Positions 1-64,000 of a stretch of DNA of 64,000 nt are shown piece by piece. The translations under genes and the position numbers were made by a program. Below the pieces are notes generated by a model that was not told the origin of the DNA, made no database searches, and saw only the letters and a list, made by a program, of their open reading frames with translations. The stretch is taken from assembly GCA_023091665.1 (NCBI GenBank), contig JALJCQ010000028.1:744001-808000 (forward strand), written 5' to 3'. Position 1 is the stretch's first letter. Each line of letters opens with the position of its first letter. The DNA comes from Pythium myriotylum. Lineage: Eukaryota > Oomycota > Peronosporomycetes > Pythiales > Pythiaceae.

Positions 1-1245
1 CAGAGCATCGACGGCACGTGGCTCAAACTCGCACTCGCGCGTCGTGTGCCCCAGTTGCCCGTGGCGGCCGTTGCCCCATGTGAAGAGCTGTCCGTCAGTT
101 CCGAGCGCCGCCGAGTAGCTACCGCCCGCAAACACTTTGGTCCAGACGACGCCTTCAGGTCGTGGCACGAGACACGGCGAGTCGCTGCTCTCTCTGCGGT
201 CGTGCCCAAGCCCGAGCTGACCGTGGGCATTGAGTCCCCACGAGTAAATGTCACCGCTCGCAGTCACAGCAAGCGCGTGGGCTGCGCCGGCCGCAAGCGC
301 TCGAAACGGCGAGCCATCTGATGCTGAAGGGGCCAGTTGTCGCGGCTTGCGGTCCGTCTTTTCGTTGTCTCGGCCTGTGATGCCGGCCACGCGCTCGCCC
401 CAACGCCAGAGACTGCCGTCGGCGAGTAGCGCCACTGTGAACCTGTCCCCACAGGCCACATCCGCGCACTTAGGCTTACCGAGTAATGCACCGACGAACT
501 TTGGCCATGCGCATATGCCGTTGCGCAAACGGTCGATCGCGGCAGGCAGCGAAGACGAACCCAATCCAAGTTGTCCTTCAAAATTGCGACCCCACGCGTA
601 CAGATCCCCGCGATCCGTGAGAGCGATCGAATGGTACAAGCCGCAAGAAACCTTGGAGAAGAAGAGCTCGCTGGGCGCGTGCACGCGCCGTGGGTGGCAC
701 ACGCTCGAGACGCTGTGGAGTGGCTCCTCGCGGTCTTCAAACTGGTTACCCGCCTCGTCGGCCTCGGGCGTCACACTGTATTGCTTGGACACAGCAGCAG
801 ATCGTGGTGTGAGAGTGACCGCGTGCCAGGAGCTAGCGACCTGCCCTAGCTCGCCGGCCGTGAGCGAGCCATCGCGGCGTGCCCACGAGTACAAGTTACC
901 GTCGAGCGAGAGTGCGACGCGGTGCTGCGCTCCGAAGGCGACGTGCTGGACGCGGACGGCGCCTTTGAGCCTGAGCGTCACGATCTCTTGCTCGAGCACT
1001 TGGCTGCGGTCGCGACTCTGCTGCCAGTCGAGCTCCCAGGCGTCAACGACTGCGACAAACTGACCGCGACCACCGAAAATGCCTCGGATGCGTCGACCTT
1101 GGAGAGCCTCGTGGGGCGCGACGCGACCGCCGGAGACAGCTCCGCTCGCGTAGACGACGCCGTGCGCACCCTCGCGCAGTTGCCCACGAGATCGCGGCGG
1201 TGCCAGCGCCATGAGGCTCAACGGAGACCGTCGGTTGGGACACAT
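1..1245 (-). CDS. RCC1-repeat (beta-propeller) protein, 3' part outside window
   Basis: The minus strand reads open from an ATG at 1245 to the window edge without a stop, about 415 codons. The translation shows repeated RCC1 blades: NLYSWARRDG, DLYAWGRNFEGQLGLG, SLWRWGERVAG, DIYSWGLNAHGQLGLG and LFTWGNGRHGQLGH, each followed by the usual ...A.G..HS.AL type strand. RCC1 repeats form seven-bladed propellers that act as Ran guanine exchange factors or as protein-binding modules; which applies here cannot be told. A second in-frame ATG at 1212 (MALAPPRSRG) is an alternative start; a TGA lies in frame just upstream of the 1245 ATG. The gene runs in the same direction as the ABC transporter behind it, with 177 bases between. 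The C-terminus is lost at the window edge. Confidence 0.85.
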   Translation of the reverse strand, partial: MCPNRRSPLSLMALAPPRSRGQLREGAHGVVYASGAVSGGRVAPHEALQGRRIRGIFGGRGQFVAVVDAWELDWQQSRDRSQVLEQEIVTLRLKGAVRVQHVAFGAQHRVALSLDGNLYSWARRDGSLTAGELGQVASSWHAVTLTPRSAAVSKQYSVTPEADEAGNQFEDREEPLHSVSSVCHPRRVHAPSELFFSKVSCGLYHSIALTDRGDLYAWGRNFEGQLGLGSSSLPAAIDRLRNGICAWPKFVGALLGKPKCADVACGDRFTVALLADGSLWRWGERVAGITGRDNEKTDRKPRQLAPSASDGSPFRALAAGAAHALAVTASGDIYSWGLNAHGQLGLGHDRRESSDSPCLVPRPEGVVWTKVFAGGSYSAALGTDGQLFTWGNGRHGQLGHTTRECEFEPRAVDAL

Positions 1246-1422
1246 GACGCTTCAGCTACCTTTGCTGCTTGTGTAGCGATGGGAGGTTCCTGGAATTTTA
1301 CGGGAATGGTCGGTGAAGGATGAACCGCTACGTCCTTTCTCGTGTCCATTAATCCATTTGTCAATTCACATAGTTCTTTCTATACATTTACGCATCTCCA
1401 GCACTCCGTCGAGATACGAGGT

Positions 1423-4400
1423 CTACCGCTTGGTGTGGTTGACGTAGCGCAGCGAGAGCAGCGTGAAGAGCGCCAAGGCCGCGATGAATGCGACAGTCAC
1501 CGCGACGTCACGGCCCATGTTGTCGTAGTCCATGTGGAAGACTTGCTTGATGAACTCGGAGACTGTGAGGCCGCTGCGCACGGTCGGCGGAGGGTTAAGC
1601 ACGGGCTTGCAGGCCAGGTCGTTGGGAGACTTGCAGTTACCAAACACGATAGTAGCGAGCGCCTCGAGCGAGTAGCGCTGTGGCGTGATCTGGTAGAGCC
1701 ACTTGTAACCCTGGGGAATGGCCGAGGCCGGTGGGTTGAAGCCCACGAAGAGACTCCAGATGGAGATCACAAGCACGCCCATGCCCGTGGCCACTTCAAT
1801 CGACGGCATCGCGAACGCGAGGAACATGCCGAGATATGTCATCACAAGCAAGAACAGCGAGGTGTTGAACCAGTAGAAGAGGAAGTCGCCCAAGCCCTGG
1901 AAGCCCACGAGCCAGTAGTGTGTGGCCGTGAAGAGCAGCGCACTTGCGACGACGTACGGAATCTCGATGAAGAACGCGCCGACGAAATACCACAACGCGT
2001 TGTACGTCTGGCTCGCTCGCTCTCGATAGAAAGCAGCTCGGTCTTCGCCAAGCACGGGCACGCCGCCACTGAACGCGATGAAGCCACTGAAGAGCGTCGT
2101 CATGAACACCATCGCCACACCTCCGCTGATGCCCTGGTAGCTCTGGTACTCGACAGTGCAGTAAGTGATCCCGAAGATAAGTCCCATCGAAAACTGAACG
2201 CCCAGGCGCGTCAAGTTATACGACGCTGTGCGCCAGTACATCGACACGAAACGGCCGATCAAGAACTTTGCCTGCGTGTAGTTGGAGGCTGCGCGCTTCT
2301 TCGAGAACGTCAAAGGCGTGGTGCCAGGGGCTGGGCGTGTCATACAGTCTTGGTCGAGCATGTAATCGAGCTGGGTCTTCTTAATGCTCCTGTCAAAGAT
2401 CTCAGCAAAATCTGTCGTCTGGCCGGCCGTGTTGCCTACGCCAGCACCGATGGCTTCAAGCATCCATGTCGCCGGGTTGTAGTCCGCGGGGAGTGGCGAG
2501 ACGCCATCAATCGACTGGAGATAGTTGACCAGCTCACGTGCATTCTTCCCGAGCTCGCCAAAGTATACCGTGTACCCTCCGCGCTTGAGCAGCAGCAAGC
2601 TGTCGAACACCTGGAACACCTCAGCCGACGGCTGGTGGATCGTGCACACCACCGTCACGCCCGTGCTCGCAACCTTGCGCACGCTGTCCATGATCAGCTT
2701 AGCCGAGCGCGCGTCCAACCCACTCGTTGGCTCGTCCAAGAACAACACACTGGGACGCGCTGCCATCTCAACTCCGATCGTGAGACGCTTCATCTGCTCC
2801 ACGGAACTGCCACGGACAATCTTGCCAGCAATCGGACGCAACTCGAGCAAGTCGAGACACTCTTCCACCCAGTCGTACTTGTCGCTGTCGGGAATATCTC
2901 GGTCTTGGCGTAGGAACGCACTGAACGTGATTGCCTCCCGGAAGGTCGACGCTTCCGAGTGAATATCCATCTGCTCGCAATAGCCCGTGCTGCGCTGGAT
3001 CGCGAGAGGAGTTGCATCAAAGCCATTCAGCAAAATCTGTCCTCGAATTTCGCCGCCAGTCTTGCGTCCTGCGATAACGTCCATGAGCGTCGTCTTGCCC
3101 GCCCCTGAACTGCCCATGAGAGCGGTGATGGTGCCTGGCGTAGCAAACCCGCTGATTCCCTTGAGCAAGTCGAGCCCTTCCTTCGGGTTCTGAGGGTTCG
3201 GCACCGTGTACCAAAGGTCCTTGAAGGCAAGAGTCACCGGGACTACTTTGCGCTCGCGGCTCTTCACTTCCAACATGATCTCACTGTTTGAGCCTCCACG
3301 TGGGGTCTGTGCCAGCGTGTACTCGGATCCGGTGCTCGACGGGCTTGAAAACGATGAGCGCGGCATGTTGTTGTCATCGCTCTTGGTAAGATCGCTGTTC
3401 TCGGGCTGCTCGAATCGATGATATTCCATGTAGTACCATGAGAGCGACAGCAGTAGGACGTACATCCCACCAACGTAGGCGAAGGTGAGCCAGATCCAGA
3501 ACTTTTCGGTCTTGAGCCCGACCAGCTCGAGCGAGTAGATACCCATATTCTTGCCGTAGGCGGCCTTGTAATCGATGCCGTCGTAGACTGGGACGTCGAA
3601 GTCGCTTGTCGTGTACTGGTTGATTGCGAGGGCACGCATTGACCACGACATCGGGTCAATCCAGTATATCCACTTGAGAGCATCAGGCATCTGAGTCTCG
3701 CTGATCGCGAAACCGGCGTAGAGAACGACGAACGTCAACAGGATCAGTGAGATCGGGTTTGCAACCGTGAGGTTCGGAGTCGACGCCGAGAAGAAGAAGA
3801 ACAGCGACGTGAAAGCCATCGATGAGATCAAGAGGATCAGCTCAAAGATGATGTAAGATGTAATCGAGGAGTCGAGCCCGCACATCCAGTATATCATGGA
3901 GCCGAAAACAAGAGTCTCAGCCACAGCGAGAGGTAGCTGATTGAGCGAGAACGCCATGATATACGATGCCGTGCGGTAGAAATTAGCCCCGCGCTGCTTG
4001 TAGAAGACGTCGCGAGCGCTAAAGAACGTCGGAATCTGTGCAAACTGCCCGAACGACAAGAACATCACGGCCTGGAAGAGCACGCCCAAGACGATCTGAA
4101 CTTGTTTGGGATCGATCTGCCAGAACACGGAGCCGTTGATAAGACCCATCAAGACGACCATCACGACTCGACTCGCGATGAACGGCGTGTTTCGCCAAGT
4201 GACCTTTGCTTGGTGGCGGAGAAGCGTCATCATACTCGCCGTGACAGACTGGTGGAACTCGGGGACGTTATCGAAAAAGTCCTCTCGGTCTTTGATAAGC
4301 TGCGGATCGAGCGGGGAACTGAGGTCCTCGAGCATAGCATGGTAGACCATCGACTGCTCGTACGCGTCCGCGAGCTCAGAAGCCTTGCGAGGGTACTTTG

Positions 4401-5550
4401 AGCCTTCGGGGCGCCCTTTTTCGTATTGGTGCTGCTGGTGCGTGCCAATATCAAGCAAAAAGTCTGCGGCATCACGGTCGTCGGGCCGCTTGAACCCAAG
4501 GCCCTCGACGTACTCGATCGCGTAATCCTGTGGACCGTGGTAAATCACAAGGCCCTGATTCAAGATCAGCACATAGTCAAACAATTCAAAGACCTCTGGC
4601 GACGGCTGGAGCAACGAAATCACGACGGTTTTTCGTAGTTTGCGAGCCAGACTAAGCTGTGTCTTGACGATGTCAAAAGTCGCAGCACTGTCGAGCCCCG
4701 TGCTAATCTCATCCATGAACGTCACCACCTTGTTCCCGAACTGCATTTCGCCGGTCGTCACACGCTTGCGCTCTCCTCCTGACACGCCTCGTGCCATCGC
4801 GTCACCGACAGTCGTGTCTTTGCAAATGTCGAGACCGAGCTGCTCGATCACAATTTCTGGGTAGTGCTTGACCCATGCGCGCGCGGCTTCAAGGGCCTCT
4901 TCGTTCTCCGTCGGCGTGCCACGCGTGTATTGGTCGGCTGCATGCTTGGATAGCTCACCCCCGCAGCACTCGTGGGCAAACTCAAGTGTCTCCTGGACAG
5001 TGAGAGTTGGGAAGTGGAAGTCGCGCTGGGTCACGTAGGACACGAACTGCGGGAGGCGACGACGAACTTCCTTGCTGTCCGCGCCATTGTATAGCATCTC
5101 GCCTTCTATCTTGCAGTTCTTGCCGAGCGGGAAGCGCCCACTCAGAATCTTCATCAACGATGACTTACCGGAGCCGGCCTGCCCAAGCACGAGTGTCATC
5201 GTACCCGGCTTGAAGACACCGTTGACGTTCTTTAGAATGTGCTTGGTCACCTTGGTCTTCTTGGCCGACATACCGCTGAAGCTGTGGAGGACGGCATTTG
5301 GAAGCGTTGGAAGGATGTCCTCGTGCTCATCCTCAGTCGAGACAACAACCTCGGCTGTGATAGAGAGGTTCTTGAAGCGAACCTCCATCTGCGGGAGTCC
5401 ACGACCGAGACCGGCCTGCAGTTTCGAGGAGATGTGCTCGTGGAGTGCATCAGGGCCGTGCTTCATGAGAGCCTTGCCGCTGGAGTAGTCGATGGTCGGG
5501 TTGTCATCGTACGGTTTGTCCAGCATAGGTAGATCGAGATCGGTATTCAT
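1423..5550 (-). CDS. Full-size PDR-type ABC transporter (ABCG family), 1375 aa
   Basis: Drug/lipid-type efflux pump of the plasma membrane with the reverse layout NBD1-TMD1-NBD2-TMD2 typical of pleiotropic drug resistance proteins. NBD1 has Walker A GQAGSGKS (residues ~123-130), signature VSGGERKR (~256-263), Walker B VVTFMDE (~275-281) and D-loop STGLDSA. NBD2 has Walker A GSSGAGKT (~812-820), a divergent signature SVEQMKR (~914) and Walker B VLFLDEPTSGLD (~932). The divergent second signature is normal for this family. Two blocks of hydrophobic segments follow the NBDs, and length is as expected. I chose the ATG at 5550 (MNTDLDLPML); the frame stays open 129 bases further upstream but only to a TTG. 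Its first 328 codons and upstream region are duplicated at 6377-8185. Confidence 0.93.
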   Translation of the reverse strand: MNTDLDLPMLDKPYDDNPTIDYSSGKALMKHGPDALHEHISSKLQAGLGRGLPQMEVRFKNLSITAEVVVSTEDEHEDILPTLPNAVLHSFSGMSAKKTKVTKHILKNVNGVFKPGTMTLVLGQAGSGKSSLMKILSGRFPLGKNCKIEGEMLYNGADSKEVRRRLPQFVSYVTQRDFHFPTLTVQETLEFAHECCGGELSKHAADQYTRGTPTENEEALEAARAWVKHYPEIVIEQLGLDICKDTTVGDAMARGVSGGERKRVTTGEMQFGNKVVTFMDEISTGLDSAATFDIVKTQLSLARKLRKTVVISLLQPSPEVFELFDYVLILNQGLVIYHGPQDYAIEYVEGLGFKRPDDRDAADFLLDIGTHQQHQYEKGRPEGSKYPRKASELADAYEQSMVYHAMLEDLSSPLDPQLIKDREDFFDNVPEFHQSVTASMMTLLRHQAKVTWRNTPFIASRVVMVVLMGLINGSVFWQIDPKQVQIVLGVLFQAVMFLSFGQFAQIPTFFSARDVFYKQRGANFYRTASYIMAFSLNQLPLAVAETLVFGSMIYWMCGLDSSITSYIIFELILLISSMAFTSLFFFFSASTPNLTVANPISLILLTFVVLYAGFAISETQMPDALKWIYWIDPMSWSMRALAINQYTTSDFDVPVYDGIDYKAAYGKNMGIYSLELVGLKTEKFWIWLTFAYVGGMYVLLLSLSWYYMEYHRFEQPENSDLTKSDDNNMPRSSFSSPSSTGSEYTLAQTPRGGSNSEIMLEVKSRERKVVPVTLAFKDLWYTVPNPQNPKEGLDLLKGISGFATPGTITALMGSSGAGKTTLMDVIAGRKTGGEIRGQILLNGFDATPLAIQRSTGYCEQMDIHSEASTFREAITFSAFLRQDRDIPDSDKYDWVEECLDLLELRPIAGKIVRGSSVEQMKRLTIGVEMAARPSVLFLDEPTSGLDARSAKLIMDSVRKVASTGVTVVCTIHQPSAEVFQVFDSLLLLKRGGYTVYFGELGKNARELVNYLQSIDGVSPLPADYNPATWMLEAIGAGVGNTAGQTTDFAEIFDRSIKKTQLDYMLDQDCMTRPAPGTTPLTFSKKRAASNYTQAKFLIGRFVSMYWRTASYNLTRLGVQFSMGLIFGITYCTVEYQSYQGISGGVAMVFMTTLFSGFIAFSGGVPVLGEDRAAFYRERASQTYNALWYFVGAFFIEIPYVVASALLFTATHYWLVGFQGLGDFLFYWFNTSLFLLVMTYLGMFLAFAMPSIEVATGMGVLVISIWSLFVGFNPPASAIPQGYKWLYQITPQRYSLEALATIVFGNCKSPNDLACKPVLNPPPTVRSGLTVSEFIKQVFHMDYDNMGRDVAVTVAFIAALALFTLLSLRYVNHTKR

Positions 5551-6376
5551 GGCGACTCCCTCGTTTATATCGATGCTAACGCGATCGTCTACGTCACTTG
5601 CATCGGCTGGAGACGGCAAGTTGGAGAGTAAGACGCTCGAAAGCAATCTGAGTGTATTTACGGCCTCGGTGAAAGACAAAGCCAGTAGGTGTCAGTGATT
5701 CGCCTTTTGCCTTCGAGCGTCATCAGGTTTGTTGGGCTACGTACCTTTGTCTCCGAAGGCAACAAGAGCGAGCTGGTTATGTTTCGTACGAATCGTCCGC
5801 AGTGGTAAACAATGGCTTTTTTGTATGTGGAAGTTGTGTTTTTTTGTGATCCATGAGGTTATTTTCGTGCTGGCAAGGGTGGGAGTTGACGTTACAATAT
5901 TGGGCGCGACTCATCTCGACAGGGTGTTTACCATTTACACGCCAGGCTAATCACCATCAATCTCAACAAGGTGTTGCACTTGCTCGTTCTGAACCACAGC
6001 GAGAGCTCAGCTTCAGGACCTTTATTACCGTAAATCCAGACCTCAGTGAAAAAGTGAAAGCCTAGATTTACGGTAATGAAGATGCCTGATAGATGATGCA
6101 GCTCTCGATCCGCATTTAGTGCCGATTGTGTGCGGCAGTGCTCCTGATAAAGTCTTGGCGGATTGTCGAGCAGACGAATAGCGAAGTGTGCTGAAAAACA
6201 GTGCCCACTATCCCGTTTCGTTTCGAAGTGAAGTCCTGACCGCTAACCCTCTATCCGGCGCCGAAATCATCCTAACTGGGCCAGATACTCTCGCGTCTCG
6301 GAAACCTTCTGGGGTGAGAAGAATCAGCAAGCGTCACTTCGACTTCCTCCAGCTTCTTCTAGCTTTTCCGAGGGTC
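4568..6376. repeat. 1809-bp direct tandem duplication, copy A
   Basis: This segment and 6377-8185 are the same length and appear identical wherever I compared them. It covers codons 1-328 of the full ABC gene plus 826 bases upstream. The junction at 6376/6377 joins ...GAGGGTC to AGCACATAG...; the left flank of copy A is CAAGATC, so the two parents share only the bases TC. That fits a recent end-joining or replication-slip tandem duplication rather than transposition. Confidence 0.95.
6020..6081. repeat. Foldback: 17-bp inverted repeat upstream of ABC gene (copy A)
   Basis: Arms 6020-6036 and 6065-6081 match at 16 of 17 positions (CTTTATTACCGTAAATC against the complement of GATTTACGGTAATGAAG), with a 28-nt spacer. 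It could be a short non-autonomous transposon remnant or a regulatory cruciform; I cannot decide. The core ATTTACGGTA recurs in the palindrome at 16595-16644. Confidence 0.75.
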
Positions 6377-7359
6377 AGCACATAGTCAAACAATTCAAAG
6401 ACCTCTGGCGACGGCTGGAGCAACGAAATCACGACGGTTTTTCGTAGTTTGCGAGCCAGACTAAGCTGTGTCTTGACGATGTCAAAAGTCGCAGCACTGT
6501 CGAGCCCCGTGCTAATCTCATCCATGAACGTCACCACCTTGTTCCCGAACTGCATTTCGCCGGTCGTCACACGCTTGCGCTCTCCTCCTGACACGCCTCG
6601 TGCCATCGCGTCACCGACAGTCGTGTCTTTGCAAATGTCGAGACCGAGCTGCTCGATCACAATTTCTGGGTAGTGCTTGACCCATGCGCGCGCGGCTTCA
6701 AGGGCCTCTTCGTTCTCCGTCGGCGTGCCACGCGTGTATTGGTCGGCTGCATGCTTGGATAGCTCACCCCCGCAGCACTCGTGGGCAAACTCAAGTGTCT
6801 CCTGGACAGTGAGAGTTGGGAAGTGGAAGTCGCGCTGGGTCACGTAGGACACGAACTGCGGGAGGCGACGACGAACTTCCTTGCTGTCCGCGCCATTGTA
6901 TAGCATCTCGCCTTCTATCTTGCAGTTCTTGCCGAGCGGGAAGCGCCCACTCAGAATCTTCATCAACGATGACTTACCGGAGCCGGCCTGCCCAAGCACG
7001 AGTGTCATCGTACCCGGCTTGAAGACACCGTTGACGTTCTTTAGAATGTGCTTGGTCACCTTGGTCTTCTTGGCCGACATACCGCTGAAGCTGTGGAGGA
7101 CGGCATTTGGAAGCGTTGGAAGGATGTCCTCGTGCTCATCCTCAGTCGAGACAACAACCTCGGCTGTGATAGAGAGGTTCTTGAAGCGAACCTCCATCTG
7201 CGGGAGTCCACGACCGAGACCGGCCTGCAGTTTCGAGGAGATGTGCTCGTGGAGTGCATCAGGGCCGTGCTTCATGAGAGCCTTGCCGCTGGAGTAGTCG
7301 ATGGTCGGGTTGTCATCGTACGGTTTGTCCAGCATAGGTAGATCGAGATCGGTATTCAT
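6334..7359 (-). pseudogene. Truncated ABC transporter copy (N-terminus + NBD1 only, 341 aa)
   Basis: Codons 1-328 match the full ABC gene from its ATG through the end of NBD1 (Walker A, signature, Walker B and the SLLQPSPE switch region all present). After FELFDYVL the frame runs across the duplication junction into what was upstream non-coding DNA and adds 13 new residues, TLGKARRSWRKSK, before a stop. No membrane segment remains, so it cannot be a transporter. It keeps a complete copy of the duplicated promoter and also the original distal upstream sequence, so it may be transcribed. If translated it would be a free nucleotide-binding domain. I call it a pseudogene by structure; expression is unknown. 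Confidence 0.85.
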
Positions 7360-8185
7360 GGCGACTCCCTCGTTTATATCGATGCTAACGCGATCGTCTA
7401 CGTCACTTGCATCGGCTGGAGACGGCAAGTTGGAGAGTAAGACGCTCGAAAGCAATCTGAGTGTATTTACGGCCTCGGTGAAAGACAAAGCCAGTAGGTG
7501 TCAGTGATTCGCCTTTTGCCTTCGAGCGTCATCAGGTTTGTTGGGCTACGTACCTTTGTCTCCGAAGGCAACAAGAGCGAGCTGGTTATGTTTCGTACGA
7601 ATCGTCCGCAGTGGTAAACAATGGCTTTTTTGTATGTGGAAGTTGTGTTTTTTTGTGATCCATGAGGTTATTTTCGTGCTGGCAAGGGTGGGAGTTGACG
7701 TTACAATATTGGGCGCGACTCATCTCGACAGGGTGTTTACCATTTACACGCCAGGCTAATCACCATCAATCTCAACAAGGTGTTGCACTTGCTCGTTCTG
7801 AACCACAGCGAGAGCTCAGCTTCAGGACCTTTATTACCGTAAATCCAGACCTCAGTGAAAAAGTGAAAGCCTAGATTTACGGTAATGAAGATGCCTGATA
7901 GATGATGCAGCTCTCGATCCGCATTTAGTGCCGATTGTGTGCGGCAGTGCTCCTGATAAAGTCTTGGCGGATTGTCGAGCAGACGAATAGCGAAGTGTGC
8001 TGAAAAACAGTGCCCACTATCCCGTTTCGTTTCGAAGTGAAGTCCTGACCGCTAACCCTCTATCCGGCGCCGAAATCATCCTAACTGGGCCAGATACTCT
8101 CGCGTCTCGGAAACCTTCTGGGGTGAGAAGAATCAGCAAGCGTCACTTCGACTTCCTCCAGCTTCTTCTAGCTTTTCCGAGGGTC
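6377..8185. repeat. 1809-bp direct tandem duplication, copy B
   Basis: Second copy of 4568-6376. Its right end at 8185 (...GAGGGTC) continues into GCCAAGATG, presumably the original upstream flank of the ABC gene. The absence of visible differences between copies argues for a very young event or for ongoing conversion. Confidence 0.95.
7829..7890. repeat. Foldback: 17-bp inverted repeat upstream of truncated ABC copy (copy B)
   Basis: Arms 7829-7845 and 7874-7890, exactly 1809 bases from the copy at 6020-6081 and carried along by the duplication. Confidence 0.75.
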
Positions 8186-8542
8186 GCCAAGATGCGACCC
8201 TTTACGGGAGCCAAGAGCCGCTGGCTTGAGTGCAGAAAATCGCAATGAAGTTAACAAGTCATATTGTATTACGATAGACTTCATTTCATCATCACCCTTG
8301 ACTATTGACTTTGACTGTGAGGTCCGCTGGATCACACTATTCGACTTGATTTCATCATCATGATTATCTAGCACCCCCGGTTGCTTGCCGTGTGTAAACC
8401 TAGTCACGCGGACAGCAATTACAGCCTTGGAGACGTTGGGATGAAAGCCTAGGTGCATAGTTACGTGTTTAACTTGCGCACAGAAAGGACAGCGTCACGA
8501 ACCAGCAAGTGACGGCCGAGCGCACGAGACTCTCATGCGCTC

Positions 8543-8600
8543 GGTCGTGGTTCGAATCCACATACTCTCATGATGAGAGTATGTGAATTCGACCATGTCC
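8543..8600. repeat. Imperfect 29-bp palindrome containing a Pol III B-box-like sequence
   Basis: Left arm 8543-8571 and right arm 8573-8600 pair, with a perfect inner 13 bp (CACATACTCTCAT / ATGAGAGTATGTG) around a single G. The left arm contains GGTTCGAATCC, a perfect B-box (T-arm) sequence. Just upstream, CGAGCGCA...TGCGCTCG (8518-8545) could fold as a second stem. No acceptor stem can be built, so this is not a tRNA gene; a tRNA-derived SINE relic is possible. Confidence 0.6.
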
Positions 8601-9202
8601 ACAAGACACACACGGCTGTTTTTCAGAGAGAGGTCATATTCTCGAGCAAAATCCGCAAGCTGGTCTCATAAAAGACGGTTAGGGATATGAAGCAGCAGTA
8701 TTCAGGCGACTTCGAGCGACTTCGATCCATTTGAGAGCGACGCAAAGACCCTTCATTAACGCGTGGGACCCCATCCATCCAGGGCTCTCCAAAAAAGTAT
8801 TGTTATTGAAATATTGTGAATATTGTCCGAGACAATAATTGATTGTTCGCCCCTGGCAATATACCTATGGTATTGAAAGGGTCACTCAGTGACCAATTTT
8901 AGAGCCAAATCTCGTCTCTGAAGCGGATGTTGCAGAGAACCTGGTCGAAAAGGGAGTGGGACAATAAGCTGTGAAACGCCTCGTGTGGCTTGTATGTGCC
9001 ACGAAGCATGTGTACTCGAAGTTCTGGCCTCTGCATTGATCTGGAGTCGTCGGTAGTGGCATCTCCCGATGGCATGTTCGGTGTCACTGTACTACGTAAG
9101 AAGGTGAGCCATTTTCTCACTAAAGCAGCTCTTCCACCGCGCATATTAAACACTCCGCGCCCCGGCGTGTCAGCAGCACGTGGTCGGTGAGGCAGAGGTC
9201 AT

Positions 9203-9252
9203 GCCTTCTGAATGTCTCATTTAAGCTGATGGATGCCATCCATTCAGAAGGC
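9203..9252. repeat. 12-bp perfect inverted repeat with nested hairpin
   Basis: GCCTTCTGAATG (9203-9214) and its exact complement at 9241-9252 are 26 bases apart. The spacer ends in ATGGATGCCATCCAT, itself a small palindrome. Function unknown; possible foldback element remnant. Confidence 0.7.
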
Positions 9253-9356
9253 TCATTCGATTGATACCTCAGTCTTTCTTTTCAAGTACAATGGTGTCCA
9301 GGGCGATTAGAGCTTTTTGAGCTATGAGTGGTTCAGAATGACATGTGGTTCTCGAG

Positions 9357-9380
9357 GATGACGATGATGATGATGATGAT
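9357..9380. repeat. GAT/GAC trinucleotide microsatellite
   Basis: Eight trinucleotides, GATGAC followed by six GAT, in non-coding sequence. Confidence 0.9.
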
Positions 9381-9535
9381 AAAGTCTATTGAGTTCAACT
9401 AGTGGTTCTCGAGGAGTCGTCAAACTCCCCAGACACCTCCCAACAACTCGAGGATGCACTAATTACATTGGTGCATGAACACGTATTCTTTTGAGATCAA
9501 AAGCCCGCACGACCACGAATCTTCTCGTCAAAGGT

Positions 9536-9633
9536 TTACTTGCTTTTGGAAGTCCCATACTAGTGAAGCAGCGGTTCGGTCTCGTTACTTGCTTCGGGAA
9601 GTCCCGTATTAGCGAAGTAGCGGTGCAGTCTCT
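9536..9633. repeat. Diverged tandem pair of a 49-bp unit over the glucosidase stop
   Basis: Units 9536-9584 and 9585-9633 align along their whole length with about ten differences. The second unit contains the last codons and stop of the GH1 gene (tail ETAPLLR then TAA); the first, downstream on the minus strand, encodes a matching ETEPLLH then TAG. The 3' end of the gene, including its dileucine tail, was therefore tandemly duplicated. Confidence 0.8.
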
Positions 9634-11285
9634 TCTCTTGTCCCTTGGCTCTGGCTTCGAGCGACTGCGACTCCTGCAACAGTCACAGCAATCAATAGAC
9701 CAATCACTTGAGCAGAACTTCCCCACGCGATGTCAGTGACAGCAAGGTCTATGGGCTGTGAGTGCAACTGCTTGAAGCACTTTGTCTTTGCAAGCTCCCC
9801 GAACCACTTCGCTGCTTGTCGAGGGACACGAGCTAGGTCGGTAGGCTGCGGTACGTACCCATCCTTCGAGCCCGTTTGTGCCGTGTAGTTGACGAAGAAT
9901 AGGCCAAAGCGCGGCTTGAAGGAACCCCACTCGTAGTTGTCCAGTAGTGACCATGCCGTGTATCCGATGATTGGAATATGTTCTTCAATCAGGGCTCGGT
10001 GGACTTGGCTGATATAGCTCTCAAGGTACCAGTTCTGGTCTGCATTATTGAGCGACTCGTCGCCACACCACCCATTCTCCGTCAGCAAGATCTTTGCACT
10101 TGGGTCGAGCGCGTGCATCCAGCGGATAGTATCCAGATATCCTTGTGGATATGCGGAGAACCACGGACACAGTGCTGACCCATCAGCTCCCTTGCTAGAC
10201 CCGCGGGCACCCGGTGGATGGCGAGTGTCATCACAGCCGTGATCGCGTTCCCACCCCAGGGCCAGTGCTGAACAATCGACGGACGATTCAGGCGCGTCAC
10301 AATCGACCACAACTTTCGAGCTATAGTGGTTGAGCATAAAGAGATCATAGGAGCCCTTGAGCAGCGCCGACTCTTCCGCTGTGAAAGATGGCAGGCGCTC
10401 ACCCGCTCGCTCCCGCATCACCTCCGGGTATTCACCACTGACGATTGGCCGCAGATACCATCCAAACATAAACTCGATCTTCCGTGCTGCGGCTTCCACG
10501 TCGCGTGAACTTGACGGGTTTAGTGGGTAGTAGTACTCACTCACGAGCACGATACCGATCTGTGCCGAGAGCTTGACGATTCCGTCTAACTTGAGCTGGC
10601 GGAACCGCTGGACAGCCTTGGCATGAGAGAGGAGCACATGGTGGGTGGCCGTGTATGGACTCGTAGCCGAGGGCGGAAGCCCTGGTGCGTACCGAGTCTT
10701 CCCATAGCCTTTGACAACAAATGAAGACGGCTCGTTAAAGGTCGTCCACAGATTGACTTGCGACCCGAAGGCCCGGAACACCACCTCAGCAAAGTCGACA
10801 AAGTGGCCGACAATCTCTGGGTTGAGCCACCCAGGCGGATCGAGTTGTGTGTGAAGGTCGCTTGGCAAATCCCAGTGATAGAGCGTCAATACTGGGCGGA
10901 TGTTTTTTCGTAGGAGTGTGGCGATCAGGTTCTGGTAAAACGCGATACCTGGAAGGTTGGGTTTCATGCGCTTCGTCTCTGAGTCCCACTTCATCACGCG
11001 GGACCACGAGACCGAGAACCGAAACATGTCAAGTCCTGTCTCAACCATGAGATCGACGTCACTCTCGTAGCGGTGGAGGAAGTCGACCGCGATGTTGGCA
11101 CACTCGACGTTCACGTTGGCACGGCAATAATCGTCCCATATGCTGGGTGATCGCCCCGTCTCGTTCCAGCCTCCTTCGACTTGGTATGCTGCGGTCGCCG
11201 AGCCGAAGAGGAAGTCGTCGGGGAAGCATAGCGTCTCGGCTGCGATGGTCGTGAGACTGGCGATGACGAGAAACAGGGACTTCAT
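9609..11285 (-). CDS. Membrane-anchored GH1 beta-glucosidase, 558 aa
   Basis: Retaining glycoside hydrolase family 1 enzyme that cleaves beta-glucosides. An N-terminal signal peptide (MKSLFLVIASLTTIAAETLC) precedes FLFGSATAAYQVEG, the family's opening strand. The acid/base Glu lies in TTFNEP (E185), the nucleophile in LLTENGW (E403), and the aglycone-side WSLLDNYEWGSF motif is present. N41 sits in an N-glycosylation sequon. Unlike soluble GH1 enzymes it ends with a hydrophobic span (about residues 523-542) and a short basic tail containing EETAPLL, an acidic dileucine signal of the kind used for endosome/vacuole sorting. I infer a type I membrane protein with its catalytic domain outside the cell or in a vacuole. 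It is divergent from a sugar transporter, which suggests joint use of released sugars. ATG at 11285; no intron seen. Confidence 0.93.
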   Translation of the reverse strand: MKSLFLVIASLTTIAAETLCFPDDFLFGSATAAYQVEGGWNETGRSPSIWDDYCRANVNVECANIAVDFLHRYESDVDLMVETGLDMFRFSVSWSRVMKWDSETKRMKPNLPGIAFYQNLIATLLRKNIRPVLTLYHWDLPSDLHTQLDPPGWLNPEIVGHFVDFAEVVFRAFGSQVNLWTTFNEPSSFVVKGYGKTRYAPGLPPSATSPYTATHHVLLSHAKAVQRFRQLKLDGIVKLSAQIGIVLVSEYYYPLNPSSSRDVEAAARKIEFMFGWYLRPIVSGEYPEVMRERAGERLPSFTAEESALLKGSYDLFMLNHYSSKVVVDCDAPESSVDCSALALGWERDHGCDDTRHPPGARGSSKGADGSALCPWFSAYPQGYLDTIRWMHALDPSAKILLTENGWCGDESLNNADQNWYLESYISQVHRALIEEHIPIIGYTAWSLLDNYEWGSFKPRFGLFFVNYTAQTGSKDGYVPQPTDLARVPRQAAKWFGELAKTKCFKQLHSQPIDLAVTDIAWGSSAQVIGLLIAVTVAGVAVARSQSQGTREETAPLLR

Positions 11286-11817
11286 GGCTTGGTCAAGGTA
11301 GATCTATTAGTGAGGAAGGTCGGGATTTTCGCAACGAGATCTTAGCACTACTTTTCGTCTAAACATCGGATGCAGTCTTGGAGTTTACGCTGTGGCATCT
11401 TGAACTTCAACGTCGAGTTTGAGCCAATGGTTAATCATTTCCACGGGCACAATCCGACTTGCTCATCAACGTGGATTGCTCGAAAACTGTCCATCGCTCG
11501 TACCTGTACCTCCATAATAATATCAAGGGTATAATTTAATATGTTGACTAGCCTTACTAATTAAGAATTATGTATAATATTGTTTAATTAACTTTTGAGA
11601 ATAATCGAAAATAACAATGATGCTGATCTCGTTTGGTCATGCTGGTCTCGTTTGGTCAGGTGTGTTCAGACAACAACAAGCAGCTCGCTTGATCAAGAAC
11701 CGATAGTGGCTCGACCATTTGCCCAGTCACCAGAACAGACAGCTGCCGTCCAGAAACAAGCTCGATGCTGGTTCATGGGCTCATTCCGCAATTCTCTTGC
11801 CTCTACGCACCCTCAAG
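11286..11817. promoter_or_regulatory. Divergent promoter region between glucosidase and sugar transporter
   Basis: These 532 bases separate two head-to-head genes and may serve both. On the plus strand, 11779-11796 reads GCTCATTCCGCAATTCTC, close to the oomycete initiator consensus GCTCATTYYNCAWTTT. It lies 22 bases before the ATG at 11818, which supports that start and a 5' UTR of about 35 bases. A CCAAT sequence lies near 11424. An AT-rich patch fills about 11515-11600. Confidence 0.75.
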
Positions 11818-13260
11818 ATGACTGCTGCTTCCAAGGATGTTGAAGTTGGCCAAGGATACGGCGAGTTTGCCTCTCCCAAGACCAAGGACATCGAAGGTGG
11901 CAGGTCCCGGCCAACCCCGTCTATTCCCATGCTCCTGCTCATCTCAATGCCCCGAATGGCCGTCCGCATGGCCTGGGCAGCTCAGTGGGCGGCTCTTGGT
12001 CCGTACCTCGGGACAATGCTCCCAAGGTGGGCTGTCCAGCTCACCCAGTTTGTCGGTCCTCTCACCGGCATCCTCGTGGGGCCCATGGTCGGCGTGCTGA
12101 GCGACCGCAGCACGAACCAGTGGGGTCGTCGGCGCCCGTTCTTGCTCTACGCAGCCATTGCCAGTGCGGTGTGCTGGACGCTGATGGGCTTCACGAGAGA
12201 AATGGGTGAGGCCCTCGGAGACTACGGTAACGGCAAGAAGGGTATTCCAACAAGTCGAAAGTGGACGTCGACGCTGACAATCTTCTTCTACATATGGATG
12301 GACATCACGGTGAACATCGTCCAACCAGCAGCCCATCTTCTCATCGCGGATCTGGCAGGAGACCGCCAGACCACTGGAGCTGCTATGGCTCAAGGCTGGG
12401 CAACACTCGGCGCCATGGCAGTTGCTGGGTACATCCAGATCTGGGGTGCTGCGTACTTGACTCTCCACTACTTTCTCGGGATGTTGTCAGTCACCATGCT
12501 GGTAGCAGTCGGTGCCGTGTGCATCTTTGTCAAGGAAGAGCCGTTGCCACCAGCCTCTGAAGACAAGGAGTCTGCTGCCAAGCGCATCAAAGACGCCTTT
12601 TATGCAATTTACCAAGGCCTGAGGTCACTCACGCCGTTGCTGGTCGTCTTCAGTTTGATTGTCTTCTGTGTGCTATATGGCTACACCGCCTACAACGGGA
12701 ATAAGGGCCAATTCTTTGGAATCGTTGTGTACGGAGGTGAGCCATCAGGCGCCGATAAATGTGGTGACGACTGCACACCGGAACAGAAGGCTTACAGTCA
12801 TGGTGTTCGTATCGCTGGCGGCTCGACCGACATGTTCTTCAACACAGTCGGATACCTGTTCACGTGGGTACTACCGTACCTGGTGCAGAAATTTGGCGCC
12901 AAGGCCGTGCTCACAGCCTCGCTCATCCCACAGTCGTGCCTCATGATCATGGCATTCACCAAGGTTGTGGAGCTCGACGTCTTTTTTGTGGTCATCACCG
13001 CTGTGTCACCGATCGTGGCCCACGCGTTGATCGTCCCGCTCGTCATCCACGCGTACGGACAAAATGCGGACATTGGCATCTACATTGGGGCACTGAATTC
13101 GGCCAATTGCTTTGGCCAGATCCTCAACTTCGCTATTGGTGCCGGGCTTGTGGAAACCTCGATGGGTTACAAGCTCCCAGTGTTTCTCGGTGGAGTGATG
13201 AGCTTTGTCGGCTTCCTCATTAGCCTCTTCTTCTTCAAGGTCAAGATGTACTCCCTCTGA
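11818..13260 (+). CDS. SLC45/SUT-type proton-coupled sugar transporter (MFS, 480 aa)
   Basis: Major facilitator of the glycoside-pentoside-hexuronide/sucrose transporter branch. The first helix region carries RMAWAAQWAALGPYLGTML, followed by PLTGILVGPMVGVLSDRST and the family motif QWGRRRPFLL (about residues 100-109) in the loop between helices 2 and 3. About twelve hydrophobic segments are visible, with a central charged loop (KEEPLPPASEDKESAAKRIKD region) and a probable extracellular loop with paired cysteines (CGDDC). SLC45/SUT proteins move sucrose or glucose with protons across the plasma or vacuolar membrane. I use the ATG at 11818 because the initiator element sits just upstream; the frame is open 99 bases earlier but only to a TTG. 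It is divergent from the GH1 gene. Substrate not determinable from sequence. Confidence 0.9.
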   Translation: MTAASKDVEVGQGYGEFASPKTKDIEGGRSRPTPSIPMLLLISMPRMAVRMAWAAQWAALGPYLGTMLPRWAVQLTQFVGPLTGILVGPMVGVLSDRSTNQWGRRRPFLLYAAIASAVCWTLMGFTREMGEALGDYGNGKKGIPTSRKWTSTLTIFFYIWMDITVNIVQPAAHLLIADLAGDRQTTGAAMAQGWATLGAMAVAGYIQIWGAAYLTLHYFLGMLSVTMLVAVGAVCIFVKEEPLPPASEDKESAAKRIKDAFYAIYQGLRSLTPLLVVFSLIVFCVLYGYTAYNGNKGQFFGIVVYGGEPSGADKCGDDCTPEQKAYSHGVRIAGGSTDMFFNTVGYLFTWVLPYLVQKFGAKAVLTASLIPQSCLMIMAFTKVVELDVFFVVITAVSPIVAHALIVPLVIHAYGQNADIGIYIGALNSANCFGQILNFAIGAGLVETSMGYKLPVFLGGVMSFVGFLISLFFFKVKMYSL

Positions 13261-13931
13261 GTTCTTTGCATCTGTGTGCGGTCTCTTCGGCCCCGCCGAA
13301 TGGGTCATTCTCTTGCAATTGTTTTTGCATTTCATGTTCTTGAATATCCACCGTGACAAATCATTTTTATGAGTTGTTATACATTGAGTGTTGCTCCATT
13401 AGGAAGGCTAAAAGGCTTGAACAGAAGCTGTGCTGCAGATATCTTGTCTTGGTCGTCACATTATTACTATTCGCAAGTCAGTACTGCCACGGGGAATGTA
13501 GCTAAAAGCGTTCTCTACGTAGGACCCTAAAGACTCCGACTAGAACGGCAGGCACGAGGAGACGCCTCCGACTTCCACGAATGGCAAGCAAGCTGTCGTA
13601 GCAAACAGGGTAGTCGGCTATAACGTTCGTTAACTTGTCGATTCAATAGACCTCACCTTCAAAGACAAGGTGAAGACTCGGACTGGAAAGATGTATCGAC
13701 TTCAACACAATACAAGGCGCCGAAGCGTTCGAGAATTTGTAATTCATTGGTCAATTTTATATAAGCTATATGTTTTTAAAGTTGTCGCTCGGCATCATCA
13801 GGTTTCAGGATGGGCAAGATTGGTCGAAATGCTCATCCTTGCTGCCGCCACTTGACTGGAAGCCTCATTGCCTCTGAGTCGTCAGTGTATAATTTTCCAA
13901 CACATTCTCACTCCTTCTCTTCGCCATCGCA
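13261..13931. other. Intergenic, nothing recognised
   Basis: This is the 3' flank of the sugar transporter and the 5' flank of the next MFS gene, which run in the same direction. No ORF, RNA gene or clear repeat was found. CACATTCTCACTCC, 29-42 bases before the ATG at 13932, is a weak initiator-like match. Confidence 0.6.
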
Positions 13932-15215
13932 ATGTCGACGCAAAAGCCCCCAAGACTCTTAGTCGACTCGTTGTGGGCTCCCAAGGCCATGTTCATGCTT
14001 ACCAATGTCGGCCTCTCGTCCATGGCAAACTATTTGGCCGTGTACTACGAGCACACAGCAGGCTACTCCAAGATCCAAATTGGGTATCTCCAGACGCTCG
14101 CGTGTATCTGCACTGTCGTCGGCCCTCCAATTTGGGGAGCCGCGGCTGACTACTGGCAACTCCATCGAGCGATCACATTTGTCAGCATTCTCCTTGGCGC
14201 GGCGATCCTCTTCTGTGTCAGTCTGACTTGTGACTACAAGGTCACTGTCGCAATCGTGGTGTTGGGGAACCTGGTGCGCTCACCGTCCGGACCGCTGCTC
14301 AACCAAGCCGTGCTCGATATGATCTCCAGAGGAGGTGGCGAGTATGGCAAGCAACGCCTCTTCGGCGCGGTCGGCTATGGTGCGGGGGCCTACATCGCAA
14401 GCTTGGCAGTCGCTCTCGGTGGTATCTCGTCTGCGTTTTATGTCAGTTTGGCGTTCTCGCTCTCGTCACTTGTTGTGTTGCACCACATTCCTGTGGCTCG
14501 GAGCCACCACGGCGACCATATTCTCCCGCGCAAGGCATCTTTCTTGCGCAGTGCTGGGCTACTCTTCCACCAACTCGACGTTGTCGTTTTGCTTGGCATC
14601 GTGCTCGTCTTGGGCGTAATGTACGGCGTCATCTCGAGCTTTCTCACACTTAACCTGTACAACCTATCAGGCCAGAACGTCAAGATCATCGGCGTCGCCA
14701 TCATGTGTGAGACCGTTTCGGAACTGCCCGCATTTTTCTTCTCGCACAGGATCATCAGAAAGACAGGCATCGTTGGTGTACTCGTGCTCTCGCTCTGCGG
14801 CTACGCGCTGCGGATCACTTATTACGCGTTCATGACCAATGCATGGAGCGCCATTCCGTTCGAGTTTCTCCATGGGCTCACTTTCGGGATCACATGGGCA
14901 GCTGTCACGCAGTACATGTATGCAGCTGCACCTCCTGGTAGCGAAGGTCTTGCGATGGGTTTGCTCAGCGCAACTCTAAATGGACTGGGCAAAGGCTGCG
15001 GAACTCTCGTCGGCGGTTACTTCTACGAGCACTTCGGCGCAAGAACAATGTGGCTCGTCGCAGATCTTGGCGTTCCAGTGTCGGCACTAGGAATTGTTTT
15101 GTTCGCGCGCGTAACGACAAGCAAGCGCATGGAAGAGGGAGAGTGGAAAGGGGTCAACCATGCTTCTAGCGAAGAAGAACCAAACAAGATGGCTGGTAAG
15201 TATGGCTCGGTCTGA
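13932..15215 (+). CDS. MFSD6-like major facilitator protein, 427 aa
   Basis: About twelve hydrophobic segments. The N-terminus KAMFMLTNVGLSSMANYL, the helix-2 region QIGYLQTLACICTVVGPPIWG, and EFLHGLTFGITWAAVTQYMY near residue 320 are characteristic of the MFS_1-like / MFSD6 group, related to LacY and nucleoside symporters. GYGAGAYIASL matches the helix-4/5 region of that group. Substrate unknown. ATG at 13932 is the only sensible start. The hydrophilic C-terminal tail (about residues 395-427) is acidic/basic mixed and probably cytosolic. It converges with the coiled-coil/START-like gene, the two stops being 107 bases apart. Confidence 0.85.
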   Translation: MSTQKPPRLLVDSLWAPKAMFMLTNVGLSSMANYLAVYYEHTAGYSKIQIGYLQTLACICTVVGPPIWGAAADYWQLHRAITFVSILLGAAILFCVSLTCDYKVTVAIVVLGNLVRSPSGPLLNQAVLDMISRGGGEYGKQRLFGAVGYGAGAYIASLAVALGGISSAFYVSLAFSLSSLVVLHHIPVARSHHGDHILPRKASFLRSAGLLFHQLDVVVLLGIVLVLGVMYGVISSFLTLNLYNLSGQNVKIIGVAIMCETVSELPAFFFSHRIIRKTGIVGVLVLSLCGYALRITYYAFMTNAWSAIPFEFLHGLTFGITWAAVTQYMYAAAPPGSEGLAMGLLSATLNGLGKGCGTLVGGYFYEHFGARTMWLVADLGVPVSALGIVLFARVTTSKRMEEGEWKGVNHASSEEEPNKMAGKYGSV

Positions 15216-15321
15216 AGGATCCTCGGTTGCGCCAATTTGGCAGTGCATACGAGGTATTATCGAAATGACAACACGTTCATGTTTTGCTCTGCTTGTGGGA
15301 TGATTTGTACATGGTGGTCGA

Positions 15322-16572
15322 CTAGCCGTGGATCGGCGCCTTAGGTGGCTTGAAGTCCTTGAGATACTTGAGCATCGCCTCGGGCCATCGCGGCATGTAC
15401 TCGTACACCTTATTCATGACGATTTGCTGGATTGGGAAGGCCGGCGGTAACTGTGCGGACAAGGAACACAGCACGAGTACGACGACACGTTCCGAGCCGT
15501 CAGGTGACCATACCTCTCGCGATATGTAGGCCTTTTGCGTCGATTTTGTCGTGCGCTCGGATGGACGGTAGGGGTATAATTCATCGACGTCAACAGAGTC
15601 GGTCGCGACGATTCCGATCGGACCTTGCCCCATGGGCTCGTACGATGGGAGGAATTGCGCGAAGCCGATGCTGTTGAGCTCTTCTACAACGCCCCCGATA
15701 AGCTCATTCTCTGTGACAATCCGATGTTGCCAGATCACTGGATCAGCTTCCTTAGCTGATCCGTCTGTTGGCAGCTCGACCACTGTTGGATTCATGAGCG
15801 AGGGCGCAATGTCGCCAGTATCTTCTCGTATGGCCACTTGTCCGAGAGTCTCGGCGATCACCATCTCGGTATGGTTCAAGTAGTAGAGCAGTGTATCGTA
15901 CAATTGGCGGGGGGAGTCAAAGTTGGGAAACTGCCTGATCTCGTGTCGGTGGTAGTGATAGCGTCCATCCTCTGTGGTGAATCTGGTCTCACTGAGGTAC
16001 GGCCGGGTGTGGTCAATGAAGTACAGGAGGTTGAGTCCAACTGCCGCGGCTCGCGTGAGTTTGAGGTTTTGCATCGCGCGCAGTGTGCGACGACGTTCCT
16101 CGAGGTCTCGTGGCAAGTGGATGAACGTTTTGAGCGGATTCACGCGGGGATTATGCTAAGCTCCACGAACAGGTATGCCCTCAGAAAGCTGCTGTGGGTA
16201 GATCCACATAGAACGTACAAGTTCCAACGAAGCCCGAGTGAAGATCCCGTCAAGGCGCAACACCGATGACCAAAGGATTTTCTCCATTGCCACATTGCTC
16301 ACGAGTGTATCGTTGACGGCGCGTGTGTCTTGGGCGGTCGGAAGACCTGCGTTTGTGCGCAGGACCGCAAGTCTTGCCTCGAGCTCGCGGATCTCGTTCT
16401 CAGCCTCACGCTTGTCCTCTAGCAGCACTGAGTGGGTCGACTTGTACGTAGTCGTCTCGCCAGTGCCGTCGCCAGTGCGAAGGACGTAGCGCTTTCGGCT
16501 CTTTTGTGAGTCCTGAGCTCTCCGCTGCCCATGCAGTTTCTTCATGACCCGCACTTCTTCCAAGCGAAACAT
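15322..16572 (-). CDS. Coiled-coil/START-like protein (oomycete M96-like group), one predicted intron
   Basis: Two minus-strand reading frames lie in the same phase, separated only by a TAG at 16158-16156. The TAG can be removed as the 3' end of a 63-nt intron (16218-16156) with donor GTACGT and acceptor CTTAG, leaving a 395-aa protein. The N-terminal part is basic (KKLHGQRR, QKSRKRY), then has a helical heptad-like stretch (DKREAENEIRELEARLAVL), as in bZIP-like oomycete proteins. The C-terminal part (AAVGLNLLYFIDHTRPYLSE onward) resembles the START-like lipid-binding fold of the large oomycete family often annotated as M96 mating-specific. Start ATG at 16572; M at 16545 is an alternative. 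If the intron is not real, the gene is broken by one stop. A strong palindrome sits 23 bases upstream of the start. Confidence 0.65.
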
Positions 16573-16594
16573 TGCACGAGCCAAGTTTTGGTAT

Positions 16595-16644
16595 GGATCA
16601 GGAAAATGCGTATTTACGGTAGTAAATACGCATTTTCTTGATCC
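16595..16644. repeat. 23-bp near-perfect palindrome in promoter/5' UTR
   Basis: Arms 16595-16617 and 16622-16644 match at 22 of 23 positions around a 4-nt loop GGTA. The inner part is AAAATGCGTATTTAC and its complement. It lies between the ATG at 16572 and upstream DNA, so a transcript starting beyond it would carry a very stable hairpin. A minimal MITE or foldback remnant is the alternative. Confidence 0.85.
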
Positions 16645-17375
16645 ATTATGTGCATTGTCCTCTATTTTTGACAGAGTCCGGGCTCAGTCAGCCGACCTGA
16701 TCTGGTCGGGCGCCGTAATTTACGCGCGAAACGCAATAAAAATCCTGAAATATATGAATCAAATCGAGTGGGGGAAAATGTTTTCTGTTCGGATGAGGTG
16801 CCCCAGGTGCATTACTTTGGGACTCGGACGAATGAAATCAATTTGCCTGGTCACTTGGACGACTAGAATCAAAATCTCGACGAATAGAATTGATTCCAAT
16901 GGTCACTGCAACGGTTTTCCTGATGCAAAATATTGATTCCAATGGTGACGTTAACAATTAGAATTGCTTCTCATGGTCGACACGGCCATCGCTATAAATT
17001 CAACCATTGGCTTTAAGACCCAATCTCTGAGTCAACCAGACCGATTTCTGGAGGTCCCCGAAAAAAATACCGCAATTGATTAATATTCTCGGAATATTGT
17101 TCTGGCAGGAAGTCACCGATTACATTAGATGATGCTTCCATTTGAAAAGGTGAAAGAAATGCATAGCGACAAGTTGTCAAGTGCCTTCGACCTTTGATTC
17201 CTCCATATTCGTCTCGCAGAACGAAACGAAAACAAAAGCCAGTCGAGGGCCTTAGAATGGGATAGGGTTGCCGCCATCCCGGTTATGTTTGGTTACGTCG
17301 AAGAGCCCTGTACACTCGCTTAGTCGACCTTCCTTCCCTTGTGCAGGCGCAAGACAACAGCAACCAAAACGAAGC
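16645..17375. other. Intergenic, repeat-like, no gene
   Basis: AT-richer DNA. GATTCCAATGGT occurs twice, at about 16892 and 16938, with an inverted relative ACCATTGG near 17003. No coding signal recognised. It marks the change from gene-bearing to transposon-derived sequence. Confidence 0.5.
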
Positions 17376-17831
17376 CTGGCAGCGCTGGGCCTGGTGGAGC
17401 TGACATGGTCATTGTCTGGGCCACACTATCAGGGACGCTTCCATTGTCTGGAGCACAACAATCATTCCAGACTCCCCCTCGATGACACCAAATCAAGCGG
17501 CTTACCAAGGTCTTCTTGCGGGCCTACAAGCAGCTCACTCCCTCTGCCTCACTGGCGTTGCAGTTGAACACACCAACGCCGTCTTGCTCCGTCAGCTTCG
17601 AACGCGCCAGCCGCCACGTACCTCATGCTGCAATGCCTATATGAGCAAGGGCGCATTGTCGCCGACGGCATACATAGTTGGATCCACCAACTATGCGCAG
17701 CAAACTCGATAGCCACGGCGCTCCCCAACCACGCGATCGATTCGCGAACCAGCACACACGCCAATCATCCGACATCTCTCTTAGGCCATTCCACCCTCCG
17801 AGAACTGCTTGCCGCCAATCAGCGTCCGTGA
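17376..17831 (+). pseudogene. Decayed RNase H-like (reverse-transcriptase-associated) domain
   Basis: Read with frame changes, the plus strand gives PGSAGPGGADMVIVW, then NQAAYQGLLAGLQAAHSLCL, then LYEQGRIVADGIHSWIHQ and NHAIDSRTSTHANHPTS. This order matches the RNase H fold domains common in oomycete LINE-type and other retroelement proteins: first strand with glycine loop, NxAEYxGL-type helix with the catalytic Glu changed to Gln/Ala, then the ADG...W.HH region and ANxAMD. There are at least two frameshifts and the catalytic Asp/Glu positions are altered, so it is dead. Confidence 0.6.
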
Positions 17832-18359
17832 CGGTCCACGCGGGCTGAGCACGTTGAGAACAATTTTTAGCAAGATATGGATCGACGATGTAATCGACCG
17901 ACGCCTCGTGTGCTGCGCGCGCACGTTTCGCGCGTAGGCGCTTACGCTTCCCAGCGTGTGAGCCGGCTGGCGCCGAGCTCGTCGTCGAGGTGGCGTCAAC
18001 GGCTCGATCAATGGAGCATCCTTGACGGGAGTCGAGCTGGTCGACTCGCAGCTATCAGCGCCAACAGGGCCATCGCTCTCTGGAGCGGCTGTGGTAGTTA
18101 CGGACATGTTTATCCACCAGACTTCGTCGATAACGGCGAATGCTTCATCATCGATGGTACCGGACGTGGCAACGCCGACACTAGGTTGTTCCTGAATGCC
18201 AAATTAGTAACAGGACCAAATGTACATAGGCGGGGCGACAGAGGTTACTGTACTTTGGTACGCCGCCGTATATCGCAGTACCAAATCGATGCCGAATGTG
18301 GCTGGCTGTTGCTGCTTCAGCTTTACGTGAACGAAATGCACGACGCGGATTCAATGGCA
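17832..18359. other. No recognised gene; transposon-derived context
   Basis: Open frames exist on both strands (17877-18452 plus; 17781-18107 minus) but neither matches a family I know apart from the transposase start described next. The minus frame has a basic PPRRRARRQ patch. Confidence 0.4.
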
Positions 18360-18996
18360 GACTTCCACCGCGAGCGAGACGCTACCATGGCCGAAGAAAC
18401 TCTCGACGTGCGCTGTAGGAGCCCTCCATGTCGCCTTTCGCCGCACTTTTAGTTTCTGGTTGCGAGAAGTCTTTGATCATATTGACAGGGTTTGATAACA
18501 GCACCTTCTGCTACGTACTAGGGCTGTTCAAGCCGCACAGTGTCTTCACTCCCTACTCAAGAGCAGGGCGACCGACTCGACTTTCGCGCCAGAATCGTGA
18601 TGGGAGTCCAAGGCTACTCGATGCAAGTATGATCGATGCCGACTGCGGTGTGTGGTCGACTCTGCTTTCTCTCGAGGTGAATACCCCTTCCTACTGAAGT
18701 CACGACGCATACCCTGTCGCAACGTGTCTCAGCGATACATCATGTGCCAGACAAGCGACGTCAGCGAGACAAGCATCTGAATGGAGGATGCGAGGTCTTC
18801 AACCTCATTCCGCAGGATGCATGACACCATCCGGTACGAGGAGAACGGTGATAGAAAGGTGATTCTGTGCGTGATGGTGTTGCTTTACAATCTCCGTTCT
18901 CGACTAGTCGGTATCAATCAGATTCTCGCTACATTTATGCCAGAGTTGGCGATTAATCCAAACACTCTTTTGCCTCAGTATTCTCAGTCCGATTAG
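18360..18996 (+). pseudogene. Internally deleted DDE_Tnp4 (PIF/Harbinger-like) transposase
   Basis: The N-terminal part reads DFHRERDATMAEE, then after a frameshift LIILTGFDNSTFCYVLGLF, HSVFTPYSRAGRP and SPRLLDA, the opening of oomycete DDE_Tnp4 transposases. The C-terminal end, DTIRYEENGDRKVILC and VMVLLYNLRSRLVGINQILA, follows at 18820-18945. The catalytic middle, some 150-200 codons, is missing between about 18690 and 18780. It cannot be active. Confidence 0.7.
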
Positions 18997-19244
18997 TTCT
19001 GCTGATACTCGTCGCAAACAACGCCATAATCTGCTGCATAACTTGCTGCTGTTGGCGGCGATCCTCCTCTCGGTTTTCGCGCCACTGTCGCCGTTCTTCT
19101 GACCGGTCCTGACGATCATTCTCTGCGTAGGATCCATGCGTGGATCACCAAACTCCTCAGATTTGGTCCCGAGAAACAAGGTGATTTCCCACCATATGGT
19201 CATGCGCAGCATCTTTACACGTACCAAATTGGTATTTTGGTATT

Positions 19245-19634
19245 TCAGGAACGAACACTCTTTGCGGACCGACTCTTCCAGTCGATCCGGGGTTCGTAGC
19301 ATTCGAACCACGGCAAACCGAAGATGCAATCGAACCTCTTGTCCATGTCGATTGCGAAAAGCACGTCTTCCTTCTCGGATCCACCGAGAACGTACTTCAT
19401 GTATACCGAACGCTTCGGTACTTCACGCGGCTTGTCATCGGCTAGCTGAATCGTCATCTTCTCTCCTTTATCTCGAGTCTTCATGCTCGGACACTCCTCC
19501 AGGCAACCAATGCGAACGAAGTTCTTCGTTGCTCGGCAATCTAACAAGGCTGTGATTGGCTCATCCATCCCGATCACTCTCACGCGAAGTGTGGCCATCT
19601 TGTTGGAGCCACTGCTGGTGTGTAATTTAAACAC
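19245..19634 (-). pseudogene. Retropepsin (gag-pol protease) fragment of a Ty3/gypsy-like element
   Basis: The frame shows MATLRVRVIG, the active-site region ALLDCRATKNFVR, and FDCIFGLPWFECYEPRIDW. The last matches the conserved ...I.G.PWL....P.IDW end of Ty3/gypsy proteases. The catalytic D-S/T-G triplet has become D-C-R, and the frame has no ATG start and breaks on both sides. Neighbouring sequence at 18997-19244 may be the next part of the same element but is too decayed to name. Confidence 0.7.
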
Positions 19635-20174
19635 GCCTCAGATTTGCTGGGGCTAAGGCGACGGTGCTCCACCATTGCACGCGCCACCTCACTCCGACCA
19701 GTTGGGTGCCCCGCACCTACTGATTCGACTCGTTTTTTGACGAGTCGTCCGTCAGCTGATGGAAGCGGACAACAGAGCGTCTTGAATAGTTGATGGAGGT
19801 TTGTACCATGTGTTGGTACTGAACTTGCGAGTGAGACGTTTCTTATTACGTCGATTTAGCTTAAGGCTCAATACACGGAAATGCGGTCGTTGTTTAACGA
19901 ACTCCTTATCACTGTCACGATCTGCAATGAAACCCTCCCGATAGAGGGCTTGCCTGTGGATGGGAGTGTGGTGAAAATTTTCAAGTCAAGTCGCAGTCTG
20001 AACCGTAGTCTGTACCGTGCTGGCCGACGCAGTTGAATTAAGTGGAAGACAACCAATGCCGAAACTCGCCCCCGTTTAATGATTGAATGAAAGAGAACAC
20101 AGAGAACTTCTACTTACTCGAGTCATCTCTAATTTTCGGTACGAACGTTACTGTGCATATCTTATAACTGCGAG
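19635..20174. other. No gene recognised
   Basis: Decayed sequence between the retropepsin relic and the Helitron helicase end. If the Helitron reaches its 3' terminus here, the CTRR end with its short hairpin should lie in this stretch; I could not fix it by eye. Confidence 0.4.
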
Positions 20175-21950
20175 TTAAGCACCCTCCATCGTGCGAGACA
20201 AGCTCCTTAGCCGTTCTTCTTCAGCAATAGCAGAAGCTGGAGGCTTGGCCCACTGTGCCAATTCTTGGGTGAACGACTTGAGGGTATCCCTTCGCACAAC
20301 GCGTGATACCATGAGATACGTTTGGTGCGGTTTGTTGACACACGCGACACTCGCCTTCCAGTCAATGATCGTCATTGATGACAGCGATTCTCCTTGAACT
20401 TTGTAGACAGTCACACCCAAAGCACAAACAAACGGAAACTGCTGTATCTTGATTGTCAGAGATCTAGTTTGCCCTGATGAGGGTGGTGTAAGCTTGATAT
20501 TGGCGCCTCGCTATCCAGAAAGAGCGGGAAGATGTAAGGGTCGATGCCTTCCTGGATAGGAGCTCGATTCGATCCGCGGTCTAGGCGAACGAGTGCATAG
20601 AGCGGTCGTTTGCTCGGGAGCAATACGTGAATGCCCGTGCGTCTGTCTTTTACTGGCGTGTATGTTGTTTGTGGTGGAAAGTGAAGCGAAATAAGCTCGC
20701 CCATCGTGCCATTTGCAACACCTTTCTTCGTACGTACGTTCTATGTCACCTGGATTGGCATACCGGGATGAGATCAAGGTATGGGGCCAGACGATTAAAC
20801 TTGCGGTCGGGTAAGCCGAATATCATCGATATATCAGCCTTGCTCAGGTTATCCAACGCGCCTTTGGAGTTAGCGATAACCCGAATAAGAAGCGACCGGC
20901 TGGGCAACATCTTCGCAGTAGAAGCGATGAAGTGTTCGTTCACTGCACTTCGAGTTTTGTTGTGCTGAGTTACGAAAACTGTGGTTGACGGAACGACTAG
21001 ATCATCGCGCAAGTCATGAACCACTCTTTCGTCGATTAGCTGGATAAACTCCGCGCCTATGAGCATCCTTCACCCCAAGCCGGGTCAGCTTGGAATCGAA
21101 CGGATTCTTGTTGAACGATGACTTAGTCAAATTGTCGCCACAGGTTGAAGCCCCCGAAGTCTACTAGCTCCGGTGCAGATTTATCACATGGATCGACGAA
21201 CAGTGGGTCAGCTCTAGCAGGAGGCAACTGGATAAAGTCACCGACGAGAAATACGTGCAACCCACCAAACGGAACATTGTCGACCTTCTTTGCCCTCCGG
21301 AAGAGTCGATCTAGACGCAAGAGGTTGAATTTCGACATCATCGAGACTTCGTCAACACGCACGCAGTCTACATCTTGTACAATGCTGTGGGAATCGACAC
21401 TTCGCAGGGCCATCCCAAAGCTTGAGAGCGTCCTTCTATTGAAAATACTAGGCGCTTTTCCTATCATCGCCGTCAGAATGATGGCCTGTGACCTGTGCCA
21501 AGAGAAGCATAATTGCCGAACAGCTTGGATCGCCCGACTCTTGCCTGTTCCGCTTTCACCACCCATAAACATGAGAAGTTGTTTGCTGGCTCGTTCACAT
21601 TCAGAAACCACCGTCGATTTTACTTCTGCAGGATCTTGTCTCCAGCGTTGAAGCATGCTTCGCGCTATTGTTGCGAAAGCGATGTGTTGGAGTTTGTGCA
21701 GCGTATAGGCCGCTAAGACGTCACGTATACTAGCGAACTCGCCAACAACGGCAGAGTCGTCCATGGAGCTTGAACCTGGCCACACCAAACCCGGAAGTTG
21801 GAGTAAGTCATCAATCAGTTCCGTCACTGTCGTGAGACGTCCCTGATCAAATTCGTGTTGATCCTCTTGATCGGTGCCTCCAAGAGTGAAGTCGGTGTCT
21901 GTGCGGTGGTCTGTGACCCGTTGCCTCAACCGGTCAGCTCCAAACGGCAT
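20175..21950 (-). pseudogene. PIF1-like helicase part of the Helitron, frameshifted
   Basis: The 21950-21123 frame (275 aa) contains Walker A GGESGTGKSRAIQAV, Walker B CVRVDEVSMM and motif III GLHVFLVGDFIQLPP, the SF1B PIF1/RecD set. Motif IV-like TTVFVTQHNKTRSAVNEHF is in a second frame (21066-20746). Motif V, GVTVYKVQGESLSSMTI, is in a third frame (20420-20175), next to the C-terminus. At least three frame changes separate them, so no full helicase can be made, although individual motifs remain intact. Confidence 0.85.
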
Positions 21951-22053
21951 TTCCGGGTACCCCGTAGGCGATAAGCGAGTCTAAGCTACTCCGAAGTCAG
22001 TACTGTCGACGTCGCTATCAATCCAGGAGTCACATGAACTTGATTGACTTGAA

Positions 22054-23400
22054 CTAGTCCTCATCAATATCGTACTCATCTAAGACCGGCTGGTCCTCTT
22101 TTTCTCGTTCAATATGGTAGTCATCCATGTTGCACATGATTGTCCGTACGAACTCCGATCCTGTCGGCTCCCACGTAACATACGTATCATACCAAGACGC
22201 ATTTTTTTGGCCTCCAGAATGTCTGTCTTTGTGCGGAATGGTTTGAATAGCACTAATGCCATCTGACCGAAGAGGTCGCGCTGAGATTGTGCCACATGCG
22301 TCTTCAAGCGAGGAGCCATGGGCCACTGATCACAGGCACAGCTTGTTCCCGTCGCATGGCAACGCATTGTGTCGAGAAGATTGGGTGCTCTTGCTTGAAT
22401 TTTCGGTCATCCGAAGTCGTGTTTGAACGTTTCCGACGGTAAAAGTGCGAGGGACGCTACAACGTATGCGGAATGAGTAGGATCCATCCGATGCTCGTTC
22501 AGGGAAGGTCGTGTCAACTCAATCAAACGATTGACTATATCGTTCCTAAACGAACCGTCTCCTGATCGCGTGAAGGTAAGGTACTCTGGAGCTTATCAGC
22601 CCGTTCGAGAAGCAAACTGTCCTCATCGTCACTTGCGAAAGCTTGAGCTTGACAAAGCCATGATTCTCGATCGTGAAGGGGGTTATTGGTATGCCGATAC
22701 GAAGCTCGCGCGCTCTAGCTCGACACGATTGCGGTGTTCTTCGCCACTGAGCTCACGCATGGGGGGAGGCCAGCTGCGCGGGGATGCTGCAGAAGCGCTT
22801 GACGTACGAGGTGTTGGGAGCTGCTCTTGCTCATGCAAGAGTTGCATTGTACCAAGCATGGTTCTAGAAGGCTGCTGGGGTCTCTGCGTCTTGTTTGGCG
22901 TCGGGGAGAGGCTGGGATGGGTAAAGAGCGAAGTAGACCCGAAACGCCACGACTTGAACTCGGAAGCTTGCTGGAATTGCAAGGTAGACCTGTGGTGACG
23001 ATGCTATCAATGAGCCTGGTTGGGTTCTCGAGGTATTCGTGGCCGTCAGTAGCCAGCGTGATATTGAAATCTTTTGAGTTGGTAGAAGTTCCAATCAGCC
23101 AGATGAGGAAGTGGATGCAAAGCGTCCCTCGTCCTTGTGCTTCCACCATGCCAAAGTACGCCTTTGTCTGCCCGAACAATCCTGAACGAACGCCTTTGTT
23201 GGTTTTGGGGTCAATGCTGAGCGCATGCCGGATGAATGCATTCACTGTTCGCATGAACAGGCGCGCGGAAGCAGAGTCATCTCCCATGGCAGCATTTTTC
23301 ATCTCGGGGAATTCGTGCTTCAAGCCAGTCGTAGAAATCGACACAGAGTATTCCAGTATAATGAGCCAGGCCGATTGAGTACGATAAATTTCTAAGCTTA
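22054..23400 (-). pseudogene. Helitron Rep region, degraded
   Basis: The best block reads RLFMRTVNAFIRHALSIDP then GLFGQTKAYFGMVEAQGRG followed by TLCIHFLIWL, the Helitron-like N domain and HUH region. The HUH motif normally reads H-x-H after GRGTL; here the first His is Cys (C-I-H), which would damage metal binding. About 22,370-22,700 is unreadable, and the last Helitron-like block (22,367-22,054) is split between two frames. Confidence 0.75.
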
Positions 23401-23406
23401 CTGTTA

Positions 23407-24884
23407 GTGGTCCGTGCACAGCCAGCAGGAACCAAGTACCTTGTCAGCAGCGTGTTAACTATGCAGTGGCATTTAATAGCTCGCATTGACGACATGATGA
23501 AACTCAGATTCGCCGACTTTTCAACGAACATCGATCAACTCTCATTTGTCAAATGCGCTGGTCAAAAAATATTATGTAGGAACGCGACGCACCAGAACAA
23601 ATCGTTTTTGGCAGTGGGGATCCGCGTGCCCTTTATTGAATCTTGCCATTTATATCGAATCTACCCCGACCGTGACGAATTCTGAGTTTTTATTTGGGGA
23701 ACCACAAGACGGGGATCGCGTCGTACGGCGTGGACTGCACGCTGCCTTCGAAAGTGATCAATTCAGCAAACTAAAGAGCGGTAATATGGGAACGCACAGT
23801 CTGCGCAAAGGATCTGCAACTTATTGTGCTCGTAGTGGTCTCAGCAAAGACTACGTCAATCGACGAGGCAGGTGGAGGACGCGCAAATCGGTTGTTGACA
23901 CCTATATCGACAATACCCAGCCCTACCCTGATGCATGCGCTGCCGTTGCACTCGTTGGCCCACAAGGCCCGTGCCGTTATACAAAAAAACCGGAATCGGC
24001 TCGCGTTACACCCAATTTTCTTGTGAACGAGTGTGGCGCCAGTGGCAAATCACGTGTTTGGTAGTGGAATTGCTGAGACACTCGGCTGTGCTCTGCTATG
24101 GGATGCACTTGAGCCACATCACAAATATCCTTATGAATTGCTCCCAGAGGAGCTTCGGGCCCGTGTTGTCCAAGCGTATAATCACATCAGTGCAGACCTA
24201 TCATCCAATCCAGTTATTCGGGAATTTTTTCATGTCGTTGGGGACGGTTCTCAGCTACAGCTTGTTCACATTGGTGACCAGCACGAACTAGCTGTAGCTG
24301 TTGGTGATTCGTCCGTGCCTTCAGCCGAGTATACTCGACGCCAGTTTGCTGCAGTGCACTCTGAGATATTCAGTCTAAAGCGAAACATGACAGAAATCAC
24401 GAGTGAGCTACAACGCATGCGTCACGACATGCAACAGAACCAGGATAAAGTGCTTTCAATCCTTCGTCGGCTAGCTATGAGTCCTGCGTACTCTGCCACG
24501 GCACGAGGAGCACGAACAACTGGAAGCAACATGAACAATACTGAGAATGATCAAACCCACCGAAATGCAAGTTCACCGATGCCGAAACCCTCAAAACGAC
24601 CCAAAGATCTCTTTGGTCTGTGGCTTGAGTACGAGTTTGGCTTTGGAGGACAGAAGCCAGCAAAGGATTTCACAGCAGTAGAACGCGGCGCAAACAAAGT
24701 TGCGTTTTCGAGAAGGAAAGTATTCTGGGACGTGGTAGCAGCTCACGTTCGGGCAGGTTACACGAGTGACGTCGCTATTGACAAGGTCTACGCTGTGTAT
24801 GGCCGTCAGGCGGCGGTCACTACTATTCTAGACCTTATGCGAGTCCATCGAAAGCACGGGGGTCACCCAGCACTTCATGTTTGA
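23407..24884 (+). pseudogene. Crypton (tyrosine recombinase transposon), frameshifted, 5' end missing
   Basis: Plus-strand frames in order: MQWHLIARIDDMMKLRFADF, with the first catalytic Arg of the tyrosine recombinase; MRWSKNIM, a stop, then ERDAPEQIVFGSGDP; CPLLNLAIYIE; then GTHSLRKGSATYC and KDYVNRRGRW with VVDTYID, giving the H-x-x-R box and probable catalytic Tyr. The last frame (24033-24884) carries a coiled coil (EIFSLKRNMTEITSELQRM) and a C-terminal GCR1_C-like DNA-binding domain (LFGLWLEYEFGFGG...). Three frame changes and one stop divide it. The N-terminal ~150 residues expected in Cryptons are absent. The sequence is typical of oomycete Cryptons. Confidence 0.8.
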
Positions 24885-24976
24885 ACTCACAGTCAACCGT
24901 TCACATACTCAGATCCGTTTATTTTAGCCAATCATGAGCAGTTTCACTCACAGTTTCGATTTGAGCCCACACGCTG

Positions 24977-26270
24977 GCAGTACAGATGCTTTCTACGGGT
25001 GGCTATGATCGGCAGGGCAATCAAGATCCACCCGAGTCAGAAATGGCGTCCCGTCGACATTATAGTAGAAAAGGAACGAAAAACAGCCCTCATACTGACC
25101 ACCAGGATTAGCTTCAACATCGTGTAGAATAAGATCAGGATGACAGCAGCGTCGATCGCGTTCCTTGCGGGGGAGAAACATGCGCTCACCACACAGGGAG
25201 ACCAGACGGCCGTTTGATTACCCTCTGGTACCACGAGCCACAAACGATCCAGCGTCTGGTCGGACACACACAGAAGGTTGTCCTCTACCTTGTAGATGAT
25301 ATCTGCGGTGTCGACAGGGGACCCAATCGACCCAATCGACCCAATCGACCCAATCGACCCAATCGACCCAATCGACCCAATCGACCCAATCGACGACATC
25401 CCAACGCCCAACGATCCACCTACAGCGCGAAGAGCGGTGCAGGACGGTACAGAACGGTGGAGGACTAGGCGAATGTGGAAATTGCGTCCTTCGTTCATCC
25501 GGGAACTCGGGTTGAAAAGTTTTACACGGCACGGTGTCAGTGTGTTGACGGGAAATGTGTTCGCCTTTCCCGCGTCTCTGTTATCTTGCCAGACTAGAGT
25601 CCATCGCCCGAGCGTAAACGGGCTGCCCATGCGGAAGCTTCTCCTCTCTAGGGTTATCGGTGCCTGTCCCCGAGATTTGACTATAAAAAATGGAGAAGAA
25701 GGAGCAGAAAAGAAAAGAACGCATGAATGAAACCAAAACCAAAACCAAAAACAAACAAACAAACAAAAAACAGTGCTAGGAACCATAGAACCGCCCCACC
25801 GACTTGCAACACGCGCGACACCCTCAAAGCAAGCAGGTAGATAGGGGACTTGAGCTACACATTCACGACGTTGGAGCGCTATACAAAGTCCAAGGCGCAC
25901 CCATTCCAGCTCCCATGAGACAACGGACGGGCGAGCAGAGAAGACGTGAGGAGTGCAGGTAAGACTGCGCAACCTGTCTCTCAGACGTTTCATTTCGTGT
26001 TCATGAGATCGACACAGAGCGCGAGTCGCGACAATGACACTGCATCAACGCCAACGAAGCCAAGAACAGCGGCAATTTTACATGTGATGAGTCAATCGTC
26101 GTCCACCTCCCTACACGCTTAACGCAAGGATCTATGTTACAGCCGGTGTAGTCTGTGAGGTGAGCGGTCGGACCACTAGCAGGTGTTGAGAGAAGACTCT
26201 CGACAGAGTAGTCTCCGTTTTGTGGCCTCGGTACACAAACCCAACACAACCTTAACCCTAACCACCATCC
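24977..26270 (-). repeat. Inverted, tRNA-less partial copy of the 2-kb array unit
   Basis: Reverse complement of the unit found to the right, running from the CAGATGC region to the sequence upstream of the tRNA. Two deletions relative to the unit are visible: 11 bases near 24988, between CAGATG direct repeats, and a larger one at 26232/26233 that removes the tRNA gene and ACAGAC tract. At 26270/26271 orientation flips to plus with only a few bases of shared sequence. It has eight 9-bp minisatellite copies and private substitutions (for example AAGTCCCC for AAGCCCCC near 25848), so it is older than, or isolated from, the main array. Confidence 0.95.
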
Positions 26271-26757
26271 GACCAGACGCTGGATCGTTTGTGGCTCGTG
26301 GTACCAGAGGGTAATCAAACGGCCGTCTGGTCTCCCTGTGTGGTGAGCGCATGTTTCTCCCCCGCAAGGAACGCGATCGACGCTGCTGTCGTCCTGATCT
26401 TATTCTACACGATGTTGAAGCTAATCCTGGTGGTCAGTATGAGGGCTGTTTTTCGTTCCTTTTCTACTATAATGTCGACGGGACGCCATTTCTGACTCGG
26501 GTGGATCTTGATTGCCCTGCCGATCATAGCCACCCGTAGAAAGCATCTGCACTGCATCTGTACTGCAGAATCAGAATCCAAGACGTCGCCTGTTCCACCA
26601 CACCTCTCTTACTGCATGCCTCTCTGCAGCCTTGGCGCCGTGCCATGCCGGTCGAAAACGCAGGCTGTGTGGCAAAACGGAAGGCTCTGTTTTCATTCCT
26701 GGCGCACGATTCGATTTGATAGGGTGCGTGTGTGAGCGCGCGCGGAGGAGAGAGAGA

Positions 26758-26766
<9 letters not shown>

Positions 26767-26811
<45 letters not shown>

Positions 26812-26838
26812 GGGGGGGGAGAGAGAGAGGGAGAGAGA
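26767..26838 (+). repeat. GA tract with 19-G run (representative of each unit)
   Basis: Polypurine tract 75 bases upstream of the first tRNA. The G run is 26801-26819. In later units the G run is 0, 0, 0, 0, 0, 13, 18, 12, 14, 15, 15, 15, 13, 13, 0, 0, 0 and 5 bases before tRNAs 2 to 19. Mirror-symmetric purine DNA of this kind can form triplex or G-quadruplex structures. Confidence 0.9.
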
Positions 26839-26912
26839 TGGAAGGGTCGAAGGATGGATGGCGGTTAGGGTTAAGGTTGTGTTGGGTTTGTGTTGCAGGG
26901 CGAATCTTTTGT

Positions 26913-26996
26913 GGTATCTTGCCCGAGTGGTCTAAGGGGGCGGACTTAAGATCCGCTAGACGTTCGTCTGCGTGGGTTCAAACCCCACAGGTACCA
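26913..26996 (+). tRNA. tRNA-Leu(UAA), array copy 1
   Basis: 84-nt class II tRNA reading UUA. Acceptor GGTATCT pairs with AGGTACC (one T-G wobble), discriminator A. The A box is in the D arm (GCCCGAGTGGTCTAAGG), with anticodon stem GCGGA/TCCGC and loop CTTAAGA giving anticodon TAA. The long variable arm is AGACG-TT-CGTCT, and the T arm GTGGG-TTCAAAC-CCCAC contains the B box. No intron and no encoded CCA beyond the acceptor end. All structural pairs are intact. Preceded by a 19-G run. Confidence 0.97.
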
Positions 26997-27100
26997 TGTT
27001 ATGCGCCAGAGAGAGGCCTCAACCTCTCTGCTCGCTCTCGTGGATGCATGTGTTTCTTGTCCCCCCTGGCCCGCGCTACCACCAGAGGCCCTTTATGCTC

Positions 27101-27129
27101 TTTTATGCTACACTCTTTTAGACTCTTTT
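27101..27129 (+). terminator. Triple T-run, first possible Pol III terminator after tRNA (representative)
   Basis: TTTT occurs at 27101, 27116 and 27126, each in a CTTTTA context, and these are the first T4 runs after the tRNA end at 26996. A 7-bp hairpin AGAGAGG/CCTCTCT lies at 27010-27029. The same arrangement is in every unit. Confidence 0.5.
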
Positions 27130-27179
27130 ACGCTTCTTTACCATCTTCGATGCATCCGTTACCCCTCGCCTTCACCCCC

Positions 27180-27245
27180 ACAGACACAGACACAGACACA
27201 GACGCAGACACAGACACAGACACAGACACAGACACAGACACAGAC
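27180..27245 (+). repeat. ACAGAC hexanucleotide tract (representative)
   Basis: Eleven 6-bp copies with one ACAGAC-to-GCAGAC change at the same place in all units. Other units have 10-12 copies; the unit at 49,680 also carries a private CAGGCA variant. Confidence 0.92.
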
Positions 27246-27605
27246 TCCGGTAGCGCACTCCGACATGCCTCCGCCATGGTTGTCTTTGTCTTCCACTCAG
27301 TGCACAGCCGTTCCGCCACCCTTCACTGTGTCTTGCACAACGAGCCTGTTGACAATCAATACGAAAACCGAGGCCACAAAACGGAGACTACTCTGTCGAG
27401 AGTCTTCTCTCAACACCTGCTAGTGGTCCGACCGCTCACCTCACAGACTACACCGGCTGTAACATAGATCCTTGCGTTAAGCGTGTAGGGAGGTGGACGA
27501 CGATTGACTCATCACATGTAAAATTGCCGCTGTTCTTGGCTTCGTTGGCGTTGATGCAGTGTCATTGTCGCGACTCGCGCTCTGTGTCGATCTCATGAAC
27601 ACGAA

Positions 27606-28580
27606 ATGAAACGTCTGAGAGACAGGTTACGCAGTCTTACCTGCACTCCTCACGTCTTCTCTGCTCGCCCGTCCGTTGTCTCATGGGAGCTGGAATGGGT
27701 GCGCCTTGGACTTTGTATAGCGCTCCAACGTCGTGAATGTGTAGCTCAAGCCCCCTATCTACCTGCTTGCTTTGAGGGTGTCGCGCGTGTTGCAAGTCGG
27801 TGGGGCGGTTCTATGGTTCCTAGCACTGTTTTTTGTTTGTTTGTTTGTTTTTGGTTTTGGTTTTGGTTTCATTCATGCGTTCTTTTCTTTTCTGCTCCTT
27901 CTTCTCCATTTTTTATAGTCAAATCTCGGGGACAGGCACCGATAACCCTAGAGAGGAGAAGCTTCCGCATGGGCAGCCCGTTTACGCTCGGGCGATGGAC
28001 TCTAGTCTGGCAAGATAACAGAGACGCGGGAAAGGCGAACACATTTCCCGTCAACACACTGACACCGTGCCGTGTAAAACTTTTCAACCCGAGTTCCCGG
28101 ATGAACGAAGGACGCAATTTCCACATTCGCCTAGTCCTCCACCGTTCTGTACCGTCCTGCACCGCTCTTCGCGCTGTAGGTGGATCGTTGGGCGTTGGGA
28201 TGTCGTCGATTGGGTCGATTGGGTCGATTGGGTCGATTGGGTCGATTGGGTCGATTGGGTCGATTGGGTCGATTGGGTCGATTGGGTCGATTGGGTCCCC
28301 TGTCGACACCGCAGATATCATCTACAAGGTAGAGGACAACCTTCTGTGTGTGTCCGACCAGACGCTGGATCGTTTGTGGCTCGTGGTACCAGAGGGTAAT
28401 CAAACGGCCGTCTGGTCTCCCTGTGTGGTGAGCGCATGTTTCTCCCCCGCAAGGAACGCGATCGACGCTGCTGTCATCCTGATCTTATTCTACACGATGT
28501 TGAAGCTAATCCTGGTGGTCAGTATGAGGGCTGTTTTTCGTTCCTTTTCTACTATAATGTCGACGGGACGCCATTTCTGA
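27606..28580 (+). other. Repeated ORF of the array unit (309-324 codons), coding status doubtful
   Basis: An ATG-initiated frame spanning the minisatellite, repeated in every unit at 27606, 29657, 31706, 33743, 35778, 37830, 39882, 41933, 43994, 46027, 48076, 50110, 52143, 54185, 56249, 58286, 60321 and 62373. It starts MKRLRDRLRSL, has a hydrophobic segment made by TTTG/TTTTGG repeats, an IGS tripeptide run from the minisatellite, then DTADIIYKVEDNLLCVSDQT, which looks like real protein. I recognise no domain. Opposite-strand and other-frame ORFs of 84-150 codons overlap it, the composition of the first half is poor, and frame preservation is automatic because the minisatellite is 9 bp. Either a non-coding repeat or the corpse of a gene. 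Confidence 0.25.
28206..28295 (+). repeat. 9-bp minisatellite TCGATTGGG, 10 copies (representative)
   Basis: Perfect tandem copies. Numbers in the 18 successive plus-strand units are 10, 10, 8, 8, 9, 7, 5, 9, 5, 5, 5, 5, 6, 8, 8, 8, 9 and 8. Copies look identical to one another within and between units, so turnover is fast. Confidence 0.95.
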
Positions 28581-28842
28581 CTCGGGTGGATCTTGATTGC
28601 CCTGCCGATCATAGCCACCCGTAGAAAGCATCTGCACTGCATCTGTACTGCAGAATCAGAATCCAAGACGTCGCCTGTTCCACCACACCTCTCTTACTGC
28701 ATGCCTCTCTGCAGCCTTGGCGCCGTGCCATGCCGGTCGAAAACGCAGGCTGTGTGGCAAAACGGAAGGCTCTGTTTTCATTCCTGGCGCACGATTCGAT
28801 TTGATAGGGTGCGTGTGTGAGCGCGCGCGGAGGAGAGAGAGA

Positions 28843-28890
<48 letters not shown>

Positions 28891-28963
28891 GGAAGGGTCG
28901 AAGGATGGATGGCGGTTAGGGTTAAGGTTGTGTTGGGTTTGTGTTGCAGGGCGAATCTTTTGT

Positions 28964-29047
28964 GGTATCTTGCCCGAGTGGTCTAAGGGGGCGGACTTAA
29001 GATCCGCTAGACGTTCGTCTGCGTGGGTTCAAACCCCACAGGTACCA
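28964..29047 (+). tRNA. tRNA-Leu(UAA), array copy 2
   Basis: Identical to copy 1. 2051 bases after it; upstream GA tract has no G run; upstream unit carries CCATGCCGG and CAAAACGG. Confidence 0.96.
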
Positions 29048-30893
29048 TGTTATGCGCCAGAGAGAGGCCTCAACCTCTCTGCTCGCTCTCGTGGATGCAT
29101 GTGTTTCTTGTCCCCCCTGGCCCGCGCTACCACCAGAGGCCCTTTATGCTCTTTTATGCTACACTCTTTTAGACTCTTTTACGCTTCTTTACCATCTTCG
29201 ATGCATCCGTTACCCCTCGCCTTCACCCCCACAGACACAGACACAGACACAGACGCAGACACAGACACAGACACAGACACAGACACAGACACAGACTCCG
29301 GTAGCGCACTCCGACATGCCTCCGCCATGGTTGTCTTTGTCTTCCACTCAGTGCACAGCCGTTCCGCCACCCTTCACTGTGTCTTGCACAACGAGCCTGT
29401 TGACAATCAATACGAAAACCGAGGCCACAAAACGGAGACTACTCTGTCGAGAGTCTTCTCTCAACACCTGCTAGTGGTCCGACCGCTCACCTCACAGACT
29501 ACACCGGCTGTAACATAGATCCTTGCGTTAAGCGTGTAGGGAGGTGGACGACGATTGACTCATCACATGTAAAATTGCCGCTGTTCTTGGCTTCGTTGGC
29601 GTTGATGCAGTGTCATTGTCGCGACTCGCGCTCTGTGTCGATCTCATGAACACGAAATGAAACGTCTGAGAGACAGGTTACGCAGTCTTACCTGCACTCC
29701 TCACGTCTTCTCTGCTCGCCCGTCCGTTGTCTCATGGGAGCTGGAATGGGTGCGCCTTGGACTTTGTATAGCGCTCCAACGTCGTGAATGTGTAGCTCAA
29801 GCCCCCTATCTACCTGCTTGCTTTGAGGGTGTCGCGCGTGTTGCAAGTCGGTGGGGCGGTTCTATGGTTCCTAGCACTGTTTTTTGTTTGTTTGTTTGTT
29901 TTTGGTTTTGGTTTTGGTTTCATTCATGCGTTCTTTTCTTTTCTGCTCCTTCTTCTCCATTTTTTATAGTCAAATCTCGGGGACAGGCACCGATAACCCT
30001 AGAGAGGAGAAGCTTCCGCATGGGCAGCCCGTTTACGCTCGGGCGATGGACTCTAGTCTGGCAAGATAACAGAGACGCGGGAAAGGCGAACACATTTCCC
30101 GTCAACACACTGACACCGTGCCGTGTAAAACTTTTCAACCCGAGTTCCCGGATGAACGAAGGACGCAATTTCCACATTCGCCTAGTCCTCCACCGTTCTG
30201 TACCGTCCTGCACCGCTCTTCGCGCTGTAGGTGGATCGTTGGGCGTTGGGATGTCGTCGATTGGGTCGATTGGGTCGATTGGGTCGATTGGGTCGATTGG
30301 GTCGATTGGGTCGATTGGGTCGATTGGGTCGATTGGGTCGATTGGGTCCCCTGTCGACACCGCAGATATCATCTACAAGGTAGAGGACAACCTTCTGTGT
30401 GTGTCCGACCAGACGCTGGATCGTTTGTGGCTCGTGGTACCAGAGGGTAATCAAACGGCCGTCTGGTCTCCCTGTGTGGTGAGCGCATGTTTCTCCCCCG
30501 CAAGGAACGCGATCGACGCTGCTGTCATCCTGATCTTATTCTACACGATGTTGAAGCTAATCCTGGTGGTCAGTATGAGGGCTGTTTTTCGTTCCTTTTC
30601 TACTATAATGTCGACGGGACGCCATTTCTGACTCGGGTGGATCTTGATTGCCCTGCCGATCATAGCCACCCGTAGAAAGCATCTGCACTGCATCTGTACT
30701 GCAGAATCAGAATCCAAGACGTCGCCTGTTCCACCACACCTCTCTTACTGCATGCCTCTCTGCAGCCTTGGCGCCGTGCCATGGCGGTCGAAAACGCAGG
30801 CTGTGTGGCAAGACGGAAGGCTCTGTTTTCATTCCTGGCGCACGATTCGATTTGATAGGGTGCGTGTGTGAGCGCGCGCGGAGGAGAGAGAGA

Positions 30894-30939
<46 letters not shown>

Positions 30940-31018
30940 AGAGATGGAAGGGTCGAAGGATGGATGGCGGTTAGGGTTAAGGTTGTGTTGGGTTTGTGTT
31001 GCAGGGCGAATCTTTTGT

Positions 31019-31102
31019 GGTATCTTGCCCGAGTGGTCTAAGGGGGCGGACTTAAGATCCGCTAGACGTTCGTCTGCGTGGGTTCAAACCCCACAGGTAC
31101 CA
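31019..31102 (+). tRNA. tRNA-Leu(UAA), array copy 3
   Basis: Identical. Upstream unit switches to CCATGGCGG/CAAGACGG; GA tract ends GGGAGGGAGAG; following ACAGAC tract is short (10 copies). Confidence 0.96.
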
Positions 31103-32924
31103 TGTTATGCGCCAGAGAGAGGCCTCAACCTCTCTGCTCGCTCTCGTGGATGCATGTGTTTCTTGTCCCCCCTGGCCCGCGCTACCACCAGAGGCCCTTT
31201 ATGCTCTTTTATGCTACACTCTTTTAGACTCTTTTACGCTTCTTTACCATCTTCGATGCATCCGTTACCCCTCGCCTTCACCCCCACAGACACAGACACA
31301 GACGCAGACACAGACACAGACACAGACACAGACACAGACACAGACTCCGGTAGCGCACTCCGACATGCCTCCGCCATGGTTGTCTTTGTCTTCCACTCAG
31401 TGCACAGCCGTTCCGCCACCCTTCACTGTGTCTTGCACAACGAGCCTGTTGACAATCAATACGAAAACCGAGGCCACAAAACGGAGACTACTCTGTCGAG
31501 AGTCTTCTCTCAACACCTGCTAGTGGTCCGACCGCTCACCTCACAGACTACACCGGCTGTAACATAGATCCTTGCGTTAAGCGTGTAGGGAGGTGGACGA
31601 CGATTGACTCATCACATGTAAAATTGCCGCTGTTCTTGGCTTCGTTGGCGTTGATGCAGTGTCATTGTCGCGACTCGCGCTCTGTGTCGATCTCATGAAC
31701 ACGAAATGAAACGTCTGAGAGACAGGTTGCGCAGTCTTACCTGCACTCCTCACGTCTTCTCTGCTCGCCCGTCCGTTGTCTCATGGGAGCTGGAATGGGT
31801 GCGCCTTGGACTTTGTATAGCGCTCCAACGTCGTGAATGTGTAGCTCAAGCCCCCTATCTACCTGCTTGCTTTGAGGGTGTCGCGCGTGTTGCAAGTCGG
31901 TGGGGCGGTTCTATGGTTCCTAGCACTGTTTTTTGTTTGTTTGTTTGTTTTTGGTTTTGGTTTTGGTTTCATTCATGCGTTCTTTTCTTTTCTGCTCCTT
32001 CTTCTCCATTTTTTATAGTCAAATCTCGGGGACAGGCACCGATAACCCTAGAGAGGAGAAGCTTCCGCATGGGCAGCCCGTTTACGCTCGGGCGATGGAC
32101 TCTAGTCTGGCAAGATAACAGAGACGCGGGAAAGGCGAACACATTTCCCGTCAACACACTGACACCGTGCCGTGTAAAACTTTTCAACCCGAGTTCCCGG
32201 ATGAACGAAGGACGCAATTTCCACATTCGCCTAGTCCTCCACCGTTCTGTACCGTCCTGCACCGCTCTTCGCGCTGTAGGTGGATCGTTGGGCGTTGGGA
32301 TGTCGTCGATTGGGTCGATTGGGTCGATTGGGTCGATTGGGTCGATTGGGTCGATTGGGTCGATTGGGTCGATTGGGTCCCCTGTCGACACCGCAGATAT
32401 CATCTACAAGGTAGAGGACAACCTTCTGTGTGTGTCCGACCAGACGCTGGATCGTTTGTGGCTCGTGGTACCAGAGGGTAATCAAACGGCCGTCTGGTCT
32501 CCCTGTGTGGTGAGCGCATGTTTCTCCCCCGCAAGGAACGCGATCGACGCTGCTGTCATCCTGATCTTATTCTACACGATGTTGAAGCTAATCCTGGTGG
32601 TCAGTATGAGGGCTGTTTTTCGTTCCTTTTCTACTATAATGTCGACGGGACGCCATTTCTGACTCGGGTGGATCTTGATTGCCCTGCCGATCATAGCCAC
32701 CCGTAGAAAGCATCTGCACTGCATCTGTACTGCAGAATCAGAATCCAAGACGTCGCCTGTTCCACCACACCTCTCTTACTGCATGCCTCTCTGCAGCCTT
32801 GGCGCCGTGCCATGGCGGTCGAAAACGCAGGCTGTGTGGCAAGACGGAAGGCTCTGTTTTCATTCCTGGCGCACGATTCGATTTGATAGGGTGCGTGTGT
32901 GAGCGCGCGCGGAGGAGAGAGAGA

Positions 32925-32975
<51 letters not shown>

Positions 32976-33049
32976 TGGAAGGGTCGAAGGATGGATGGCG
33001 GTTAGGGTTAAGGTTGTGTTGGGTTTGTGTTGCAGGGCGAATCTTTTGT

Positions 33050-33133
33050 GGTATCTTGCCCGAGTGGTCTAAGGGGGCGGACTTAAGATCCGCTAGACGT
33101 TCGTCTGCGTGGGTTCAAACCCCACAGGTACCA
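33050..33133 (+). tRNA. tRNA-Leu(UAA), array copy 4
   Basis: Identical. Inside higher-order block A; counterpart of copy 16 at +24,543. Confidence 0.96.
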
Positions 33134-34961
33134 TGTTATGCGCCAGAGAGAGGCCTCAACCTCTCTGCTCGCTCTCGTGGATGCATGTGTTTCTTGTCCC
33201 CCCTGGCCCGCGCTACCACCAGAGGCCCTTTATGCTCTTTTATGCTACACTCTTTTAGACTCTTTTACGCTTCTTTACCATCTTCGATGCATCCGTTACC
33301 CCTCGCCTTCACCCCCACAGACACAGACACAGACACAGACGCAGACACAGACACAGACACAGACACAGACACAGACACAGACTCCGGTAGCGCACTCCGA
33401 CATGCCTCCGCCATGGTTGTCTTTGTCTTCCACTCAGTGCACAGCCGTTCCGCCACCCTTCACTGTGTCTTGCACAACGAGCCTGTTGACAATCAATACG
33501 AAAACCGAGGCCACAAAACGGAGACTACTCTGTCGAGAGTCTTCTCTCAACACCTGCTAGTGGTCCGACCGCTCACCTCACAGACTACACCGGCTGTAAC
33601 ATAGATCCTTGCGTTAAGCGTGTAGGGAGGTGGACGACGATTGACTCATCACATGTAAAATTGCCGCTGTTCTTGGCTTCGTTGGCGTTGATGCAGTGTC
33701 ATTGTCGCGACTCGCGCTCTGTGTCGATCTCATGAACACGAAATGAAACGTCTGAGAGACAGGTTGCGCAGTCTTACCTGCACTCCTCACGTCTTCTCTG
33801 CTCGCCCGTCCGTTGTCTCATGGGAGCTGGAATGGGTGCGCCTTGGACTTTGTATAGCGCTCCAACGTCGTGAATGTGTAGCTCAAGCCCCCTATCTACC
33901 TGCTTGCTTTGAGGGTGTCGCGCGTGTTGCAAGTCGGTGGGGCGGTTCTATGGTTCCTAGCACTGTTTTTTGTTTGTTTGTTTGTTTTTGGTTTTGGTTT
34001 TGGTTTCATTCATGCGTTCTTTTCTTTTCTGCTCCTTCTTCTCCATTTTTTATAGTCAAATCTCGGGGACAGGCACCGATAACCCTAGAGAGGAGAAGCT
34101 TCCGCATGGGCAGCCCGTTTACGCTCGGGCGATGGACTCTAGTCTGGCAAGATAACAGAGACGCGGGAAAGGCGAACACATTTCCCGTCAACACACTGAC
34201 ACCGTGCCGTGTAAAACTTTTCAACCCGAGTTCCCGGATGAACGAAGGACGCAATTTCCACATTCGCCTAGTCCTCCACCGTTCTGTACCGTCCTGCACC
34301 GCTCTTCGCGCTGTAGGTGGATCGTTGGGCGTTGGGATGTCGTCGATTGGGTCGATTGGGTCGATTGGGTCGATTGGGTCGATTGGGTCGATTGGGTCGA
34401 TTGGGTCGATTGGGTCCCCTGTCGACACCGCAGATATCATCTACAAGGTAGAGGACAACCTTCTGTGTGTGTCCGACCAGACGCTGGATCGTTTGTGGCT
34501 CGTGGTACCAGAGGGTAATCAAACGGCCGTCTGGTCTCCCTGTGTGGTGAGCGCATGTTTCTCCCCCGCAAGGAACGCGATCGACGCTGCTGTCATCCTG
34601 ATCTTATTCTACACGATGTTGAAGCTAATCCTGGTGGTCAGTATGAGGGCTGTTTTTCGTTCCTTTTCTACTATAATGTCGACGGGACGCCATTTCTGAC
34701 TCGGGTGGATCTTGATTGCCCTGCCGATCATAGCCACCCGTAGAAAGCATCTGCACTGCATCTGTACTGCAGAATCAGAATCCAAGACGTCGCCTGTTCC
34801 ACCACACCTCTCTTACTGCATGCCTCTCTGCAGCCTTGGCGCCGTGCCATGGCGGTCGAAAACGCAGGCTGTGTGGCAAGACGGAAGGCTCTGTTTTCAT
34901 TCCTGGCGCACGATTCGATTTGATAGGGTGCGTGTGTGAGCGCGCGCGGAGGAGAGAGAGA

Positions 34962-35010
<49 letters not shown>

Positions 35011-35084
35011 TGGAAGGGTCGAAGGATGGATGGCGGTTAGGGTTAAGGTTGTGTTGGGTTTGTGTTGCAGGGCGAATCTTTTGT

Positions 35085-35168
35085 GGTATCTTGCCCGAGT
35101 GGTCTAAGGGGGCGGACTTAAGATCCGCTAGACGTTCGTCTGCGTGGGTTCAAACCCCACAGGTACCA
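35085..35168 (+). tRNA. tRNA-Leu(UAA), array copy 5
   Basis: Identical. Block A; downstream flank has TATACTACAC where most units have TATGCTACAC, shared only with copy 17. Confidence 0.96.
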
Positions 35169-37005
35169 TGTTATGCGCCAGAGAGAGGCCTCAACCTCTC
35201 TGCTCGCTCTCGTGGATGCATGTGTTTCTTGTCCCCCCTGGCCCGCGCTACCACCAGAGGCCCTTTATGCTCTTTTATACTACACTCTTTTAGACTCTTT
35301 TACGCTTCTTTACCATCTTCGATGCATCCGTTACCCCTCGCCTTCACCCCCACAGACACAGACACAGACACAGACGCAGACACAGACACAGACACAGACA
35401 CAGACACAGACACAGACTCCGGTAGCGCACTCCGACATGCCTCCGCCATGGTTGTCTTTGTCTTCCACTCAGTGCACAGCCGTTCCGCCACCCTTCACTG
35501 TGTCTTGCACAACGAGCCTGTTGACAATCAATACGAAAACCGAGGCCACAAAACGGAGACTACTCTGTCGAGAGTCTTCTCTCAACACCTGCTAGTGGTC
35601 CGACCGCTCACCTCACAGACTACACCGGCTGTAACATAGATCCTTGCGTTAAGCGTGTAGGGAGGTGGACGACGATTGACTCATCACATGTAAAATTGCC
35701 GCTGTTCTTGGCTTCGTTGGCGTTGATGCAGTGTCATTGTCGCGACTCGCGCTCTGTGTCGATCTCATGAACACGAAATGAAACGTCTGAGAGACAGGTT
35801 GCGCAGTCTTACCTGCACTCCTCACGTCTTCTCTGCTCGCCCGTCCGTTGTCTCATGGGAGCTGGAATGGGTGCGCCTTGGACTTTGTATAGCGCTCCAA
35901 CGTCGTGAATGTGTAGCTCAAGCCCCCTATCTACCTGCTTGCTTTGAGGGTGTCGCGCGTGTTGCAAGTCGGTGGGGCGGTTCTATGGTTCCTAGCACTG
36001 TTTTTTGTTTGTTTGTTTGTTTTTGGTTTTGGTTTTGGTTTCATTCATGCGTTCTTTTCTTTTCTGCTCCTTCTTCTCCATTTTTTATAGTCAAATCTCG
36101 GGGACAGGCACCGATAACCCTAGAGAGGAGAAGCTTCCGCATGGGCAGCCCGTTTACGCTCGGGCGATGGACTCTAGTCTGGCAAGATAACAGAGACGCG
36201 GGAAAGGCGAACACATTTCCCGTCAACACACTGACACCGTGCCGTGTAAAACTTTTCAACCCGAGTTCCCGGATGAACGAAGGACGCAATTTCCACATTC
36301 GCCTAGTCCTCCACCGTTCTGTACCGTCCTGCACCGCTCTTCGCGCTGTAGGTGGATCGTTGGGCGTTGGGATGTCGTCGATTGGGTCGATTGGGTCGAT
36401 TGGGTCGATTGGGTCGATTGGGTCGATTGGGTCGATTGGGTCGATTGGGTCGATTGGGTCCCCTGTCGACACCGCAGATATCATCTACAAGGTAGAGGAC
36501 AACCTTCTGTGTGTGTCCGACCAGACGCTGGATCGTTTGTGGCTCGTGGTACCAGAGGGTAATCAAACGGCCGTCTGGTCTCCCTGTGTGGTGAGCGCAT
36601 GTTTCTCCCCCGCAAGGAACGCGATCGACGCTGCTGTCATCCTGATCTTATTCTACACGATGTTGAAGCTAATCCTGGTGGTCAGTATGAGGGCTGTTTT
36701 TCGTTCCTTTTCTACTATAATGTCGACGGGACGCCATTTCTGACTCGGATGGATCTTGATTGCCCTGCCGATCATAGCCACCCGTAGAAAGCATCTGCAC
36801 TGCATCTGTACTGCAGAATCAGAATCCAAGACGTCGCCTGTTCCACCACACCTCTCTTACTGCATGCCTCTCTGCAGCCTTGGCGCCGTGCCATGGCGGT
36901 CGAAAACGCAGGCTGTGTGGCAAGACGGAAGGCTCTGTTTTCATTCCTGGCGCACGATTCGATTTGATAGGGTGCGTGTGTGAGCGCGCGCGGAGGAGAG
37001 AGAGA

Positions 37006-37066
<61 letters not shown>

Positions 37067-37136
37067 AGGGTCGAAGGATGGATGGCGGTTAGGGTTAAGG
37101 TTGTGTTGGGTTTGTGTTGCAGGGCGAATCTTTTGT

Positions 37137-37220
37137 GGTATCTTGCCCGAGTGGTCTAAGGGGGCGGACTTAAGATCCGCTAGACGTTCGTCTGCGTGGG
37201 TTCAAACCCCACAGGTACCA
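37137..37220 (+). tRNA. tRNA-Leu(UAA), array copy 6
   Basis: Identical. Block A; longest pure GA tract upstream; upstream unit has the CGGATGG marker near 36748. Confidence 0.96.
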
Positions 37221-39039
37221 TGTTATGCGCCAGAGAGAGGCCTCAACCTCTCTGCTCGCTCTCGTGGATGCATGTGTTTCTTGTCCCCCCTGGCCCGCGC
37301 TACCACCAGAGGCCCTTTATGCTCTTTTATGCTACACTCTTTTAGACTCTTTTACGCTTCTTTACCATCTTCGATGCATCCGTTACCCCTCGCCTTCACC
37401 CCCACAGACACAGACACAGACACAGACGCAGACACAGACACAGACACAGACACAGACACAGACACAGACTCCGGTAGCGCACTCCGACATGCCTCCGCCA
37501 TGGTTGTCTTTGTCTTCCACTCAGTGCACAGCCGTTCCGCCACCCTTCACTGTGTCTTGCACAACGAGCCTGTTGACAATCAATACGAAAACCGAGGCCA
37601 CAAAACGGAGACTACTCTGTCGAGAGTCTTCTCTCAACACCTGCTAGTGGTCCGACCGCTCACCTCACAGACTACACCGGCTGTAACATAGATCCTTGCG
37701 TTAAGCGTGTAGGGAGGTGGACGACGATTGACTCATCACATGTAAAATTGCCGCTGTTCTTGGCTTCGTTGGCGTTGATGCAGTGTCATTGTCGCGACTC
37801 GCGCTCTGTGTCGATCTCATGAACACGAAATGAAACGTCTGAGAGACAGGTTGCGCAGTCTTACCTGCACTCCTCACGTCTTCTCTGCTCGCCCGTCCGT
37901 TGTCTCATGGGAGCTGGAATGGGTGCGCCTTGGACTTTGTATAGCGCTCCAACGTCGTGAATGTGTAGCTCAAGCCCCCTATCTACCTGCTTGCTTTGAG
38001 GGTGTCGCGCGTGTTGCAAGTCGGTGGGGCGGTTCTATGGTTCCTAGCACTGTTTTTTGTTTGTTTGTTTGTTTTTGGTTTTGGTTTTGGTTTCATTCAT
38101 GCGTTCTTTTCTTTTCTGCTCCTTCTTCTCCATTTTTTATAGTCAAATCTCGGGGACAGGCACCGATAACCCTAGAGAGGAGAAGCTTCCGCATGGGCAG
38201 CCCGTTTACGCTCGGGCGATGGACTCTAGTCTGGCAAGATAACAGAGACGCGGGAAAGGCGAACACATTTCCCGTCAACACACTGACACCGTGCCGTGTA
38301 AAACTTTTCAACCCGAGTTCCCGGATGAACGAAGGACGCAATTTCCACATTCGCCTAGTCCTCCACCGTTCTGTACCGTCCTGCACCGCTCTTCGCGCTG
38401 TAGGTGGATCGTTGGGCGTTGGGATGTCGTCGATTGGGTCGATTGGGTCGATTGGGTCGATTGGGTCGATTGGGTCGATTGGGTCGATTGGGTCCCCTGT
38501 CGACACCGCAGATATCATCTACAAGGTAGAGGACAACCTTCTGTGTGTGTCCGACCAGACGCTGGATCGTTTGTGGCTCGTGGTACCAGAGGGTAATCAA
38601 ACGGCCGTCTGGTCTCCCTGTGTGGTGAGCGCATGTTTCTCCCCCGCAAGGAACGCGATCGACGCTGCTGTCATCCTGATCTTATTCTACACGATGTTGA
38701 AGCTAATCCTGGTGGTCAGTATGAGGGCTGTTTTTCGTTCCTTTTCTACTATAATGTCGACGGGACGCCATTTCTGACTCGGGTGGATCTTGATTGCCCT
38801 GCCGATCATAGCCACCCGTAGAAAGCATCTGCACTGCATCTGTACTGCAGAATCAGAATCCAAGACGTCGCCTGTTCCACCACACCTCTCTTACTGCATG
38901 CCTCTCTGCAGCCTTGGCGCCGTGCCATGCCGGTCGAAAACGCAGGCTGTGTGGCAAGACGGAAGGCTCTGTTTTCATTCCTGGCGCACGATTCGATTTG
39001 ATAGGGTGCGTGTGTGAGCGCGCGCGGAGGAGAGAGAGA

Positions 39040-39093
<54 letters not shown>

Positions 39094-39188
39094 GGAGAGA
39101 GAGAGGGAGAGAGATGGAAGGGTCGAAGGATGGATGGCGGTTAGGGTTAAGGTTGTGTTGGGTTTGTGTTGCAGGGCGAATCTTTTGT

Positions 39189-39272
39189 GGTATCTTGCCC
39201 GAGTGGTCTAAGGGGGCGGACTTAAGATCCGCTAGACGTTCGTCTGCGTGGGTTCAAACCCCACAGGTACCA
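39189..39272 (+). tRNA. tRNA-Leu(UAA), array copy 7
   Basis: Identical. First unit after block A to regain a G run (13 G); markers CCATGCCGG/CAAGACGG. Confidence 0.96.
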
Positions 39273-41073
39273 TGTTATGCGCCAGAGAGAGGCCTCAACC
39301 TCTCTGCTCGCTCTCGTGGATGCATGTGTTTCTTGTCCCCCCTGGCCCGCGCTACCACCAGAGGCCCTTTATGCTCTTTTATGCTACACTCTTTTAGACT
39401 CTTTTACGCTTCTTTACCATCTTCGATGCATCCGTTACCCCTCGCCTTCACCCCCACAGACACAGACACAGACACAGACGCAGACACAGACACAGACACA
39501 GACACAGACACAGACACAGACTCCGGTAGCGCACTCCGACATGCCTCCGCCATGGTTGTCTTTGTCTTCCACTCAGTGCACAGCCGTTCCGCCACCCTTC
39601 ACTGTGTCTTGCACAACGAGCCTGTTGACAATCAATACGAAAACCGAGGCCACAAAACGGAGACTACTCTGTCGAGAGTCTTCTCTCAACACCTGCTAGT
39701 GGTCCGACCGCTCACCTCACAGACTACACCGGCTGTAACATAGATCCTTGCGTTAAGCGTGTAGGGAGGTGGACGACGATTGACTCATCACATGTAAAAT
39801 TGCCGCTGTTCTTGGCTTCGTTGGCGTTGATGCAGTGTCATTGTCGCGACTCGCGCTCTGTGTCGATCTCATGAACACGAAATGAAACGTCTGAGAGACA
39901 GGTTGCGCAGTCTTACCTGCACTCCTCACGTCTTCTCTGCTCGCCCGTCCGTTGTCTCATGGGAGCTGGAATGGGTGCGCCTTGGACTTTGTATAGCGCT
40001 CCAACGTCGTGAATGTGTAGCTCAAGCCCCCTATCTACCTGCTTGCTTTGAGGGTGTCGCGCGTGTTGCAAGTCGGTGGGGCGGTTCTATGGTTCCTAGC
40101 ACTGTTTTTTGTTTGTTTGTTTGTTTTTGGTTTTGGTTTTGGTTTCATTCATGCGTTCTTTTCTTTTCTGCTCCTTCTTCTCCATTTTTTATAGTCAAAT
40201 CTCGGGGACAGGCACCGATAACCCTAGAGAGGAGAAGCTTCCGCATGGGCAGCCCGTTTACGCTCGGGCGATGGACTCTAGTCTGGCAAGATAACAGAGA
40301 CGCGGGAAAGGCGAACACATTTCCCGTCAACACACTGACACCGTGCCGTGTAAAACTTTTCAACCCGAGTTCCCGGATGAACGAAGGACGCAATTTCCAC
40401 ATTCGCCTAGTCCTCCACCGTTCTGTACCGTCCTGCACCGCTCTTCGCGCTGTAGGTGGATCGTTGGGCGTTGGGATGTCGTCGATTGGGTCGATTGGGT
40501 CGATTGGGTCGATTGGGTCGATTGGGTCCCCTGTCGACACCGCAGATATCATCTACAAGGTAGAGGACAACCTTCTGTGTGTGTCCGACCAGACGCTGGA
40601 TCGTTTGTGGCTCGTGGTACCAGAGGGTAATCAAACGGCCGTCTGGTCTCCCTGTGTGGTGAGCGCATGTTTCTCCCCCGCAAGGAACGCGATCGACGCT
40701 GCTGTCATCCTGATCTTATTCTACACGATGTTGAAGCTAATCCTGGTGGTCAGTATGAGGGCTGTTTTTCGTTCCTTTTCTACTATAATGTCGACGGGAC
40801 GCCATTTCTGACTCGGGTGGATCTTGATTGCCCTGCCGATCATAGCCACCCGTAGAAAGCATCTGCACTGCATCTGTACTGCAGAATCAGAATCCAAGAC
40901 GTCGCCTGTTCCACCACACCTCTCTTACTGCATGCCTCTCTGCAGCCTTGGCGCCGTGCCATGCCGGTCGAAAACGCAGGCTGTGTGGCAAAACGGAAGG
41001 CTCTGTTTTCATTCCTGGCGCACGATTCGATTTGATAGGGTGCGTGTGTGAGCGCGCGCGGAGGAGAGAGAGA

Positions 41074-41147
<74 letters not shown>

Positions 41148-41245
41148 GGGGGGGAGAGAGAGGGAGAGAGATGGAAGGGTCGAAGGATGGATGGCGGTTA
41201 GGGTTAAGGTTGTGTTGGGTTTGTGTTGCAGGGCGAATCTTTTGT

Positions 41246-41329
41246 GGTATCTTGCCCGAGTGGTCTAAGGGGGCGGACTTAAGATCCGCTAGACGTTCGT
41301 CTGCGTGGGTTCAAACCCCACAGGTACCA
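41246..41329 (+). tRNA. tRNA-Leu(UAA), array copy 8
   Basis: Identical. Upstream tract long, with 18 G; following unit has 9 minisatellite copies and the CGGATGG marker otherwise seen in blocks A and B. Confidence 0.96.
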
Positions 41330-43160
41330 TGTTATGCGCCAGAGAGAGGCCTCAACCTCTCTGCTCGCTCTCGTGGATGCATGTGTTTCTTGTCCCCCCT
41401 GGCCCGCGCTACCACCAGAGGCCCTTTATGCTCTTTTATGCTACACTCTTTTAGACTCTTTTACGCTTCTTTACCATCTTCGATGCATCCGTTACCCCTC
41501 GCCTTCACCCCCACAGACACAGACACAGACGCAGACACAGACACAGACACAGACACAGACACAGACACAGACTCCGGTAGCGCACTCCGACATGCCTCCG
41601 CCATGGTTGTCTTTGTCTTCCACTCAGTGCACAGCCGTTCCGCCACCCTTCACTGTGTCTTGCACAACGAGCCTGTTGACAATCAATACGAAAACCGAGG
41701 CCACAAAACGGAGACTACTCTGTCGAGAGTCTTCTCTCAACACCTGCTAGTGGTCCGACCGCTCACCTCACAGACTACACCGGCTGTAACATAGATCCTT
41801 GCGTTAAGCGTGTAGGGAGGTGGACGACGATTGACTCATCACATGTAAAATTGCCGCTGTTCTTGGCTTCGTTGGCGTTGATGCAGTGTCATTGTCGCGA
41901 CTCGCGCTCTGTGTCGATCTCATGAACACGAAATGAAACGTCTGAGAGACAGGTTGCGCAGTCTTACCTGCACTCCTCACGTCTTCTCTGCTCGCCCGTC
42001 CGTTGTCTCATGGGAGCTGGAATGGGTGCGCCTTGGACTTTGTATAGCGCTCCAACGTCGTGAATGTGTAGCTCAAGCCCCCTATCTACCTGCTTGCTTT
42101 GAGGGTGTCGCGCGTGTTGCAAGTCGGTGGGGCGGTTCTATGGTTCCTAGCACTGTTTTTTGTTTGTTTGTTTGTTTTTGGTTTTGGTTTTGGTTTCATT
42201 CATGCGTTCTTTTCTTTTCTGCTCCTTCTTCTCCATTTTTTATAGTCAAATCTCGGGGACAGGCACCGATAACCCTAGAGAGGAGAAGCTTCCGCATGGG
42301 CAGCCCGTTTACGCTCGGGCGATGGACTCTAGTCTGGCAAGATAACAGAGACGCGGGAAAGGCGAACACATTTCCCGTCAACACACTGACACCGTGCCGT
42401 GTAAAACTTTTCAACCCGAGTTCCCGGATGAACGAAGGACGCAATTTCCACATTCGCCTAGTCCTCCACCGTTCTGTACCGTCCTGCACCGCTCTTCGCG
42501 CTGTAGGTGGATCGTTGGGCGTTGGGATGTCGTCGATTGGGTCGATTGGGTCGATTGGGTCGATTGGGTCGATTGGGTCGATTGGGTCGATTGGGTCGAT
42601 TGGGTCGATTGGGTCCCCTGTCGACACCGCAGATATCATCTACAAGGTAGAGGACAACCTTCTGTGTGTGTCCGACCAGACGCTGGATCGTTTGTGGCTC
42701 GTGGTACCAGAGGGTAATCAAACGGCCGTCTGGTCTCCCTGTGTGGTGAGCGCATGTTTCTCCCCCGCAAGGAACGCGATCGACGCTGCTGTCATCCTGA
42801 TCTTATTCTACACGATGTTGAAGCTAATCCTGGTGGTCAGTATGAGGGCTGTTTTTCGTTCCTTTTCTACTATAATGTCGACGGGACGCCATTTCTGACT
42901 CGGATGGATCTTGATTGCCCTGCCGATCATAGCCACCCGTAGAAAGCATCTGCACTGCATCTGTACTGCAGAATCAGAATCCAAGACGTCGCCTGTTCCA
43001 CCACACCTCTCTTACTGCATGCCTCTCTGCAGCCTTGGCGCCGTGCCATGGCGGTCGAAAACGCAGGCTGTGTGGCAAGACGGAAGGCTCTGTTTTCATT
43101 CCTGGCGCACGATTCGATTTGATAGGGTGCGTGTGTGAGCGCGCGCGGAGGAGAGAGAGA

Positions 43161-43206
<46 letters not shown>

Positions 43207-43300
43207 GAGAGAGAGAGGGAGAGAGATGGAAGGGTCGAAGGATGGATGGCGGTTAGGGTTAAGGTTGTGTTGGGTTTGTGTTGCAGGGCGAATCTTTTGT

Positions 43301-43384
43301 GGTATCTTGCCCGAGTGGTCTAAGGGGGCGGACTTAAGATCCGCTAGACGTTCGTCTGCGTGGGTTCAAACCCCACAGGTACCA
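43301..43384 (+). tRNA. tRNA-Leu(UAA), array copy 9
   Basis: Identical. Upstream GA tract begins GTGTGAGAGA without the GGG seen elsewhere; 12-G run. Confidence 0.96.
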
Positions 43385-45185
43385 TGTTATGCGCCAGAGA
43401 GAGGCCTCAACCTCTCTGCTCGCTCTCGTGGATGCATGTGTTTCTTGTCCCCCCTGGCCCGCGCTACCACCAGAGGCCCTTTATGCTCTTTTATGCTACA
43501 CTCTTTTAGACTCTTTTACGCTTCTTTACCATCTTCGATGCATCCGTTACCCCTCGCCTTCACCCCCACAGACACAGACACAGACACAGACGCAGACACA
43601 GACACAGACACAGACACAGACACAGACACAGACTCCGGTAGCGCACTCCGACATGCCTCCGCCATGGTTGTCTTTGTCTTCCACTCAGTGCACAGCCGTT
43701 CCGCCACCCTTCACTGTGTCTTGCACAACGAGCCTGTTGACAATCAATACGAAAACCGAGGCCACAAAACGGAGACTACTCTGTCGAGAGTCTTCTCTCA
43801 ACACCTGCTAGTGGTCCGACCGCTCACCTCACAGACTACACCGGCTGTAACATAGATCCTTGCGTTAAGCGTGTAGGGAGGTGGACGACGATTGACTCAT
43901 CACATGTAAAATTGCCGCTGTTCTTGGCTTCGTTGGCGTTGATGCAGTGTCATTGTCGCGACTCGCGCTCTGTGTCGATCTCATGAACACGAAATGAAAC
44001 GTCTGAGAGACAGGTTGCGCAGTCTTACCTGCACTCCTCACGTCTTCTCTGCTCGCCCGTCCGTTGTCTCATGGGAGCTGGAATGGGTGCGCCTTGGACT
44101 TTGTATAGCGCTCCAACGTCGTGAATGTGTAGCTCAAGCCCCCTATCTACCTGCTTGCTTTGAGGGTGTCGCGCGTGTTGCAAGTCGGTGGGGCGGTTCT
44201 ATGGTTCCTAGCACTGTTTTTTGTTTGTTTGTTTGTTTTTGGTTTTGGTTTTGGTTTCATTCATGCGTTCTTTTCTTTTCTGCTCCTTCTTCTCCATTTT
44301 TTATAGTCAAATCTCGGGGACAGGCACCGATAACCCTAGAGAGGAGAAGCTTCCGCATGGGCAGCCCGTTTACGCTCGGGCGATGGACTCTAGTCTGGCA
44401 AGATAACAGAGACGCGGGAAAGGCGAACACATTTCCCGTCAACACACTGACACCGTGCCGTGTAAAACTTTTCAACCCGAGTTCCCGGATGAACGAAGGA
44501 CGCAATTTCCACATTCGCCTAGTCCTCCACCGTTCTGTACCGTCCTGCACCGCTCTTCGCGCTGTAGGTGGATCGTTGGGCGTTGGGATGTCGTCGATTG
44601 GGTCGATTGGGTCGATTGGGTCGATTGGGTCGATTGGGTCCCCTGTCGACACCGCAGATATCATCTACAAGGTAGAGGACAACCTTCTGTGTGTGTCCGA
44701 CCAGACGCTGGATCGTTTGTGGCTCGTGGTACCAGAGGGTAATCAAACGGCCGTCTGGTCTCCCTGTGTGGTGAGCGCATGTTTCTCCCCCGCAAGGAAC
44801 GCGATCGACGCTGCTGTCATCCTGATCTTATTCTACACGATGTTGAAGCTAATCCTGGTGGTCAGTATGAGGGCTGTTTTTCGTTCCTTTTCTACTATAA
44901 TGTCGACGGGACGCCATTTCTGACTCGGGTGGATCTTGATTGCCCTGCCGATCATAGCCACCCGTAGAAAGCATCTGCACTGCATCTGTACTGCAGAATC
45001 AGAATCCAAGACGTCGCCTGTTCCACCACACCTCTCTTACTGCATGCCTCTCTGCAGCCTTGGCGCCGTGCCATGCCGGTCGAAAACGCAGGCTGTGTGG
45101 CAAGACGGAAGGCTCTGTTTTCATTCCTGGCGCACGATTCGATTTGATAGGGTGCGTGTGTGAGCGCGCGCGGAGGAGAGAGAGA

Positions 45186-45237
<52 letters not shown>

Positions 45238-45333
45238 GGGAGAGAGAGAGGGAGAGAGATGGAAGGGTCGAAGGATGGATGGCGGTTAGGGTTAAGGTTG
45301 TGTTGGGTTTGTGTTGCAGGGCGAATCTTTTGT

Positions 45334-45417
45334 GGTATCTTGCCCGAGTGGTCTAAGGGGGCGGACTTAAGATCCGCTAGACGTTCGTCTGCGTGGGTTC
45401 AAACCCCACAGGTACCA
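45334..45417 (+). tRNA. tRNA-Leu(UAA), array copy 10
   Basis: Identical. 14-G run; markers CCATGCCGG/CAAGACGG; next unit shows the one-base deletion TTGCCTGCC near 46975. Confidence 0.96.
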
Positions 45418-47217
45418 TGTTATGCGCCAGAGAGAGGCCTCAACCTCTCTGCTCGCTCTCGTGGATGCATGTGTTTCTTGTCCCCCCTGGCCCGCGCTAC
45501 CACCAGAGGCCCTTTATGCTCTTTTATGCTACACTCTTTTAGACTCTTTTACGCTTCTTTACCATCTTCGATGCATCCGTTACCCCTCGCCTTCACCCCC
45601 ACAGACACAGACACAGACACAGACGCAGACACAGACACAGACACAGACACAGACACAGACACAGACTCCGGTAGCGCACTCCGACATGCCTCCGCCATGG
45701 TTGTCTTTGTCTTCCACTCAGTGCACAGCCGTTCCGCCACCCTTCACTGTGTCTTGCACAACGAGCCTGTTGACAATCAATACGAAAACCGAGGCCACAA
45801 AACGGAGACTACTCTGTCGAGAGTCTTCTCTCAACACCTGCTAGTGGTCCGACCGCTCACCTCACAGACTACACCGGCTGTAACATAGATCCTTGCGTTA
45901 AGCGTGTAGGGAGGTGGACGACGATTGACTCATCACATGTAAAATTGCCGCTGTTCTTGGCTTCGTTGGCGTTGATGCAGTGTCATTGTCGCGACTCGCG
46001 CTCTGTGTCGATCTCATGAACACGAAATGAAACGTCTGAGAGACAGGTTGCGCAGTCTTACCTGCACTCCTCACGTCTTCTCTGCTCGCCCGTCCGTTGT
46101 CTCATGGGAGCTGGAATGGGTGCGCCTTGGACTTTGTATAGCGCTCCAACGTCGTGAATGTGTAGCTCAAGCCCCCTATCTACCTGCTTGCTTTGAGGGT
46201 GTCGCGCGTGTTGCAAGTCGGTGGGGCGGTTCTATGGTTCCTAGCACTGTTTTTTGTTTGTTTGTTTGTTTTTGGTTTTGGTTTTGGTTTCATTCATGCG
46301 TTCTTTTCTTTTCTGCTCCTTCTTCTCCATTTTTTATAGTCAAATCTCGGGGACAGGCACCGATAACCCTAGAGAGGAGAAGCTTCCGCATGGGCAGCCC
46401 GTTTACGCTCGGGCGATGGACTCTAGTCTGGCAAGATAACAGAGACGCGGGAAAGGCGAACACATTTCCCGTCAACACACTGACACCGTGCCGTGTAAAA
46501 CTTTTCAACCCGAGTTCCCGGATGAACGAAGGACGCAATTTCCACATTCGCCTAGTCCTCCACCGTTCTGTACCGTCCTGCACCGCTCTTCGCGCTGTAG
46601 GTGGATCGTTGGGCGTTGGGATGTCGTCGATTGGGTCGATTGGGTCGATTGGGTCGATTGGGTCGATTGGGTCCCCTGTCGACACCGCAGATATCATCTA
46701 CAAGGTAGAGGACAACCTTCTGTGTGTGTCCGACCAGACGCTGGATCGTTTGTGGCTCGTGGTACCAGAGGGTAATCAAACGGCCGTCTGGTCTCCCTGT
46801 GTGGTGAGCGCATGTTTCTCCCCCGCAAGGAACGCGATCGACGCTGCTGTCATCCTGATCTTATTCTACACGATGTTGAAGCTAATCCTGGTGGTCAGTA
46901 TGAGGGCTGTTTTTCGTTCCTTTTCTACTATAATGTCGACGGGACGCCATTTCTGACTCGGGTGGATCTTGATTGCCTGCCGATCATAGCCACCCGTAGA
47001 AAGCATCTGCACTGCATCTGTACTGCAGAATCAGAATCCAAGACGTCGCCTGTTCCACCACACCTCTCTTACTGCATGCCTCTCTGCAGCCTTGGCGCCG
47101 TGCCATGCCGGTCGAAAACGCAGGCTGTGTGGCAAAACGGAAGGCTCTGTTTTCATTCCTGGCGCACGATTCGATTTGATAGGGTGCGTGTGTGAGCGCG
47201 CGCGGAGGAGAGAGAGA

Positions 47218-47293
<76 letters not shown>

Positions 47294-47388
47294 GGGGAGA
47301 GAGAGGGAGAGAGATGGAAGGGTCGAAGGATGGATGGCGGTTAGGGTTAAGGTTGTGTTGGGTTTGTGTTGCAGGGCGAATCTTTTGT

Positions 47389-47472
47389 GGTATCTTGCCC
47401 GAGTGGTCTAAGGGGGCGGACTTAAGATCCGCTAGACGTTCGTCTGCGTGGGTTCAAACCCCACAGGTACCA
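47389..47472 (+). tRNA. tRNA-Leu(UAA), array copy 11
   Basis: Identical. Long GA tract plus 15 G; following unit lacks the one-base deletion. Confidence 0.96.
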
Positions 47473-49267
47473 TGTTATGCGCCAGAGAGAGGCCTCAACC
47501 TCTCTGCTCGCTCTCGTGGATGCATGTGTTTCTTGTCCCCCCTGGCCCGCGCTACCACCAGAGGCCCTTTATGCTCTTTTATGCTACACTCTTTTAGACT
47601 CTTTTACGCTTCTTTACCATCTTCGATGCATCCGTTACCCCTCGCCTTCACCCCCACAGACACAGACACAGACGCAGACACAGACACAGACACAGACACA
47701 GACACAGACACAGACTCCGGTAGCGCACTCCGACATGCCTCCGCCATGGTTGTCTTTGTCTTCCACTCAGTGCACAGCCGTTCCGCCACCCTTCACTGTG
47801 TCTTGCACAACGAGCCTGTTGACAATCAATACGAAAACCGAGGCCACAAAACGGAGACTACTCTGTCGAGAGTCTTCTCTCAACACCTGCTAGTGGTCCG
47901 ACCGCTCACCTCACAGACTACACCGGCTGTAACATAGATCCTTGCGTTAAGCGTGTAGGGAGGTGGACGACGATTGACTCATCACATGTAAAATTGCCGC
48001 TGTTCTTGGCTTCGTTGGCGTTGATGCAGTGTCATTGTCGCGACTCGCGCTCTGTGTCGATCTCATGAACACGAAATGAAACGTCTGAGAGACAGGTTGC
48101 GCAGTCTTACCTGCACTCCTCACGTCTTCTCTGCTCGCCCGTCCGTTGTCTCATGGGAGCTGGAATGGGTGCGCCTTGGACTTTGTATAGCGCTCCAACG
48201 TCGTGAATGTGTAGCTCAAGCCCCCTATCTACCTGCTTGCTTTGAGGGTGTCGCGCGTGTTGCAAGTCGGTGGGGCGGTTCTATGGTTCCTAGCACTGTT
48301 TTTTGTTTGTTTGTTTGTTTTTGGTTTTGGTTTTGGTTTCATTCATGCGTTCTTTTCTTTTCTGCTCCTTCTTCTCCATTTTTTATAGTCAAATCTCGGG
48401 GACAGGCACCGATAACCCTAGAGAGGAGAAGCTTCCGCATGGGCAGCCCGTTTACGCTCGGGCGATGGACTCTAGTCTGGCAAGATAACAGAGACGCGGG
48501 AAAGGCGAACACATTTCCCGTCAACACACTGACACCGTGCCGTGTAAAACTTTTCAACCCGAGTTCCCGGATGAACGAAGGACGCAATTTCCACATTCGC
48601 CTAGTCCTCCACCGTTCTGTACCGTCCTGCACCGCTCTTCGCGCTGTAGGTGGATCGTTGGGCGTTGGGATGTCGTCGATTGGGTCGATTGGGTCGATTG
48701 GGTCGATTGGGTCGATTGGGTCCCCTGTCGACACCGCAGATATCATCTACAAGGTAGAGGACAACCTTCTGTGTGTGTCCGACCAGACGCTGGATCGTTT
48801 GTGGCTCGTGGTACCAGAGGGTAATCAAACGGCCGTCTGGTCTCCCTGTGTGGTGAGCGCATGTTTCTCCCCCGCAAGGAACGCGATCGACGCTGCTGTC
48901 ATCCTGATCTTATTCTACACGATGTTGAAGCTAATCCTGGTGGTCAGTATGAGGGCTGTTTTTCGTTCCTTTTCTACTATAATGTCGACGGGACGCCATT
49001 TCTGACTCGGGTGGATCTTGATTGCCCTGCCGATCATAGCCACCCGTAGAAAGCATCTGCACTGCATCTGTACTGCAGAATCAGAATCCAAGACGTCGCC
49101 TGTTCCACCACACCTCTCTTACTGCATGCCTCTCTGCAGCCTTGGCGCCGTGCCATGCCGGTCGAAAACGCAGGCTGTGTGGCAAAACGGAAGGCTCTGT
49201 TTTCATTCCTGGCGCACGATTCGATTTGATAGGGTGCGTGTGTGAGCGCGCGCGGAGGAGAGAGAGA

Positions 49268-49319
<52 letters not shown>

Positions 49320-49416
49320 GGGGAGAGAGAGAGGGAGAGAGATGGAAGGGTCGAAGGATGGATGGCGGTTAGGGTTAAGGTTGTGTTGGGTTTGTGTTGC
49401 AGGGCGAATCTTTTGT

Positions 49417-49500
49417 GGTATCTTGCCCGAGTGGTCTAAGGGGGCGGACTTAAGATCCGCTAGACGTTCGTCTGCGTGGGTTCAAACCCCACAGGTACCA
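49417..49500 (+). tRNA. tRNA-Leu(UAA), array copy 12
   Basis: Identical. 15-G run; following ACAGAC tract has a private CAGGCA. Confidence 0.96.
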
Positions 49501-51300
49501 TGTTATGCGCCAGAGAGAGGCCTCAACCTCTCTGCTCGCTCTCGTGGATGCATGTGTTTCTTGTCCCCCCTGGCCCGCGCTACCACCAGAGGCCCTTTAT
49601 GCTCTTTTATGCTACACTCTTTTAGACTCTTTTACGCTTCTTTACCATCTTCGATGCATCCGTTACCCCTCGCCTTCACCCCCACAGACACAGGCACAGA
49701 CACAGACGCAGACACAGACACAGACACAGACACAGACACAGACACAGACTCCGGTAGCGCACTCCGACATGCCTCCGCCATGGTTGTCTTTGTCTTCCAC
49801 TCAGTGCACAGCCGTTCCGCCACCCTTCACTGTGTCTTGCACAACGAGCCTGTTGACAATCAATACGAAAACCGAGGCCACAAAACGGAGACTACTCTGT
49901 CGAGAGTCTTCTCTCAACACCTGCTAGTGGTCCGACCGCTCACCTCACAGACTACACCGGCTGTAACATAGATCCTTGCGTTAAGCGTGTAGGGAGGTGG
50001 ACGACGATTGACTCATCACATGTAAAATTGCCGCTGTTCTTGGCTTCGTTGGCGTTGATGCAGTGTCATTGTCGCGACTCGCGCTCTGTGTCGATCTCAT
50101 GAACACGAAATGAAACGTCTGAGAGACAGGTTGCGCAGTCTTACCTGCACTCCTCACGTCTTCTCTGCTCGCCCGTCCGTTGTCTCATGGGAGCTGGAAT
50201 GGGTGCGCCTTGGACTTTGTATAGCGCTCCAACGTCGTGAATGTGTAGCTCAAGCCCCCTATCTACCTGCTTGCTTTGAGGGTGTCGCGCGTGTTGCAAG
50301 TCGGTGGGGCGGTTCTATGGTTCCTAGCACTGTTTTTTGTTTGTTTGTTTGTTTTTGGTTTTGGTTTTGGTTTCATTCATGCGTTCTTTTCTTTTCTGCT
50401 CCTTCTTCTCCATTTTTTATAGTCAAATCTCGGGGACAGGCACCGATAACCCTAGAGAGGAGAAGCTTCCGCATGGGCAGCCCGTTTACGCTCGGGCGAT
50501 GGACTCTAGTCTGGCAAGATAACAGAGACGCGGGAAAGGCGAACACATTTCCCGTCAACACACTGACACCGTGCCGTGTAAAACTTTTCAACCCGAGTTC
50601 CCGGATGAACGAAGGACGCAATTTCCACATTCGCCTAGTCCTCCACCGTTCTGTACCGTCCTGCACCGCTCTTCGCGCTGTAGGTGGATCGTTGGGCGTT
50701 GGGATGTCGTCGATTGGGTCGATTGGGTCGATTGGGTCGATTGGGTCGATTGGGTCCCCTGTCGACACCGCAGATATCATCTACAAGGTAGAGGACAACC
50801 TTCTGTGTGTGTCCGACCAGACGCTGGATCGTTTGTGGCTCGTGGTACCAGAGGGTAATCAAACGGCCGTCTGGTCTCCCTGTGTGGTGAGCGCATGTTT
50901 CTCCCCCGCAAGGAACGCGATCGACGCTGCTGTCATCCTGATCTTATTCTACACGATGTTGAAGCTAATCCTGGTGGTCAGTATGAGGGCTGTTTTTCGT
51001 TCCTTTTCTACTATAATGTCGACGGGACGCCATTTCTGACTCGGGTGGATCTTGATTGCCTGCCGATCATAGCCACCCGTAGAAAGCATCTGCACTGCAT
51101 CTGTACTGCAGAATCAGAATCCAAGACGTCGCCTGTTCCACCACACCTCTCTTACTGCATGCCTCTCTGCAGCCTTGGCGCCGTGCCATGCCGGTCGAAA
51201 ACGCAGGCTGTGTGGCAAAACGGAAGGCTCTGTTTTCATTCCTGGCGCACGATTCGATTTGATAGGGTGCGTGTGTGAGCGCGCGCGGAGGAGAGAGAGA

Positions 51301-51352
<52 letters not shown>

Positions 51353-51449
51353 GGGGAGAGAGAGAGGGAGAGAGATGGAAGGGTCGAAGGATGGATGGCG
51401 GTTAGGGTTAAGGTTGTGTTGGGTTTGTGTTGCAGGGCGAATCTTTTGT

Positions 51450-51533
51450 GGTATCTTGCCCGAGTGGTCTAAGGGGGCGGACTTAAGATCCGCTAGACGT
51501 TCGTCTGCGTGGGTTCAAACCCCACAGGTACCA
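51450..51533 (+). tRNA. tRNA-Leu(UAA), array copy 13
   Basis: Identical. Upstream unit carries the one-base deletion; 15-G run. Confidence 0.96.
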
Positions 51534-53342
51534 TGTTATGCGCCAGAGAGAGGCCTCAACCTCTCTGCTCGCTCTCGTGGATGCATGTGTTTCTTGTCCC
51601 CCCTGGCCCGCGCTACCACCAGAGGCCCTTTATGCTCTTTTATGCTACACTCTTTTAGACTCTTTTACGCTTCTTTACCATCTTCGATGCATCCGTTACC
51701 CCTCGCCTTCACCCCCACAGACACAGACACAGACACAGACGCAGACACAGACACAGACACAGACACAGACACAGACACAGACTCCGGTAGCGCACTCCGA
51801 CATGCCTCCGCCATGGTTGTCTTTGTCTTCCACTCAGTGCACAGCCGTTCCGCCACCCTTCACTGTGTCTTGCACAACGAGCCTGTTGACAATCAATACG
51901 AAAACCGAGGCCACAAAACGGAGACTACTCTGTCGAGAGTCTTCTCTCAACACCTGCTAGTGGTCCGACCGCTCACCTCACAGACTACACCGGCTGTAAC
52001 ATAGATCCTTGCGTTAAGCGTGTAGGGAGGTGGACGACGATTGACTCATCACATGTAAAATTGCCGCTGTTCTTGGCTTCGTTGGCGTTGATGCAGTGTC
52101 ATTGTCGCGACTCGCGCTCTGTGTCGATCTCATGAACACGAAATGAAACGTCTGAGAGACAGGTTGCGCAGTCTTACCTGCACTCCTCACGTCTTCTCTG
52201 CTCGCCCGTCCGTTGTCTCATGGGAGCTGGAATGGGTGCGCCTTGGACTTTGTATAGCGCTCCAACGTCGTGAATGTGTAGCTCAAGCCCCCTATCTACC
52301 TGCTTGCTTTGAGGGTGTCGCGCGTGTTGCAAGTCGGTGGGGCGGTTCTATGGTTCCTAGCACTGTTTTTTGTTTGTTTGTTTGTTTTTGGTTTTGGTTT
52401 TGGTTTCATTCATGCGTTCTTTTCTTTTCTGCTCCTTCTTCTCCATTTTTTATAGTCAAATCTCGGGGACAGGCACCGATAACCCTAGAGAGGAGAAGCT
52501 TCCGCATGGGCAGCCCGTTTACGCTCGGGCGATGGACTCTAGTCTGGCAAGATAACAGAGACGCGGGAAAGGCGAACACATTTCCCGTCAACACACTGAC
52601 ACCGTGCCGTGTAAAACTTTTCAACCCGAGTTCCCGGATGAACGAAGGACGCAATTTCCACATTCGCCTAGTCCTCCACCGTTCTGTACCGTCCTGCACC
52701 GCTCTTCGCGCTGTAGGTGGATCGTTGGGCGTTGGGATGTCGTCGATTGGGTCGATTGGGTCGATTGGGTCGATTGGGTCGATTGGGTCGATTGGGTCCC
52801 CTGTCGACACCGCAGATATCATCTACAAGGTAGAGGACAACCTTCTGTGTGTGTCCGACCAGACGCTGGATCGTTTGTGGCTCGTGGTACCAGAGGGTAA
52901 TCAAACGGCCGTCTGGTCTCCCTGTGTGGTGAGCGCATGTTTCTCCCCCGCAAGGAACGCGATCGACGCTGCTGTCATCCTGATCTTATTCTACACGATG
53001 TTGAAGCTAATCCTGGTGGTCAGTATGAGGGCTGTTTTTCGTTCCTTTTCTACTATAATGTCGACGGGACGCCATTTCTGACTCGGGTGGATCTTGATTG
53101 CCTGCCGATCATAGCCACCCGTAGAAAGCATCTGCACTGCATCTGTACTGCAGAATCAGAATCCAAGACGTCGCCTGTTCCACCACACCTCTCTTACTGC
53201 ATGCCTCTCTGCAGCCTTGGCGCCGTGCCATGCCGGTCGAAAACGCAGGCTGTGTGGCAAGACGGAAGGCTCTGTTTTCATTCCTGGCGCACGATTCGAT
53301 TTGATAGGGTGCGTGTGTGAGCGCGCGCGGAGGAGAGAGAGA

Positions 53343-53396
<54 letters not shown>

Positions 53397-53491
53397 GGAG
53401 AGAGAGAGGGAGAGAGATGGAAGGGTCGAAGGATGGATGGCGGTTAGGGTTAAGGTTGTGTTGGGTTTGTGTTGCAGGGCGAATCTTTTGT

Positions 53492-53575
53492 GGTATCTTG
53501 CCCGAGTGGTCTAAGGGGGCGGACTTAAGATCCGCTAGACGTTCGTCTGCGTGGGTTCAAACCCCACAGGTACCA
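53492..53575 (+). tRNA. tRNA-Leu(UAA), array copy 14
   Basis: Identical. Upstream unit has the deletion together with CAAGACGG, and six minisatellite copies; 13-G run. Confidence 0.96.
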
Positions 53576-55402
53576 TGTTATGCGCCAGAGAGAGGCCTCA
53601 ACCTCTCTGCTCGCTCTCGTGGATGCATGTGTTTCTTGTCCCCCCTGGCCCGCGCTACCACCAGAGGCCCTTTATGCTCTTTTATGCTACACTCTTTTAG
53701 ACTCTTTTACGCTTCTTTACCATCTTCGATGCATCCGTTACCCCTCGCCTTCACCCCCACAGACACAGACACAGACACAGACGCAGACACAGACACAGAC
53801 ACAGACACAGACACAGACACAGACTCCGGTAGCGCACTCCGACATGCCTCCGCCATGGTTGTCTTTGTCTTCCACTCAGTGCACAGCCGTTCCGCCACCC
53901 TTCACTGTGTCTTGCACAACGAGCCTGTTGACAATCAATACGAAAACCGAGGCCACAAAACGGAGACTACTCTGTCGAGAGTCTTCTCTCAACACCTGCT
54001 AGTGGTCCGACCGCTCACCTCACAGACTACACCGGCTGTAACATAGATCCTTGCGTTAAGCGTGTAGGGAGGTGGACGACGATTGACTCATCACATGTAA
54101 AATTGCCGCTGTTCTTGGCTTCGTTGGCGTTGATGCAGTGTCATTGTCGCGACTCGCGCTCTGTGTCGATCTCATGAACACGAAATGAAACGTCTGAGAG
54201 ACAGGTTGCGCAGTCTTACCTGCACTCCTCACGTCTTCTCTGCTCGCCCGTCCGTTGTCTCATGGGAGCTGGAATGGGTGCGCCTTGGACTTTGTATAGC
54301 GCTCCAACGTCGTGAATGTGTAGCTCAAGCCCCCTATCTACCTGCTTGCTTTGAGGGTGTCGCGCGTGTTGCAAGTCGGTGGGGCGGTTCTATGGTTCCT
54401 AGCACTGTTTTTTGTTTGTTTGTTTGTTTTTGGTTTTGGTTTTGGTTTCATTCATGCGTTCTTTTCTTTTCTGCTCCTTCTTCTCCATTTTTTATAGTCA
54501 AATCTCGGGGACAGGCACCGATAACCCTAGAGAGGAGAAGCTTCCGCATGGGCAGCCCGTTTACGCTCGGGCGATGGACTCTAGTCTGGCAAGATAACAG
54601 AGACGCGGGAAAGGCGAACACATTTCCCGTCAACACACTGACACCGTGCCGTGTAAAACTTTTCAACCCGAGTTCCCGGATGAACGAAGGACGCAATTTC
54701 CACATTCGCCTAGTCCTCCACCGTTCTGTACCGTCCTGCACCGCTCTTCGCGCTGTAGGTGGATCGTTGGGCGTTGGGATGTCGTCGATTGGGTCGATTG
54801 GGTCGATTGGGTCGATTGGGTCGATTGGGTCGATTGGGTCGATTGGGTCGATTGGGTCCCCTGTCGACACCGCAGATATCATCTACAAGGTAGAGGACAA
54901 CCTTCTGTGTGTGTCCGACCAGACGCTGGATCGTTTGTGGCTCGTGGTACCAGAGGGTAATCAAACGGCCGTCTGGTCTCCCTGTGTGGTGAGCGCATGT
55001 TTCTCCCCCGCAAGGAACGCGATCGACGCTGCTGTCATCCTGATCTTATTCTACACGATGTTGAAGCTAATCCTGGTGGTCAGTATGAGGGCTGTTTTTC
55101 GTTCCTTTTCTACTATAATGTCGACGGGACGCCATTTCTGACTCGGGTGGATCTTGATTGCCTGCCGATCATAGCCACCCGTAGAAAGCATCTGCACTGC
55201 ATCTGTACTGCAGAATCAGAATCCAAGACGTCGCCTGTTCCACCACACCTCTCTTACTGCATGCCTCTCTGCAGCCTTGGCGCCGTGCCATGCCGGTCGA
55301 AAACGCAGGCTGTGTGGCAAAACGGAAGGCTCTGTTTTCATTCCTGGCGCACGATTCGATTTGATAGGGTGCGTGTGTGAGCGCGCGCGGAGGAGAGAGA
55401 GA

Positions 55403-55454
<52 letters not shown>

Positions 55455-55549
55455 GGAGAGAGAGAGGGAGAGAGATGGAAGGGTCGAAGGATGGATGGCG
55501 GTTAGGGTTAAGGTTGTGTTGGGTTTGTGTTGCAGGGCGAATCTTTTGT

Positions 55550-55633
55550 GGTATCTTGCCCGAGTGGTCTAAGGGGGCGGACTTAAGATCCGCTAGACGT
55601 TCGTCTGCGTGGGTTCAAACCCCACAGGTACCA
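55550..55633 (+). tRNA. tRNA-Leu(UAA), array copy 15
   Basis: Identical. Followed by the longest ACAGAC tract (12 copies), where block B begins. Confidence 0.96.
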
Positions 55634-57467
55634 TGTTATGCGCCAGAGAGAGGCCTCAACCTCTCTGCTCGCTCTCGTGGATGCATGTGTTTCTTGTCCC
55701 CCCTGGCCCGCGCTACCACCAGAGGCCCTTTATGCTCTTTTATGCTACACTCTTTTAGACTCTTTTACGCTTCTTTACCATCTTCGATGCATCCGTTACC
55801 CCTCGCCTTCACCCCCACAGACACAGACACAGACACAGACGCAGACACAGACACAGACACAGACACAGACACAGACACAGACACAGACTCCGGTAGCGCA
55901 CTCCGACATGCCTCCGCCATGGTTGTCTTTGTCTTCCACTCAGTGCACAGCCGTTCCGCCACCCTTCACTGTGTCTTGCACAACGAGCCTGTTGACAATC
56001 AATACGAAAACCGAGGCCACAAAACGGAGACTACTCTGTCGAGAGTCTTCTCTCAACACCTGCTAGTGGTCCGACCGCTCACCTCACAGACTACACCGGC
56101 TGTAACATAGATCCTTGCGTTAAGCGTGTAGGGAGGTGGACGACGATTGACTCATCACATGTAAAATTGCCGCTGTTCTTGGCTTCGTTGGCGTTGATGC
56201 AGTGTCATTGTCGCGACTCGCGCTCTGTGTCGATCTCATGAACACGAAATGAAACGTCTGAGAGACAGGTTGCGCAGTCTTACCTGCACTCCTCACGTCT
56301 TCTCTGCTCGCCCGTCCGTTGTCTCATGGGAGCTGGAATGGGTGCGCCTTGGACTTTGTATAGCGCTCCAACGTCGTGAATGTGTAGCTCAAGCCCCCTA
56401 TCTACCTGCTTGCTTTGAGGGTGTCGCGCGTGTTGCAAGTCGGTGGGGCGGTTCTATGGTTCCTAGCACTGTTTTTTGTTTGTTTGTTTGTTTTTGGTTT
56501 TGGTTTTGGTTTCATTCATGCGTTCTTTTCTTTTCTGCTCCTTCTTCTCCATTTTTTATAGTCAAATCTCGGGGACAGGCACCGATAACCCTAGAGAGGA
56601 GAAGCTTCCGCATGGGCAGCCCGTTTACGCTCGGGCGATGGACTCTAGTCTGGCAAGATAACAGAGACGCGGGAAAGGCGAACACATTTCCCGTCAACAC
56701 ACTGACACCGTGCCGTGTAAAACTTTTCAACCCGAGTTCCCGGATGAACGAAGGACGCAATTTCCACATTCGCCTAGTCCTCCACCGTTCTGTACCGTCC
56801 TGCACCGCTCTTCGCGCTGTAGGTGGATCGTTGGGCGTTGGGATGTCGTCGATTGGGTCGATTGGGTCGATTGGGTCGATTGGGTCGATTGGGTCGATTG
56901 GGTCGATTGGGTCGATTGGGTCCCCTGTCGACACCGCAGATATCATCTACAAGGTAGAGGACAACCTTCTGTGTGTGTCCGACCAGACGCTGGATCGTTT
57001 GTGGCTCGTGGTACCAGAGGGTAATCAAACGGCCGTCTGGTCTCCCTGTGTGGTGAGCGCATGTTTCTCCCCCGCAAGGAACGCGATCGACGCTGCTGTC
57101 ATCCTGATCTTATTCTACACGATGTTGAAGCTAATCCTGGTGGTCAGTATGAGGGCTGTTTTTCGTTCCTTTTCTACTATAATGTCGACGGGACGCCATT
57201 TCTGACTCGGGTGGATCTTGATTGCCCTGCCGATCATAGCCACCCGTAGAAAGCATCTGCACTGCATCTGTACTGCAGAATCAGAATCCAAGACGTCGCC
57301 TGTTCCACCACACCTCTCTTACTGCATGCCTCTCTGCAGCCTTGGCGCCGTGCCATGGCGGTCGAAAACGCAGGCTGTGTGGCAAGACGGAAGGCTCTGT
57401 TTTCATTCCTGGCGCACGATTCGATTTGATAGGGTGCGTGTGTGAGCGCGCGCGGAGGAGAGAGAGA

Positions 57468-57518
<51 letters not shown>

Positions 57519-57592
57519 TGGAAGGGTCGAAGGATGGATGGCGGTTAGGGTTAAGGTTGTGTTGGGTTTGTGTTGCAGGGCGAATCTTTTGT

Positions 57593-57676
57593 GGTATCTT
57601 GCCCGAGTGGTCTAAGGGGGCGGACTTAAGATCCGCTAGACGTTCGTCTGCGTGGGTTCAAACCCCACAGGTACCA
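57593..57676 (+). tRNA. tRNA-Leu(UAA), array copy 16
   Basis: Identical. Block B counterpart of copy 4; no G run. Confidence 0.96.
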
Positions 57677-59504
57677 TGTTATGCGCCAGAGAGAGGCCTC
57701 AACCTCTCTGCTCGCTCTCGTGGATGCATGTGTTTCTTGTCCCCCCTGGCCCGCGCTACCACCAGAGGCCCTTTATGCTCTTTTATGCTACACTCTTTTA
57801 GACTCTTTTACGCTTCTTTACCATCTTCGATGCATCCGTTACCCCTCGCCTTCACCCCCACAGACACAGACACAGACACAGACGCAGACACAGACACAGA
57901 CACAGACACAGACACAGACACAGACTCCGGTAGCGCACTCCGACATGCCTCCGCCATGGTTGTCTTTGTCTTCCACTCAGTGCACAGCCGTTCCGCCACC
58001 CTTCACTGTGTCTTGCACAACGAGCCTGTTGACAATCAATACGAAAACCGAGGCCACAAAACGGAGACTACTCTGTCGAGAGTCTTCTCTCAACACCTGC
58101 TAGTGGTCCGACCGCTCACCTCACAGACTACACCGGCTGTAACATAGATCCTTGCGTTAAGCGTGTAGGGAGGTGGACGACGATTGACTCATCACATGTA
58201 AAATTGCCGCTGTTCTTGGCTTCGTTGGCGTTGATGCAGTGTCATTGTCGCGACTCGCGCTCTGTGTCGATCTCATGAACACGAAATGAAACGTCTGAGA
58301 GACAGGTTGCGCAGTCTTACCTGCACTCCTCACGTCTTCTCTGCTCGCCCGTCCGTTGTCTCATGGGAGCTGGAATGGGTGCGCCTTGGACTTTGTATAG
58401 CGCTCCAACGTCGTGAATGTGTAGCTCAAGCCCCCTATCTACCTGCTTGCTTTGAGGGTGTCGCGCGTGTTGCAAGTCGGTGGGGCGGTTCTATGGTTCC
58501 TAGCACTGTTTTTTGTTTGTTTGTTTGTTTTTGGTTTTGGTTTTGGTTTCATTCATGCGTTCTTTTCTTTTCTGCTCCTTCTTCTCCATTTTTTATAGTC
58601 AAATCTCGGGGACAGGCACCGATAACCCTAGAGAGGAGAAGCTTCCGCATGGGCAGCCCGTTTACGCTCGGGCGATGGACTCTAGTCTGGCAAGATAACA
58701 GAGACGCGGGAAAGGCGAACACATTTCCCGTCAACACACTGACACCGTGCCGTGTAAAACTTTTCAACCCGAGTTCCCGGATGAACGAAGGACGCAATTT
58801 CCACATTCGCCTAGTCCTCCACCGTTCTGTACCGTCCTGCACCGCTCTTCGCGCTGTAGGTGGATCGTTGGGCGTTGGGATGTCGTCGATTGGGTCGATT
58901 GGGTCGATTGGGTCGATTGGGTCGATTGGGTCGATTGGGTCGATTGGGTCGATTGGGTCCCCTGTCGACACCGCAGATATCATCTACAAGGTAGAGGACA
59001 ACCTTCTGTGTGTGTCCGACCAGACGCTGGATCGTTTGTGGCTCGTGGTACCAGAGGGTAATCAAACGGCCGTCTGGTCTCCCTGTGTGGTGAGCGCATG
59101 TTTCTCCCCCGCAAGGAACGCGATCGACGCTGCTGTCATCCTGATCTTATTCTACACGATGTTGAAGCTAATCCTGGTGGTCAGTATGAGGGCTGTTTTT
59201 CGTTCCTTTTCTACTATAATGTCGACGGGACGCCATTTCTGACTCGGGTGGATCTTGATTGCCCTGCCGATCATAGCCACCCGTAGAAAGCATCTGCACT
59301 GCATCTGTACTGCAGAATCAGAATCCAAGACGTCGCCTGTTCCACCACACCTCTCTTACTGCATGCCTCTCTGCAGCCTTGGCGCCGTGCCATGGCGGTC
59401 GAAAACGCAGGCTGTGTGGCAAGACGGAAGGCTCTGTTTTCATTCCTGGCGCACGATTCGATTTGATAGGGTGCGTGTGTGAGCGCGCGCGGAGGAGAGA
59501 GAGA

Positions 59505-59553
<49 letters not shown>

Positions 59554-59627
59554 TGGAAGGGTCGAAGGATGGATGGCGGTTAGGGTTAAGGTTGTGTTGG
59601 GTTTGTGTTGCAGGGCGAATCTTTTGT

Positions 59628-59711
59628 GGTATCTTGCCCGAGTGGTCTAAGGGGGCGGACTTAAGATCCGCTAGACGTTCGTCTGCGTGGGTTCAAACCC
59701 CACAGGTACCA
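59628..59711 (+). tRNA. tRNA-Leu(UAA), array copy 17
   Basis: Identical. Block B counterpart of copy 5, sharing its TATACTACAC flank. Confidence 0.96.
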
Positions 59712-61548
59712 TGTTATGCGCCAGAGAGAGGCCTCAACCTCTCTGCTCGCTCTCGTGGATGCATGTGTTTCTTGTCCCCCCTGGCCCGCGCTACCACCAG
59801 AGGCCCTTTATGCTCTTTTATACTACACTCTTTTAGACTCTTTTACGCTTCTTTACCATCTTCGATGCATCCGTTACCCCTCGCCTTCACCCCCACAGAC
59901 ACAGACACAGACACAGACGCAGACACAGACACAGACACAGACACAGACACAGACACAGACTCCGGTAGCGCACTCCGACATGCCTCCGCCATGGTTGTCT
60001 TTGTCTTCCACTCAGTGCACAGCCGTTCCGCCACCCTTCACTGTGTCTTGCACAACGAGCCTGTTGACAATCAATACGAAAACCGAGGCCACAAAACGGA
60101 GACTACTCTGTCGAGAGTCTTCTCTCAACACCTGCTAGTGGTCCGACCGCTCACCTCACAGACTACACCGGCTGTAACATAGATCCTTGCGTTAAGCGTG
60201 TAGGGAGGTGGACGACGATTGACTCATCACATGTAAAATTGCCGCTGTTCTTGGCTTCGTTGGCGTTGATGCAGTGTCATTGTCGCGACTCGCGCTCTGT
60301 GTCGATCTCATGAACACGAAATGAAACGTCTGAGAGACAGGTTGCGCAGTCTTACCTGCACTCCTCACGTCTTCTCTGCTCGCCCGTCCGTTGTCTCATG
60401 GGAGCTGGAATGGGTGCGCCTTGGACTTTGTATAGCGCTCCAACGTCGTGAATGTGTAGCTCAAGCCCCCTATCTACCTGCTTGCTTTGAGGGTGTCGCG
60501 CGTGTTGCAAGTCGGTGGGGCGGTTCTATGGTTCCTAGCACTGTTTTTTGTTTGTTTGTTTGTTTTTGGTTTTGGTTTTGGTTTCATTCATGCGTTCTTT
60601 TCTTTTCTGCTCCTTCTTCTCCATTTTTTATAGTCAAATCTCGGGGACAGGCACCGATAACCCTAGAGAGGAGAAGCTTCCGCATGGGCAGCCCGTTTAC
60701 GCTCGGGCGATGGACTCTAGTCTGGCAAGATAACAGAGACGCGGGAAAGGCGAACACATTTCCCGTCAACACACTGACACCGTGCCGTGTAAAACTTTTC
60801 AACCCGAGTTCCCGGATGAACGAAGGACGCAATTTCCACATTCGCCTAGTCCTCCACCGTTCTGTACCGTCCTGCACCGCTCTTCGCGCTGTAGGTGGAT
60901 CGTTGGGCGTTGGGATGTCGTCGATTGGGTCGATTGGGTCGATTGGGTCGATTGGGTCGATTGGGTCGATTGGGTCGATTGGGTCGATTGGGTCGATTGG
61001 GTCCCCTGTCGACACCGCAGATATCATCTACAAGGTAGAGGACAACCTTCTGTGTGTGTCCGACCAGACGCTGGATCGTTTGTGGCTCGTGGTACCAGAG
61101 GGTAATCAAACGGCCGTCTGGTCTCCCTGTGTGGTGAGCGCATGTTTCTCCCCCGCAAGGAACGCGATCGACGCTGCTGTCATCCTGATCTTATTCTACA
61201 CGATGTTGAAGCTAATCCTGGTGGTCAGTATGAGGGCTGTTTTTCGTTCCTTTTCTACTATAATGTCGACGGGACGCCATTTCTGACTCGGATGGATCTT
61301 GATTGCCCTGCCGATCATAGCCACCCGTAGAAAGCATCTGCACTGCATCTGTACTGCAGAATCAGAATCCAAGACGTCGCCTGTTCCACCACACCTCTCT
61401 TACTGCATGCCTCTCTGCAGCCTTGGCGCCGTGCCATGGCGGTCGAAAACGCAGGCTGTGTGGCAAGACGGAAGGCTCTGTTTTCATTCCTGGCGCACGA
61501 TTCGATTTGATAGGGTGCGTGTGTGAGCGCGCGCGGAGGAGAGAGAGA

Positions 61549-61609
<61 letters not shown>

Positions 61610-61679
61610 AGGGTCGAAGGATGGATGGCGGTTAGGGTTAAGGTTGTGTTGGGTTTGTGTTGCAGGGCGAATCTTTTGT

Positions 61680-61763
61680 GGTATCTTGCCCGAGTGGTCT
61701 AAGGGGGCGGACTTAAGATCCGCTAGACGTTCGTCTGCGTGGGTTCAAACCCCACAGGTACCA
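61680..61763 (+). tRNA. tRNA-Leu(UAA), array copy 18
   Basis: Identical. Block B counterpart of copy 6, with the CGGATGG marker near 61291 upstream. Confidence 0.96.
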
Positions 61764-63713
61764 TGTTATGCGCCAGAGAGAGGCCTCAACCTCTCTGCTC
61801 GCTCTCGTGGATGCATGTGTTTCTTGTCCCCCCTGGCCCGCGCTACCACCAGAGGCCCTTTATGCTCTTTTATGCTACACTCTTTTAGACTCTTTTACGC
61901 TTCTTTACCATCTTCGATGCATCCGTTACCCCTCGCCTTCACCCCCACAGACACAGACACAGACACAGACGCAGACACAGACACAGACACAGACACAGAC
62001 ACAGACACAGACTCCGGTAGCGCACTCCGACATGCCTCCGCCATGGTTGTCTTTGTCTTCCACTCAGTGCACAGCCGTTCCGCCACCCTTCACTGTGTCT
62101 TGCACAACGAGCCTGTTGACAATCAATACGAAAACCGAGGCCACAAAACGGAGACTACTCTGTCGAGAGTCTTCTCTCAACACCTGCTAGTGGTCCGACC
62201 GCTCACCTCACAGACTACACCGGCTGTAACATAGATCCTTGCGTTAAGCGTGTAGGGAGGTGGACGACGATTGACTCATCACATGTAAAATTGCCGCTGT
62301 TCTTGGCTTCGTTGGCGTTGATGCAGTGTCATTGTCGCGACTCGCGCTCTGTGTCGATCTCATGAACACGAAATGAAACGTCTGAGAGACAGGTTGCGCA
62401 GTCTTACCTGCACTCCTCACGTCTTCTCTGCTCGCCCGTCCGTTGTCTCATGGGAGCTGGAATGGGTGCGCCTTGGACTTTGTATAGCGCTCCAACGTCG
62501 TGAATGTGTAGCTCAAGCCCCCTATCTACCTGCTTGCTTTGAGGGTGTCGCGCGTGTTGCAAGTCGGTGGGGCGGTTCTATGGTTCCTAGCACTGTTTTT
62601 TGTTTGTTTGTTTGTTTTTGGTTTTGGTTTTGGTTTCATTCATGCGTTCTTTTCTTTTCTGCTCCTTCTTCTCCATTTTTTATAGTCAAATCTCGGGGAC
62701 AGGCACCGATAACCCTAGAGAGGAGAAGCTTCCGCATGGGCAGCCCGTTTACGCTCGGGCGATGGACTCTAGTCTGGCAAGATAACAGAGACGCGGGAAA
62801 GGCGAACACATTTCCCGTCAACACACTGACACCGTGCCGTGTAAAACTTTTCAACCCGAGTTCCCGGATGAACGAAGGACGCAATTTCCACATTCGCCTA
62901 GTCCTCCACCGTTCTGTACCGTCCTGCACCGCTCTTCGCGCTGTAGGTGGATCGTTGGGCGTTGGGATGTCGTCGATTGGGTCGATTGGGTCGATTGGGT
63001 CGATTGGGTCGATTGGGTCGATTGGGTCGATTGGGTCGATTGGGTCCCCTGTCGACACCGCAGATATCATCTACAAGGTAGAGGACAACCTTCTGTGTGT
63101 GTCCGACCAGACGCTGGATCGTTTGTGGCTCGTGGTACCAGAGGGTAATCAAACGGCCGTCTGGTCTCCCTGTGTGGTGAGCGCATGTTTCTCCCCCGCA
63201 AGGAACGCGATCGACGCTGCTGTCATCCTGATCTTATTCTACACGATGTTGAAGCTAATCCTGGTGGTCAGTATGAGGGCTGTTTTTCGTTCCTTTTCTA
63301 CTATAATGTCGACGGGACGCCATTTCTGACTCGGGTGGATCTTGATTGCCTGCCGATCATAGCCACCCGTAGAAAGCATCTGCACTGCATCTGTACTGCA
63401 GAATCAGAATCCAAGACGTCGCCTGTTCCACCACACCTCTCTTACTGCATGCCTCTCTGCAGCCTTGGCGCCGTGCCATGCCGGTCGAAAACGCAGGCTG
63501 TGTGGCAAGACGGAAGGCTCTGTTTTCATTCCTGGCGCACGATTCGATTTGATAGGGTGCGTGTGTGAGCGCGCGCGGAGGAGAGAGAGATGTGTGTGAG
63601 GGAGAGAGAGAGAGAGAGGGGGAGAGAGAGAGGGAGAGATGGAAGGGTCGAAGGATGGATGGCGGTTAGGGTTAAGGTTGTGTTGGGTTTGTGTTGCAGG
63701 GCGAATCTTTTGT

Positions 63714-63797
63714 GGTATCTTGCCCGAGTGGTCTAAGGGGGCGGACTTAAGATCCGCTAGACGTTCGTCTGCGTGGGTTCAAACCCCACAGGTACCA
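63714..63797 (+). tRNA. tRNA-Leu(UAA), array copy 19
   Basis: Identical. Upstream tract is the shortest, with only 5 G; upstream unit has the one-base deletion. The unit is cut by the window end in its ACAGAC tract. Confidence 0.96.
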
Positions 63798-64000
63798 TGT
63801 TATGCGCCAGAGAGAGGCCTCAACCTCTCTGCTCGCTCTCGTGGATGCATGTGTTTCTTGTCCCCCCTGGCCCGCGCTACCACCAGAGGCCCTTTATGCT
63901 CTTTTATGCTACACTCTTTTAGACTCTTTTACGCTTCTTTACCATCTTCGATGCATCCGTTACCCCTCGCCTTCACCCCCACAGACACAGACACAGACAC

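Follow-up and report, generated by a model that had tools for sequence, protein, structure and literature searches.

Does the long series of tRNA-Leu(UAA) genes near one chromosome end of the oomycete Pythium myriotylum represent a structure of its own kind, or an ordinary tandem tRNA array that has come to lie beside a telomere? We analysed a stretch of 64,000 nt (the window), corresponding to C28:744001-808000 of a contig (C28) of 839,850 bp. On its forward strand ARAGORN found 19 tRNA-Leu(UAA) genes, one per repeat unit, and the same 19 were recovered with the Rfam model RF00005 (55.6 bits each; cut-off 29). By exact match all copies are identical letter for letter over their 86 bp, and chance is excluded as the source of the series. 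These results confirm the 19 identical genes and the ~2-kb tandem unit that a sequence-only reading had described, and the three variable simple repeats (STRs) mentioned there were also found in each unit: a GA/G-rich tract, a CACAGA tract and the 9-mer GTCGATTGG, the last in 5-10 copies per unit. The 18 units that lie wholly inside the window measure 2,025-2,087 bp; for the whole contig the 25 complete units span 2,025-2,089 bp (median 2,044, ~2.04 kb). The features are as follows.

24977..26270, reverse strand, inverted partial unit, head-to-head, at the left edge of the array
26271..64000, forward strand, head-to-tail array of ~2.04-kb units, continuing past the window end to C28:838671
26728..26838, forward strand, GA/G-rich STR upstream of the tRNA, first unit (one per unit)
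27179..27245, forward strand, CACAGA STR downstream of the tRNA, first unit
28205..28297, forward strand, 9-bp GTCGATTGG STR, first unit
27555..28580, forward strand, 341-codon frame without stops that spans the junction between units and recurs along the array, doubtful as a coding sequence
tRNA-Leu(UAA) genes, all on the forward strand, each found by ARAGORN and Rfam:
26912..26997, copy 1
28963..29048, copy 2
31018..31103, copy 3
33049..33134, copy 4
35084..35169, copy 5
37136..37221, copy 6
39188..39273, copy 7
41245..41330, copy 8
43300..43385, copy 9
45333..45418, copy 10
47388..47473, copy 11
49416..49501, copy 12
51449..51534, copy 13
53491..53576, copy 14
55549..55634, copy 15
57592..57677, copy 16
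59627..59712, copy 17
61679..61764, copy 18
63713..63798, copy 19

The start at 26271 proposed earlier holds for the head-to-tail part, but the edge is not a simple one, as the inverted partial unit lies directly against it; this partial unit lacks ~470 bp, including the tRNA and the CACAGA part. The oomycete host is also reflected in one window protein, which has its best named relatives in Pythium, Nothophytophthora, Peronospora and Phytophthora (all oomycetes). The recurring 341-codon frame could mean that the repeat is a protein-coding macrosatellite in which the tRNA is a passenger. With the STRs collapsed the longest frame has 314 codons; of 2000 Markov simulations run at each order, 4 (first order) and 23 (second order) reach this length, and the frame is kept by the 9-bp STR. 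However, it has no Pfam match, only three weak matches (13-15% query coverage) were obtained among 7,992 scored candidates, and two of the three substitution sites change the residue when 27 frames are compared. For these reasons we rejected a coding spacer, which we regard as exceedingly unlikely.

The window end cuts the array. The sequence-only reading was right about the array itself, but the telomeric end lies outside the window and was invisible to it. In total, C28 carries 25 intact tRNA-Leu(UAA) genes, with two further copies, among the final units, interrupted by inserts. In the C28 assembly the outer end of the array is broken off inside a unit and passes into subtelomeric repeat and then a TTTAGGG telomere, with 2.5 kb between the final intact gene and the terminal telomere tract; the chromosome end thus comprises ~68 kb made up mostly of tandem 2-kb tRNA-Leu units. 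This telomere-adjacent position is the less expected part of the array. For comparison we examined 20 of the 55 left contig ends (those of C5 and C10 being partly N) and, among right ends, that of C28: TTTAGGG tracts occur at the latter and at seven of the 20 left ends, and the unit had no match in any of the 20. On C3, C11 and C12, too, subtelomeric repeats were placed close to the right end.

One way to read this position is that the array is itself a functional subtelomere, its tRNA units acting as end-protecting or boundary chromatin, comparable to what was formerly proposed for Entamoeba. Such a reading, unlikely in our judgement, would fit the short gap between array and telomere on C28, which holds about two subtelomeric copies of 0.43 kb where several other contig ends have longer blocks that repeat every 3,577 bp, and it would fit the telomere-repeat-like GGTTAGGGTTAAGG present in 25 of the 25 compared units. 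In its more explicit form, to which we likewise give little credence, the tRNA-Leu(UAA) array would have replaced the usual satellite as the working subtelomere, with Pol III-bound units as the boundary and telomeric recombination driving the copy number of the only locus found; if so, the decoding of UUA codons would be tied to chromosome-end maintenance, and the former Entamoeba proposal would become testable in an organism with normal telomeres. Against a functional subtelomere, the C28 end has a normal TTTAGGG telomere, several tRNA arrays are internal (on C11 and C12, and three series on C1), and none of the seven other telomeric ends examined has a tRNA gene within its outer 10 kb. On the ends examined, this last result led us to reject a general telomere role for tRNA arrays.

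The units themselves bear the marks of exchange. We compared 25 units, setting aside two further unit intervals with inserts, and found only two identical pairs; the rest differ by STR length or single bases. An exact block of 7,190 bp occurs again 24,543 bp (12 units) further along, and units 3-4 are identical to units 15-16, which we take together as the footprint of unequal exchange. The gap-free alignment has 10 substitution columns across the 25 units. Four of these vary solely in the near-edge units 0-1 or 21-23, while six are not confined to the edges, which counts against the explanation we prefer below. The exact repeat of the 7.2-kb block might also be read as an assembly artefact, i.e. 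a few units multiplied by the assembler or an array misjoined to a telomere, and the mitochondrial contig C2 indeed seems to be concatenated with a ~72 kb period. With identical pairs so few among the 25 units, several independent arrays of other isotypes in the same genome, and tRNA gene numbers in Phytophthora infestans confirmed by read depth according to the results of PMC9584435 considered here, we nevertheless hold an artefact to be very improbable.

The invariance of the tRNA had been offered as possibly due to selection. Given 10 substitution columns over 1,900 bp, only 0.45 substitutions are expected in the 86-bp gene, and the probability of none is 0.64. The rest of the unit, STR lengths apart, is nearly as invariant as the tRNA, so that this array gives no basis for judging selection on the gene, and we do not count the invariance as a sign of it.

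Similar arrays occur elsewhere in the genome, several array isotypes being identified from one copy each. We found a Lys(TTT) array on C12 (0.82-0.86 of 4.19 Mb), a Thr-Ser-Trp array on C11 (1.61-1.71 of 2.77 Mb) with Thr(CGT), Trp(CCA) and Ser(GCT), a Lys(CTT) array on C15 and a Glu(CTC) array on C16. On C1 (3.65 Mb) three regular B-box series lie at 0.56, 1.75 and 2.79 Mb, from which one copy each of Leu(AAG), Arg(ACG) and Val(TAC) was identified; among the matches listed, more regular B-box series were found on C3, C17 and C43, and some B-box matches were solitary. In contrast to the invariant tRNA-Leu(UAA), three of eight Glu(CTC) copies within the initial 10 kb of C16 lack one C of an in-gene CCC run, for which homopolymer sequencing errors could also be the cause.

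The claim that no oomycete equivalent had been described proved wrong: tandem tRNA arrays occur throughout the genome of P. infestans, for which the sections of Matson et al. 2022 (PMC9584435) drawn on here give 11,056 tRNA genes, their numbers checked by read depth, with ~64% in single-gene tandem arrays and 36% in arrays whose unit is a dimer or trimer. The likeness is close. As in that species, we find many head-to-tail copies of a single isotype on a unit of fixed length, near-identical and with some variants near an edge; about two-thirds of the P. infestans tRNA families lie on a single chromosome, which we count as a likeness; and both species share the Thr/Trp/Ser combination and a tRNA-Leu(AAG) series (PMC9584435, same sections). 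Those sections name units of 513 nt and 850 nt, against ~2.04 kb with three STRs here, and report neither a telomere-joined array nor insert-split tRNA copies, both of which are present on C28. The formal likeness to Entamoeba, noted at the outset together with the tandem macrosatellite and its linked STRs, stands as well: the parts of Tawari et al. 2007 (PMC2652664) consulted describe tandem tRNA units, with STRs between the genes in E. histolytica and E. dispar, and propose a chromosome-end location. However, Entamoeba belongs to an unrelated lineage, its units hold up to five tRNA genes, some with 5S RNA, and no telomere-like sequences were found there (PMC2652664, same parts), in contrast to the conventional TTTAGGG end of C28. 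The share of tRNA genes lying in arrays, which for the Entamoeba type would be nearly all, was looked at in 63 scored tRNA candidates out of 3,081 and in pattern lists of 100 places, where some of the B-box matches stand alone.

In all likelihood, then, this is an ordinary isotype-specific oomycete tandem tRNA array whose copies unequal exchange has homogenised and which acquired its telomere cap secondarily. Each 2-kb unit would consist of one cytosolic tRNA-Leu(UAA) gene for RNA polymerase III and a spacer whose three STRs are prone to slippage. The copies would be kept alike through unequal exchange between sister chromatids together with gene conversion, so that variants spread as a block, and the outer end, broken inside a unit and joined to subtelomeric repeat and telomere, would have come to occupy the place of the subtelomere, presumably without special function. 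The tandem tRNA arrays known from P. infestans are hereby found in a further oomycete, and at least one mixed unit (Thr/Trp/Ser) has the same make-up in both.

The cell probably has no other source of tRNA-Leu(UAA) than this array, because no second nuclear locus was found among the matches listed (100 of 113 in one search): one genome search placed 29 of 29 tRNA-Leu(UAA) matches on C28 and a second 26 of 27, and the unit spacer gave no match outside C28 (28 of 28 on it). The only nuclear tRNA-Leu(UAA) locus among those matches sits directly at a telomere, a neighbourhood in which genes are expected to be lost, gained and silenced frequently. Two observations count against the explanation preferred here. 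In a small sample, the number of copies is out of step with demand, TTA making up four of 320 leucine codons in five frames of the window. In addition, no T4 run follows the tRNA-Leu(UAA) gene until 103 nt downstream; in most of the other tRNA genes sampled such a run lies within 1-5 nt, and Lys(TTT) and Leu(AAG) likewise lack one in the flank examined. A 3' hairpin as terminator was considered and rejected: one does form past the gene, but the folds are unexceptional (z -1.58 and -0.82).

Both inserts found on C28 sit in the tRNA gene, a spare-copy situation as discussed for elements that target small-RNA genes. We do not claim that transposons target tRNA genes here, since the tRNA contains one of the unit's three TTAA sites and three of its 29 TAA/TTA sites, and since for the insert with a DDE_Tnp_4 domain the single further copy found, on C12, has no tRNA beside it in the flank examined. 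A comparable case in PMC3706591 is Dada, a DNA transposon within a tRNA-Leu gene that belongs to a multicopy family, but it is accompanied by 6-7-bp duplications, whereas the DDE_Tnp_4 insert carries TAA at both edges.

ARAGORN and Rfam RF00005 (55.6 bits for every copy) identified 19 identical tRNA-Leu(UAA) genes in the window, one per unit, just as counted in the sequence-only reading; the 18 units complete within the window measure 2,025-2,087 bp. Following the sequence to the end of contig C28 (839,850 bp, with the window at bases 744,001-808,000, in an assembly of 58.7 Mb in 55 contigs, of which others are likewise designated by C and a number), we found that the array contains 25 intact tRNA-Leu(UAA) genes and spans 68,401 bp, inserts included, from 26271 to 94671 in extended coordinates, i.e. 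the window numbering continued along C28. Its tandem structure, homogeneity and position in the assembly, and the duplication of a block within it, are direct observations. In an alignment of 25 of the 27 unit intervals (the two with inserts were omitted) 169 columns are variable, with gap-free substitutions in just 10; the variation is mostly in the length of the simple repeats (STRs), which are best read as slippage-prone spacer. Four of these 10 columns vary near an edge only; the other six are not confined to the edges. An exact block of 7,190 bp is found again at a distance of 24,543 bp within the array, so that units 3 and 4 are identical to units 15 and 16; no other identical pair occurs among the 25 units compared. 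This block copy is the kind of trace that unequal exchange leaves, and exchange among units would keep the array uniform. As there are so few substitutions in the whole array, an invariant tRNA of 86 bp is to be expected without selection on the gene (0.45 expected substitution sites, assuming 1,900 bp; probability of none 0.64).

On its left the array is bordered by a piece of the unit in opposite orientation:

Window 24977-26270, inverted relative to the array: head-to-head inverted partial unit

Over 1,256 bp this piece is 100% complementary to unit sequence deeper in the array; about 470 bp of a full unit are missing from it, and with them the tRNA gene as well as the CACAGA repeat. Frames resembling mobile elements adjoin the array on this side (window 21123-24884), with matches to PIF1 helicase and a Helitron-like N domain above the cut-off and to phage-integrase and GCR1_C below it. 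Another frame, of 1,422 codons (window 1423-7500), is ABC transporter-like by eye; its first 380 codons are for the most part present again in an adjoining copy. At the other end, close to the telomere, two more tRNA-Leu(UAA) copies are split by inserts:

L010:2153-6348 (L010 being a piece of C28) = C28:820153-824348: 4,196-bp insert in the D-arm region of one copy
C28:826466-835360: ~8.9-kb insert, starting at TTAA in the anticodon loop of the other copy

The 4,196-bp insert has TAA at both sides and inverted ends, and its longest frame contains a Pfam DDE_Tnp_4 domain (E 4.2e-23), a domain typical of PIF/Harbinger elements. A relative of it (C12:1646399-1646665, 97% over 267 bases) has no tRNA in the flank inspected. 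Beyond the ~8.9-kb insert, unit sequence picks up again some 450 bp further along the unit. A 301-base piece of this insert matched four places in the genome, its own included, and similar DNA is present on C13 and C17, with a weaker resemblance on C16; for its 868-codon frame Pfam gives no match.

Outward of the ~8.9-kb insert a single complete unit follows, its tRNA gene intact, and then a truncated unit, cut off at extended coordinate 94671 (C28:838671). Next come a 0.43-kb repeat, in about two copies, and a TTTAGGG tract, whose start is separated from the last intact tRNA gene by 2,541 bp. On sequence grounds this junction resembles a genuine chromosome end. Stretches of at least 150 bp of the 0.43-kb repeat were found in 7 of the 20 left contig ends read, namely six of the seven starting with telomere repeats and that of C12, which has no such start. 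Genome-wide the repeat has at least 46 matches (40 of 113 candidates scored); those listed are all on C3, C4, C11, C12, C13 or C28, no more than about 40 kb from a contig end, and often recur with a 3,577-bp period. The outer 10 kb of the seven other telomeric contig ends read are free of tRNA genes, and the telomere position of the array is best read as secondary. We infer that a break inside a unit would have come first, followed by repair through joining of the subtelomeric repeat at its TTTAGGG-rich start. In the open-access literature subset we found no report of an oomycete tRNA array joined to a telomere.

All 29 genome matches of a 201-bp query fall on C28. A pattern of anticodon plus B-box has 27 matches. 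On C28 there are 26, made up of all 25 intact genes and the 3' remainder of a broken copy; the last, known by its matched letters alone, is on C11. A looser pattern has 113 matches; of the 100 listed, the Lys(CTT) array of C15 accounts for 39, C28 for 26, C43 for 17, C2 for 9 and C17 for 5, the other 4 being scattered. A further tRNA-Leu(UAA) gene, diverged or intron-bearing, may exist outside the array. Judged by its tRNA set, C2 (161,195 bp) is mitochondrial; the contig appears to be concatenated, with inverted repeats and a ~72-kb period.

Each tRNA-Leu(UAA) gene of the array carries the internal B-box GGTTCAAACC and would presumably be transcribed singly by Pol III; the array would provide dosage of one tRNA. 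The first run of four T is 103 nt downstream of the gene. Such a run is likewise missing nearby in Lys(TTT) and, over a 23-nt flank, in Leu(AAG), whereas in the sampled Glu, Lys(CTT), Thr, Ser, Trp, Arg and Val genes it follows within 1-5 nt. At 13-32 nt past the tRNA-Leu(UAA) gene, in window 26998-27100, there is instead a short hairpin (AGAGAGG/CCTCTCT), with no run of four T close by. The STR-collapsed length of a stop-free 341-codon frame over the unit junction is somewhat above chance, being reached in 4 of 2000 sequences simulated with a first-order Markov model and in 23 of 2000 with a second-order one; the frame has no Pfam match and only weak, partial hits to proteins, and is probably non-coding.

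The earlier statement that no oomycete equivalent had been described has to be withdrawn: tandem tRNA arrays are already known in oomycetes, since they have been published for P. infestans (Matson et al. 2022, PMC9584435). In that paper, tandem arrays of a single gene account for ~64% of 11,056 tRNA genes and those built from dimeric or trimeric units for 36%; tRNA-Cys has 271 copies on a 513-nt unit, and the copies of a tRNA-Leu(AAG) array are near-identical, with variants often close to one edge. This array and a Thr-Trp-Ser array, also present in P. infestans, have counterparts in the Pythium myriotylum genome. The proposed likeness to Entamoeba is borne out by the STRs common to both systems (PMC2652664); the two differ in host lineage, and telomere repeats are reported to be absent in Entamoeba only.

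With 63 of 3,081 candidates scored in a genome search with Rfam RF00005, arrays were already visible on C11 and C12. Pieces read from C11 carry Thr(CGT), Ser(GCT) and, on the opposite strand, Trp(CCA); those from C12, C15 and C16 carry Lys(TTT), Lys(CTT) and Glu(CTC), respectively. Three series on C1, one copy of each being read, gave Leu(AAG), Arg(ACG) and Val(TAC). The B-box patterns GGTTCRANTCC and GGTTCGATCCC occur 930 and 333 times in the genome (reversed controls: 210 and 4), solitary matches being present among those listed. Additional candidate arrays are suggested by regularly spaced B-box matches on C3, C17 and C43; the single piece read from the C3 series gave no ARAGORN call. On C11, C12 and C1 the arrays lie in the interior of the contig. 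The Lys(CTT) array (C15:8676-88110) has a 909-bp unit and also five recurring intervals of 8,265-8,273 bp, as would be left by amplification of a single large insert along with the units; long intervals are also seen within the C1, C3, C11, C12 and C43 series. The Glu(CTC) array (C16:651-8925) starts inside the first kilobase of its contig, and three of eight copies are one C short in a CCC run.
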